Source: Pomphorhynchus laevis
Lineage: Eukaryota; Acanthocephala; Palaeacanthocephala; Echinorhynchida; Pomphorhynchidae
Length of the DNA: 64,000 bases
NCBI GenBank assembly: GCA_012934845.2
Contig: WNNJ02003730.1
Location: 1 to 64,000 of the forward strand
Direction: 5' to 3'
Below are positions 1 to 64,000 of the stretch, piece by piece. Within the stretch, counting starts at the first letter, position 1; every line of letters starts with the position of its first letter. The notes below the pieces were generated by a model that was not told the origin of the DNA, did not search any database, and was given only the letters and a program-made list of their open reading frames with translations. The position numbers and the translations under genes are program-made.

Positions 1-87
1 ATAAAAACTTAAGAAACAAAAACATGCAAAAGACAACTTAAAATAGAAACTGTTCACGACGTGTATTTTGGAATCTTCAACTTATAT

Positions 88-2548
88 TCACGGCCTCAGG
101 TCCAGAGGGATCTGAGCCCCTCGGCCGCACCAGCGCGCCGCCCTCTGACTGAACCATTCGGGGTCTCTCACACACCTAAGAGTCCAGTCAAGGCGGACTA
201 TGGTTGGTAATCTCGAGATGAGGAGCTTGAGAAACCTTAGTCTTTGTTCTGGGGGACGTCCTCGTGAGAAGAAGACTAATCCCGAGATAGCCCAAGTACC
301 CCAGAGGCGCACTTGGGTTATCCCATTCAATGACAGATGCTGGGCCCGTTTCAGAGCCCACCTAGCTTTCTTCAGGATACGTTTAAGTCTATCCAGGTCA
401 GCTTTCGCCGACCAATTCACCGTAACGGTGAACCCCAGATATTTTACTCGACTCGTGAAGATGGGGAGTGGTTGATGCTGCAAAATGGAGGAGAGTGTAG
501 AGAGTGCTAGTCTCTTAAGTTTCTTTTTGGTGGCAGGAACGCCATTAAAGACAACCACCTGTGATTTAGAGGAGTTTAAAATAAGATTGGATGGGGGCAA
601 CTGATCTTTTAATCTTAAAAAGAAACGGCTGATGTCAGAGATTACATCTTTGCACCTGCGTCCAGAGAACAAGGCTGTGGTATCATCAGCATATACCACT
701 AGATGTTGATCACGTTTAAAATTCTTGAATAGTACAATGGATGCAGCAAGATATAAGATAGGAGAAAGTGGGGATCCTTGAGGTACACCTGTAATAGGGT
801 AGAACTGACGCGCATCAGGGTCGTCTTCATAGTAGAACCGCTTGGTGTACAACAATATCTCCACCCTGTTAACAATTCTCGCAGGCAACCCGAGGGACCT
901 GAGAGAGGAGATAACGAAGGGAATGGATATCCGGTCAAATGCAGCTGAAAAATCAAGAAAAACAGCCACAGCAAGCTGATGACTATTATCCTGACAAAAC
1001 TGATGCACTTCACCAATTGCTGAATGGACCGAGCGCCCTTTGACAAACCCATTAAAACTCGGTGGGATCAAATTACGCCTACATAAATGAACGCGGATTC
1101 TACGCGCAAGCGCTTTCTCGTAGATGGATATGAGGGCGTTTTGAATCGAGATGGGCCGCAGATCTTTAGGACAAGTGATTAATCTCTTTTTAGGTAAAAA
1201 AAAACTCGACGGCTGATGTTGATTTCCGCTATGTCAGACGGGGAGGCTAATAGCATTGTGATGGCGACCTCCTTTCTCTGACTGTATGTCAAAAGCTGAC
1301 AGACACGAGTGGTGAGTGGCGCGTGGGATTTGGAGGTGCCCGGGAGTGGTCCCCAGGAGTTAAGGATATCTGTAACAGATAAGTCCTTACTCCTGAAGTC
1401 ACACCAAGGCGGGATTGGTTGGGGAGAATGAGTGGCTCCATAATTATGTAAGGAAAGTGACTCCTCTAAAACTTTGTCAAGGCCTATGCTACCAATCCAA
1501 ACCAAGGCTCTATCCTTCCAGCAAACAAACTTCTCCTTCTTGAATATCTTCCAGAAGGAAGCCTGAGAAGGGTTTTGGTGAGCAATGCTTGCCCTATCCC
1601 TGCTCAGCTGGAGCCTATATCTAGAGCTCCAATATTCATTCGAGAGGATATGTCTGGCGGAAACAGAGAGATTGGGAAGGTGCAACATTTTAGCTAGGAC
1701 CTTGAGCTTTGTTGGAGTAGGATTGTATATTCGACCTTTATAGGTAGTTGAAAGGATCGCGGTAGCTTGCGATGAGAGGTAGGAATTAAATTCGGTCAAA
1801 CTCTCAATTCCAATTCTGGGGAAGAGTTGGATAGCTGCCTGAAAGAAGGCCACTCTAATAGGATCAAAGTGAAACCTTCTTCTAAGCAACGTATCGTCCT
1901 CTAGCCGCCAGCGAATTAGGTCATGAGAGGTAGTCTGTTGTTGACGCGACTGCTCGGTGCAAATGGGTTTCAACAACCACATCTTATGTAGCAGTAATAT
2001 GTCGAGGAGAGAATTTGTTGTAGAGCAATGAAAGGTTGGGGAAGGTGGTTTATGAATAAGATAGTCGATCCTTGCTCTGCGGAGTGCTGCATTAATCCAA
2101 CGACCAGTTCTGTCGTTGAAGTCACCAAGTAACATGTCATAACCGCTCCCCAATATTTGATCCAGGAGGTCACGGTTCTTGTGAATTTCTCCTGGCCGAA
2201 TATAGACATTGGCTATGCTTATACGCTTACCGTTCTTACAAAGTGATATAGCTAAACAAGATAGGGCTGGACAAGAGTAGTTTAATAGGAGGGATGATCT
2301 TAAGGAGCTTTTTACTAGGGTTAAAAGACCTTGTGATGAAGATGAGTGAGGGGGGTTATGTAAGGAGTAAAGTGGGTGTATATGTGCTTAGGGATAAATC
2401 GAGTAATATCCTGGGGGAGACGGATAGACCGCGTCTCCTGAAGGACTATAACATCTGCATCTCTACCAGATAGAAGGCTAAGGGTGGAAGCACCTCCCGA
2501 ATTCCACTGAAGGATATTCAGTGAAAAAGGTCCTTGATTACTTCCCAT
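88..2548 (-). pseudogene. ORF2 (APE endonuclease-reverse transcriptase), frameshifted
   Basis: ORF2 is split into three frames. 2548-2321 is the start of the endonuclease, with LQWNSGG and LQETRS motifs. 2153-1179 holds the rest of the endonuclease (GDFNDRTGRW) and the linker. 1071-88 holds the RT core, with LDFSAAFDRI, GVPQGSPLSP and YADD, and the C-terminal tail. One break lies at a long T run on the coding strand (about 1197-1206), where other copies read an in-frame lysine-rich motif. Another lies near 2321. Catalytic motifs survive but no single protein can be made. The start shortly downstream of the ORF1 stop matches copy 2. Confidence 0.88.
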
Positions 2549-2582
2549 TGCGTAAGTGTTACCGAAGTGGGACGCCCTCCAC

Positions 2583-3159
2583 CTAGTCGCAACTAGAGGC
2601 GGAAAAGTCGCCTTTACCGCTTCCCGTCACGACAAATGGAGTCGCTTGCCCACGGGCGATATCTTCATTTCCCTCGTTAGCCATAGCCCAAATCGAATCC
2701 TTCCGAGCAAGCTTCAGAGCGGCTATGTTTAGCGCTGACCCGTTTCGTTTCTTAGATTTTGGTGGCTTCTTAATATTGTTGGTCTTCCCAGAAGGAGGAG
2801 AACGGAAGGATTCCGCTAATTGACCCACCAATTTTTGGACCAATTTTTCAAGTTGAATCATTGATGCCTGATGCTGCATTTCAATAAGTTTAAGAATTTC
2901 TGTGTCCGGCATCCTGTCGTCATTCTTGTTAGACGAGACAGCTTCCACGAAGCTAGTCGGTTTTGCTGTTACACCCCTGTGTCTCTTTTGGTACGCCTTA
3001 AAGATTTTACATTTTTTTGACCATGCGGGGTGCTCACCACCGCAGTTTGCGCAAAATGGCTTACTTTCGCACTTCTCAGGATGTATAGCAGTTGTACCAC
3101 ACACGCCGCACTTATGTGGTAAAGAACATCCATCGATGCCTTGTGGTAAACTATCAAAT
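2583..3159 (-). pseudogene. ORF1 (Gag-like, zinc knuckles), C-terminal part
   Basis: This is the C-terminal part of the nucleic-acid-binding ORF1 protein. Two Cys/His knuckles are visible: one of the form CGVCG...H...C, followed by CANCGGEHPAWSKKC (CX2CX3HX6C). A basic, low-complexity C-terminus with a run of lysines follows. The stop codon lies about 35 bases before the ORF2 start, so the ORFs are arranged in tandem as usual for this group. The N-terminal half is missing because the element is truncated at the junction with copy 2. Knuckles of this kind bind element RNA in Jockey/R1/I-type retrotransposons. Confidence 0.8.
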
Positions 3160-4046
3160 ATGATCAGATGCTGTGCGTGTAATAATTCTAACGCAAAATG
3201 TAAGGGATGTCGGTGTGCACACAATAAACATCATACTCGGTGTGATAAAAAAGGCATTCGTAAAATGGCAAAAATGGAAAGTGAGTATACGACGGAGCGA
3301 TCAAAGCATTCTACGTCGTCAAACAGAAACTTCAATATGGAACAAGGAACAAGTACAATTTCAGATTTAAATATTAATTCCGTCAACGAGGTAAGTGATT
3401 TGTTATGCCAATTTAAAGCTGACTCGGGAGTGCTTCCCCCATTCCTAAATTATCAAACTTGTGCATAATAAATGCTCTGAAACCGATCGAAAGGCACAAA
3501 TTATTTCCCACTTTCCTGAGAGAATTCGTGGGAAAATTTAATAATAGAATTTTATTCAATTCTGTTAAGACGCTTGAAAATGCAATAAGAATTTCCTCCG
3601 CTAATGGCAGCGTTATGAAGGAGTATAACGAGTATTTTGCAAACAATTTAGCCCATCTGGGATCGATTACACTCAAACCTATACAATGTTCCTTAAAAAT
3701 TTCGAATTTTCCCTCTTTTTTGTCTGAAGATGATCTAACTATGTTACAAAAATCCTATTGCCTCCACTCTGTCAGGCAAGTTATAGGAAAGCTGGGAGAC
3801 CCCCTCCCTGTAGCTTTCTGTAAGGCAGATATCGATAACGGATTGCTTCTGTCTAAGTCCGCTTCTAACCCTTTTTTAGGGTTCAACCTTCGCTTTACTT
3901 TAATTGAGGAAGACAATCTAACATATTTGGCGCCTCACTGGGAAATGAAGATATTGCCCAGGGAGCTCTGGCCCTGGATGGGGCTAGTGGCAAGGGGGGT
4001 AACTTCCTTGCACCTAGCTCTGTCTAGGCTGGCTGCTCCTGTCTAA
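3160..4046 (+). pseudogene. ORF1 (Gag-like) with N-terminal Cys-rich motif, frameshifted and internally deleted
   Basis: Reading starts at ATG 3160 with a compact Cys cluster (CCACNNSNAKCKGCRC, then a further Cys). The frame shifts near 3440-3460 into the ORF that ends at 4046. That second part holds a region resembling the RRM-like domain of LINE Gag proteins (IRISSANGSVMKEYNEYF, then PVAFCKADIDNGL). The zinc knuckles found in copies 1, 3 and 7 are deleted here. The last ~45 codons read in the wrong frame: the correct-frame motif GNEDIA is visible in another frame at about 3945. The original ORF1 therefore probably ended just before the ORF2 start at 4060. Confidence 0.75.
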
Positions 4047-4059
4047 CTGATCTGTCACA

Positions 4060-6531
4060 ATGGTGAGTAAACCCGAGCCTTTTTCACTGAATATTCTTCA
4101 GTGGAATTCGGGAGGTGCTTCCGCCCTTAGACTTTTATCTGGTAGAGATGCAGATGTTATAGTCTTTCAGGAGACGCGGTCTATCCGTCTCCCCCAGGAC
4201 ATTACTCGATTTTTCCCAAAGCACACATATTCCCACTATACTCCGTACATAACCCCACCCCACTTCTCTTCATCTCAAGGACTCTTAACCCTAGTTAAAT
4301 GCTCCTTAAGGTCTTCCCTCATATTAAATTACTCTTGTCCAGCCCTCTCCTGTCTAGTAGTGTCACTCGTTAAGAACGGTAAACGCCTCAGTATAGCCAA
4401 TGTCTACATACGTCCAGGGGAGATTCACAAGAACCGCGACCTCCTGGACGGTATTATTGATAGCGGCTATGACATGATACTTGGAGACTTCAACGACAGA
4501 ACTGGTCGTTGGATCAACGCGTCACTTCGCAGAGCTAGGAACGGTTATCTTATTCACAAACCACCGACCCCTACCTTTCATTGCACATCAACAAATTCAA
4601 TCCTCGACATTTTACTGCTTCACTCAAGGTGGTTGCTTAAACCTCTCTGTACGGAGCAGTCGCGCCAACAATTGTCCACCTCTCATGACCTAATTCGCTG
4701 GAGAATTGAGGAAGATACATTGCTTCGAAGGAGGTTTCACTTTGATCCGATCAGAGTAGCCTTCTTCCAGGCGGCTATCCGACTCTTTCCCCGAATAGGA
4801 AATCTGAGTCTGACCGAATTTAATACCTACCTCTCTTCGGAAGCTACCGCGATTCTATCGACTACCTATAAAGGTCGTATATACAATCCCACTCCGACGA
4901 AACTCAAGGTCCTAGCAAAATTACTGAACCTCCCTAATCTCTCTGCTTCCGCCAAACAGGCCCTCTCGAATGAATACTGGAGCACTAGATACAGGTTCCA
5001 GCTGAGTAGGGATAGGACGAGTATCGCTCGCCTTAATCCTTCTCAGTCTTCCTTCTGGAAGATATTCAAGAAGGAGAAGTTTGTTTGCTGGAAGGATAGA
5101 GCATTGAGTTGGATAGGGAATGTAGGCCTTGATAAAGTTTTGGAGGAGTCACTAGCCCTACACAACTATGGAGCCACTCAATCACCTCAACCAATCCCGC
5201 CTTGGTGTAACTTCAGGAGTAGGGATCTTTCTGTTACGGATATTCTTAACTCCTGGGGTCCACTCCCGGGCACCTCCAAATCCGTCCTTCCACTTTCTTC
5301 TCGGGTCTGTCAGCTTTTGACAGCTGATCAGAGAAGAGAGGTGGCCGTAACTATGCTTTTAGCCTCCCCATCCGATGTAGCAGGCATCAATATTAGTAAA
5401 CGTGTTTTTATTCCTAAGAAAAAATCCTGTTCATGTCCTAAAGACCTGCGACCCATTTCGATTCAAAATTCCCTCGTGTCGATTTACGAAAAAGCGCTTG
5501 CGCAAAAAATCCGCGACCATTTAAGTAGGCGAAATTTGATCCCTCCAGGTTTTCATGGGTTCGTCAAAGGTCGCTCGGTCCATTCAGCAGTAGGTGAGGT
5601 GGAGCAGTTTTGTCGGGAAAATAGCCATCGCCTAGTTGTGGCTATTTTCCTTGACTTTTCTGCTGCATTTGACCGCATCTCCATTCCTTTTGTGATCTCT
5701 TCTCTCAGGTCCCTCAGGTTGCCTGCGAGAATTGTGAACAGAGTAGAGATCCTGCTGTACACCAAACGGTTTTATTATAAAGACGACCCTGATGCGCGTC
5801 AGTTTTACCCTATTACGGGTGTGCCTCAAGGTTCACCTCTTTCTCCTATCTTATATCTTGCTGCTTCCATTAATCTATTCAAAATATTTAAACGCGAACA
5901 ACGTCTTGTGGTGTATGCTGATGACACCACAGCCCTGTTCTCTGGACACAGGTGCAAAGACATAGTTTCTGACATCAGCCGCTTCTTTTTAAGATTAAAA
6001 GACCAGTTACCGAAATCCAATCTTATCTTAAACTCCGCCAAATCGCAGGCGGTTGTCTTTCATGGCACCACTGCAACAAAGAAAAAACTTAAGAGATTAG
6101 CACTCTCTGCACTCTCCTCCATATTTGCCTCTGAACCACTCCCTACCTTCACAAGTCGAGTAAAATACCTGGGGTTTACCGTTACGGTGAACTGGTCGGC
6201 GAAAGCTGACCTGGATAGACTTAAACGTATCCTGAAGAAAGCTAGGTGGGCTCTGAAACGGGCTCAGCATCTGTCATTGAAAGGGAAAACCCAGGTGCGC
6301 CTTTGGGGTACCTGGGCTATCTCGGGATTAGTCTTCTTCTCTAGAGGACGTCCCCCAGAGCAAAGACTAAGGTTCCTGAAGCTCCTCGTCTCTCGTTTAC
6401 CCAGCATAGTCCGCACCGATTGGATCCTTCGGGGGGGGGGTGAAAGACCCAGGGTGGTTCAGTCGGAAGGCGGCGTGTTGGATCGGTTGGGGGGCTCAGA
6501 TCCCCATGGATTTGAGGCCATAATGTTTTAA
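4060..6531 (+). CDS. ORF2: AP endonuclease-reverse transcriptase of non-LTR element
   Basis: An open frame of 823 codons nicks target DNA and primes reverse transcription in elements of this type. The endonuclease occupies roughly residues 1-230: LQWNSGG (N16), FQETRS (E38), GDFN (D143) and a final TSHDL motif (H209). The reverse transcriptase follows: RPISIQNSL, FVKGRS, LDFSAAFD (first catalytic Asp about 532), GVPQGSPLSP (about 587), YADD (619-622). A thumb and C-terminal region with VKYLGF follows; no RNase H domain is seen. The ATG is followed by the conserved KPEPFSLNILQWN start seen in copy 3. A run of ten Gs at 6431-6440 shifts the last ~30 codons out of frame relative to other copies. 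The protein is probably catalytically complete but its tail is abnormal. Confidence 0.92.
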   Translation: MVSKPEPFSLNILQWNSGGASALRLLSGRDADVIVFQETRSIRLPQDITRFFPKHTYSHYTPYITPPHFSSSQGLLTLVKCSLRSSLILNYSCPALSCLVVSLVKNGKRLSIANVYIRPGEIHKNRDLLDGIIDSGYDMILGDFNDRTGRWINASLRRARNGYLIHKPPTPTFHCTSTNSILDILLLHSRWLLKPLCTEQSRQQLSTSHDLIRWRIEEDTLLRRRFHFDPIRVAFFQAAIRLFPRIGNLSLTEFNTYLSSEATAILSTTYKGRIYNPTPTKLKVLAKLLNLPNLSASAKQALSNEYWSTRYRFQLSRDRTSIARLNPSQSSFWKIFKKEKFVCWKDRALSWIGNVGLDKVLEESLALHNYGATQSPQPIPPWCNFRSRDLSVTDILNSWGPLPGTSKSVLPLSSRVCQLLTADQRREVAVTMLLASPSDVAGINISKRVFIPKKKSCSCPKDLRPISIQNSLVSIYEKALAQKIRDHLSRRNLIPPGFHGFVKGRSVHSAVGEVEQFCRENSHRLVVAIFLDFSAAFDRISIPFVISSLRSLRLPARIVNRVEILLYTKRFYYKDDPDARQFYPITGVPQGSPLSPILYLAASINLFKIFKREQRLVVYADDTTALFSGHRCKDIVSDISRFFLRLKDQLPKSNLILNSAKSQAVVFHGTTATKKKLKRLALSALSSIFASEPLPTFTSRVKYLGFTVTVNWSAKADLDRLKRILKKARWALKRAQHLSLKGKTQVRLWGTWAISGLVFFSRGRPPEQRLRFLKLLVSRLPSIVRTDWILRGGGERPRVVQSEGGVLDRLGGSDPHGFEAIMF

Positions 6532-6657
6532 AGAAGACTGACATGCAACTTTGAAGATTGTCAATTCATCTTGAAGAAGATTAGATAAAGGCTTGATAGT
6601 AACTGTCTTCTGTTAATGATATTATCCTGCATGTTTATTTTTTAATAAAATCTTTAT

Positions 6658-7144
6658 TTATACTCGGTGACAAATTGCGGTCGTGAATATTCAACAGTTA
6701 GTTCGGTGTTGAAAGTCGAAATGCAACTTGAATCAGGTATTAGCCAAGCAAATCAAGCTCAGCACATATTTGATAGCCTGGGTGGCAAATATCCCATCTT
6801 AATTTCAGGCATTTAAAATGTGGTCATTTAATGACCTCCTAGTACGATGGATATTCCTCTGCGAAACTAGTAAGAAGTTCATTGACATAATAACCAAACT
6901 ATATCAGAAAATTGGCGATGAATCACCGTTGAATGATGGTAATGCTTAAAATGCCTTAGTGTTTTTTCTAAGTGTATTTTAATAATAATGGTTTTCTTAA
7001 AAAACAACAAATAATATACCAAAACAACAAGTCAAAGTCAACAAAAACCAATAAGTCGCAGTCTTATTGGTTTTAATTATTTTTAATTAAAAAATAATTA
7101 AAACCGTTTTATTCGTAGTCTGAAGCACCGATAGCAATTGATAA
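6658..7144. other. Spacer between retroelement copies 2 and 3
   Basis: No gene is recognised. The first 250 bases are less AT-rich and could be an old mobile-element scrap. The rest contains an AATTAAAA palindrome near 7065-7105 and GCATGAG(C/T) words at 7152-7185, which recur beyond the 3' end of copy 3. Confidence 0.4.
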
Positions 7145-8410
7145 TATTTTTGCATGAGTATTTATGTTATTGCATGAGCGTTCATGTAAATATTTTTTTC
7201 CTCCTCATATTGAGGAGGAACACTTAGACCTCCTGAAAAGTACTTACAAATTACATTCAATTAGGGGGATCAAGTCTAAAGCTGGGGATATCCTCCCAAT
7301 AGCTTTCTGTTCGGCTGATCTGGGCAATGGTCTGATTCTAGGTCTGGCTTCGTGCGACAACATGCTGAAGGGGGAAAGGTGTTTTGCTCCCCTGCCTGCA
7401 ACAATTGCGGGGAGACCACCCCGCCTGGTCGCTACGCTGCAAAGTGTTCAAAGATTATCAGAGAAGAATCTCCGGCCAATCTACCCATGTTTCCAGAGAC
7501 TTTGCATCGATATCTGCGCCGGCTGATAGAATGTCCAACACGGACATTCTTCTTCTAATTGAAAACGACAAAAAAGTTATTCTCGCACAAATTGAGAAGA
7601 TTATGGCCTCCTTTTGGCAGCATTCCTGGATTCAGCCACAATGCAGATGTCGCCTGATCTAGCGAGACTTTAATCAAAAAAGTGAGCTGCATCAGCGCGT
7701 ACAGTTCCGCCTCTCAAGATGGGCAAATTACTAAAAGATAAAGGGGCCGCCTCACAGGGAAATGAAAATATTGCCCAGGGGGTACCGACCCTATATAGGG
7801 TTAGTTGCGGGTGGGACAGCCTTCTCGCACTTAGCTCTGTCTAGGTTGGCTTCCCCCGTCCATCTTGTTTGACACAATATGAGTAAACCCGAGCCTTTTT
7901 CACTAAATATCATTCAGTGGAATTCAGGAGGTGCTTCTGCCCTTAGACTTTTATCTGGTAGATACGCAGATGTTATAGTCCTCGTTAAGATCCTCCCTCC
8001 TATTAAACTATTCATGTTTAGCCATTTCTTGTATAGTAGTTTCACTCAGTAAGAACGGTAAACGCATAAGTCTAGCCAATGTCTACATCCGTCCAGGGGA
8101 AATTCACAAGAACCGTGACCTCCTGGATAGTATTATTGACAGCGGTTATGACACGATACTTGGGGATTTCATTGGATCCTTCGGGGGGGGGTTGAAAGAC
8201 CCTGGGTGGTTCAGTCGGAAGGCGGCGTGTTGGATCGGTTGGGGGATCAGATCCCCCTGGATTTGAGGCCATAAATAATTGAAACCCGCATGAAAAGAAT
8301 TAAAGATAGAAGTGCGGTTTTGCCTTAACTGATTGTCTCTTTAACTTAACCGACATTTATGACATTTATTTCTTTTGCTTAATATTCTTGTGATATAATA
8401 AAATCTTTAT
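7145..8410 (+). mobile_element. Non-LTR retrotransposon, copy 3 (internally deleted)
   Basis: This copy keeps only pieces. There is an ORF1 middle (KSTYKLHSIRG, 7164 onward), ORF1 zinc knuckles in another frame (GDHPAWSLRCKVF, about 7400-7470), and the ORF1 end and ORF2 start at 7879 (KPEPFSLN). Part of the endonuclease (8050-8165) is joined directly to the last ~100 bases of ORF2 at about 8170-8270, and a 3' UTR ends near 8410. The whole RT is deleted. A run of nine Gs sits at the position of the G tract in copy 2. GCATGAG-type words occur on both sides and may be an expanded target duplication. Confidence 0.82.
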
Positions 8411-8429
8411 TATTACATATGGGCGTTAA

Positions 8430-8520
8430 ATTATGAGCATTACATTATGAGCATTACATTATGAGCATTACATATGAGCATTACATGAGCATTTTTTGCA
8501 TGAGCATTATATTTTTGCAT
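8430..8520 (+). repeat. ATGAGCATTAC short tandem repeat at the 3' end of copy 3
   Basis: Four to five imperfect copies of ATGAGCATTAC, then GCATGAGCATT. They lie between the poly(A)-like end of copy 3 and a Penelope-like fragment. Related GCATGAGT/GCATGAGC words precede copy 3 at about 7152-7183, so this may be target-site duplication plus slippage at integration. Confidence 0.5.
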
Positions 8521-8530
8521 AATTAGATGA

Positions 8531-8887
8531 ATACCATATAATATAAAATATAATACATTAAATAATGAAATTTTAAGAATTGCAACAATTTGTAATGATA
8601 TTGAATTTCTTCAAAATCATTTAAATTATTTAATAGATACATATTTTAAACTAGGTTACTATAAAAATAACATCAAACAGAAAATAGTAAAATATATAAA
8701 TCAACACAATAATATTAAAAATAAATTTCAAATCATTAGCGAAAATTTTTATGGATGGATAATAAATAATATACTTTGTATTAGAATAAGATACTATATA
8801 ATCAAATTTAATCAGAGGAAATACGTCCTTAACACGTATTTGGCCCCGCTGCTATGTTGGGTAGAGGAGTTAGGGGCCGAAACCTGA
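8531..8887 (+). pseudogene. C-terminal fragment of a Penelope-like reverse transcriptase
   Basis: An open frame of 118 codons lacks an early ATG. It reads NEILRIATICNDIEFLQNHL near the start and then FKLGYYKNNIKQKI. In Penelope-like RTs, an R-x-x-x-I/V-C-x-D/N stretch followed by a helix and a GY motif comes just after the RT palm and before the protein ends. The homologous fragment at 31641-32020 extends it upstream with YLDMNIK. The frame continues through the palindromic centre to TGA at 8885, so the last residues may be read-through of non-coding DNA. The assignment is by motif only. Confidence 0.6.
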
Positions 8888-9240
8888 TAGCATAGCAGTT
8901 CCTCCTGATGACCTCTAATCCTTATTATGATACAACGTCTATTATTTATTAGTCAATTCATAAAAATGATGTTTATTTTAAATTTCATTTTTTTTAACTT
9001 GATTTAAATTATAGAAAATTTAAATTATAGAAAATCTAAAAGCAATTATTAATTTCAATTTTTTATTTAAACTTGATTTATGTTATAAAAAATCTTATAA
9101 CAATTTTTTATTTTATTATTTAATTATTTATTTTGATATAGCAAAATAAATTTATTTTATTTTATAATTATAATTAGCTGATTTGATTTTTAAATTAACT
9201 GATTGCTGAATCTGTTCTGTCTGATTATGCCAGCACAGTT
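8531..9240 (+). mobile_element. Penelope-like RT 3' end plus palindromic tail (PT copy 1)
   Basis: This is the longest plus-strand copy of the window's most abundant repeat. Its left part encodes the C-terminus of a Penelope-like RT. Its right part is a palindromic tail: the DNA around 8745-8830 is an imperfect reverse complement of 8890-8975. The centre holds CTGCTATG ... CATAGCAG and GGCCCC ... GGGGCC pairs. The tail ends in AT-rich sequence and an AGCTGATTTGAT-like word near 9180, which also starts the inverted copy at 31285. Confidence 0.75.
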
Positions 9241-12200
9241 ATTGAAATATAAAAATAAAATCTGTATGTATATCCTGCTCCAAAATTTTAATTTTGCATA
9301 ATTTTTTGTAAAATATAAAGCATTCTTCAACTACTAAATAAATTTAATTTAGCCGCTATATACCCAGTTTTGTATTAGAATTCAAGTTTTGAGGTTTCAA
9401 AAACATTTTAAGAATTTTAAATTTTGAGGAAATTTTAAAGTTTTGCAATTATTAAAGTAAAAGTTTGTAAATTTATTATCGATCCTTATTTGAATTTGTA
9501 TGGGAAATAACATTTATAAATATTCAGGCCCACTTTCGTCACCATTTTATTTCTTCAAATAAATCTTTACGACTATCACAATCAGCTGTTAATTTCAAAA
9601 AACATGTTCGAAATTATTTTAAGAAATACTTTTTCACGATCAAATACGTACGAATAGGCTATTGTGAAATTGCTATATATAATGTAAAAACCACCAATTC
9701 TAAATTTGGGCATCAATTTCTAACTTTTTCCACTATGAACTTAAAATTATTTTTATCGAGCACGAACGTTCATGTGTGTAGATACAGATATGCGATTTCG
9801 ACTTTTAAAATGTTTAAATATTTTAAAAAATATGATGCACAATATAATTTGATATTTACTATTTATTTTTAATATTTTATTAATTTCAAAATATGTTGCT
9901 TGATTTGGAGAAAGAACAATTTAAAAATTAGCTACAATCAATGACTCATTTTGAAAACAAAAATTGAAATTATCCTTCCTTAAAAATAAATACTACAATA
10001 ATTTATTAAAACTAAATCATAAATACGTATTACTCTTTTGTTAGAAAATTAAGGCAGTTTTAAATAATTTGTCAGAGAAATTCATTTAGAAAATATATTC
10101 TTATTTTAAAACAAAATTAAAATCAAGTAGAATTTATTGTGTCTAGAATATACTTGGAGAGATCTTCAGAAGGACTGCTAGGCACAGAGAGTAGTGATTT
10201 CTGCAATATCATTGTAAATCGGTCTTAATCAAAGAAGTTCAATATTTTAATATTGACAATATTTTTGTATTAATGATGGCAATGATGAATATCGTCAATA
10301 CAAAAGTTTATTTCTTTGTGTTTATTAAGCGATCAAAAAAAGGATTTATTTTAACGTGGCAAATATTCTGTTTAACGTGGCAAATATTCCGATTACTGTT
10401 CGTATTCGTTGTTAAGTTAAAAATATTCATCTTACGTATATCGGAAGATGAGTAAACTGAAGATGAGTATCTACAGTTCTACGGTTTTATTTGTGTGTGA
10501 GATACATTGATTTAAAGTATATAAATAATTAATTTAACAGAAAATTTCAAGTTCCCTTATTTGAATTTTTGACAAATTCAATTTCTTCGTTCATCTCGTT
10601 TTAGAAAATTCGTTATTTTAAGGTTTTAGCTTATCTAGATCAAAAAATTCAAAATAGATATTAAGCATAAAGAAACATATAAATATATGTTTTCTGAAAG
10701 TAATAAAATTTATAAATATGTGAGCAAGTGATATTATGCTATAGTTAAGTTAATAATTTTATTTATTAGTGGAGTCGTATTTAGAGAAAACGGATGAAGT
10801 GCAAGCGTGTGCACTTGAAAGGCTGATTAAGTGAATGCATGTGTATTGAAATTATATTTGAATTACATTGAATTTATGATGAATATTTTAATATTATATA
10901 ATAATATTAATAATATTATATAAATATTATTTTTAATATTTTAAATATCGCCATATTTTAAAGATATTTAAATATAAAAATATTCAAATATAACAGCATA
11001 AAAAATATTAGAACTTATTGAAACAGCATCTTAAAGTTAAATTTTTAAAACAGCCAAATTTATAAGATTTTAATGAAATATTAATTACGAGCAGATAAAT
11101 AACAGCTAGCATAATAACGGAGAACAAAGGACATGTTCTGCGTTAAAGAAAATTTATGATTATTTAATCCAAAGACACTTTATATTGTTTGTGAAATATA
11201 ATTGACCTATGACTTTCAAATATAAACAACGTTTATCAAAGCAGTATATCTTAAATTTAGATTTCAGATCTCATCTAAATAAGTATTTTTTTTGTTATTT
11301 ATATGCCTATAATGTTTTAGATGTTGACATATGATTTATAATCTATCCATACATATGATTTATAGTCTATCCATAAGTTCTTACTCCCCTTGCTTGTACG
11401 ATTTTATTAAAGGATAATTAAAAAATTGATTTTTCAACTGATATAATCAATTGATTACTCTGATTATCATCGACATTAATTAATTGATAAAAAACATGAT
11501 GGCTAAACTCAAAATTTAAAACTCAATCTTTTAATTGAGTACCAACTTAATAGTGCAAGTAAAGTTTAAATAATAGAGCGTATTATCACAAAAAATTAAT
11601 ACAAAATTTACTAAACGCATTTGTACATTTTATATTTTGACAAAGAAAGTTTTATTTAATAAATAAAAATTTGATTGTTCACTTATTTTAAATCAGTGGA
11701 GTGAGTGAAATTATAATTATTTTTATAAAAAGTCAAATTTTCGATACCTGACTGCATCAAAATTATGAAAAATGTACAATAATTTCGTCGTAAGGATGAT
11801 AACAGCAGATTAATTGTATCAGATAAATTTAATTTAACATTTAAAATAATTTAACGTTTAAACATTTGAAATATTAATTAAAAATATAAAGATATAAAAA
11901 ATCAAAATAAATTACAAAAATCTATGTATTTAAAATATTAATTACAAATTTGAGTAAAAACTTAAATTTGCTTTATTTAATTTAATTTAAAATTTAATCA
12001 AATGTTAAAATATTAATTAAACATATTAAAAAATATAAGAACATATTAATTTTAGCTGACTATTTTAAATCCTGAAAACATCAAAAAAGTGCATTGATCT
12101 ATTTGAAGAAAATATTAATATTTGCTAATACCAACCGTAATAATGTAAATGTGAATGAAAAGTCATTTACTTTTTTTATATGTGCAATACAATGAGTTAG

Positions 12201-12442
12201 AATAAAGTTAGAATATGATTAATGTTCATATCATTGAATGTATATAAACGCACTATTATACATAATTCACTTTATAAAGATAATGAATTTGTGCTACAGA
12301 CTTTATGATGGTATATTTAAAAATGTTTAGCAAATTGTAATATAACAGATTTAACTGTATCAGATAAACATTTGTCAATGAGTATTGAATTAAAATTTTA
12401 AAATTCCAAAAGCTGAGTTTAAATGCAATTTTTGTATTTTCA
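9241..12442. other. AT-rich DNA without recognisable gene
   Basis: Both strands are closed by frequent stops. Only short chance ORFs occur (for example 10273-10455), without recognisable motifs. Local AT-rich inverted repeats are visible (for example AATATTATATAATAATATT near 10890) and a duplicated word around 11330-11370. Confidence 0.6.
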
Positions 12443-13387
12443 TTATAATAGGAGAACAATGAACTCAAAGCTTTGAGTAAAATGCAATGCAATCTGTTTT
12501 ACATGTGAACACGAATATCAACGAAAAGATAAGTTTCGTTCACATTATAAAATGCATCATAATACATCGTAGTTGCTGAAAGTTCAGTAAGATGCATTCA
12601 ATCAATTGATTAATTGACTTAATTGATTTAATAATGTTTACAGTCGACTGTAAGCTGATCAAATAGATGGACTCTTCGTAATCAATGATCGATGTGTTAT
12701 TGTCATAGATTTACTTTTAATAAACTCACTGGTTCAATCTTCTGGAGACTTTAACTATTCCAAGTTTTTAATAAATGTAATTTCGAATATAATGAATGCA
12801 TGTTAAATGATTAGTTAATGATTGGTTATTAATTGATTAATGATTAGTTAATAATGAATACATCCGTTGTTTGCCGTTAAATGAAATCTCATCATTTGAA
12901 AAATTTCATATTATAATAGGAGAACAATTAACTCAAAGCTTTGAGTAAAATGCACTGCAATCTGTTTTATATGTAAACACGAATAACAACGAAAAGATAA
13001 GTTTCGTTTACATTTTAAAATGTATTATAATACATCGTAGTTGCTGAAAGTTCAGTAAGATGTATTCAATCAATTGATTAATTGACTGTACGCAAAACGC
13101 TAATGTTTACAGTCGACTGTAAGCTGATCAAATAGATGGACTCTTCGTAATCAATGATCGATGTGTTATTGTCATAGATTTACTTTTAATAAACTCACGG
13201 GTAAATTTTTCTAGAGACTTTAACTATTCCAAGTTTTAATAAATGTAATTTCGAATATAATTAATGCATGTTAAATGATTAATTATTAATTAGTTAATGA
13301 TTGGTTATTAATTGATTAATGATTAGTTAATAATATATACATCCGTTGTTTGCCGTTAAATGAAATTTCATCATTTGAAAAATTTCA
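12443..13387 (+). repeat. Two-copy tandem duplication, ~470-bp unit
   Basis: 12443-12910 and 12911-13387 are near-identical in tandem. Both begin TTATAATAGGAGAACAAT and end with a TTTGAAAAATTTCAT-type sequence. Each contains clustered TTAATTGATTAATGATTAG words. Differences are scattered substitutions and small indels, so the duplication is recent but not brand new. No coding potential is seen. It lies just downstream of gene A. Confidence 0.88.
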
Positions 13388-13824
13388 TTATTCGTAGACC
13401 CATTACGATGCCGAAGCCAAGTGCGTTCATAATGTTCTCTTTCTAGGGTTATATTTGTATTTTAATAAAGGCATTAATCGTCGTTTTCAGAATCTACAAA
13501 CTAGTAAATGTTTGTTCTGTTTACTGTGCATTTGGATTTGTATACGTAAAGATATAAATTTGAATTTTATTAATAAAAAGTATTAATTTTGTATCTGTAT
13601 ATTTAAGGATAAAGAAAAGTTTAAATACTAGAGCATTCATGGCAGTTATTAAAATACTATCTGGATTAATTAAAATTTAAGATTATTTGGAAATATAATA
13701 ATAGTGAGTATTTATATTGGATCGGTTTTTGTATAAGTGAATCTTCTTTTACAAGTATATGTTATTATGTTTTATTGTTTTATTATTTTCTATTATGTTT
13801 TGAAATATAATATTGTAGCTTATC
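13388..13824. other. Downstream flank of transporter gene A
   Basis: Between the tandem duplication and the terminal exon of gene A. Stops occur in all frames. It would contain the 3' UTR and poly(A) site of gene A on the minus strand, but no signal was assigned with confidence. Confidence 0.4.
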
Positions 13825-16800
13825 TTATATTTTTGATTCTGGAAATATTTATTTATGAACTAACTAAATACGAACTCACCATATAACATGACAAACCAGA
13901 TATGCTTTTTGTATATCGCCAATGGATAGAAAAAAATACCGGCTAAAATTAAAGCGGCTGCCACTGCACAACTATGGGGTGAAGCTGCCAATGAAATGAT
14001 CAGAATAAACACCATGACCAATGCGAATGCAACCGCAAAACCAATATTAGCCTATAAATACGATATTTTAGTAGTTAATAGTGATCAATAATATTTCTGT
14101 ATTGTCGTATATGCTTGTTGGCTTAATGCAACGTGCGTTGTCATCAAAAATTTCAATTGTAACAATGACTGCACAATTAAATTAACTTAAAATTAGGAAG
14201 CAAACTATCGATGACTGGTTTGATAATAGTAATTAATTGCAAAAAAGGTAGGTTTTCAAATTGGAGGTAAAACTTTTTTACCAACACTGATTTTATTTGA
14301 AATCATAAATTTCAAATAAAATAAATTTCAAATTTTTAATTTGCAAACTGTAAGACGAAAGTCTTTCATTAAAAGCTAAATGCGAATTAAGCAGACGAGT
14401 CGAGTGATCGTCAGCCAACATTAAAAGGACCGAAACCTGAAATGTAGGTATTATATCAGTAATTGATGATGTACAGTAATACTGAAATGTAGAGTACTGA
14501 TGTTGGCTTATATGATTTGAGCAAAATGCGGTGTTATCAAACAATTTAATTGTAACAATGACTGCATAATTAAATTAAAATTATGCATATATACAATATA
14601 TGATTAATATGGCTTGTAGTTTTATTGAACATAAAATAGGGCAACGAAGTGTTTAAAAATTCATAATATAATGTTTTTGCAAAAAAATTGTTCTTGTATT
14701 TTATATTTTACAAACGCAATTAATGAGAATTACAACTAATTATAGTATAAAATAATAAAAAAATATTTTTAATTAAATAATAAATTTTTACTTAAATTCA
14801 CTAAAAAAACGTAATTATAAAATTATGAAATTTAAAAAATTTAATATTTGAAGAATTTCAATTCTGTAAAGAAAGAAATCGATAGCTATCCCCTCAACTA
14901 TTAGATAAAAAATAGGAACTAATTAGGATTCGGCAGTCATTGAAGACAATGAATTCTACAATTTCGAAACGCGTCTTGTTGAGTACAGTGTGTTGGAAAG
15001 AAGGGTAAATAAAACTATAAATACTGCGCCATACACGAAATATAAAAATACAAATTTAAAATTTACTAATAAAGTAAAATGCTGGATGGAAACTTAGATA
15101 TAACGTGAAATGTATGTCTGGATGTGCGACTGATGAGACCCACCCATGCTGAAATGGTTGTAACGTCCTGCTGTATCAAGAAAATAAGCTGTGAGGATAA
15201 TGTTGTGTTACAACCAGAAGAATTTCAGCTCACAGATGCCACTCGTTGCTGCCACTCATGCCTCCACTCATGCCGCCACTCATGCTGCCACTCGTTGCAA
15301 GTGGCAGCATGAAAACAGTGATCCGGCTAGCGGATCACAAACAAAAAAACTGTTTTCGCATAGATCGTTAGAATTCGTTTTCCTACCAAAAATAATGGAG
15401 ATAAATATCTACATTACTGGAGATGCCAGCTTAGTAGATGTTACGTTGAATCGCGATACAGACGTTTTGAGTTCAAATCATACCTGTGAGGATAATTTCG
15501 TGTCACAATCCGAAAAATTAAAATATGCGTAAAAATTAAATACTGATCTAAATAAAATCTTACTTGCTAATTTTGAAAGGTGTCACTGATATATTTAGTC
15601 AGAATAAGAACATTATATTTTAATCAAATATTTAAAGCAGCTTCATGAATGACTGCAAAATTCGATTTATTAAAACTCAAGATCTTAATCCTCCGATATA
15701 AAATAATACCCGTTCTAAACTAAATATTTTAACCCTATCACGTACATGTCATTTTTAATTTAAATATAAAATGCATAATGACTAGTTAATTGGGAATAAA
15801 AATGTAAAATGATCCACATAAAATTGATTTAAGAATGAAAAATAAAGTACTATATGCATAAACAAATTAAATCTAAAATCTATAATTAAAAATAAAATTA
15901 AATCTTTTAAATAAGATAATAAGACAACGACGTCTTCGTATTACACATGTGAATAAACACGTGTGAATAAACACATGTGAATAAACACATGTGAATAAAC
16001 ACATGTGAATAAACACATGTGAATAAACACGTGTGAATAAACACATGTGATTATATCACGTTGATGAAAATTGGTCGTTGTTTGTATTTTAGTTATTTGC
16101 TCAGTATATCAATCGACGGGATGTTTATTCAAATTAAAGTTGATCCAGTATAAATTGATCCAAATAATAAATTGATCTAGTACAACAAGTATTATAATCA
16201 CAACCTCTGCATTCAATCATCTTTTTAGAAAAAATTGGAAGGTGATAGCTTTTGAAATTTCTTTTTATAAAATGACGTGTAAATTAATTCTGTTAAAATT
16301 ACATTCGTGTGCCATCTAATTATATGCTTAGGCATAATAAATTATCCACACAAGAAAAGTTCCTTTGATATAACTTTCATAATGTTTCGGTCATACATAG
16401 CGACGCTTTTCAAGATAGTACTTGTTAACGAAAAAATATTGACTTGTATCCGTAAAAATTAAGGAATCTTTAAGATGGGAATCCTTAATTCTTGAATGGG
16501 AATCCATTCAAGAATTCCCATCGACAGTATGGATTAAGTTAATTTCTTCGTATTCTTCCGTACCCATTATTTAAGGCAATTTTTGCCTTTTATTTTTGTA
16601 AACAAATCAATTCAGCTAACTGTGTCTACCTATTTTATAAAATAAATAAATAAAATGTATAATAATGATTTAATAATAATGATTTTCAAGTACTATCATG
16701 AAAAGGTTCACTATGTATGACTGAAACATTGTAAAATTTATATAAAAAGAAATGTTGTCGAATGGATAATTTATTGTCATAGCATAGGATGCAAATTAAT

Positions 16801-19800
16801 AAAGAATTATTGGAGCTGGATCAATATATTGGGAAAATTTTATTTGATTAGCATCTTCAGAAAATTACAGTAATTTTCAATCATCTTTAGTAATTTTATT
16901 GTCTGATATAATAATTGTTCCAAAAAGTTACCTTAAATTTTCTCAGAATGCTAATAGAAGTTAGCGAGATATCAAATAAAATTTCCCAATTTATTTGATC
17001 CAGCTCCAATAATTCTTTATCAAGAATTGATCATTATTAGTTTATTTACAATCATTCGACAGTGCTAAGGAATCACTGGTCTGCAGTTATCGAGAAGCTT
17101 AGAAAAGGTAATTTATTGAAGATGAAAACATAGATAGCGAAATATCAAATAAAATTTTCCTTCTTTATTTTGATCCAGCTCCAATAATTCTTTATCAATA
17201 AATGGATCATTATCAACTATTTACAATGTAAATTAATATTGATTTCATTATACCAAAACGACTCTGGTTTTCTTCTCTAAATTATTGACATTAAGATGAG
17301 TTATCAAAATATTAAACTAACATTTTTTTGAATGATATAATCAACTTCTTGTTTTCTCTCATCTTATAACATTTTATAAGTATGAAGAATTGACTTATTT
17401 AAAAACTTTCAAATCACTTTTATATCCAATAGTTTATCTTGCAATCCGATAATTGCAACAATTTTTCTAATTTACAATCAGACTAACACTTTAAAATACT
17501 TGCTCTGAATGGTCGTTTGATGTTTGGATGTTTCAGCCGAAGCAGAAGAAAAGTTGCTGCAAGAATGATATAAAATGTTACTTCAGAGAAGGATACCATG
17601 TACACGAGAATATTTAATTCATCAATTGCCAAATAAATAGAGGCTAAAACACCCTAAATTAAAAATAAAAACTCTAAGTTGTTAACACAATGTTTTATAT
17701 ATAAATATTTTATGAATAAATCGGCATCACTTAGGTGGCAAATATGGTACTCAGCATGAACAAATATGGCAAACATAGCAAACATGGTACAGCATGAACA
17801 ATTTTGTTCAGCATGAACAAATAATACGAATATAAAAATAAGTGGTTTCGATGTTATAACTATTAAACTATTAATTTTTGATCAACGAAACAGGAAATAA
17901 ATTTATTGCTTCCTATATTTTGCTAAATTCTACTATCGAAAAGAGAAATCATTTAAAGTTTATAAGAAAATAATTTTTTCTTCAACATAAGATAAAAGTG
18001 GTCAGTTCTTTAATAACTGGTCGAAAAGGTTTAAAAGCTACAAAATTAATAGTTTTCCGAAAGAAGGGATCCAAATTATTTATAATAAAAGTTTATTATA
18101 ATATTTTATTTGATATTTATTTAATATTTTATTTTAATAACAAAGTAGAATACTTTATTATATATTATATTATTACAATATTTCGAAAATAGATGCGTAA
18201 TATTCTATTTTAAAAATATAAACAAACATTACAGAATTTGCGGGATTTCTAAATGCACAACTAAAAATTTGAGTGTCAAATGTAATGAAAACGTGTCTGT
18301 GAATTTAATACTTAAAATGTATACTGCAAATTGAATAAGAATTTTTTAACTGCACGTAATACATTAAACCGGAGAAATTAAAAATTAATTTATTTCAAAT
18401 TTCTTTATTTGAAATTTAGTGTTCGCCAAAACGTATTTTATTTTTATTAACAATCTGTAATCAACAATTTGTTATTTTCAATAAAATTGTTATAATGAAT
18501 TTAGAATTCAGATAATATTTATAATATTTATTTAATAATATTATTAATATTATAATATTAAGAATTTTTACTTTTGTAAATTACCTTAATTTATCGCATA
18601 TACCAAAAAATATTTTATAACGTTACAATAAATTCAATATTATAGAAAATGGCTAATTAAATTCCTTGACTTCTACTTAAAGACTACAGCCGAATCTAAA
18701 GAATTATATATATCATAATAAATTAAATTATGACGATAAAAATGAGGAATGAGGTTATATCTTAGGTTAATTAGGTTATTATCTCGTCGATAATGATTGA
18801 GTAATATCGATCATTATCCACTCCCCTAGTATCAAAGATAGTTAAGAATAAGCGTACATCCAATATAATATGGATTCATAACTTTTATCATATTTTAAAT
18901 CAAGTTAAAACATTGTTTATCGATTTAATGTTTGAACTAGTGCATGTGATATATTCACATTAAATTGTTCGCTTAGCCCATTGATTATACATAAATACGA
19001 TATATTTTTTATCATAACATTTTCAAATGTGTCAAACTATTTTTAGAATATGAGAACTGCATAATGGAAAATATTAACTTTAAAAATCACACCGAAATAC
19101 AAATTCGTAAAAGCATACGATCGTTAAAAGAGCAGCTGCCGGTGACGATTGTGAAACAGTAAGAAGCCGAAAAGGGCAAGGAAGATGTCCTCTTCTTGAT
19201 GCTCCATACAGTATTCTAAACGTGTTACATCATTAATAAATTATGATGTATTAATGAAACAGTGAGATTTTTATTAAAAGGAATGACAGTGCAATGACAT
19301 TTCTCTTATACACTAAAATGCAATAAAACTGGTACTTACAAATAATATTGATGATCTCTAATTCTTATTCTGATACTCTGATAGTTTTATCAGAGGAAAT
19401 ACATCATTAGCGCGTATTTGGCCCCGCTGCTATGTTGGGTATAGGAGTTAGGGGCCGAAACCTGATAGCATAGCAGTTCTTTCTGATGACCTATAATTCT
19501 TATTCTGATACAACGTCTGTTATTTATTAGTCAATTCATAAAAATGACGTTTATCTTTTCATTTTATTTTTTATTTTTTATTTTTTTTATTTTTTATTTT
19601 TTAACTTGATTTAAATTATAGAAAATCTAAAAACAATTATTAATTTTATTATTTAATTATTAAATTTTGATTTAGCATTATTATGTTTTGTTTATTTTAT
19701 AATTATGTTAAATACGTAGACTCAGTTAGCTGATTTGTTTTATACATTTATTTTTTTAATTGGCATTAAAAAATGGTCAATCTAAATGATCTAGCGGACC

Positions 19801-22800
19801 CTTTCTGAAATGAATTATAACTCCGCAGATACATTCAAATAAAAAATATCTTATTTAGAAACATAATATATACATCCTTTTTTGAGTGAAAAATTCTGCT
19901 TCCAATTTTGCAGCAAAATGCATAAACTTGGTCAGCGTGACAAATTTTTAACAGACAATTTAAGCAGACAATTCAAATGTTGTGATGCATAACTAATTCT
20001 AGAACAGCTGACTTGGAATATGGATATGATTTATGCAAATATGGTGCTCTTATACGTGAAATTGATCACAATCTTACGAATGCTAATATAATATTGATTG
20101 ACTGCGGTAAAATCATTCAGAAATTCAACAGTAAGGCATTCACATAAATCTGAAACATGTGGCTTCATGACCACACGAAGTCATTCTCTTTATTTCCGTA
20201 TTTATTCTATAAAGTTATTGTAGTGTAAAATATAATAATATTTCATTAAATTAAATATTTATATAAAACAAATACCTTGATGTGGCATTGAGCTCGCTGT
20301 TTATATATCCTAACATTGATAAAGACACAAGTATAGAGAATACAATGCCTAGTGGTTGCCAAACTTTTGATGCAAATGCCTTGATAATGTTTCTAAGTAC
20401 AATATTTTAAGTCAAGACATATTTACCACAGCTGTAGTGCTGACGGTTTGCATCTCCTCAGTTGTAAGAATAAACATGTACGATATATTTACCCATAAAA
20501 AACAAAATGAAACGATCGTTAATCCTAATATCGATGCAATCGGAAGTGATCTGTAAGAATAAAAATAGCATAAAAATTATCAGATTAAATGAAATTAAAC
20601 AATCGATAGACGATTAATTAATATTTTAATAAATCGCATATAAATCGTTAAATAATCGATAGACGATTAATTAATGGTTTAACAAATTGCATTTAAATCG
20701 ACTAAATAGTATTATAGTTATAATCTACTTTTGGTATTTGACTTACTTTTGGACGATAGTAACGATTAAATTTTAAACGAGTAAAATTAAAAGTTTTAAA
20801 AATAAATTTTTATTATAAATTTTAAATGATCTATTAAAATTTTATTATTGAAAGCATAAGTGCAACTCGTGTTGTTCATGTAATGGTTTATAATTTAAAT
20901 CTATAAGATTTATGTAAATTTTATTTATTTAATTAACTATTAATTATTTTTATTTATTTAATAATTTTTATTTATTTAAGTAAAAGATTATTTTTAATTT
21001 AGGAATGTGAAAATAAAAGGCAAACGTAAAATGATGTAAAATTGGTTTAATTTTCAATTCAGAGAGTCCAAGTAGTCCAATTTATTATCAATTTAATTGC
21101 TATTGTTATAAAATATTATTAATTTTGTCTTTACGCAACAACAATTGTATTTTAAATATTGTAGATATCGATCAAGGAAGTTACTTTTATCCTAACTAGT
21201 TAGTCACTGGTGTATTTTAGTAGCTGATGTAGTAATTAATAATATGTAATTAAAATTTCCAATCAACTAAATGCGAAATCGTTTGTATTAATTTGGCAAA
21301 TAACGGTTGTCCTTTGATAACGTATCGAAAATGAACAAGGAAATTATTAAATATAATGGCAAAAAAGTTGTTTAAGTATTAAGTAGTGTTTTTTAATTCG
21401 ATAAATGTCAGGTAGTCAATTTTATAAATTGGTTAGTAAAGAAGTACTCCTTTATTAGTACCGATGATTTCTTTTTATGGAATATATTTTAATGATCACC
21501 GTCATTATAGGAGTCAGTGAGAGGTAAATACAAGCTCTTGTTTGTATATCGTTGCTTGTTCTTCTTGGTAGTACAATACACATTTAGTATACACATTTAT
21601 TAAGCAAATTAGCAATTGTAGGTTCAATTGTATCTGTGGTTTTTCTACTCTGGACCCAACTGGACAGTTTAGCTACCCTTCCTAGTGACACCAATGTGAT
21701 GGTAAGTAGTTCTGAACAATTTTCACTGAGCCTTCCACAGTCTGGACCTAACTTGTTGGACTGCTGAACTTTCTAGTGACACCATTGCAATGGTTAGTAG
21801 TTTGGAATCGTTTTCACTGAACATCATTTGGTGGAATTCGGGTGGTACTTCTACTCTTGGCCTTTTATCTGGTCGAGGGGTAGATGTTATAGTCCCTCAG
21901 AAGCCTAAATCTATCTGCTCCATCAGAGCATTACTCGATTTATATAACCCCTTCACTCCTCTACATCTCAAGGTCTTAACCTTGATATGTTAAGACCTTA
22001 TAACCTCTTAAGACCCTCCCTCCTGCTGAACTATTCTTGTCCTGCCCTGTATTGTTTAGTAATAACACTAAAAACGATAATATTTATATTCGGCCGAGTG
22101 ATATTCAAAATAACCGTGATCTCCAGAATCATATACAAAGAAGGTTCAACTTTGATCCAATCAGAGTGGCCTTATTCCAAGTAGCTATCCTACTTTTCCC
22201 TGTTGAAGGAAATGCGAATATGATCAGATTTAATTCCTAACTCACTTGCAAGCTACCGCAATACTTTCAACACCTATAAAGGTCGAATATTCAATCCCAC
22301 TACTTGCTCAAGGTCCTTGAAAAAATGCTACACCTCAATATCTCTGCTTCCTTCAGACAGACCCTTCCGAAAGAATACTTCTGCTTTAGATATAGACTCC
22401 AGCTAGGTAGAGATAGGACGAGCATTGCTTGTCTTTGTAGCATAGGTCTTGATAAAATTTTGGAAGAATCACTATTCCGTCACAATTATTAAGCCACTCA
22501 ATCTCTCCAACCATTCCCACATTGAAATGACTTCAGGAGTAAGGACAAATCTGTTACAGATATGCTAAATTCCCGAAGGCCACTTCCAGGTACCTTCCAA
22601 ACTCAAGTGCCACTCTCCTCTCGTGTCTGTCATATTTTAACAGTCAGTCAGAGAAAGTAGATCGCCATCACAATGCTATTAGCCTCACCGTTCGATGTTG
22701 CCCGCATCAATATTAGCCGGGGCATATTTTTATCAAAAAATACATCTATTTCATGCCCAAGAGATCTGCGGCCCATCTCGATTCAAAACTCCCTCATATC

Positions 22801-25800
22801 TATCTACGAAAACGTGTTTTCGTCTAGAATCAGTGCTCATCTATGTAGGCATAATTTAATCCCACCAAGTTTTCATTGGTTTGTAAACGTCGCTCAGTTC
22901 ATTTAGGTATCCGGGAAGTGCAACGGTTTTATCAAGGTAACAGTCATAAGCTTACTGTGGCAGTTCTTGACTTTTCCGCTGCATTTGACCGTATATACAT
23001 TCCTTTTGTTATCTCTTCTCCCAGGCCCATCGGTTTGCCTGCAAGAATTGTTAACAGGGTGTGGATTTTGCTGTGTACCAAGCGGTTCTTTTACGAAGAC
23101 GACCCTGATGCACGTCAGTTCTTCCCTATTACAGGTGTGCCTCAAGGCTCCCCGCTTTTCTATTTCATACCTTGCTGCCTCAATTGTACTACTCAAACCA
23201 TTAAAAAGCGATCATCATCAAGTGGTATACGATGATTATACCACAGATTGTTTTCTGGACGCATGTCTCGGACATCAGCCGCTTCTTTTTTAGATTAAAT
23301 GACCAGCTAGCCCCATATCGAGCAAGATATTACTCCCAGTCTTCACATATCGAGTAAGATACCACTCCGTCTTCACATATAGAGTAAGATACCTGGGTTT
23401 ACCATTAGGGTAAATTGTCGGCTGGATCAGACTTGTATATGTTCAAAGGTTTCCTGAAGAGTGCTATATAGGTCCTAAAATAGGTCCAGCATTTGTTATT
23501 TAGAGGAAATGCTCAGGTACGCCTATGGGGTACCTGAGCAATCTAAAGATTATTTTTCCTTTTTTAGAGGACGTCCTTCTGATCAAAGACTAAGGTTTCT
23601 CAAGCACCGTATTACGATATTACCTACTATTGTTTGTCTCGACTGGACCATAAAGTGTGTGAGAGACCTTGGATGGTTCAGCAGGAAAACGGCGCATTGG
23701 TGTATTCTGAAGGGTGCTTATCCCCCAGTCCGTTTTAAAATAGAAAGATTGTGGTGAATTGGTGAACTTAGACATCGATTGCTTTTGTTTGTTTTGCTTT
23801 TATGTTTAAATGTTGTATTCATGTTGTTTTAGTGAAAGAATCTATTATTATTAAATTGTCAGTTGTCTTACCGAGCGGGATTTTGTAATTCTTCAGCGAG
23901 AAAGTTTAGACCATTCCTAAATTCGGTATATTGTAGAATTAAATTTAATAAATTCAACGCACCATCCAGAGAATGTAAAAATTACGGAATGAAAGGCTAA
24001 TGAGAATTTTAAAGGTTCACTCGTTGTATTGGCAAAAAAGTTTTTGAAATTTGATGCACCTCCTTAAAAATTAACAGCAATCAATTAGGTAAATTGAAGT
24101 TAATTAAGGAAATTGAAGTCAATTAGATAAATTGACATCGTCGATACAAATACTATATTAATATCAAAATTATCCACTTTTACTTCGATTAGTTTTTGCA
24201 TTACTTTAATAAAGGTTAATGAAATTATCAATATTAATTAAACATCAGGGCGTTAATATGCTAAAATGTAGCTAATTTGTTATGTTAAATCAATATTAAA
24301 TAATCGAGAACATTTAGAAAAATCTTAAAGATTTTAACCATTAATCAGATCATATAAGTAAGTCTACGTATTTTATACTAAAATAAATTAAAAATAAAGA
24401 TAAATAATTACTATATAAGATTTAGTACAATTTATATTAATATAGCGATAGAATTTATAATTGAAATTCAAAATCTAAGTCAATTTTTATGAATTGACTA
24501 ATAAACAATATACGATGTATCAGAATAAGGGATTTAGGTCATCAGGAGTAACTGCCCTGTTATCGGGTTTCGACCCTATTCTTCGACCCAACATAGCAGC
24601 GTGGCCAAATACAAGGTAATAACGTAACTTGTCGATAGAAAAAATCAGATCAGATAAACGAGTCTACATATTTCATACTATATATCAATCAAAAATAAAG
24701 ATATAATAAATATATAAAATCTCATTCAATTTATATTTATATCAAATTACAATTTAAAATTTATATTTTCGAATAAATCTTATATTATATAAGATTTTAT
24801 AACTTATAGTAAGTTAAAAAAAAATTAAAATTTAATATAAAAGTCAATTTTTATGAATTGACTAATAAATAGCAGACGATGTATCAGAATAAGTATTAAA
24901 GGGCATTAGGAGGAACTGCTATGTTATCAGGTTTTAGTCCGTATTTCTTGACCCAACAAAGAATTATAATTTAGATTTTAATCTTAATTATGAATTAATT
25001 AATCTCAACTTCAAAAATTTTCAGTTATTAATTAAACATCAGGGCGTTAATATACTAAAATCTAGATAACCCTTTATATCAAAGGATATTAAATAAACGA
25101 GAACGTTTACAAAGATCTTGAAGATTTTAACCATTAATTAGATCATATAAGTATTTATGAATTCACAGATTCGGATCGACACAGGTAGATGAGAATTAAT
25201 ATCGATGATTCTTTAATAATTGATATTTTTAAGTTACAAAATATTACTAATTTGCAATGTATATGCAATGCCATTTGAAATATTTATCAGATTAGATAAC
25301 TGAGTCTACGTATTTTATACAATACAAAAATTAAAAATAAAGATAAATAATCATAAATAATAAATGATTATATAAAATGCTATAAAATAATTAAAAATCA
25401 ATTTTTATATTTTTAAATAAAAGTCAATTGTTATGAATTGACTAATTAATAATATACGAGCTATTAGAATAAGGATGAGAGCTGCTATGTTATCAGGGTT
25501 TAGCCCGTATTCCTTGACCCAACATAAGATTATAATTTAGATTATAATCTTAATTATGAATCAACTTCAGATTATAATCTTAAAGTTATTTAAATTAAAC
25601 TGATAGAAACAAAAACAATAATTATGGTATTCAAATTTGCAAATATTAAATTAGTTTTTAAAAATAAGCAAATACATACACGACATAAAAAATGTCGTGT
25701 ATAAAAATAAAGTAAGCTTTTCGAAAAGTTATACTTTACAATTGTTAGTTCGACTACCGTTCTTTCTGTCCAAGACATTTAAATTAAAATATATGTGAAT

Positions 25801-28800
25801 TAAATATATATAATTAATAATGAAAATAAAAAATTTTCAATTAATCGCAATTTCAAGTAAATGATATTTGATTGTGCTATTTATATGTTTATATTAGTTC
25901 AATATCGTCAACCATTGTAATCAAATTCTTTAAAATCATATTTAATGAGTATTTGATCGATTTCCTATGACTTAAAATTATGTTTTTGTTGTATAGATAC
26001 GAATATTATTTAAAATTGGTATCATAATACAATTCTATTTATTGATAAACTCAATTTATACATTTCATTTTAACTTTAATTTAATACATTTTGTAACCCA
26101 AATTTTAATTTTAATTTTAAAATAACTAATTTACAATAATAATCAAAATGTTGTTGTATGAAATTTGCACTAAAATATTTTTACGATTAAGTTGATATTG
26201 ATTCTACCTTTTAGACACTTTATTCTACCTTTTAGACGCTTTAATATATCTTTAAGACGCTTTATAATATATCTATCTAGTAAATCAATTATAAATTTAT
26301 AATTAAAATATTATTTATTTTATCATATATCAGCATTTATCTAGTAAATAAATGTTGCAGACAACGTTTATTTTCGAACTTTATCTGTAAATACTGTAGT
26401 ATCAGGTTAAATACAATAAACATATTTTTATGATTAAGTTTAACCTAATATATATTTTTATAGTAAGTTTGATATTTTTATAAAAATATTGTATAAAAAT
26501 ATAATATTAGAGTTTAGCTTTTATAAAAGGTAAATAACATTTTTATTATAATCTTTAAGATCTTTGAGCATCATGTCATGAATAATTGGAAACGTTTATA
26601 AATAATGCCAACTATATGCTAACCCGAAGCAATAAATGTCATTTTTGTTTTAATAAAAATGATTTTTTATTTATTTATTCAATTTTTACAATTTCATTTA
26701 CTAAACTCAGAATTATTTCATGAATAATATTCATTATTTGAAATTCATTTTTTTGTGTATATAAATAATGCAGAGTTTACGATAGTTATGTATGACATTT
26801 TAAACTATATATAATTTAACATGTTATATGTTGTTTATTTGTAAATATCAAACTTAATATTTTTAGCCAAAAATATTATATTTTTAATATGATTTGTGTT
26901 AAAATTAGTCTATTTTGATTTTATTCAGTGAAAAATTTAAATATGTTAAATTTATTTTAAATTTCTAAGACAATACTTTAGTTACACTGTTATGGCATTT
27001 GATATTGCACTTACCAGTATCGAGTCCATGCATGCCCATTACTATAATAGCAAATAAGGTGATCAACTTTCCGGCAGCAAAAATTTTGTGACATAAATTT
27101 ACAAGCTCGATGTTCAGTGCGTTCATTATCACAAATAACCCTTTTAAAAAGAGTATTAATATTAAAAATAAATATAATTTTGTAGAATATCTGATAAGAC
27201 AATTCAACGGAATAAGGATATTGTTAAGAAATTATTTACAAACAAGTTTAAGCTTCATATGTGAGAGGTTGTGAGAGGTTATAATAATTTTCAAATTATA
27301 ATTTCATTATCTTATTATTATTGAAAATATTTGAGTTATCATTGCTTTATCATATTTTATATTTTCAACAGTATGAATACAATCCAGATGATTATGAAGA
27401 TTGCGATGATTTGTAGTTAGGGAGTTAGTGCTTACAAGTTATAGTTGCTCAGAGTTATATTGTGTAGTGTAGCAGCTGAACATTTAACGGTCATATTGAA
27501 CGGTTAATAATAATGTAATAATTAAAACTGTAATTTAAATGTGTTTTACTTTTATTAAGTTTGTATTGAAACTAACTCTAAAGTATATTTTTCAAAAAAT
27601 AATAACATTTTCAATTTTTATATTTCTAAAAGTTGTATTTAATGAATAAATGATGAATCAAATCAGCTAACTAATTCTACGTATTTAATATAATTATAAA
27701 ATAAACAAAACATTTTTTTGTAGAATTAATAAATAAATAAATAATTTTGATTTATCAAAATATTTAAGGATTCTATTAATTCAATTTTATCCATATATTT
27801 ATATTTACTTGATGGTTTAATTTTTGTTAGATAGGCGTTATAGTTATTATAACATATATATGTATATCTTTTTCCGAATATAAGGTTAATTAATTTTACT
27901 AACGCTTCTTTAATATCTACTAAACCTAGATTTGTATAAAGAGTACTAAAATCGTATGTATTTATATTTTGAAAATTTATTCCTTTTGTCTGTTCTAAAA
28001 ATTCTTTTGTAGAATTAATACTGAAATAGTGTTTTATACCAGTATTAATTTCGATTACCTTGCAATATTTTAAAGTGTGCTTTAATTACTAAGTATTTTA
28101 TTCATATAGACAGAAAGTGGTTTTAATGTACATTTAAACGCACTACATATGAACCTAGGTTTTATTGGATTTTTATGTAATTTTGGATTCCAATATAATA
28201 TATGTATAGTAATCAATTATAAATTTATAACTTTTGATATATTATATAGTTTCAGCTAATATTTTGATTTAAAATAATGTAAATTTATTTAAACTTAATA
28301 ATAAATCAAACAAATAATTGAATTAATAATTAATTAATGGAATGATTAAATTAATCAACGAAATGTCTACTTACAAATGCAGCAAAATGCTAATATTCTC
28401 CTTAGAACAAGAGGAGCTCCACAAGGGAAAAATATGGCTAGTATGTAACTGCTAAATGAAAGCGAACCAACAGCACATGCACCAGGTGAAATAAGTATAA
28501 GATATGTCCATGAGAAAAGATATGCTGCAATTCTGTGTAAACCAACAAGCATGTGTTCATATGTCCCACCGGCTAATGGCAGCATGCATCCGAGTTCCAC
28601 ATTTATTAGGCAGCCACACATTATTACAATACTACAGACAATCCAAACAATCAAAGTGGCTCCATATGACCCAGCTTCAATTATCACCAAATGTGGTGTA
28701 ACAAATATACCACTGCCGACCATATAATTAACGATGAACATAGTTCCACTAAAGGCGTTAAGACGTTTCCTGAGCGTAACATTTGTTTGATTTTCATCTA

Positions 28801-28840
28801 TTGCCTCTGGATTATCGCCTATTAGCTCAATATCGTCCAT
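13825..28840 (-). CDS. SLC7 (LAT-type) amino-acid transporter, paralogue A (10 exons)
   Basis: Plasma-membrane amino-acid exchanger of the SLC7 light-chain family. Exons (minus): 28840-28375, 27140-27015, 24062-23963, 23916-23872, 20550-20427, 20379-20276, 19215-19119, 17653-17504, 14051-13880, 13838-13825. The joined frame is open for ~465 residues, the usual length for this family. VGSGIFVTP (41-49) is the unwound TM1 substrate site; FTFSGW matches the TM6 gate segment (FSYSGW in LAT1); FFPC (Cys140) fits the cysteine that links to an SLC3 heavy chain; then NFLAEELQNP, GASRRGHLP and LKHPNIKRPF. All splice sites are GT-AG except intron 8, which has a GCAAGT donor. Introns 3, 5 and 9 are 46, 47 and 41 nt. 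Intron 4 carries a retroelement insertion. The last exon (14 bp, ending SKI) is the least certain. Substrate cannot be inferred. Confidence 0.85.
14095..14580 (+). repeat. Dispersed repeat R (copy 1), in gene A intron 8
   Basis: A segment containing GTAGGTTTTCAAATTGGAGG and AGCAGACGAGTCGAGTGATC recurs, same orientation, at 47350-47620 in gene B. Here its ends carry two copies of a TGTTGGCTTA...AACAATGACTGCA block (14113-14190 and 14500-14575), so it may have direct terminal repeats of about 80 bp. It is not explained by the gene duplication, because the two genes are in opposite orientation. Mobile origin is likely; class unknown. Confidence 0.55.
15109..15540 (+). repeat. GC-richer island with ~12-bp tandem repeats
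   Basis: A less AT-rich stretch inside gene A intron 8. It holds five imperfect copies of a GCCACTCATGCT-like 12-mer (15236-15300). A CTGTGAGGATAATGTTGTGT block is repeated at about 15188 and 15484 in direct orientation. An ORF (15191-15532, plus) covers it but is repeat-driven and has no recognisable domain. It may be a small mobile-element remnant. Confidence 0.45.
15944..16052 (+). repeat. 14-bp minisatellite, CACATGTGAATAAA x8
   Basis: Eight tandem units of CACATGTGAATAAA; two units carry CACGTGTG instead of CACATGTG. Each unit contains a CANNTG palindrome. It lies in intron 8 of gene A. Units are almost perfect, indicating recent expansion. Confidence 0.9.
16489..16514. repeat. Perfect 11-bp hairpin
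   Basis: TTCTTGAATGG and CCATTCAAGAA flank a 4-base loop. The stem continues outward imperfectly as GGGAAT/ATTCCC. It lies in intron 8 of gene A. It may be a slippage product; no known function. Confidence 0.6.
16797..17205. repeat. Inverted repeat with a third partial copy
   Basis: 16797-16850 (ATTATTGGAGCTGGATCAAT...) is the reverse complement of 16970-17025, giving ~50-bp arms around a ~120-bp loop. A third, direct copy of the right arm lies at 17137-17205. This resembles a small non-autonomous hairpin (MITE-like) element with a partial duplication, in intron 8 of gene A. Confidence 0.65.
19370..19760 (+). repeat. Palindromic-tail repeat (PT copy 2)
   Basis: Carries ATCAGAGGAAATACATC, GGCCCCGCTGCTATGTTGGG, the GAAACCTGATAGCATAGCAG core, then TTATTTATTAGTCAATTCAT and an AT-rich tail to AGCTGATTTG. 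It is nearly the same as the tail of PT copy 1 but lacks the RT fragment. It lies in gene A intron 6. Confidence 0.85.
21640..23850 (+). mobile_element. Non-LTR retrotransposon, copy 4 (decayed), in gene A intron 4
   Basis: Inserted opposite to the transcription of gene A. The ORF2 start (ATG 21790) reads SLESFSLNIIWWNSGGTST; the RT fragment at 22740-23240 keeps DLRPISIQNSL, LDFSAAFDRI and TGVPQGSP; the C-terminal piece at 23509-23757 keeps RGRPSDQRLRFLK. Several deletions and frameshifts separate these. The ORF1/ORF2 junction region is tandemly duplicated (about 21640-21745 and 21745-21835). The 3' end lies about 20 bases from the splice donor of exon 4 of gene A; the matching site in gene B is empty. 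Confidence 0.87.
24340..24640 (-). repeat. Palindromic-tail repeat (PT copy 3)
   Basis: Reverse orientation: AT-rich tail, TTTTTATGAATTGACTAATA, GGTCATCAGGAG, an ACCCAACATAGCAGCG centre, then GGCCAAATAC. It lies in gene A intron 2. Confidence 0.8.
24641..24965 (-). repeat. Palindromic-tail repeat (PT copy 4)
   Basis: Begins AATCAGATCAGATAAACGAG and ends in the CTGCTATGTTATCAGG core and GACCCAACA. It is directly adjacent to PT copy 3 in the same orientation. Confidence 0.8.
25285..25530 (-). repeat. Palindromic-tail repeat (PT copy 5)
   Basis: Same layout as its neighbours, with GAGAGCTGCTATGTTATCAG and GACCCAACATAAG. Its right part is included in the near-identical inverted segment shared with gene B (25410-26203). 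Confidence 0.8.
25410..26203. repeat. Long inverted repeat, arm A (partner 44174-44961)
   Basis: About 790 bp of gene A intron 2 is the reverse complement of 44174-44961 in gene B intron 2, with only a few differences seen. Because the genes are inverted, the segment has the same sense relative to both. Identity breaks off sharply at both ends. A 62-codon ORF present in both arms (25590-25778 here) has no recognisable domain and is probably chance. Confidence 0.9.
27745..28200 (-). pseudogene. Penelope-like reverse transcriptase core fragment, in gene A intron 1
   Basis: Minus-strand fragment in two frames. 28195 to about 28100 reads YWNPKLHKNPIKPRFICSA and then CTLKPLSVYMNKIL. A second frame from about 28040 to 27745 reads NTYDFSTLYTNLGLVDIKEA. 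The PKLHK-x-P-x-K-x-RFI and TYDFSTLYT motifs are characteristic of one branch of Penelope-like RTs abundant in invertebrates; DFSTLYT carries the first catalytic Asp. YxDD and endonuclease parts are absent. One frameshift (near 28085) and truncated ends make it a relic. It may come from the same element family as the fragments at 8531 and 31641. Confidence 0.75.
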
Positions 28841-29267
28841 TTTTTGTATATTTAGAATTTAATCAGTCTTAAAAATTTTAAAACTGAAAAACACGCTTCT
28901 TTGTAGAATTTCAAAAATTCGCAAACGTAACAGTGACTAATAACTATTTTCAATCTTTAATAATAATATTACAACTAAATTGTCGGTACTCGACATTAAA
29001 ATGAATTAACAAAGGTAATTGCGATAATGCTTACTTCACTGGAAATATAATCATTCCCGAAAAATGCTTGACAAATTGTTCTTAAATATACAATCAAATT
29101 ACCAAATTTAGTGTTGTACAGGGAATATTGTAAGACTAAGAAGCAATTAAGAATTTGGAATTAAATGTTATTTGTGTGAAAATGGAGTTCCCGGTAGTAT
29201 AACCTCTGTCAGAAATACTGAAACTATGCATTTTCGACACGACATTATTTTTTTTTGCAAAAAATAT
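28841..29267. other. Upstream flank of gene A
   Basis: Non-coding. It would include the 5' UTR and promoter of gene A on the minus strand, but no core promoter element was assigned. A ~45-base stretch at 29188-29230 (CCCGGTAGTATAACCTCTGT and following) recurs at 45663-45706. Confidence 0.4.
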
Positions 29268-29350
29268 GATTGTGATTTGTCACACCGTGAGGCTGATTAT
29301 ACTAAGGTTCTTAACGACGCTTCATCCTATGCGTGCTAGATAGATTGTTA
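29268..29350 (+). repeat. 83-bp direct repeat, left copy
   Basis: GATTGTGATTTGTCACACCG through CTAGATAGATTGTTA; the near-identical right copy is at 30783-30865. The two copies bracket ~1.4 kb of mobile-element debris. Confidence 0.88.
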
Positions 29351-29512
29351 ATACCTGTGGTTCACCGTAACGATTAACCACAGGTATTTTACTCTACTTG
29401 TAAAGGTGGGGAGTGGTTCAGAGGCAAATATGGACAAGTGCGCTGAGAGTGCAAGTCTCTTAAGTTTTTGCTTTGTTGCAGGGGAGCCATGAAATACTAC
29501 CACCTGCGATTT
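29351..29512 (-). mobile_element. Fragment of the non-LTR family (ORF2, RT 3' part)
   Basis: Matches the region of copies 1, 2 and 8 that encodes VKYLGFTVTV and the stretch before it (minus strand): TTCACCGTAACG, then TAAAGGTGGGGAGTGGTTCA, then AGTCTCTTAAGTTTTTGCTT. About 160 bp with no termini; it begins exactly where the left 83-bp repeat ends. Confidence 0.8.
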
Positions 29513-29765
29513 ATAATCCTTTGTTGGGTCAAAGAATACGGACTAAAACCTGATAACATAGCAGTTTCTTCTAATGACCTATAATCGTTATTCTGAATAC
29601 ATCGTCTGTTATTTATTAGTCAATTCATAAAAATCGACTTTTATTTTAAATTTCAATTTTAACTTGATTTAAATATAAATTGTATAAAATCTTTTATAAT
29701 AATTTATTATTTAGTTTTATTTTTAATTATATATAGTATAAAATACTTAGACTCTGTTATCTGAT
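29513..29765 (+). repeat. Palindromic-tail repeat (PT copy 6)
   Basis: Starts TTGTTGGGTCAAAGAATACG, contains AAACCTGATAACATAGCAG and the TTATTAGTCAATTCATAAAA tail, and ends near GACTCTGTTATCTGATGG. Joined directly to the retrotransposon fragment. Confidence 0.83.
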
Positions 29766-30044
29766 GGAATTAATATGATTTGTATAATAAAGATATAAAT
29801 TAAAGAAAATTATATTACTTCGAAGAAAATATTCTATATTTAATATTATATAATATAACTTCTTTACTATATACTTTCAATTAAATATAATTTATTAAAT
29901 ATATTTTAATTTCATTAAAAATATTTTAAATTTTCGTTATTTTATTTTTAATTCACATTATTTTATTTTATCTTAAGACTTCGGCAATATTCATCAAAAT
30001 ATTGTATTGCTCAAGAAAGATAGTGAGTCCATTCTGCGTGAATC

Positions 30045-30430
30045 ATTCTGTTATACTCATTAAAGCCAAACGCAAAGGAAAACAGACAGAACGGTAGCAC
30101 GTGCTGTTTCGTCATCACAATGACTCATCAATGCCAAATCCCTTCTACTGATGGATGCAGTCGACGACTGGCAGACGACACACAACACGGGTCATGTGTA
30201 TGATGTACAACAGTTGTTCTAGTACCTCATACACATGACTCGTGTGTACTTATTAGAACGAATTTAGTGCCTTATATCATTTACTCGTACTTTGTGCCGT
30301 CTACCAGTCCTCCTATGCATCCAACAGTGTGAGGGATCTGACACTTGCGAGACATTGTGATGACGAAGCGGTACGTGTTACTGTTTTGCTTTATCTTTCG
30401 CATTTGGCTTGAATGAGTATAAAAGAATTA
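30045..30430. mobile_element. Palindromic MITE-like element
   Basis: Nearly the whole 385 bp can fold on itself. Outer arms: TTATACTCATTAAAGCCAAA pairs with the TTTGGCTTGAATGAGTATAA end. Middle arms: TTCGTCATCACAATG with CATTGTGATGACGAA. Inner arms: CGGGTCATGTGTATGA with TCATACACATGACTCG. It is less AT-rich than its flanks and has no coding capacity, which fits a non-autonomous hairpin transposon. No clear target duplication was identified. Confidence 0.75.
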
Positions 30431-30782
30431 TTTTAAAAATAAACTTTAAGTAGCTTTTGCTTTTTTTAACCAACGGTTGGAAATATGATATCAAAACGTT
30501 TTCACCTTAGAATGCATTATATCTTGATTTAATCAAATGTGTATTACATATCAAATTATAAAGTCATATATGAAAATTTTTAATAATTTAGTTTGAATCA
30601 GTGGATTTATATGATAATCCCAAATTTAATCCGTTAACAGAAAAAATTATTTTAATCGTCAAATTATTTAAGCATTTTTTAAATAAATCCTCGTTATATT
30701 TTTAATTATATTTTTAAATAATTTCGTGTAGTCATAGAATTGTTGTTAATTTTAAAAGTCTACATTTTATAAAGCTACAAGA

Positions 30783-30865
30783 GATTGTGATTTGTCACAC
30801 CGTTAGGCTGATTATACTAAGGTTCTTAACGACGCTTCATCCTATGCGTGCTAGATAAATTGTAA
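30783..30865 (+). repeat. 83-bp direct repeat, right copy
   Basis: Partner of 29268-29350, with a few substitutions. It ends 20 bases before the small ORF at 30885. Confidence 0.88.
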
Positions 30866-30884
30866 GTTTTCCGAAAATATAGCA

Positions 30885-31190
30885 ATGAAATGCAAGTTAG
30901 ATCTCAATAAACTTTTAATTAACTGGTTGTTCCGAAATCATCTAATTATGGCTGATAACAAAAAGGCACACAAAGAGTGCTGTATTATATTTCGTCTTCC
31001 TTTCTTAGCGGTAATTGTCATTTTTGTTTTTAAAAACGATAATTATTTCTTTTCATATCGTTCGTCTTCAAAGCATTCTGAGTCTGATAAAAAACAAAAG
31101 CGAAATGATACATACGTGATGATAAACTTACCTAGTAAATTCATTTTTACAGATATGTTAGTTGCGAAACGTATTTTTAAAAGCAAATAG
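30885..31190 (+). CDS. Small ORF of unknown function, 101 codons (possibly chance)
   Basis: No family is recognised. The frame begins MKCKLDLNKL, has a hydrophobic stretch (LPFLAVIVIFVF, about residues 38-49) that could be one membrane segment, then a polar Ser/Lys-rich part (SSSKHSESDKKQ) and a basic end. It is longer than most chance ORFs here, but codon use is AT-driven and it stands alone between repeats. It could be an exon or remnant of a mobile-element gene, or no gene at all. Confidence 0.2.
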   Translation: MKCKLDLNKLLINWLFRNHLIMADNKKAHKECCIIFRLPFLAVIVIFVFKNDNYFFSYRSSSKHSESDKKQKRNDTYVMINLPSKFIFTDMLVAKRIFKSK

Positions 31191-31284
31191 TAGAAAACTA
31201 GTGTTTTTTGTTAATCTTTTTGTCAAAATTTGTAGATATTTTGTTATTTTATCGTTAAATTAGGCAAATCAAAAATATTAAATA

Positions 31285-32020
31285 ATACTTTATGATCAAA
31301 TCAGCTAACTGAGTCTACGTATTTAATATAATTATAAACTAAACAAAACATAATAATGCTAAATCAAAAAGTAATAATTAAATAATAAAATTAATAATTG
31401 TTTTTAAATTTTCTATAATTTAAATCAAGTTAAAAAAATGAAATTTAAAATAAACGTCATTTTTATGAATTGACTAATAAATAACATACGTTGTATCAGA
31501 ACAAGAATTAGAGGTCATCAGGGGGAACTGATATGTTATCAGGTTTCAGCCTCTAGCTCCTCTACCCAACATAGCAGTGGGGCCAAATACATGCTAATGA
31601 TGTATTTCCTCTGAAATAACTATCTAGTATCTTATTCTAATGCAAAGTATATTATTTATTATCCATCCATAAAAATTGCCACTTAAGAGTTTAAATTTAT
31701 TCTTTATATTATTGTGTTGATTTATATATTTTACTATTTTCTGCTTGATGTTATTTTTATAGTAACCTAGTTTAAAATATGTATCTATTAAATTATTAAA
31801 TGATTTTGAAGAAAGCCAATATCATTACATATTGTTGCAATTCTTAAAATTTCATTATTTAATGTATTATATTTTATATTATATGATATGCATAAATGCT
31901 CATGCCAAAATATGTTTCTTGTAAATTTAAATATGTCATCTTTAAGATATAAATTAATAGTAGTTTTAATTAATCTTCATTTAATGTTCATATCTAGATA
32001 TATCCCTTCTTTATCATCAA
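31285..32020 (-). mobile_element. Penelope-like RT 3' end plus palindromic tail (PT copy 7)
   Basis: Inverted counterpart of 8531-9240 and the most complete copy. From high to low coordinates it encodes YLDMNIK, LYLKDDIFKFTRNIF, YNIKYNTLNNEILRIATICN (stop or frameshift near 31800). The AT-rich stretch, the palindromic centre (AACTGATATGTTATCAGGTT ... CCCAACATAGCAGTGGGG) and the tail to AAATCAGCTAACTGAG follow. FLDMxI, LY-x-K-x-DDF and RI-x-x-IC are motifs of the last third of Penelope-like RTs. This links the repeated tail to an RT-encoding element. Confidence 0.72.
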
Positions 32021-32334
32021 TATTGGTTTTGTTAAGACAAACCCAACATTGATTTGAAAAACTAATATTAATTAGACAAAACCAATATTAATGATGATTA
32101 CTCATTAAAGTTTGATTTTAGCGAAATAAGGAACATAACATACTCAACAGAAGGCGTTTTATAAACATTGCTTTTAGAAATGAAATTTAGTTTTTAAAAA
32201 TATTTATGTTTACATAATATACCTTAATATAAAAATGTTACTTGCTAAAATTTATCAAAAAATTTAAATACTTAAATATAAAGAAAATTCTAAACGACTT
32301 TAGATGTATATAATTACTTCTTAAGTTATTATTC

Positions 32335-32350
32335 GCCTCCGTGGCGCAAC

Positions 32351-32391
<41 letters not shown>

Positions 32392-32408
32392 GAATCCACC
32401 CGGAGGCG
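32335..32408 (+). tRNA. tRNA-Asn (anticodon GTT)
   Basis: Complete cloverleaf of 74 nt without intron. The acceptor stem is GCCTCCG with CGGAGGC and discriminator G. The D arm carries GGTTAGCGC, the anticodon stem TTCGG/CCGAA encloses loop CTGTTAA with anticodon GTT at 32369-32371, and the T arm is GGTGGTTCGAATCCACC. Internal pol III boxes A and B are intact and all stems pair. The sequence is close to animal cytosolic tRNA-Asn. No CCA is encoded, as expected. It charges asparagine for AAC/AAU codons. Confidence 0.97.
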
Positions 32409-32522
32409 AACTTGTTTGTTTAAGAGTGACACGAAATTAGATGTCGTCTATTGTATGTTTCATAACAGTTGACTTTTATTTTAAATTTATAAATGTTATA
32501 TTTAAAATTTTATTTTAAATTT

Positions 32523-32687
32523 AAAAATGTTACTTGCTAAAATTTATCAAAAAATTTAAATACTTAAATATAAAGAAAATTCTAAACCACCAACCAAATA
32601 AAAGGCAAACCAAACAGGTTAATGGTTCTATTAAAGGCAACCAAAGGCAAATTCGAACCACGTGGTTCGAATCCACGCGGATGCGAA
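32523..32687 (+). pseudogene. Decayed tandem copy of the tRNA-Asn unit
   Basis: The ~65 bases upstream of the tRNA (AAAAATGTTACTTGCTAAAA and following) are repeated exactly 292 bases downstream. The repeat is followed by a scrambled tRNA body: an ACCACCAACC piece in inverted orientation, a short GGTTAATGGTTC piece, and the original T arm and acceptor end (GTGGTTCGAATCCACGCGGATGCG). Downstream flank (AAGAGTAACACG... ATGTCGTC) is also duplicated. It cannot fold as a tRNA. Confidence 0.8.
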
Positions 32688-32754
32688 GGTTTGTTAAGAA
32701 AAGAGTAACACGTAATCGGATGTCGTCTCTATTTTTCTAAAATATTGCATGTTT

Positions 32755-32895
32755 CATGACAATTGACTTTTATTTTAAATTTTAAATTTTAACTTGAAAT
32801 ATAAATTGTATAAAATCTTATATAATTATTTATCTTTATTTTTATTTATATATAGTACAAAATACGGAGACTCAATAATATGATCTGATTAATTA
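32755..32895 (+). repeat. Palindromic-tail repeat, tail part only (PT copy 8)
   Basis: ATGACAATTGACTTTTATTT through GATCTGATTAAT; the outer tail without the CATAGCAG core. Confidence 0.65.
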
Positions 32896-33064
32896 AATTT
32901 GTATAATAAACATTTAAATCAAAGGAAATTATATTACTTTGAAGGAAATATTCTATATTCCAAAAATACTGAACTATAAAAATACTCTCAATTTTTAGTT
33001 TGTGATATTGTTATAGTGTTATTTTAATGAATAATTTCTTTAAATTTTCGTTTAAATTAATAAA

Positions 33065-34084
33065 ATAATTAAAAGAGTGTTTATCAGGTTCACACATTTC
33101 CTGTTGGCCATAATCGAAAGACAATATTGGAAGCTGATCGAGTGAATTTAGCATGGCTTTGGCGTTTCTCCTCATTAGAGCGATTGAGATGAGTTGATAT
33201 AAGCGTATGATAGTCACTGCGTATCCGATCCCGCTTGTCCGGGAAAATATAATTCGAAATCCGCTTGATCACCCAGCTTTCTTAGTCGTTCCATCCACCA
33301 AAGGTCTCCACTACAGCGGCCAAAAACATCCACCTCGCTGCTTCGACCCCGTCATTATATTTCTTGTGATTGACATTGACAACGTTCGACGTGGCAGCGG
33401 CGAGTTGTACGTTAGAGGCGGAGTGACGGAATGCGGACTGTTGGTGTTGAGTGACAGCAAAGCCGACTACATAGGAAGCTTTCCCATAACGAGGATGTCT
33501 GCCGGGCGTATTTGTAGGTCCAGGATAATTCCTCGCATTTTCAGCGCTACATCAATTCGAGCCAAATACTACTTCGCGAATGGAGCCATGCCGCAGGTCT
33601 TGATAATCCCAAACTGGTAATTGAGTGAGTTTACTTATTAGCAAATATAAAAATTATTGATAAATTTTGGTTGATCTTCCTAATAAGTCAATTTTCGTAA
33701 AAGCTTTTTGTCTTAAAAGTTTTAAAAAGGTTACCAAAACCTGTAGTATTTTCGGTCTAATTTTAATTACAAAAACATTGTATGCTTTCAGCATATCTAT
33801 TAAAACTATTACCATTAAGTTGCTCATTAAGTCGTCTAATGTTGTAAACGATCTTTCCACTTCGTTTAGGGTTGCTATCCCTTATTGTGTTGGTTGTAGA
33901 AGGCTGGCGATGTGTTTGCGGAGTCGAAGACAGATACACTTCGAACATGGCGGATAGTTTCGCAGACATCTATTGGTATTATCCCCCATTCCTTTTTTAA
34001 CAATGCGATCAAGTTTGCTCCGGGGATGTGGGGCGCCACTTCAAAAGGTGCGAGTCCTGCAGGAAGATGGTTGACAAGATGCAC
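33065..34084 (-). pseudogene. Reverse-transcriptase element relic (RT N-part and C-terminal domain)
   Basis: GC-richer minus-strand stretch. 34084-33875 reads IPGANLIALLKKEWGIIPID, the motif that opens the RT palm in a family where LIAL-x-KK-x-GG-x-RPIAVG is typical. After a degraded middle, 33430-33090 reads KKYNDGVEAARWMFLAAVVE, TFGGWN, then a basic stretch. In this family a Y/F-x-P-x-A-VETFG motif follows the RT, near the C-terminus. Many stops and frameshifts. Plus-strand ORFs over it (33207-33620 and others) are shadows. Exact clade not determined. Confidence 0.5.
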
Positions 34085-34969
34085 CTAATTATCAGATAGC
34101 GATCCGTCGCTATTGGCTAGGAACATATCCTCGAGATGCTCCGGTCTTTGCCACAGGAAACTTGGTTCTGACGCTGAGGGGAACAGTTGACGTTGGCAAG
34201 GACTGTTTCGCGACTTACAATTATTGACGAAGACGGACTGATCAAGCGCCGTTCTGTGAGACGAGTGGAAGAGAGAGAGCTTGATTCTGGCAGCTGCTGT
34301 ACTTTACAGGATATATACTTTGCAAGAGTGTCCGTACTTGTGCAGATGGGGTGGACATTCCGACTGAAATCAGGCAAAATTCCTACTAAATCAGGCGCAT
34401 TCTGACTGAAATCAGACGGAATTCAGATGGTGGACATTCCGACTGAAATCAGTACTGCTTTCACGTGATTCATATTCCGCATGTTCTTTAATTATCTTAA
34501 TAGTGTTGGTGGTTTAATTTTTTACCAGAAAAGGTAAAACAACTTTCTTGCAATGAAGATTCTTTAAAAATTATCTTTGTAAATAATGAATTCATTATGT
34601 ATAATTTTTTAATTACTCGTAAATTTAATTGGGCTATCGGTAAGCTTTAACTGTAATAAAAGTTTTACATTTTTATATTTATAAATAAAAAATATAAATA
34701 ACATTGAATATTTCGTAGAATTACAATTCTACGGAATTGTAATTGTGGAATTACAATTGTGATTCCACAATAGAAATTGTGGAATTACAATTCCATAATT
34801 TCCTTTATATATCCTTTATTTATTATATTTATTTATTGTATCATTTATATATTTGTATATATAAATATATATTCTAAAATCCGGATAGGGAATCGGACGT
34901 TTAAATTAATAAGGTGATAGTTTTCCGGACTATTACCTTATATATCACCATTAGTGATCGAAAATGACA
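34085..34969. other. Repeat-rich spacer upstream of gene B
   Basis: Three close repeats of a GACTGAAATCAG word with TGGACATTCCGAC (34345-34455). An AATTACAATTC-based inverted repeat at about 34710-34800. No convincing gene; the ORFs at 34117-34405 overlap on opposite strands and lack motifs. Confidence 0.45.
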
Positions 34970-35320
34970 GTTAGCTTCTTAAGAACAATATTATTGAGGA
35001 AAAGGGAGCGAAACCTGATAAGATATCAGTTCCTCCTGATAACCTCTATTCCTTATTAGAATACATGCTATATTACTTATTAGACAATTCATAAAAATTG
35101 ACTACTATTTTACATTTTTACATTTTACATTTTACGTCGTCTATTATTTATTAGTCAATTCATTAAAATTGATTTTTATTTTAAATTTCAATTTTAAATT
35201 TTATCGTTATATAAATATAAATTGTGTAAAATCTTATTTAAATATTTATCTTTTGTTTTTTTTATTTGTCTTTATTTTCAATTTAATAAAAAGTATAAAA
35301 TACGTAGCTGATCTAATAAT
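34970..35320 (+). repeat. Palindromic-tail repeat (PT copy 9)
   Basis: GGGAGCGAAACCTGATAAGA, TATCAGTTCCTCCTGATAAC, then the TTATTAGTCAATTCAT tail, which is partly duplicated (35085-35100 and 35150-35165). Confidence 0.8.
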
Positions 35321-35994
35321 TAAAACTAACTGTTTTAATTCTGTATTTTTCAACTGAAATGATAACAATTTGCAATTGAAGCTAGTCTAAATAATAATTT
35401 TATAAGTTTAATTTTATAAATTTAATTTTAAAAGTTTGATTTTATAGGTTTAATTTTAAAAGTTTAATTTTATATTATTTAATTTAATAAGTTTAATTTA
35501 TTAAAATCGATAGTTACTAAAAACAATAATGATTGTATTTTGAAAGGTATAAATGATAAAGTATTTTATATTTCACAAACATGTTGTATTTACATTCTAG
35601 TTTTATGAATAAAACACAATGCATATTTTAATAAGTATCAAAATGAACAAAACATATTAATTCAACTCATTCGATGCAAATACATCGCTGTAATATATTT
35701 ATACCTTTGAATTTGTTGTCATACAGATAGAGACACTACCATGATTATATCTTTCTTTAATAATTTGTGATGTGCATGAGTATTTCTTTTTTTGTTGTGT
35801 TGCATTACGGTAGAAACAAAAGTCAAATACCGAATTAGTCATTGCCTCGTGATAATCGTTATTGCTAGGAATTGTCGACTTCAAATGTAGCAAAATTAAT
35901 CTCAAACAAAATATCTTGTTTTACAAAATACTAAAAGTATCTAACTATAAACGAAATAGTAGACGTAATTATCCTGGCATTTCAAGAGAATATC
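35321..35994. other. Upstream flank and 5' UTR region of gene B
   Basis: Short iterated TTTAATTTTATAAGTT units at 35400-35490, then non-coding DNA up to the gene B start codon. Promoter elements cannot be assigned. Confidence 0.4.
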
Positions 35995-38900
35995 ATGCCG
36001 ACTGAATTCGACAACCAGACTGATGATGAAATACCAACTAACATAGAATTAAAGAAACGGCTTAGTGCTTTTACCGGGGCAATGTTTATCGTTAATTATA
36101 TGGTCGGCAGTGGTATCTTTGTTACACCTCAGTTTGTGTTGCTTGAAGCTGGATCGATAGGCGCAAGTCTGATAGTCTGGCTTATTTGTGGAATTGTAAT
36201 AATATGTGGCTGCCTAATGAATGTGGAACTCGGATGCATGCTACCATTAGCCGGTGGGGCATATGAACACATGCTTGTTGGTTTACATAGAATTGCAGCA
36301 TATCTTTTTTCTTGGACATATCTTATACTTATTTCACCTGCTGCATGTGCGGCAGGTGCATTATCATTTAGCAACTATTTACTAGCAACCGCTTTTCCTT
36401 GTGAATCACATACTTTTCTTAGCATTGTATTGTCAATCGGATGTATTTGTAAGTATTTATTTAACAAAACACATATTTGTAAAAATCAAAGTAAATTTAA
36501 ATAAATTTTTATGAAACAGCGAATTTTAAAGTCAAATATGAAAAATTAACTATTTATTAATGATTGTCAACAAATCCGATCGGTTATATGAATTTACTTC
36601 ATACTTTCAGTACTATGTTTTCAGGAAAACCTGATAAGATAGCAGTTCCTCCAGATGACTTATATTTCTTAATATAAGTCATCTATTAGTCTTATATTTC
36701 TTATTAGTCAATTCATAACAATTGACTTTTATTCAAAATTTGATTTTAAATTTAAACTTGATATAAATTATATAAAATCTTATTTAACAATTATTTATAA
36801 TTATTAATTATAATATTTATAATTATTTATAATATTATAATTATTTATAATTATTAATTATAAACATTTATGGATAATAAACAATATGTTTTGTATTAGA
36901 ATAAGGTATACTAAATAATCAAATTTCATCATAGGAAATAAGTCATTTGTATGTATTTGGCCCACTGCTTTATTAAATCGAGGAACAGGGTTTAGATTCA
37001 CTATCAATTTTCTTAATTCGACTAATTCCAATATCGTAAATCCATATGTTGGACCAAGGAATAGGGAACGAAACCTGATAACATAGCAGTTCCTCTTGAT
37101 GACCACTGATCCTTATTCTGATACATCGTCTGTTACTTATTAGTCAATTCATAAAAATTGACTTTTATTTTAAATTTTAATTTTTTATTTTAACTTAATG
37201 TATGTTATAAAATCTTCTAAGATTTATTTAAAAATATAAATTTTAAATTGTAATTTGATATAAATATAAATTGAATGAGATTTTATATATTTATTATATC
37301 TTTATTTTTGATTGATATATAGTATAAAATGTGTAGACTCGTTTATCTGATCTGATTACTCAATATCTGATGTTATTTATTAGTCAAACCATAACAATTA
37401 ATTCTTATTTTAAATTTCAATTTTAAATTTTAACTGAATATAAATATAAATTTTATAAAATCTTATATAATTATGTAATCTTAATATCTATGGATATAAA
37501 TAAAAATTAAATAAAATCTTATATAATTATGCAATCTTACATAATTTCCTGCTAATATAGCAGTTAGTAGTTTATTCTGATGACCTCTAATCCTTATTCT
37601 AACACATCATCTGGTATTTATTAGTTAATTTATAAAAATTGACTTTTATTTTAAATTTAAATTTTAAATATAAACTTAATTTAAATTATATAAAATCTTA
37701 TATAACAATTATTTTTTATTTATAATTATTTATTATTAGCATTATTTTTAATTTACAAATAGTATAAAATACGTAAACTCAGTTATCTGATCTGATTAGT
37801 CCCAACATTGCAGTCCTTAATATTATTTTTTTATAATAACTGAGTTGTAAATAACTATTCATAAAAAAGTAAATATATTTACTTATTTATTTAAAAAGCA
37901 AATATCTTAATCTTAAGATTTTCTATAATTCATATATTTATAAGGTGAGAATTTTTTAACTTAATTTTTATGAACCAATTATTTGATAATATACAATGTG
38001 TTAGAATGAAGATTATATGTAAGAATAAAACACAAATTAATATTTTAAAACAATTTAATATCAATTTAATATTTATTAATATTAAATTAATATAATTTAA
38101 TCACTCAAAATTTAATCAAATGAAGATATAACCTCTCAACAAGAGAATTCGAATGCAGAGTAGACTAATTGTTATGAATTGACTAATAAATAACATACGT
38201 TGTATCATAATAAGGATTAGAGGTCATCAGGAGGAACTGCTATGTTGTCAGTTTTCGGTCCCTATTCCTCGACTCAACATAATAGCTGGGCCAAAATACA
38301 TGCTAATGACGTATTTTCTCTTATGAAATTTGACTATCTAGTGTAATATCTTAGTTGAACGCAGAGTATAAATAAAAAAGTATAAAACTGGCATTTCACA
38401 ATTGTGATATCACTTAGTGTAAATATTATCTAATAATATAAATTAATGGAGATGAATCATTTCTATAATACAACAACTTGAATCACAGCATTCAGTTGTC
38501 CACCTGAACGCAATGTATTAACAGAAAGTCTTATAATATCAACAATCACAAAATTGTATTTTTACAACCGTGAAATATTATATTATATTATTCGTATTAT
38601 ATTATACACGTCATAATTTTCTTTTTGAATCGAAACAGATTGAGATGACAACATATAAAAAGATGACCTCTAAAGTTTCATAGGTATATTATTTTAATTA
38701 AAACTGTGTTACGACATATACCGAAGATATAATCGTTCAGATATAAACTAAAATTACAAGTTTTAAATTGCAGCAACAGATAGTTTGTGCTCAATTTCAT
38801 CAGTGGGAAATAGCCATAAAATATGAAATTACGTTTCCAATTTTCATATAAATAAATGTTTTCTCTTCTATTCATTTGCTGATATCAATTTGACTTGCGG

Positions 38901-41900
38901 TATGGTCATCAACGTAGTTTTTATTCTAAGATATGAATTTGTAAATACTTGATATAGCATTAACATTTTTTTAAATTACATAAAATTAAAAGTATTGTTA
39001 TAAAGTCAAAAAGATAATTAGAAATACTGTTCATTAGAAATATAGAGATGTTTATCCTGCCGACTCCGTAAAACAAGCCGTGTTTCCTCGTTGCGCTAAC
39101 TCGCTGTATGAGGTAACTCATTGCCCGTTTATCTCCAGTCGATCAAAGTAATGTTTCTCATGAGTTGCAAAAAACGGTGTACTAATGCCAACGGCTCCCA
39201 TGGTTTCGATGGCGATCGGGACAAACTTGTACTGCCGCTCATCTTAGCCGCTATATTTGGTACCCTTCACAAGTTCAGCATGATCAGCAACGGAACTTGC
39301 AGAATGTACTGCGAGCTATGTGACTGGCTGCGAGAGTGTTTGGGCGTCAAAGTCACAAACAAGCACTCGCTCCGACTCCCACGGCAGTAACGAAGCCCTG
39401 TCGGCCCGCTTACCGTCGTCTCTAGTCATACCGACGTGTTCCAGTCTGGATGGAATTCCTGCGGAGGCTAGGACCATTCTCACACTTTCATTGACCGCTG
39501 ATTGGCGTACATTTCTGTCTTTTGTTGCAATCTAGCGCATAAGCGCTGTTTTTCCGGACTAAGACCATTTTGAAGCGGTAGCAATGAGGGGAGCACGCGA
39601 TTCGGGACTAGTTGCTTTGTCGACAATCTTTTGGTGACACGCATCATAATAGCCCTCCATCGTTTCTGAATGGCTGGCGCCGATTGGATTGTTGCCTGAA
39701 ATTCAGCGTGCAATTGACCTGTAGCTTTTTCAAAGTCTGGGTCTGGTAAGAGTGGATATAGTGATGGGCAGCTTCCTAGCAGTCTCTTGGTTAGCTCTGT
39801 TGTTAAGCATACAGAAGAGCCGAACGCAGGTATTGTGACTTTCAGCGCTTGTCAAACACTAAGTCCTTCGAGCCTGATCGGTAAGGTATTCTGCCGCCAC
39901 ACATCATCGGGAAGCGTCACATTCAGCACAATGCTCAGTAGACGGCGGACTTCTTCGTCGAATGAGTGTAGTTGCTTGCTCCAAAAGCAGAGAGAACATC
40001 GAAGGTGGAAACCTATTTTCGGAAGGCAGAGGGAGCTTCGAAGATGTAGGAAAGCGCAATGGGCACTTAATTCGATAAACATTTTTCTGTGTTTGAAAGC
40101 TTGTTTACGGCTTTACCCAGAGCTCCATCGATATTAGCTTGCTCTCTTAGAGGAGCTACCAATAGCGTAGCGTCTTGAGGTGAAACTGTATGACACCCTG
40201 TTAGTTGTCATATGATGTCTCTGCTGAGATCTAGGCTGTCTGTGATTACCTCACTCTGTTCGGAATTTAGCTTCAATCAGATTTCAAACCCCGCTGCCTG
40301 AATTTTTCGAATGTCTGAGAGGATGGTGGTTGCAGTACTGCTCAGAACGCAGTATCCAAATACCAAATATTGATGAAAGAATCCAGACTGTGTGCTGGAG
40401 CGTTAACTGCAAGGCAGAAAATCACTGCGCACAGTGTTACATCCTGTTGGAGCCTTCGCCGGATATAATGTGCTCACTACGCGCATATACAAATTTATAT
40501 TCACATATATGCAAATTAAAAGAAAATTTCCATCAACTGAGAAAGATAATACAATTTCTACTAAATGTTTTTACAATTTAAAACAAATGCTGCTCCTATT
40601 GATACAATCAGTAGTAAATTGAGCATTTATAATACCGACCATATATATCTGATATATGTTAGTGTTATATATTAGTGTATCAAACAACAGAGTGATCAAT
40701 CGTCGTATTTAGGAAAATTTCAATTCTTTAAATAATTAGCTTATTCAAATATTTGAATGTGCAGAAGAAAAATGTGATTTGGGACATTTACTATTAGCTT
40801 GACGAAAACGGTTATTATGAAAAATTAATTAATTTAAATTTACTAAATTAATTAATAAATCATTAAATTAATAATCACTAAATTAATTAATCAATGATTT
40901 AAGGTTGAAGAATTGAGAAATTAAATATTTAATTAATTTTAAATGTTTCTTTTATAAAAATTATAAAATTTATCATAAATTAATTATAAAATTTTTATTC
41001 TTTAATAAAATATATAAAATACTTAAAATACATTAAATGAATAAATAAGGTGTGCCCCGTGTTAGTACGAAATAGATATAATATTTATATAAATGAAGTT
41101 TAATCGTACAGTTGTGTTTGCTATCATTAAATACCATTTAGTGCTCAAAATAAACAATGAACATTTTCAAGCAATCGTTGTTTAATCTGTAATCTAAGAA
41201 ATTAAATGAACTGATATTGTAAATATATTAGCACGAAGTTAAAAAATAAGGTAATAATAAATAGAAAAAGTAGATAAACAAAACACAAATTGCTCAAAAT
41301 TATCAGCTAGCTAAGATTAACGTATTAATTGGGATCTTAATTATTGTTATCAAAAGCGATTAGTATAAAATATAAAAAAAATATTTTATAAAATATAAAT
41401 ATATTGCATATATTAAAAACGTTAAAAGCGATACTATAAAGTTATATTAATTATGAACTTCGTATAATAATTAAGCTATTTGCACTAAGTCATGTCCTAC
41501 CTAAATTGTCAAAACTTCTTCGATATCAAGCTGCATACTGAAAAAGCAGCTCCACCGAAGACAATCGTTGATCATCTTGGTCATGTTCATATTTTGCAGT
41601 TTGCTAAAAATTTTCTTAATTCGTATAGAAATTATAAAAAGTAGTGCTTAAGAATTTAAAAAATACATGCTCATTTACTTATTTATTATATTATATTTTA
41701 TAAAAATTTTATAGCTATAATCAATGATAGAAAATTAGTGTTTGCTCGATATGTCAATAACCTCTGCTAATCGCGGTTTGAGTTATTAATTTAGTTTCTT
41801 TGTACATAAATAGTACAAAGAAAATTTGGGAATGTAAGAAGTATGTTCAATTGTACAAAGATAACAAGAGGAAATATTAACAAAGTTGGTTTAACAACGT

Positions 41901-44900
41901 AAAATATGATAAATACGTTCTATACCAACAATTTCGCGGCAAAACAAATAACATACAAGATTATTCCAGTCGACAACTAATCCGTGTGTCGGGTCGTATA
42001 GGCAATGCACAAACCAGATTACTCCAGACACCGCAATCCTTGGTGACAGATTGGAGTTCTCTTTCAGATTGCCCAAGGCGGTCTTTAGCGAGTTTCGAGA
42101 TTTGATCTCTCCACCGGTATCAAGATCTATCTCGAGATCTCTTCCCAGATAGTTCTGACTGGAAAACCCTTTGAGGAAGACGATCCCTAGACATCTCAGA
42201 ACGTACCATAGTAACTTCAACTGACTTTCTTTGATGTAGAGAGGCAGCAGCTTTACCTTGAGTACATCCCGAATAACGGGATTGACTCGGGGTAATAATA
42301 TATTATGAAGGCATTATATATATGATATTTTAAAGGCATTCCATGTAACGGTATACGTTAAATTGTGAATATCAACAAGCCATTGAACATTGAATTTTCT
42401 AAAATAATAATTTGGTCCCATTTTTTTAATTTACACATTTCTTCTATATTTTTATTTTATTACATAATTATAATTTTTTAAAATAACAATTTGGCAGATA
42501 TTCGATTTTTGTTTAATGCGTTTCTAACTTCATCAAATTCCCATCTTGGTCATGTTCATATTTTGCAGTTTGCTAAAAAATTTTCTTATTTCACATAGAA
42601 ATTATAAAAAGTAGTGTTTAAGAATTTAAAAAATACATGCTCATTCTGTAAAGCGTTGTCTATCCCAAATCGTAAACAATTAGACGATTTATGATATAGT
42701 AATATGTAAAAATACACTAAATATAAGTATATTATTCATTTAGTAGCTAAACTCTAACTACTAAGTAACTATAAATTAGTTAGAAATTTTATTAATAAAA
42801 TAAGATATTATCAATAAAATTACTTCAAAATACTTTGATTTTGAAGTAACGATTTTTAAATTACGTATCAATTCGTACAAATTTATAAACACTGTAGATC
42901 TTGATCATACACTCGTGATTTGTTACGGATTTTAATTTTAAAGTATCGATTTTGAATTGCAACTTAAATTGTGGAATTAAAATTACAGATTTTGATAATA
43001 AAAGTCATGATTTGTGAACAATTTTTATTTTAAAGTATCGATTGTGTCAACACATTTTAAATTGCACAAATTTATAAACATTGAAGATTTTGATGATAAA
43101 AATCATGATTTGTGATTAATTTCTATTTAGAAGTCGCGAATTTCAAATTACATTTTAATTTGTACAAATTTATAAAAACTGTAAATTCTGATCATAAACT
43201 CATGATTTGTTACCAATTTTGATTTTTTAATTACAAAATCAAAATTGATTTTGATTTTTTAAATTACAATTAAAATTGTGCAAAATTTACATTAAATTTT
43301 GATAATAAACATCATGATTTGTAACATTTCGATTTTAAAGTATCTATTTTTTAATTACATTTAAATTTTACAATGTTTTTAAAATTTTAGATTGTGATAT
43401 TATATTTTAATTTCATTATATAAAATATGATATAATATAAATATAATACAATATCACATAATATAAATGTTGTGATATTATATACAATTGTATATGTTAT
43501 ACAGTTGTATACATATAATTTTGTAATATAAGTTTTATTTTTAGGATTTATCGATTATTAAATTTATCAAATTATATTGTTTTTTGAGCAGTATTTAAAC
43601 AAACTACGCGATAATTTTTAACCCATTAAAGTATGTAATGTCTATATTAATTGATTCAATTTTCTTGATAAATTACTGCTTATGGATTGCCATAAGCAAT
43701 CCATAAGCATTTACAGTACATTTATACTCTATTTAAATAGAGTATAAATGTAATTTCAATTATAATATTGTGCCTAGCTGATATGAGAACAGCGCTTTAT
43801 TCCTTTGTTTATTTTGCTGAAATTTGTTGATTTTGAATATTTATAAAATTCAACTTCATATTTACTAATTCAAAGGGATTTTTGTGGTATTGAACACTTG
43901 GCATATACGAATGGTAAATATGTGTCACAAAGGATTCGCAATCGGAAAGCTGATGACTTTACTTGCGATAGTTATAATGGGTATTTATGGAATTGTAATC
44001 GGTAAGATCAACTTTTGTCAAAATTAAAAATATCTATCTTTATGAGAACAAGTTTGTACCTAAATAATACAGTATTTTCAGATAAAGTTTAAAAATAAGT
44101 GTTGCTTGTTAATTAAAAAAAACTTAATTACTTTACTCACTAAATAAACCATTAAAAAGTTTAAAAAGCATAAAATCAATATCAACTTAATCGTAAAAAT
44201 AATTTAGTGCAAATTTCATACAACAACATTTTGATTATTATTGTAAATTAGTTATTTTAAAATTAAAATTAAAATTTGGGTTACAAAATGTATTAAATTA
44301 AAGTTAAAATGAAATGTAAAAATTGAGTTTATCAATAAATAGAATTGTATTATGATACCAATTTTAAATAATATTCGTATCTATACAACAAAAACATAAT
44401 TTTAAGTCATAGGAAATCGATCAAATACTCATTAAATATGATTTTAAAGAATTTGATTACAATGGTTGACGATATTGAACTAATATAAACATATAAATAG
44501 CACAATCAAATATCATTTACTTGAAATTGCGATTAATTGAAAATTTTTTATTTTCATTATTAATTATATATATTTAATTCACATATATTTTAATTTAAAT
44601 GTCTTGGACAGAAAGAACGGTAGTCGAACTAACAATTGTAAAGTATAACTTTTCGAAAAGCTTACTTTATTTTTATACACGACATTTTTTATGTCGTGTA
44701 TGTATTTGCTTATTTTTAAAAACTAATTTAATATTTGCAAATTTGAATACCATAATTATTGTTTTTGTTTCTATCAGTTTAATTTACTTTAAGATTATAA
44801 TCTGAAGTTGATTCATAATTAAGATTATAATCTAAATTATAATCTTATGTTGGGTCAAGGAATACGGGCTAAACCCTGATAACATAGCAGCTCTCATCCT

Positions 44901-47900
44901 TATTCTAATAGCTCGTATATTATTAATTAGTCAATTCATAACAATTGACTTTTATTTAAAATTTGATTTTAAATTTAAACTTGATATAAATTATATAAAA
45001 TCTTATTTAACAATTATTTATAATTATTAATTATAATATTTATAATTATTTATAATATTATAATTATTTATAATTATTATTAATTATTATGGATAATAAA
45101 CGATAAGTTTTGTATTAGAATAAGGTATACTAAATAATCAAATTTCATCATAGGAAATAAGTCATTTGTATGTATTTGGCCCACTGCTTTATTAAATCGA
45201 GGAACAGGGTTTAGATTCACTATCAATTTTCTTAGTTCGACTAATTCCAATATCGTAAATCCATATGTGGGACCAAGGAATAGGGAACGAAACCTGATAA
45301 CATAGCAGTTCCTCCAGATGACCACTGATCCTTATTCTGATACATCGTCTGTTACTTATTAGTCAATTCATAAAAATTGACTTTTATTTTAAATTTTAAT
45401 TTTTTATTTTTACTTGATATAACATAGCAGTTCTAATCCTTATTTTGACAGATCATATTTTATTTATTAGTCAATTCATGACACTTGACTTTTATTTGAA
45501 AATTTCAATTTTAAATTTTAATTATAAAATAATTTTTATATAAATTGAATAAAATATTATATATTTATTATTTAACTTTATTTTTGATTTATTATAGTGT
45601 AAAATACGTAAACTCAGTTATCTGATGAGTTTTACTGATAAGTTATTATTGATCCGTGGACTTCGTTTACCCGGTAATATAACTTCCGTCAGAAATACTG
45701 AAACTACGACATTAAAATTTTCGAAAAAGCTTCATAAATTTTTCTTATAATGGAGAAGTATAAATAAACAAATACTATTATTTAAAATAAATTTAAATAA
45801 TTAAGCGAAATTTTTTATGAATGAATAATAAACAATATGCTTTATTTTAGAATAATATACACCAGATAATCAAATTTCATCAGAGGAAATACGACATTAG
45901 CATGTAGTTAACCCCACTGTTATGTCGGGTTGAGGAATAGGGATCGAAACTTGATAACATAGCAGTTCCTCCTAATGAGCTATATTCCTTATTCGAAAAC
46001 ATCATATATTATTTATTAGTCAATTCATAAAAATTGACTTTTTTAATTATAAATTCTATCGTGATATAAATACAAATTCTGTAAAATCTTATATAATCAT
46101 TTATTATATATAATTATTTATCTTTATTTTTTAATTTATATATATACCATAAAATGCGTACATTAACTTATATGATCTGATTAATGGTTAAAATCTTTAA
46201 GATTTTTCTAAACGTTCTCGTTTATTTAATATCGATTTAACATAACAAATTAGCTACACTTTAGAATATTAACACCCTGATGTTTTATTGGAATTGAGAA
46301 TTTCATTAACCTTTATTAAAGTTATACAAAAACTAACCGAAGTAATATTAGATAATTTTGATATTAATATAGAATATTAGCTGTATTAGAATAAGATACT
46401 AGATAATCCAAGTTCAACAGAGGAAATACTTTATTATTATGTATTTGGTCCCTCTGCTATGTTGCGTAGGGGAATAGGTGCTGAAACCTGATAGCATAGC
46501 AGTTCCTCCTGATACCATATATCCTTTTTTCTGATACATCGTTTGTTATTTAAATTGATGAGGTATTGATAATATATATTGATAATCTATCCTGATGTTT
46601 CATTTAAATTGAGAATTTCATTAATCTTTATAAAAGCAATGTACAATAATATAGTATTCGCATCGACGATATCAATTTACCTAATTGACTTCACTTTACC
46701 TAATTGATTGCTGTTAATTTTTAAGGTGGTGCATCAAATTTCAAAAACCCTTTTGCCAATACAACGAGTGAACCTTTAAAATTCTCATTAGCCTTTCATT
46801 CCGTAATTTTTACATTCTCTGGATGGTGCGTTGAATTTATTAAATTTAATTCTACAATATACCGAATTTAGGAATGGTCTAAACTTTCTCGCTGAAGAAT
46901 TACAAAATCCCGCTAGGTAACAAAACTGACAATTTAATCTTATATGCTGCATTTAACGTCAAAGTAGCATATAGTTTGTTCCATAAATCGATAAGCTATA
47001 AATTCTAATGATGTAGCGCTTTTACTAAAAATTGAAAGTAACATTTTATATTCTTTAATGTATTAATGACAAATATATTTACTTTTATATTCAAATTTAC
47101 ATGTATATATGATACGCATCGTCTTATAGTTTATATTTGTGATTAATATTATATGTTTAAGACAAACGGGATGATGAAAATAACGTAACAAGCTGTTACA
47201 ATAGCGACTTTATATTTTCATATATGAGATTGGCTTACAGTAAATACTTTGAATCAATGATGTCCTTACAATTATTAGTGCATATTTCCGCTATTATATC
47301 GGTTTGCAAAACATTATAAAATGAATAGCTAATTCATTTTATAATGAATTATTAAGTTATGAATAGTTTAATAATAGTAATCATTAGGAGAAATATGTAG
47401 GTTCTCAAATTGAAGGTAGAACTTTCCCCTACTAACGCTGATTTAAAACAAAATCAGAAATGATTTCAATTAAATTTGAAAAAATGTAAGACGAGTCTTT
47501 TATTAAATCTAAATGCCAATATAGCAGACGAGTCGAGTAATCGACTTAAGTCATACAAATTGCAATTATAATAATTTTGTAACAATTATTGAACAATTAC
47601 TAGGAAACAAACTACATTTTGTAATATTTACGTTAACGTGAAATGTAAAATTAATTATTTGATTATAATTTATTTTATTGTCCTGACCTTATAATTTTGA
47701 TATCGAATCTAAAATAAGATAAATTTTTAAAAATGTTTGTAAATTTGTCACATGGGAATATTTCACGAATATCAATAAATTTAATAATTTAATAATAATT
47801 CAAGTCAAAAAGTTAGAATATTATCAATTTGTAAAATTACATTTTTGTATTGGTGTGATTGTGACTTCGATTGATATAGCATGTCTCGATAATTATGCAA

Positions 47901-50900
47901 AGTTAACTGCACTGAATATTAATACCGTTAATATTAATATTAATTAATAGTAATATAAATATTAATTAATATTAATATCGTTAATATTAATATTAACTTC
48001 ATTATGTGAAGAAGATATGTAAAATATTATAAGATTTTACATATCTTTTACATAAGATATGTAAAATCATATCTTATGTAAAGTGTTTTATATTATAAAT
48101 TAATGTTTGACTTTCATGATTTAAATACTATCTGGCCAATTTAAATAAACGAGGCTGCGCAAAATGACTAGGATTATTATGTCATCAACTTTAAATAGGC
48201 TCATATTGCTTAAGTCTTCGTATTATTTTTACAGGTCACTACCACTCGCATCAATATTGGGATTAAGTGCAGTTGTAATATTCTATTTGCTAGTAAACGT
48301 ATCGTACTTGTTTATACTTACCCCCCAAGAAATGAAAGATTCCGACGCTACGGTTGTAGTAAGTTATCTAATATGATTCTTATAAATAGGTACACTTTTT
48401 GAAGACGTTTGGAGCAAAAATATGGAAGCCACTAGGACCTATATTCTCCGTTCTTGTTTCCTTATCAATACTGGGCTTCGTAAACAGTGAGATTAATGCT
48501 ACATCGAGGTATTTTTGCTAATCGAAATAATTGAAATTTATGTCTATTTATTATTGTTAAGTCTTATTGATTATTTAATCTTCTGCATATTATAAGTAAT
48601 AAGATCGTTTCGTAAAAATGGTTTTTTATAAAAATGCGACATGCTTAACACATTTTATTATTTCATTCTAATTTTATAGATAATCGTAAATGATTCTGCT
48701 GTTTAATAAAACTTTAAATGCTGAAAGAAACGACCTTTAAAAACTTAAGCAGTTTTCAAATATTTTTAATCTTATTTTCCTTAGAAAATACAAATTCCAG
48801 GTTTTGATACATGCTGCATTGCCTCGTTGAACTGCCACACTTAGTCTTTGGAACTTCTATTAAATCGCCTATCAAGTTCATCTAAACATTAATAACAAAT
48901 AAATATATTTCTTAATTATATATTTCTTTATCAATATATATTATTTGTTAATAATATATTAACAAATACATAAGAAGGTTTTTGTTCTTATAGAAGTAAC
49001 TCTTATACGATTAGAAATTATAAGATTCTTTAAGAATTCATTATATATATACAAATTATTATATATCTATATTAATTTAAATAATATTTTAAAAATTTTT
49101 GTTTTTTCATTTTCAAATCGAAATTTTATCAATTTTTAATTTAAAAAATTTAACTCTCCAGTTAAATCAAAAATTTTCAAGAACCAATTATGATAGTATA
49201 ATATTTGGCAATGAAACAAAATTTGTCTCAACATATCAAGAATATAACCAGTTGGATAACTAAAACATAAAAGTTGCACACGCTAAAATTCAATTAAATA
49301 TTTTTTTAATTTATTGTTATATTTATAGTATGTATGATGTTTTAAAACCGGTATCTCTTTATTTTTATATTTGTAACAAACTTTCATAAAAATAATTTAA
49401 TTTTATATAGAATATAATTAATAATTAATTAATTATTAATTAATTAATAATTATTTAATATCAATGGCTCCTAATCTAAGTGTTGCGACAAAATTATTAG
49501 TCGCAAAATTACATTTAATTTGTCTCGAGAAAGTATAAACAATGTAATCAATATATTAATGTATTATATACAAACAATATACTAATTACATTTGATAAAT
49601 GGTCTATAAAATGGCCTGCAAATCCCACTAACAATATTTTAGTTATTTTATTTACCAAAACAGATATTTATTATTAAATATGGGTAAAATATTCGAAGAC
49701 ATTAATGTTTATTTACAAGAATAATCGTATTTTACTGAATTTATTCAGTAAAATACGACAAAATTCAACAAAGCTATCCTCCGCTTTGCATGTTCCACAG
49801 CAAACCCCATTTAATCAGTCGTCATACTCGTGGATTCACGTGGCTACCTAGTAGCAAAAATCATTAAAAGTGTAAAACCGATGGGAATATTGAATTCTTC
49901 AGATGTTTATATTTTACAGACTTCACTTTAAAATTAGAAGATAAATTTAAAAAGTCCAAACACTGTTTTTAACACTAGCATCGAATGATAGTTCTGATAC
50001 ATGCAATTAATAAAATCTACAATTAAACGTTCGAAAATAATCTAAAATAAATATCTGAATTTATCATAAATAATCGTTGCTGAATTAATGTGAAGATATG
50101 AATGTACGCGAGCAAATAATTAAATAGTCAATTATATCGACGAGGAAAAGCGAACATTCCTTAACACTTTTATCATCTTATCCGCTACATTTTAATAACT
50201 TAATAATTTCAACAACGAACGGTTTGATTTGTTCACATTGTGACAAAATCAATGATTTCAATTGCCAGCATTTTAAATATCGTCTTGATTTGTTTGATTT
50301 TTAGATTTTGATTAGTACCTTATTCTAACATAGAATATGTAGATTTTTATAACATCGTATTTGTTTGATTTTTAGATATTGATTATCACCTTATTCTAAC
50401 ATAGAATACGTAGATTTTTAAACATCGTATTAATTTGTTTAATTTTTAGATTTTGATTATTACCTTATTCTAGCATAGAATACGTAGTTAATACTCCTTA
50501 TTTTCTTTATCATTTGCTAGGGTCTGAAATAATTATGGAATAATTATTAAAATAATATTATAACAATAATATTAATATAAAAATGTTACGATATAATTTA
50601 ATATAAGATAATATTTTTGAGTTAAATAATTATTGTACGTTTTAAAGAATATCATACGGTGCGTCACGTAATAATCAACTTCCTTGTCCGTTTCGACTTT
50701 TGACAATGAAGCAGTCTACTCCTGTAACTTCCATATTTGTAACGGTAAGTTATGCTTTTATTTTTAAACTAATTTAATTAACTGAAAATATATTTTTTAT
50801 TGATAGAAATCTCATAAAATTAAGCTTTTGATTTAAAAATTTACCTTTTGTTAATTACAAATATATTGCATACCCTATGTTAAGAATTTGACATGGGGTA

Positions 50901-53900
50901 TTGACGAATATCCTATGCATAAAATAAGTATTCGTCAAATACCCATAGGGCATTTGACGAATTCTGATTTTAAAAATTGGTCATGCATACCCTATGTTAT
51001 CTGATTTTAAGAATTCGTCAAATGAAATTATATAAAGATGAAAACGTTTTCTATCGAAAGAAACAAAAATACAGAGAAGAATTGTTATAACTTTATTAAA
51101 GAACAACTTAAAGAATTTTATTGCTTTATTCTATCAATAAATATCCTAAAATATATCAGAAAAATTGAAATTTATTTAGAAAACATTTATGTTTAGGGAA
51201 TTCTGTCAACATTGTATTTGGCTGCCGGGGAAGTCGACATTTTAGTATACATGGCCGCCTTTTCTGAAGCTACATTTTATGTGGTACTAGTCTTAACTTT
51301 TATTATGTTAAGATGGAAACATCCAAATTTTAACCGACCATTCAAGGTAAACATTTTTGTAGCTAAAATGCGTTTTAAAATACAACTGAATACATTGAAA
51401 TAGACCATTGAAGTATTAAATAGACCACTTAATAGAGTATCAAGAGACCACTTAATAGAGTATCAAGAAACCACTTATAGTATATGCTTTCTTTAAGAGC
51501 TTGATACGTTTTCTTTAAATCGATCTAACCTCGTGATCGTTTGTATTTAGCCAAAAGATAAAAACCTTTTAAAGTATATGATTATTAATAGAATAATCAT
51601 AAGTTTATGATTGTTAATTTTGATTGTTAATAGAATAATCTATCTCGAAAGACATATCAATCAAAAATGTTTAGATTTAAATAATTTTGATAAAAATTAT
51701 TTTAATAATTTCGATTTATTGTCAACAGAAGGTATTTAGTCAATATCCGTCTTAGTTCTAAATTCATATACCTTTTTAGAACATGTTTGAGCATATATAC
51801 TATAGACATCAGTTTCAATGTGTATAATATAACATCATCTTTCAGTATAATCACCTTTCACGATGTGATCATTTAAATCATAGTTTTAATCTAAAATTAA
51901 AATATCATGATTTGTTTAATTTTCTAATGTAATCTGTAAAATTATATTAAAATATAATTTTTTGTTATCTTTACTTTGCGAAAATTATTTCATTTCTATA
52001 ATTTAAAATTACAGTAATTGTGCAACACCGTTATATATAGTGAATATCGATAAAAACTAACAACAATATAATTTATTTTAACGTTTTGTCCATTACTATA
52101 ACTTCTTCGGAATAATTGTAATACGTTAATTGTTATTCCAGACATTGTTATACAGCCTTCTGATTATATAGCTGGATTTTAAAACCGTAGCTGATTTCTG
52201 CAGCCAAAACCAGCTACGCGGTTATTTCTTCATTACTTCCAGCTCCGTACACTTTAACTAACAACATGCCAGATTTAAGCCTTAAATATTGATATTGTTA
52301 CGTCCGCTACTGCCGTACAATAATACATTTGAACTAATCAAAAGACTGTATACCGCTGGTTTTTCTTCCAGATTCGAACCTAGCTACTTTCATTCGGTGG
52401 GTCTAAGCCTTACCCACTAGGCTAACCATTCTGTACAGCTAGAAATTCTTCAGTATATAAAATCTCTAATGTAATAAAGTTTAGTTACGCATTACCGAAT
52501 AGGCTAACCGGTTAGTACAGATAGAAATTCTTTATATGAAACCTTCATTACTATTGGTGTCTAAGCCTTTCCTAGTCGGTAAGGCGTAGACCCATCGACT
52601 ATATATAGAAGTATGATTAAACCAGAACTGTCTATCACATCTATCTGTTTCTCCCTATACATAGAGAATTTTATGTTTCTACAGGGCAAGAAGGCGTACC
52701 AATTCGGCTTTGAGAAGCCTCATCAGTTGTAGCACATACAATGCATACACATGAAAAACATACTATTTATATTATAGCAGAAAAATTCACTATATGCTAA
52801 TTGCATGACGTAGCTTGCGCTTTCGAAGTTAATACAATGCAGTGAATTCTTTTCAGTGTGATATACATTATAGCGGGATCATCAAATGACCAGTATAATA
52901 TATAACAAAGGAAATAGCACCGCTTCCTAGGATCCTCAAATGATCATAAAATAAATTAGAGATTTGATTCAACCAGAACTGTCTATTACACCTGTCTGCT
53001 TCTCCCTATAGATAGAATTTCATGTTTCTAAACTGCAAGACTGCGTACAGTTTCAGCTTTGAGAAGCCTGATCAGTTGCAGTACATACAATGCTTGCACG
53101 TGAAAAACATGCTATATATAGTATGTTATATAGTATTTAGCATATAGTGAATTCTGTCTGCTTTATTCTCTATATGTTTTTCATGTGTATGCATTGTGTA
53201 CGCTGCAACTTATGAGGATTCTCAAAGGCGAAACGATACGCGTTTTGCGGTGTAGAAACATGAAATTCTCTATGTAAGGATTAGACACACCAATAGTAAT
53301 GAAGGTTTCAAATGACGAACTTTTAACTATACTAAACGGTTAGCCTATTCGGTAGGGCGTTATTAAACTTTATTACATTAGAGGTTTTATATACTGAAGA
53401 ATTTCTAGCTATACAGAATGGTTAGCCTAGTGGGTAAGGCTTAGATCCATCAAATGAAAGAAGCTAAGTTCGAATCTGAAAGGAACACTACAGCGGTATA
53501 CAGCCTTCTGATAAGTTCAAATGTATTATTGTACGGCAGTAGCGGACGTAACAATATCAATATTTAAGGCTTAAATCTGGCATGTTGTTAGTTAAAGTGT
53601 ACGGAGCTGGAAGTAATGAAGAAATAACCGCGTAGCAGATTTTCGTTGCAAAATCACTTTGTGAGATCTAGCCTTTTATGCAACACTTTACGGATTTGAT
53701 GAGAACAAATTCAAATACAAATACTTGAACGACAAATAAAATATGCTACTTAATTTTAGAGACATCATATTAATCAAGTTTGCGTATTCAACGTTTGGAG
53801 TATATAATACGGAAGTACTAGCTAAGGGAACGCTGTTTAATTCTCTAAAACCTTAAATATTACAACACTATATTTTTTGGTACTTAAATCCGTCAAAAAA

Positions 53901-55393
53901 TTTATTATTATTAATATAAGTTGTTTTTTATGAAAGGCAAATGCAGTTTTTGCGATTATATTTGCACTGGTAATGATTGCCATATTGGTTATATCCCTTA
54001 TTGCTTCGCCGAAAAGTTGTGCTGTGGCTGCCGCTCTGATTTTATCCGGATTGATTTTCTATCCACTTACAATATATGAAAAAAAATCATGGTTTCTGGT
54101 TTGGTATCGTAAGTATTTAAATATATCCAAAATATATTCAATTAATCACAATAAAAACAGTAACCATTTATTTAATGACAATCTTCGAATGATATAAATT
54201 GAATGCTGATAAAATCTATTTAATAGAAACGGGGAAAATAGATTCGTTTCACCAAACATAAGAATATATTATTTTAGTATGTAATATGCTAATAAGATGT
54301 TACAGTTTAAATGCATTTTTTAATAACGTTTTTAAATTGCTACAATTTGGATTATAATTTTATTTTACAAAATATTGATAAACTAAGATATTTTATTATA
54401 TTTAAATATATAAACTAAGATATTCTATTTTACAAAATATAGATAAACTAACAAAACGAATCTTAAATACATGACTCATTGAGTCACTTAAATGTATACA
54501 AGACTGTTGAACGAAGTGCATCGTAAGCATTAATGCTTAAAAACATAAAACAGCATTAATAACTAATAAATTTTTAAAATAATAATTTTTTATAAATTCA
54601 AGGTAAACAAATCAACTTAATAATAGTTTCCATTGCAAGCAACAATAATTCTTTAAAAAATCAACATAAAATGTTTAACTCATTTTAACATTGCTGGCGA
54701 CATGATTGAACAACTATATTGTTTATTAATTTCAAACTTTTATGGAAATTATTGATTGATCAATGATACGCTTTAGTCTGACCCAACCTATACATGCAAT
54801 ATGCTATAATTCGATTTACATTATATAATCCGATCTACAATTTGTCTATAGTTCAATTTACATTAGATTTCAGTTAACATCAAATGTTACTAACATTTGA
54901 TTATAGAAATCTTACCTCTAACGTCTCACCGTAACCATTCTATGCAATGTGTAAATGGATTCCACATAAGATAAGAGCATTTTTTAGATGTCCATAAGCA
55001 ACAGTAGGAAACACTAATGTCAATTGCTAATGTCAATTGCATAATTGCTAATAATGTTCCATTATTTTAAATTATACCATATTTGTTCATTAATAGTGTA
55101 ATATTTCTTACACTGTAACTATTTTAAGTAACCAGATTGGGAGTTGTTGTTTTACGTGAAACGATTCATTTTTAATTTGGAATTTAGATAGAATCAATAA
55201 AGCACAAATTTATTTATATATTTCGCTAGCTGCTGCTATTATAATAAGAACCAACATTTTGTTTTCTATATAGCAGCTATAAATAGATTGGTGTTTTATT
55301 GATCCTTCTTTAAAATGTCAAATTAAAAAAGTGGATAACATATTTTCTATGATGCATTTATATTTTTCAGCAAAATATCTTGTGCAAGGATGA
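35995..55393 (+). CDS. SLC7 (LAT-type) amino-acid transporter, paralogue B (10 exons)
   Basis: Amino-acid exchanger of the SLC7 light-chain family at the plasma membrane. Exons: 35995-36448, 43876-44001, 46726-46825, 46872-46916, 48235-48358, 48405-48508, 50648-50744, 51197-51346, 53937-54108, 55371-55393. They join into an open frame of ~464 residues. GSGIFVTP starts at residue 38; Cys136 (AFPC) fits the heavy-chain disulphide site; exon 3 gives FTFSGW (TM6 gate), exon 4 NFLAEELQNP, exon 7 GASRNNQLP, exon 8 LRWKHPNFNRPFK. The ATG is the first in frame and is followed by an acidic cytosolic N-terminus. Introns 3 and 5 are 46 nt; intron 1 is 7.4 kb and full of mobile-element debris; intron 8 holds a foldback element. 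The 20 coding bases of exon 10 (KYLVQG, stop) rest on a good TTTTTCAG acceptor only. Confidence 0.86.
36620..36880 (+). repeat. Palindromic-tail repeat (PT copy 10)
   Basis: AACCTGATAAGATAGCAGTT, CCAGATGACTTATATTTC and the TTATTAGTCAATTCATAACA tail, in gene B intron 1. Confidence 0.78.
36706..37190 (+). repeat. ~490-bp direct repeat, copy 1 (partner 44928-45418)
   Basis: A contiguous stretch covering the end of PT copy 10 and a full PT element (copy 11) is almost identical to 44928-45418 in intron 2 of the same gene. It includes a ~100-bp centre insert (TTTAGATTCACTATCAATTT...) found only in these two copies. A minus-strand ORF over it (36858-37106) has no recognised domain. Confidence 0.88.
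37191..38360. repeat. Further PT repeats (PT copies 12 plus and 13 minus)
   Basis: 37191-37370 is the tail of PT copy 11 with a second partial tail at 37375-37520. 37545-37800 is a plus copy with TATAGCAG and CTCAGTTATCTGATCTGATT. 38155-38360 is a minus copy (GGTCATCAGGAGGAACTGCT ... CAACATAATAGCTGGGCC). Decayed and nested. Confidence 0.7.
39050..40140 (-). pseudogene. Reverse-transcriptase element relic (post-RT and C-terminal part), in gene B intron 1
   Basis: Minus-strand GC-richer stretch. 40082-39852 reads RLLSIVLNVTLPDDVW, NTLPIRLEGLSV, resembling a post-RT W-x-Q-x-SLP-x-GGLG motif. 39713-39480 continues with a charged linker. 39480-39300 reads LLPWESERVLVCDFDAQTL, resembling the (V/I)PW-x-RG-x-x-L-x-WD motif; then YKFVPIAIETMGAVG and SYLIQRVSATRKHG. 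The order and motifs match the C-terminal domain of the family seen at 33065-34084. Stops and frameshifts throughout. Plus-strand ORFs here are shadows. Confidence 0.55.
40141..41573. other. Gene B intron 1, unassigned part
   Basis: 40141-40470 may still be mobile-element debris (less AT-rich). The remainder is AT-rich with AATTAATTTA-type inverted words near 40820-40900. No gene is recognised. Confidence 0.4.
41574..41676 (+). repeat. ~103-bp direct repeat flanking a retroelement fragment, left copy
   Basis: CTTGGTCATGTTCATATTTT through ATACATGCTCATT; the partner is at 42543-42646 with a few differences. The pair flanks the relic at 41925-42190. Confidence 0.85.
41925..42190 (-). pseudogene. 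C-terminal relic of another non-LTR retrotransposon
   Basis: The minus-strand frame (not the longest ORF there) reads RLPQRVFQSELSGKRSR, a stop, YRWRDQISKLAKDRLG, then VTKDCGVWSNLVC. The order R-x-P...G-x-R-x-x-x-R-x-x-x-RW-x-D is typical of the C-terminal tail that follows RT in RTE- and Jockey-like elements. Only this tail remains. It differs from the main family of the window. The 109-codon ORF at 41891-42220 is a shadow of it. Confidence 0.6.
42543..42646 (+). repeat. ~103-bp direct repeat flanking a retroelement fragment, right copy
   Basis: CATCTTGGTCATGTTCATAT through ACATGCTCATT; partner of 41574-41676. Confidence 0.85.
42820..43390 (+). repeat. Satellite-like tandem array, ~97-bp unit, about 5-6 copies
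   Basis: The marker word TC(A/G)TGATTTGT recurs at 42913, 43005, 43103, 43200 and 43312. Each is followed by TTTTAAAGTATCGAT-like and ACAAATTTATAAAnACTG-like blocks. Spacing is 92-112 bases. Units are clearly diverged, so the array is old. It lies about 500 bp upstream of exon 2 of gene B. Confidence 0.8.
44174..44961. repeat. Long inverted repeat, arm B (partner 25410-26203)
   Basis: Reverse complement of 25410-26203 with very few differences. It lies in intron 2 of gene B. Its right boundary falls inside the TAGTCAATTCATAACAATTG word shared with the 490-bp direct repeat that follows immediately. Confidence 0.9.
44840..45620 (+). repeat. PT repeats (copies 14-16), including 490-bp direct repeat copy 2
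   Basis: 44840-44960 is a PT core inside the inverted arm. 44928-45418 is the near-identical partner of 36706-37190. 45420-45620 is a further partial tail (AACATAGCAGTTCTAATCC ... CTCAGTTATCTGATGAG). Confidence 0.82.
45820..46190 (+). repeat. Palindromic-tail repeat (PT copy 17)
   Basis: GAATGAATAATAAACAATAT, ATCAGAGGAAATACGACATT, a CTGTTATGTCGGG ... AACATAGCAG centre, then the tail ending near TATATGATCTGATTA. Both palindrome arms are recognisable. Confidence 0.82.
46375..46560 (+). repeat. Palindromic-tail repeat (PT copy 18)
   Basis: ATTAGAATAAGATACTAGAT, GGTCCCTCTGCTATGTTGCG, TGAAACCTGATAGCATAGCA, then TGATACATCGTTTGTTATTT. It ends shortly upstream of exon 3 of gene B. Confidence 0.82.
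47350..47620 (+). repeat. Dispersed repeat R (copy 2), in gene B intron 4
   Basis: ATGTAGGTTCTCAAATTGAAG, CCTACTAACGCTGATTT, GTAAGACGAGTCTTTTATT and AGCAGACGAGTCGAGTAATC match 14225-14420 in order and orientation. Confidence 0.6.
48509..50288. other. Gene B intron 6, unassigned
   Basis: AT-rich, closed in all frames. AATTAATTAATTATTAATTA palindromes near 49410-49455. No mobile element is recognised. Confidence 0.5.
50289..50490 (+). repeat. Three-copy tandem repeat, ~74-bp unit
   Basis: Three units of TTTGATTTTTAGATTTTGAT, then ACCTTATTCTAACATAGAAT and GTAGATTTTTATAACATCGT, in intron 6 of gene B. Small differences between units. Confidence 0.82.
52369..52429 (-). other. tRNA-like pol III promoter motif, left arm
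   Basis: On the minus strand GGTTAGCCTAGTGGGTAAGG fits box A (TRGCNNAGTGG) and GGTTCGAATC fits box B, about 40 bases apart. It cannot form a full tRNA cloverleaf. Confidence 0.6.
53420..53480 (+). other. tRNA-like pol III promoter motif, right arm
   Basis: Plus-strand partner of the left motif: GGTTAGCCTAGTGGGTAAGG and AAGTTCGAATCTGA. A second box-A-like word, GGTTAGCCTATTCGGTAGGG, lies upstream at 53338-53358. Confidence 0.6.
54109..55370. other. Gene B intron 9
   Basis: AT-rich non-coding DNA between exon 9 and the proposed terminal exon. No mobile element is recognised. Confidence 0.5.
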
Positions 55394-55519
55394 TACATAA
55401 AACATAGATGTTAAACAGAATTTGTTCATATAAAATTAAGTTTATTTATAAATCAACATAAAAAAATAAATTTTCATAATAGTAATAAATATTACGCACC
55501 TAGTAGGAAAAAGTACAGT

Positions 55520-55850
55520 TTTAAACATAAGGAAAAAGAAAAAATAAAAATGAACAATGTTTCTTATTTCACCATATTCATCTTAGTCTTCTATAACGAT
55601 AGGGTGATATCAGAACCGACCAGTAAACACCAACGCAATGCTCTACGATTGAACCATTCATGATTTTTACGATCCTGAGGGCCCAATCTCGGGGCATAAT
55701 TGATAGTGGCCTCAATAAGAAGAGCTTTAGAAATCTTAGTCTTTGCTCTGAGGGATAAACTCTAGAAAAAAAACTAGTCCCGAGATTGCCCAGGTACACC
55801 AGAGACGTACAAGAGCACTGCATTTTAATGACAGACGAGATAATAAATTA
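55520..55850 (-). mobile_element. Non-LTR retrotransposon, copy 6 (3' end only)
   Basis: Minus-strand C-terminal part of ORF2 (55823-55578): VYLGNLGTSFFSRVYPSEQR, then LRFLKLF and RDWALRIVK, matching the tail of copies 1, 2 and 8. No RT core. It could be the 3' part of the same insertion as 58000-59290, split by the Penelope element. Confidence 0.8.
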
Positions 55851-56248
55851 TTAACAACTATTCCTGACAGTCATTAATATTCAAAGCAGGATGGCAAGAA
55901 GCGGCCGGAGTCGTTATCTGCTGCGCTGTAGTAATGGATTGATGGAATGAATTAAAATTCCCTTGAGGGATAAGGTTTGTTCCGCTGGAATAAGACAAAG
56001 GCGTTTCATTTTCGAATTGCTGCTGGCACTTGTGATTACTCTTTTGAAGAAAAAGAATAAAAATGCATAAAATAAATAATATGAATTACATTTGATTCTA
56101 TTTCCACCGCGGGTTCCTCGTCCTTTCCAGGCGGTGAAGTAAGTAGATCAAGAACCTGATGACAAATATCTTAAAAAAGTAAATTTGTATAAGACTAAAT
56201 GATAAAATTGAAATTGCAAGACGCCCCGCATGAGGTTGAAAATTTATT

Positions 56249-56281
56249 GAATTTTCGATTCCAGTTTGGAATCATCATCAG
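56249..56281 (-). ncRNA. Hammerhead-ribozyme-like motif of the Penelope element
   Basis: The minus strand reads CTGATGA, one T, then a 6-bp stem II (GATTCC/GGAATC, loop AAACT), then GAAAA. The CUGAUGA - stem II - GAAA order is the core of hammerhead ribozymes, which are known in Penelope-like elements. After GAAA a short AATT/AATT stem III can form, followed by UU/UC at the cleavage position. Stem I pairing with the bases before CTGATGA is not convincing, so activity is uncertain. Confidence 0.5.
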
Positions 56282-56407
56282 AAATCTGAAACAAGTAAAA
56301 TGTTAAGGATATAAAAAGAAAACACGTAAAAACAAAAATGCACATTAGGTAGGTCCTCACGTTGTGCTGCCAGGTCTACGCATGTGTTAGCAAACTTTAC
56401 AAAGAAC

Positions 56408-57910
56408 TCAATCCCGATTTAGAATTAAACGGTAGCCATCATTCTCATTTAAGCCCGGCTTCAATTCTTCAATCCAGAGTGACTCGCATATTCGCCTTTC
56501 AAATTTTCTTTGGACAGAATAGATAACTTCAACATTATCAAAATCAATATTGTGTCCTGTACTTAAGACATGCTGAGCCACAGCTGAGTGGGCAGTAGTG
56601 CGTAGGGCTCAGCGATGCTCTTTTACTCTGGTTTTTAAAAACCTACCAGTTTGTCCTATATAAAAGAGAACACAATCAAGGCAGTTTATCCGATAAATTA
56701 CTCCTTTTATCTCATTGGTCCTTTTTACACTAGTCATCATTCTAATTGATTTATAAGTGCGTTCATTGTAGATAAGACTAATGGGCAAATTAGACTCCAT
56801 TATAAACTTTCTCACCCTATTTTTAACGAGCTTTGACACCCATCCACACTCTGGTAGTGTCAAAAAATGGGATAACTTATCAGGACCAACGACCAGAATT
56901 GAAGCATGACTATCAACAACCTTTGTTAACATATCAAAAAGCATACTTTCAGGATATCCCAAATCCCTAAAAGTACAAATTAGTCTATGAAACTCACAAT
57001 TGCGTTTATCCAGGGTGCTACACAGTCTAATGCCTCTGAGGCAGAATCCCTTAAAGATTCCTAATTTTGTACGCACACTGTGGCTACTAAACCAATGAAG
57101 ATATAAGTCCGTTTCTGTTGGATTTTGGAACACGTCAGTGGAGAAATGCGATACATTGATCAACAAGTCTAGAAAGCTAAGACAGTTATCATGTGGCCAG
57201 GTCACATTTAATTTTATACGAGGATGGCGGGCATTTAGAAACTTAATAAACCGGGAAGCACTGTCTTTACATTCTGGCCAAATGACAAAAATATCATCTA
57301 TGTATCTACGCAAGAAGATTGGTTTAATAATATACTCGGTCATTGCAGTTAACTCAAAGTCTTTCATAAATATACCCGACAATGTGGGACCTAACGGCGA
57401 ACCAATAGCAACACCCCATATCTGATTGTACAGAACCCAATCGAACGAGAAGTTTATGACCGTGGCCAGATTAAAGAAGGACCTAATAAGACTTGCATTA
57501 ACATGATCAGACCATGGGGATTTCAACTTATTTATTGCAGAATCGATAGCCTCGGTCACTGGCACATTCGTAAAAAGGGACGACACATAAAGAGTCAAGC
57601 ATGTGACTTGAGAATTAAACGGTAAGTTAATTTCATTTAGAAATTTAACCATTAGATGTCTATTCAACACTTTAGATTTGATATTCAGAACATGATCCTT
57701 CAATAACCGAGCTACATGCCTTCCAGCATAATAATTAAAGGCCCCTATCATTGACACTATAGGCCTCAGTGGAATGTCAGGTTTGTGAATTTTGGGGAGG
57801 CCATATGCCCTAGGAACATTTGGGTCAGAAGGATACATCAAACTGACTTTCCTGCAAAGGCAGTGCGTTCGGCTGGGCAATGTGGTCCTACTAATAATAA
57901 TATTAGACAA
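56408..57910 (-). pseudogene. Penelope reverse transcriptase with GIY-YIG endonuclease, one in-frame stop
   Basis: The frame starts within the RT: YGLPKIHKPDIPLRPIVS, LYVSSLFTNVPV (motif A), GVAIGSPLGPTLSGIF (motif B), RRYIDDIFVIWP (motif C, YxDD type), FLDLLINV. GIY-YIG motifs follow: GVIYRINC, FYIGQTGRFLKTRVKEHR. A TGA at 56611-56609 interrupts the endonuclease; the same frame then continues for 67 codons (ALRTTAHSAVAQHVLSTGHN, ending near 56408) without another break. Motif A normally reads SFDVVSLFTN; here the catalytic Asp is Tyr. The copy is therefore inactive on two counts. Plus-strand ORF 57138-57425 is a shadow. Confidence 0.88.
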
Positions 57911-58020
57911 GCTTTTGATTATAATATTTCTACTGTTGCAGATAAAAAGGTTGTAAATTTATCTGGACGTATGCTTACATACGAGGAGGTTAGTGTACTT
58001 AGTCTTGGTCTGACTAAGTA
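57855..58020 (+). pseudogene. Penelope N-terminal fragment, inverted
   Basis: The plus-strand frame reads RQAFDYNISTVADKK, VVNLSGRMLTYEEVSVLSLGL. The VVNLS-x-x-x-LT-x-x-E-x-x-LLSLGL block is the usual region just before the RT in Penelope proteins. It is head to head with the main minus-strand ORF, which lacks this part, so the two pieces together represent one element with a 5' inversion. Confidence 0.72.
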
Positions 58021-59290
58021 CAGACCAAGCATGGGGTTTTGGTGTTCCTGGAAACGGAACCCAGGAGTTGAGGATATATGTAACAGAAATATATCGACTA
58101 TTGAAACCGCACAAAATTGGGATTGGTTGGGGGTGTGGAAGCGGCTCCATAATTGTGACGAAATAATAACTCTTCTAAAAATTTATCCAAACCCATTTTC
58201 CCAATCCAGTCCGATGTCCTCTACTTCAGTTGACAAACTTCTCATTCTTGAATATCTTCCAGAATAACCCTGTACTGATCATATCTAGAACTTCAATATT
58301 CTTTCGAGAAAGTTTGCTAAAATGGAACAGTTATTGAGGATACGTAACATTTTTCCTATGACCTTGAGTTTTGTTGGAGTGGGATTAAATATGCGATTTT
58401 TATATATGATCAAAATGATCCCGGTAGATTGTGAACAGAGGTAGGAATTCAATCGGATTAATTTCGCATTTCCTACAACAGTGAAGTGTCCAATAGCTGT
58501 CTGGTGAGCGCCACTCTGATCGGATCAAAATAGAACGTCTTTCCCAGCAGCGTATTTTCGTCCACCGGCAAATGAAGTATGTCATGCAAGGTGGTCAGTT
58601 GTTTGGGCAACTGCGTAATACAGAAGAGCTTAATTAGCCACTTCACATGAGTAGGAGGAATGATAAGGCCATAAAACAAAGAGACAATTCATCTTAGTGT
58701 TGTTTTCAGCGTGTTTGAATTCAATGAATTTAATGATTTTATCCAACTGGATTGGATAGCGATTCGTATTTAGTCAAGTGTTTGTTTCTATCAGCTTTGA
58801 AGGCTTCACACTTCTTAGACCAACCTGTGTTGTCTTTATCACAATTAAGACAAGATACCGGTTCCTGGCGCGGCCATTATTCATAATTATTTAGACATAT
58901 CCAACACTTATTAGAGGACGTACAGTTTGAGGACCAATTCCCCTAACCGTGACATTTCTGGTAATGCGAGTAGTTAGACCATCAGTCGAAACAAATTAAA
59001 GCGAGCATTAGATAGGTTGAATGTTTTTTCTAGATTTTAATATTATCAGGAAACACCTCTGGCGCGATATTAGACAATTTGACAGTTGCAATGACTCGTT
59101 TGTGTTCGACCGAGCCGAAGTTTGATAAGTGTTGTTTGAAGAACTGAATATACACCTCTGCAAGGTTATAGGATGAAAAAGCAATTCGGTAAGAACTTGT
59201 ATATGCCTTAGCAGATTTATATATGATTATCTGCTTAAATTTAATTACGAACGGTCTGGGAAAAGTAGATAAGTACTTACATTTCCCGGC
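58000..59290 (-). mobile_element. Non-LTR retrotransposon, copy 7 (ORF1 and ORF2 fragments)
   Basis: A more diverged minus-strand copy. The ORF1 part (59285 to about 58740) reads SSYRIAFSSYNLAEVYIQFF, HLSNFGSVEHKRVI, and a zinc knuckle NCDKDNTGWSKKCEAFKA. The ORF2 part (58690-58000) reads YFDPIRVAL, then PHPQPIPILCGF and VTYILNSWVPFPGTP. Order and spacing match the family, with deletions. Its 3' continuation is broken off at the Penelope element. Confidence 0.75.
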
Positions 59291-59829
59291 GTCATTGTAA
59301 TTGCTATAATAAATAAATTATGAAGTTTATTGACAGGGGCAGTTCACCATCATGTTCTTTGTTCAAATTTTTTCTTTGCTTTAGCAATTATGATCGATCC
59401 CATATGTATTCCTTCATTTTTCGCTGTAGTTTCTTGAATCGTTCCGTAAGCGCACTACTCATTCGTTGAATCCATTAAAAACTGAAATAAAACTGTACGA
59501 TTCAACCCCATTACACTTAGATGTAATGTAGAATCCCCATAAAAATCACCACAACCAATTATATGATTTATTAATCATATCAATACACAGTAAAAGAAAG
59601 ACGTTTTGAATGCATCTCGAAAAATTCGGTATCTCAAATTAAAAACATCCATGGTTTTGTATACTGAGGAATTTCTCCTGGCTCTATTGTATAACATATC
59701 GCCACAGGTCAAACACCTATGTTTAAGCCTAAAAGTGGAAAAGCGTATTTTTAAATCTAAAAAGATACTAGCGCCCATCCTATCGGTAAGTGAGGATTTG
59801 GTATGCCATTAGATGGCATGCATTACCTC

Positions 59830-59970
59830 AACTTTGTTCCTCTCTTGAGATTAACAATACTAACATGTCAGAGGCTAAAGCTGTAATGTTGGGAGTTAGG
59901 GTGTATGAAGTTAGAAGTCATAACAATAATATAACGTAGCTGGTTTCTGCTCAAAAATATTTTTTTTAAA
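59830..59970 (+). repeat. Diverged relative of the foldback element end
   Basis: AGTTAGGGTGTATGAAGTTAG, then GTCATAACAATAATATAACG and TAGCTGGTTTCTGC resemble the end of the foldback at about 53590-53645 (AGTTAAAGTGTACGGAGCTG ... GCGTAGC). Single arm only. Confidence 0.4.
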
Positions 59971-60900
59971 CTTATAATATTTATTTATATTAATTTATAA
60001 AGGCTTTTTATATATTTTAAATACGTTTTGTTTTAAAATTGTAATTACGGAAACAATCAATCTTCTGCAAAATATGATTATTTAATATTAAGAAATTTCC
60101 ACTCTTAAATTTATGTATAATAAAAATATGTAGCTTCAGTTAAATATCCGATTTATTGATGAATTCACAAATTAAAGCTCATGGCCATCAGTAAAGATTA
60201 TTTAAAAACTCAAAATTAATTTGAAAAAGATTTCGTTATTCATAGCAACAACGAAAAAGTGTCTTATTAACATGGCTTATTCCGCTTAGACAATTAGCTA
60301 TTTTTATAAAAATTTAAAAACACAATTTGATATTTTGCCATGCAGAATATATGCATTGCATGGGGTACATTAATGAAATGCGCTAATGATATTATTTAAT
60401 GCACTTTTTAGATATTTTCGTCTTCTTTTGTGTTTATCTCGATATTATGATCGGTGCAACAAATAAAGTTGAAAATGAGTGATAAAAATATATTAAATAT
60501 TTCCATAGTCACTGATATCATCTTTAGGATAAAAATTAGTAATTTAGCAATTCGACTTTGTATATAAATCTTAAATATTATAACTTTAGACAGATTTACA
60601 ATATTCCTACAAAAGTTATGGTTATCTATACCAGGAAGTAATTCGGAAGGGCTGTCGAAATACACTATGGATACAGAGACTTAACTTGACAAACTTATGT
60701 ATTTTACTAAAATTAAAAAAAAATTACTTATTTGTGATGTTTTTGTTCGTATTCGAGTGACATTACAATTGCAGCACCTCTCTTATTATGGAATTAATAA
60801 ATATCAAATAAATATGGATAAATACTAAATATTGAATGATCGCTAGGGCTGAATGTGGAGGCTTACGTGCATACGTATTTTCGCTAGCATACACATAAAG
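59971..60900. other. AT-rich DNA without recognisable gene
   Basis: Stops in all frames; the minus-strand ORF 60408-60665 has no motif and biased composition. Confidence 0.5.
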
Positions 60901-60904
60901 CGTA

Positions 60905-61445
60905 TAATTTTAGAAAACACTTATCTAACGAGAAATCACGTATTTTTGGTTCGTAGTTTTTTAAGAACATAATTACATTCATATTGTTTTTTAAAAGTAA
61001 ATGTGATCTGAAAGTTGCGTCACTTTATCGACCAAGACTGAGTGTCCTAATGTAACATATTCAGTTTACTTAAAACAACTATGTTTTACTTATAAATAAC
61101 ATTCGTTTGTCCATCTAAAAATTGATTTGTAATTCAACTTCATTAAACTAACAAAATAAACTATCTGACAAGGAATCACTTATTTTATCTTCAATTCGTA
61201 GTTTTCTAAGAGAATTATCATATTCCGAATTTATATCCTAAATTTATCCTTCAGGAGTGAATGTAATGCAATGTAACTAATGTAACTAATCTAATGTAAC
61301 TTCAGTTTTATTTCAAACAACCAAACCAACAAAACAACGATATCTTCATTATCAAATTATTATTTCTTAACTATATTAAAGTAATCAAAATTTCATATTA
61401 CTTTGTACATCCAAAAATTGATGTGTAATTCAACTTCAGAATAAA
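60905..61445 (+). repeat. Diverged tandem repeat, two units
   Basis: AATCACGTATTTTTGGTTCGTAG (60935) matches AATCACTTATTTTATCTTCAATTCGTAG (61167), and CTAAAAATTGATTTGTAATTCAACTTC (61115) matches CCAAAAATTGATGTGTAATTCAACTTC (61410). Unit about 230-300 bp; indels are common. Confidence 0.6.
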
Positions 61446-61734
61446 CTGAATAAATAAATTGGACGTGGGAGCACTTGGTGAATGCAAATGGATTTAAATA
61501 CAGCTATAATAATTAACATACCCACTCAAAATTTTCAATGTTAAAATTAGTTTTAATAATTTTAATTAACTATTATGAATTCATTATTAATTCTTATTAG
61601 ATTGGTATTAGGAGCAAAATGTAACTGATGTTTCGATTGGAATAAAAAAATAATATTAGACTTTCTTAAAAAATATAAAGTATACAGGATAAATAAGTTC
61701 AGTTAAACAAAGAAAAAATAAAGAACTTAGTCTG

Positions 61735-63520
61735 AATTCTTCATTAATCATCTTCTTATCGTCCTCTTCGTTACGGCCTTAGGTCAGTTGGGATCTAAGC
61801 CCCACAGCCAATCCAACACGCCGCTCTTCGACTAAACCACCCCGGGTCTTTCACCCCCCGAAGAGTCCAATCGAGGCGGACTATGCTGGGTAAACGAGAA
61901 ATGAGCAGCTTCAGAAACCTCAGCCTTCTCTCTGGGGGACGTCCTCTAGAAAAGAAGACTAATCTCGAGATAGCCCAAGTGTCCCAGAGGCGCACTTGAG
62001 TTATCCCTTTCAATGACAGATGCTGGGCCCGTTTCAGAGCCCATCTAGCTCTCTTCAGGATACGTTTAAGTCTATCCAGGTCGGTTTTCGCCGACCAGTT
62101 CACTGTCACGGTGAACCTTAGGTATTTTACTCGACTGGTGAATATAGGGAGTGGTTGATTGGTCAAAATGGAGGAGAGGGCAGAGAGTGCTAATCTCTTA
62201 AGTTTTTACTTTGTTGCAGGGGCGCCATGAAAGACAACAACCTGCGATTTGACGGAGTTTAAAATAAGATTGGACTTCGGTAACTGATCTTTTAATCTTA
62301 AAAAGAAACGGCTGATGTCCGAGACTACGTCTTTACACCTGCGTCCAGAAAACAGGGCTGTAGTATCATCAGCGTATACCACTAGACGTTGTTTGCGTTA
62401 AAATATTTTAAAGAGTTTAATATAGGGAGCAAGATATAAGATAGGAGAAAGAGGGGAGCCTTGTGGCACACCTGTAATAGGGTAGAACTGACGCGCGTCA
62501 GGGTCATCATCATAATAAAATCGCTTGGTGTACAGCAGTATCTCCACCTTGTTAACAATTCTCGCAGTCAACCCAAGGGACCTGAGAGAAGAGATAACAA
62601 AGGGAATGAATATGCAGTTAAATGCAGCAGAAACATCAAGGAAAACAGCCACAGCAAGTTGATGACAATTCTCCTGACAAAACTGATGCACTGAACCTAC
62701 CGCTGAATGGACCGAGCGACCTTTGACGAACCCATGGAAACCTAGAGGGATTAAATTTCGCCTAATCAGATGATCGCGGATTCTACGCGCAAGCGCCTTT
62801 TCGTAGATAGATACGAGGGAATTTTGAATCAAAATAGGGCCGCAGGTCTTAAGGGCAAGAAACCGAATACTTTTCGGGTATAAAAATTCTCCTACTAATG
62901 TTGATGCCGGTCACATCGGATGGGGTGGCTAATAGCATTGTGACGGCCACCTCCCTTCTTTGTTCGACTGTCAAAAGTTGAGATACGAGAAGAGAGTGGA
63001 GCGACGAATTTGGAGGTGCCTGGAAGATGCCCTCAGGAGTCAAACATATCTGTAACAGATAGGTCTCTACTCCTGAAGTCTTCACAAGGTGGGATTGGCT
63101 GTGATGATTGAGAGGCTCCGTAATTATGTAGGGAAGGTGACTTCTCCAAAACTTTATCAAGACCAATTTTACCAATCCAGCACAATACTCTATCCTTCCA
63201 ACAGACAAATTTCTCTCTTGAATATATTCCAGAAGGAAGACTGGGATGGATTAAGGAAAGCAATGCTTGCCCTATCCTTACCCAGTTGGAACCTATATCT
63301 AGTGATCCAATATTCTTTTAAGAGAACCTGTCTGGCAGAAGCAGAGAGATTGGGAGGACGAAACATATATGCTAAGGTCTTGATTTTATCGGAGTGAGAT
63401 TGTAGATACGACCTTTATAGGTAGTCGAAAGCAACGCGGTAGCTTGCGAAGAGAGGTAGGAGTTAAATTCGTTTAAATCTCATTACTAATTCGGGGAAAG
63501 CGATGAATAGCTACCTGAAA
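61735..63520 (-). mobile_element. Non-LTR retrotransposon, copy 8 (5'-truncated in ORF2)
   Basis: Minus-strand ORF2 pieces: endonuclease-RT linker (63263-62849, with IPEKYSVSCP), RT (62832-62398, FVKGRSVHSAV, LDVSAAFN, GVPQGSPLSP), then YADD region with frame breaks, and tail (62166-61795, RVKYLRFTVTVNWSAKTDL). LDFSAAFD has become LDVSAAFN, with the catalytic Asp kept. Several frameshifts. The 5' end is lost at about 63520. Plus-strand ORFs here are shadows. Confidence 0.88.
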
Positions 63521-63593
63521 AAAGTTTGATAACTTTGGGATATAATATACATACAAGATCTAATATACCTACAATCTAAAGTAAATACAGCAA

Positions 63594-63690
63594 GCATCGA
63601 CGACAACCTTCGACGACAACCATCGACGACAACCATCGACGACAACCATCGACGACAACCATCGACGACAACCATCGACGACAACCATCG
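63594..63690 (+). repeat. 13-bp minisatellite, ATCGACGACAACC x7
   Basis: Seven near-perfect units of ATCGACGACAACC (one starts TTC). Not AT-rich, unlike most DNA here. It lies between the truncated 5' end of copy 8 and an ORF start at 63767. Minus-strand ORF 63511-63909 is repeat-driven. Confidence 0.92.
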
Positions 63691-63766
63691 GTTGAAAAAT
63701 TGATTGAAATACATTCTTACAAGATTATGGGAGGACGTAAGAAAACAACTAAGACCGACACCAACT

Positions 63767-64000
63767 ATGGGCAACTGCAAGTACAGTGCTCGATACACGA
63801 CTGCAGCGTCTGGACAACAATCGCCTGCGACAGAAGACTTCGTATGTGGTTTTTGTGCCAACAAACTAATCTGCAACCTTTCTAATAAGCACATATCAAC
63901 ATCCAACACGTCAACTCAAACTACCCCCGTCGTTTCTAATGTCATTTCTCCACCCACCGACCGTGCCACCATATACACTTCCTATTCCATGTCATCTTTA
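63767..64000 (+). CDS. Start of an ORF with Cys motifs, cut by window end
   Basis: The frame opens at 63704; ATG at 63767 gives 78 codons to the window edge: MGNCKYSARYTT, then FVCGFCANKLICN, then a Ser/Thr-rich stretch. Cys spacing (C-x2-C-x5-C) suggests a small zinc-binding element. Less AT-rich than its surroundings, like the retroelements. A competing frame from ATG 63727 (MGGRKKTTKTD) stops at 63885. Probably the N-terminus of a retroelement ORF1, but no family is recognised. Confidence 0.35.
   Translation, partial: MGNCKYSARYTTAASGQQSPATEDFVCGFCANKLICNLSNKHISTSNTSTQTTPVVSNVISPPTDRATIYTSYSMSSL

Follow-up and report, generated by a model that had tools for sequence, protein, structure and literature searches.

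In mammals, BMP8A/B (an inverted pair), DDX19A/B and TUBG1/2 are mosaic gene pairs in which two consecutive exons and an intron are more than 97% identical and the rest has diverged (available part of PMC2720389). In C. elegans, the hsp16-48 modules and hsp70-7/8 are adjacent inverted genes that undergo conversion, with diverged flanks and tracts that run into introns, mostly as compact modules homogenised whole (PMC3966223, in its available portion). Mammalian sex-chromosome palindromes also convert between inverted copies on one chromosome, and have arms more than 99% alike and GC-biased conversion (PMC3723533 and PMC8981503, likewise in part). Here we describe two divergently transcribed genes, A (minus strand) and B (plus strand), of the acanthocephalan Pomphorhynchus laevis, found in a window of 64,000 nucleotides (the whole stretch of DNA analysed). 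They resemble the mammalian mosaics by nearly the same criterion and share the inverted arrangement of BMP8A/B, but BMP8A and BMP8B lie ~235 kb apart whereas only ~7 kb separates the starts of A and B; the mammalian cases were shown with orthologues of several mammals and raised GC (PMC2720389, same part), whereas A and B were compared with P. laevis paralogues and one outgroup protein, and their GC does not rise. Unlike the C. elegans modules, A and B hold short islands in long decayed genes, and unlike the palindrome arms only these islands are alike. The mosaic looks like the product of a known kind of process, ectopic conversion between paralogues, here in several layers, and suggests that such conversion can work on short islands of strongly diverged inverted genes in a parasitic worm. 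In the papers surveyed on Acanthocephala and gene conversion, titles and the opening lines of abstracts gave no account of conversion in an acanthocephalan gene.

Judged by sequence similarity, A and B are amino-acid transporter genes of SLC7/LAT-like type (Table 1). The amino-acid permease domain PF13520 scores 169.6 bits in B and 169.4 bits in A (gathering score 27), and the top matches of B among solved structures are SLC7 light chains (consensus xCT-type, y+LAT1/2, b0,+AT, LAT1/2, xCT and Asc-type). The best NCBIfam family is TIGR00911 (L-type amino acid transporter), yet at 322.9 (B) and 323.6 bits (A) both genes stay below its curated cut-off of 701.8, and we therefore term them LAT-like. 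The start codon of A at 28840 is our choice, the annotated N-terminus being different. Exon 6 of B starts at 48405 following the annotated protein; an alternative start at 48390 adds five residues that are absent from both the annotated protein and the outgroup protein P0003.

Table 1. Coordinates in the window of the two genes, their coding exons and the segments they share.
Feature	Position	Strand	Content or basis
Gene A (GJ496_003786)	10126..28840	-	SLC7/LAT-like transporter
Gene A, coding exons 1-5	28375-28840, 27015-27140, 23963-24062, 23872-23916, 20427-20550	-	A/B comparison and splice sites
Gene A, coding exons 6-9	20276-20379, 19119-19215, 17504-17653, 13880-14051	-	A/B comparison and splice sites
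Gene A, last coding stretch	10126-10221	-	placed from annotated protein
Gene B (GJ496_003787)	35995..60681	+	SLC7/LAT-like transporter
Gene B, coding exons 1-5	35995-36448, 43876-44001, 46726-46825, 46872-46916, 48235-48358	+	A/B comparison and splice sites
Gene B, coding exons 6-9	48405-48508, 50648-50744, 51197-51346, 53937-54108	+	A/B comparison and splice sites
Gene B, last coding stretch	60592-60681	+	from annotated protein
T3 in A	23850..24116	-	intron 2 end, exon 3, intron 3 (23917-23962), exon 4, intron 4 start
T3 in B	46672..46938	+	intron 3 at 46826-46871
T2 in A	25411..26203	-	homogenised block inside intron 2, 793 bp
T2 in B	44174..44961	+	inside intron 2, collinear with T2 in A
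T1 in A	28475..28636	-	segment of exon 1
T1 in B	36187..36348	+	segment of exon 1
Intron 2 3' part in A	24150..24420	-	89% identical to B 46104-46375; partly dispersed repeat
Intron 2 3' partner in B	46104..46375	+	aligns with A 24150-24420
Chimeric segment, intron 1 of B	36682..37357	+	start like B intron 2, end like A intron 2
B intron 2 partner of chimera	44904..45415	+	96.1% over 36682-37196; three-way alignment
A intron 2 partner of chimera	24640..24830	-	91% over 37175-37357; three-way alignment

The sequence-only reading had proposed a conversion mosaic built on the near-identity of exons 3 and 4, and this near-identity is real. Between A 23872-24062 (reverse complement) and B 46726-46916, which hold both exons and intron 3, 4 of 191 positions differ (A 24061, 24039, 24038 and 23873). 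The 46-nt intron is the same in both genes (46/46), as had been stated; in intron 5, of comparable length, the two genes agree in 33 of 54 alignment columns. The ungapped block that surrounds these exons, T3, is 267 bp long, with 10 differences and an uninterrupted identical stretch of 164 bp, a length equalled in 56 of 100,000 random placements of 10 differences. Synonymous divergence (dS) between A and B is 0.10 in exons 3-4, whereas in exons 2 and 5-9 it reaches 1.29-1.90 or saturation. We also compared codon use at the 291 codons with the same residue in A and B (Met and Trp excluded): the codon is the same at 31/32 such sites in exon 3 and 14/15 in exon 4, with 69/98 in exon 1, 12/20 in exon 2, 11/22 in exon 5, 13/22 in exon 6, 6/18 in exon 7, 18/28 in exon 8 and 18/36 in exon 9. 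The longest run of identical codons at these sites, 45, lies in exons 3-4, and none of 20,000 permutations reached it.

DNA identity is 57-72% across exons 2 and 5-9. The strong divergence reported for exons 2 and 5 was borne out (65.9% and 63.7%), and so was the difference of their proteins at nearly half of the residues (22/42 and 23/41 identical). The switch in identity, described as sharp, is indeed abrupt towards intron 4; towards intron 2 it is gradual, and 7 differences among 79 positions (A 24038-24116) are followed by the 89% identity of the 3' part of intron 2. Homogenised DNA does reach into intron 2, as claimed, since T3 includes its end. In turn, palindrome proved too strong a term for this inverted pair: matching introns 4-8 no longer align, with no alignment at E <= 1e-4 lying wholly inside them, which rules out long near-identical arms. 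Alignments inside intron 1 of the two genes are 59-66% identical, like many between non-matching introns.

Homogenisation extends beyond the exons 3-4 block: a larger block in intron 2 and another one in exon 1 had been overlooked. T2, the intronic one, counts 786 matches, 2 mismatches and one 5-bp indel (5 gap columns) between A and B, and it keeps its order and orientation within intron 2 of each gene. Its right edge falls within a copy of a dispersed repeat present in both genes, and dispersed repeats can form the edge of a conversion tract. Within T1, 42 of 46 same-residue codons are identical, a level reached in 8 of 20,000 permutations (exons 3-4 excluded). All three tracts are collinear in both genes, with matching orientation, and T3 lies in a working splice register in A and in B. 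The chimeric segment in intron 1 of B has, in its two intron-2 partners, its best full-length matches among the genome matches scored. A genome search found T3 at two places only, A and B (2/2 candidates scored), and the first ~645 bases of the T2 query are covered by A and B only among 46 scored matches (40 of 1636 candidates scored); on these counts we rejected a multi-copy mobile element carrying T2 or T3.

Repeated ectopic gene conversion between A and B is the best explanation for this mosaic, with a probability of roughly 0.85; the central claim of the sequence-only reading is thus supported, given that silent constraint fails and intron DNA is homogenised too. We consider it improbable that the pattern is an artefact, i.e.: that hybrid assembly pasted segments across the copies or that short-read correction homogenised them. 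The draft was indeed produced by merging Canu and DBG2OLC contigs with Quickmerge, filling gaps with PBJelly and correcting with Illumina data through Proovread, at 17x PacBio coverage from ten pooled worms (PMC7310846, available part), and correction could erase real differences inside tracts already alike. Yet each tract still holds sites at which the copies disagree (T3 has 10, T2 has 2 plus an indel, T1 has 10), the patches keep a collinear arrangement in A and B and are far shorter than the ~9-kb inserts (PMC7310846, same part), and reads from one copy should rarely map to the DNA beside the tracts in the other, where identity is ~65%, which means that correction would not be able to create the contrast. 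Local duplication or insertion, with fragments brought in via a repeat or template switching and not copied over existing homologous DNA, is very unlikely. Fragments do duplicate in this locus, as shown by intron 1 of B, which carries an additional piece of intron-2 sequence out of collinear order, and T2 terminates in a repeat; but the three tracts occupy corresponding positions in A and B, the splice register of T3 works in both genes, and exons 3 and 4 each occur once per gene with no second native copy in the two-locus comparison and the genome search, a search that a very diverged exon remnant could escape, as exon 3 of paralogue D did.

Equal constraint on the silent sites of exons 3-4, which the earlier reading had named as the finding that would speak against it, was looked for and fails. 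Paralogue D, from the P. laevis genome, has 10 of 20 silent choices in common with A, and likewise with B, at 57.6% DNA identity, and this comparison rules out silent-site constraint; the silent sites of the blocks are not conserved in one genomic paralogue for exons 3-4 and in three for the exon-1 tract. Over the 49 residues of exons 3-4, P0003 shows 17 differences from A and 17 from B, with an identity in exon 3 (20/34) that is within the 34-71% of other exons and one in exon 4 (12/15) above that range. A and B differ from each other at 1 residue in exons 3-4, as compared to 17 from P0003, while elsewhere they differ at 150 as compared to a mean of 174 (Fisher p 4e-4, only a guide because the counts share branches). 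In view of these figures, and of T2 being homogenised although it is intron DNA, unusually strong protein or RNA selection on exons 3-4 in both genes is barely credible, even if the segment lines up with the part of y+LAT1 that contains SGW, which would be the substrate-site helix TM6.

We infer conversion as the mechanism behind the mosaic. A and B would stem from an inverted duplication and would then have diverged until matching introns lost alignment and most silent sites saturated; ectopic, non-reciprocal conversion would then have copied short tracts between them (T1, the ~790-bp T2 and T3), with conserved exons and shared repeats presumably supplying the homology for pairing. One point against this scenario is that strand exchange is generally disfavoured between sequences whose flanks have diverged strongly. 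The tracts differ in apparent age: 2 of 788 aligned positions differ in T2 and 0 of 164 in the T3 core, against 10 of 103 in T3 outside the core, ~11% in the 3' part of intron 2 and 10 of 162 in T1. T2 and the T3 core look recent and the others seem older, and therefore at least two conversion episodes are likely. A possible but rather doubtful extension is that T1, T2, exons 3-4 and the chimera in B intron 1 are self-sustaining islands that keep exchanging in cis, each conversion renewing homology while the rest decays. If so, the coding island would keep the substrate-site segment of two diverging transporters in step.

GC content shows no rise in the tracts: T2 has 20.6-20.7%, compared to 20-35% in introns longer than 100 bp, and GC3 in exons 3-4 is 12/49 (A) and 13/49 (B), compared to 133/412 and 133/413 elsewhere, leaving no signal of GC-biased conversion in either measure; this counts against conversion, though a GC rise is a common and not a required feature of converted DNA. 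We discarded the repeat at the right edge of T2 as a sign of polarity: the copy in B continues into sequence common to B intron 1, but the inference fails because the version in A likewise continues past this point, as many genomic copies of the repeat show. We also set aside dating by shared repeat insertions, since a tree built from 22 copies of the repeat was too weak for this use. A hairpin in T2 with an 11-bp stem (A 25676-25702, B 44675-44701) was dismissed as a start point for conversion, since longer ones exist outside the tracts; comparable hairpins fill 12 rows for the window, some of them the same hairpin with another loop.

In a protein search, the relatives at E <= 1e-60 were P0003 and P. 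laevis proteins, and no others. Each of the four partitions places A and B as sisters relative to P0003, with support of 79, 80, 83 and, weakly, 46 for exons 5-9. There is no tree conflict, and none is possible, because the A/B duplication appears to postdate the divergence from P0003. The tree path between A and B is 0.54 without exons 3-4 and 0.02 within them, and the distance from P0003 to the A/B node is ~0.50 and ~0.48, respectively. Whole-gene distances would misdate the duplication.

The LAT-like transporter genes A (GJ496_003786) and B (GJ496_003787) are almost the same across exons 3-4 and the intron between them, as the sequence-only reading had claimed: 4 of 191 positions differ, none of them within the 46 nt of intron 3, and DNA identity in exons 2 and 5-9 is only 56.7-72.1%. 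Synonymous divergence per exon follows this pattern, with a Nei-Gojobori dS of 0.10 in exons 3-4 versus 1.54, 1.54, 1.29, 1.71 and 1.90 in exons 2, 5, 6, 8 and 9, saturation in exon 7, and 0.73 for the whole of exon 1. Intron 5 (47 nt in one gene and 46 nt in the other), similar in size to intron 3, matches in 33 of 54 columns. We then compared only codons encoding the same residue in A and B (291, without Met and Trp), which takes protein constraint out of the comparison. The same codon is used at 45 of 47 such positions in exons 3-4, and the longest run, 45 codons, was reached in none of 20,000 permutations (maximum 33).

Once exons 3-4 were excluded, the top segment was an exon-1 tract, T1 (B residues 65-118; 42 of 46 codons the same), with a score attained in 8 of 20,000 permutations; by the simpler measure of run length, the longest remaining run, 14 codons, is unremarkable (reached in 1228 of 20,000). 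At the DNA level, 10 of 162 positions differ in T1 versus 42 of 171 in the remaining aligned exon 1. An intron-2 block, T2 (25411-26203 in A, 793 bp; 44174-44961 in B, 788 bp), aligns with 786 matches, 2 mismatches and one indel of 5 bp, and is collinear: with respect to exons 2 and 3 it is placed and oriented alike in both genes. Further 3' in intron 2, 269 bases of the stretch A 24150-24420 align with B at 89% identity; off this contig, its best match is 85% across 167 bases, with up to 94% in matches of only 64-80 bases to the repeat head that it contains. The homogenised block reaches into intron 2, as had been proposed from the sequence; T1 and T2 had been missed. A loose alignment of A 26320-24150 with B 44062-46375 gives 75% identity. 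Intron-1 alignments between A and B (59-66%, in AT-rich DNA) are comparable to many between non-matching introns, and no alignment at E ≤ 1e-4 is contained wholly within matching introns 4-8.

We searched the genome (249.4 Mb, 3242 contigs; the window is bases 1-64000 of contig C2577) for other copies. Exons 3-4 with their flanks occur at two places (both candidates scored). The query B 44164-44961 gave at least 46 matches among the 40 of 1636 candidates scored, and those other than A and B begin at query position 645 or later, within a dispersed repeat. Intron 1 of B holds a chimeric segment: 36682-37196 is 96.1% identical to B intron 2 and 37175-37357 is 91% identical to A intron 2, the partner switching near 37195 in a three-way alignment. 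Dispersed repeats are present in both stretches. Among the matches scored, the within-locus copy is nevertheless the best for the B-intron-2-like part (97% over 305 bases vs 85% over 243 elsewhere; shorter matches ≤87%) and for the A-intron-2-like part (91% over 188 vs 80% over 171; shorter matches ≤85%), which indicates that three places took part in exchange, with or without a preceding local duplication.

Most likely, an inverted duplication produced A and B, which diverged for a prolonged time before short tracts were copied non-reciprocally between them by gene conversion. The right edge of T2 sits within a repeat carried there by both genes, so that identity gives way to divergence within alignable DNA, as expected where a conversion tract ends. 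T2 and the core of T3 (the tract around exons 3-4) are nearly or wholly identical; divergence is about 6-11% at the T3 edges, in T1 and towards the 3' end of intron 2, and the unevenness inside T3 alone arose in 56 of 100,000 random placements. This uneven divergence, to which selection on exon sequence could have added, suggests at least two conversion episodes. Two observations count against conversion: the tracts are not GC-rich, and trees of eight proteins show no conflict, the A+B split being recovered in all four partitions (support 79 without exons 3-4, 80 for exons 3-4, 83 for exon 1 and 46 for exons 5-9). The PacBio DNA came from a pool of ten worms (PMC7310846). Correction with short reads may have erased a few genuine differences inside the tracts, yet it would hardly produce the contrast with neighbours that are ~65% identical.

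Constraint as the cause of the exon 3-4 identity is excluded. The outgroup protein P0003 (484 aa) matches A, and likewise B, at 20 of 34 residues in exon 3, inside the range of the other exons (34-71%), and at 12 of 15 in exon 4, slightly higher. The A-B path falls from 0.54 without exons 3-4 to 0.02 within them; P0003 lies about 0.50 and 0.48, respectively, from the A/B node. Searching with B found further LAT-like places on contigs C2006, C196, C302, C1671 and C1931, and three stretches of C196 served for the paralogue comparison. In paralogue D (locus L040), the boundary between exons 3 and 4 falls where it does in A and B. Across 44 codons D is 57.6% identical to each of them, with 10 of 20 silent choices in common; the silent-site conservation that would have spoken against conversion is thus not seen. 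In the T1 region, silent choices shared with A and B number 3-4 of 17-19 for D, 10-11 of 23-26 for paralogue E and 8-11 of 23-26 for paralogue F. C196 carries at least three more LAT-like genes (L038, L039, L040); exon 1 of two of them shows 91% mutual identity, inside and outside the T1-matching stretch alike.

Conversion between A and B seems a further example of a known process. Two consecutive exons and their intron >97% identical, a criterion close to the one that singles out A/B, was what PMC2720389 applied, and it found BMP8A/B (inverted), DDX19A/B and TUBG1/2; PMC3966223 reviews adjacent inverted C. elegans pairs with conversion reaching introns. The mechanism seems alike, although A/B is slightly unusual in the deep divergence around its islands and in the third intron segment, in B intron 1.

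Used as a protein query, B matched GJ496_003787 of Pomphorhynchus laevis at 99% and GJ496_003786 at 66% identity, both on one 97,258-bp contig; A matches GJ496_003786 at 100% across 99% of its length. The published draft (PMC7310846), of which the genome searched is presumably a version, combines PacBio and Illumina data into 4,021 contigs totalling about 260 Mb, with ca. 63% repeats. Both proteins match Pfam AA_permease_2 far over cut-off, and SLC7 light chains are the nearest solved structures to B; both proteins score well under the curated cut-off of the NCBIfam L-type family, however, so we call them LAT-like. Nine coding exons per gene join with matching phases into an open frame, and the genes point outward with 7.2 kb between start codons. 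Their last coding stretches lengthen both genes beyond the extents first read.

Coordinates of features in and around A and B
Feature	Position	Strand	Remark
Last coding stretch of A	10126-10221	-	
Last coding stretch of B	60592-60681	+	
Chimeric segment, B intron 1	36682-37357	+	pairwise and three-way alignment
Retrotransposon copy	4051-6531	+	one long 826-aa frame, reverse-transcriptase-like
Retrotransposon copy	92-2530		inverted, 84%
Retrotransposon copy	61773-63524		
Retrotransposon fragment	22437-23266		intron 4 of A
SINE-like repeat, examples	25349-25527, 44845-45025, 24784-24958, 29522-29713		
Direct tandem duplication	12442-12912 and 12910-13392		91%, last intron of A
Inverted pair	52192-52575 and 53270-53656		90%, intron 8 of B

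The annotated N-terminus of GJ496_003786 uses stretches far upstream of A exon 1 (32617-32712 and 35759-35842, - strand), one of them directly upstream of B's start; compared with a start at 28840, this model looks doubtful. Intron 8 of A, as modelled, has an apparent GC-AG donor (GCAAGT at 17503, - strand), its B counterpart being GTAAAC. The retrotransposon copies, with reverse-transcriptase-like frames, are presumably of non-LTR type. Within B's span, a 449-aa frame (56609-57958, - strand) also has reverse-transcriptase-like sequence; its end resembles a GIY-YIG endonuclease, which we take to suggest a Penelope-like element. The SINE-like dispersed repeat, whose head of ~115 bp is conserved, occupies 25 stretches in the window and has hundreds to thousands of first-look candidates genome-wide.
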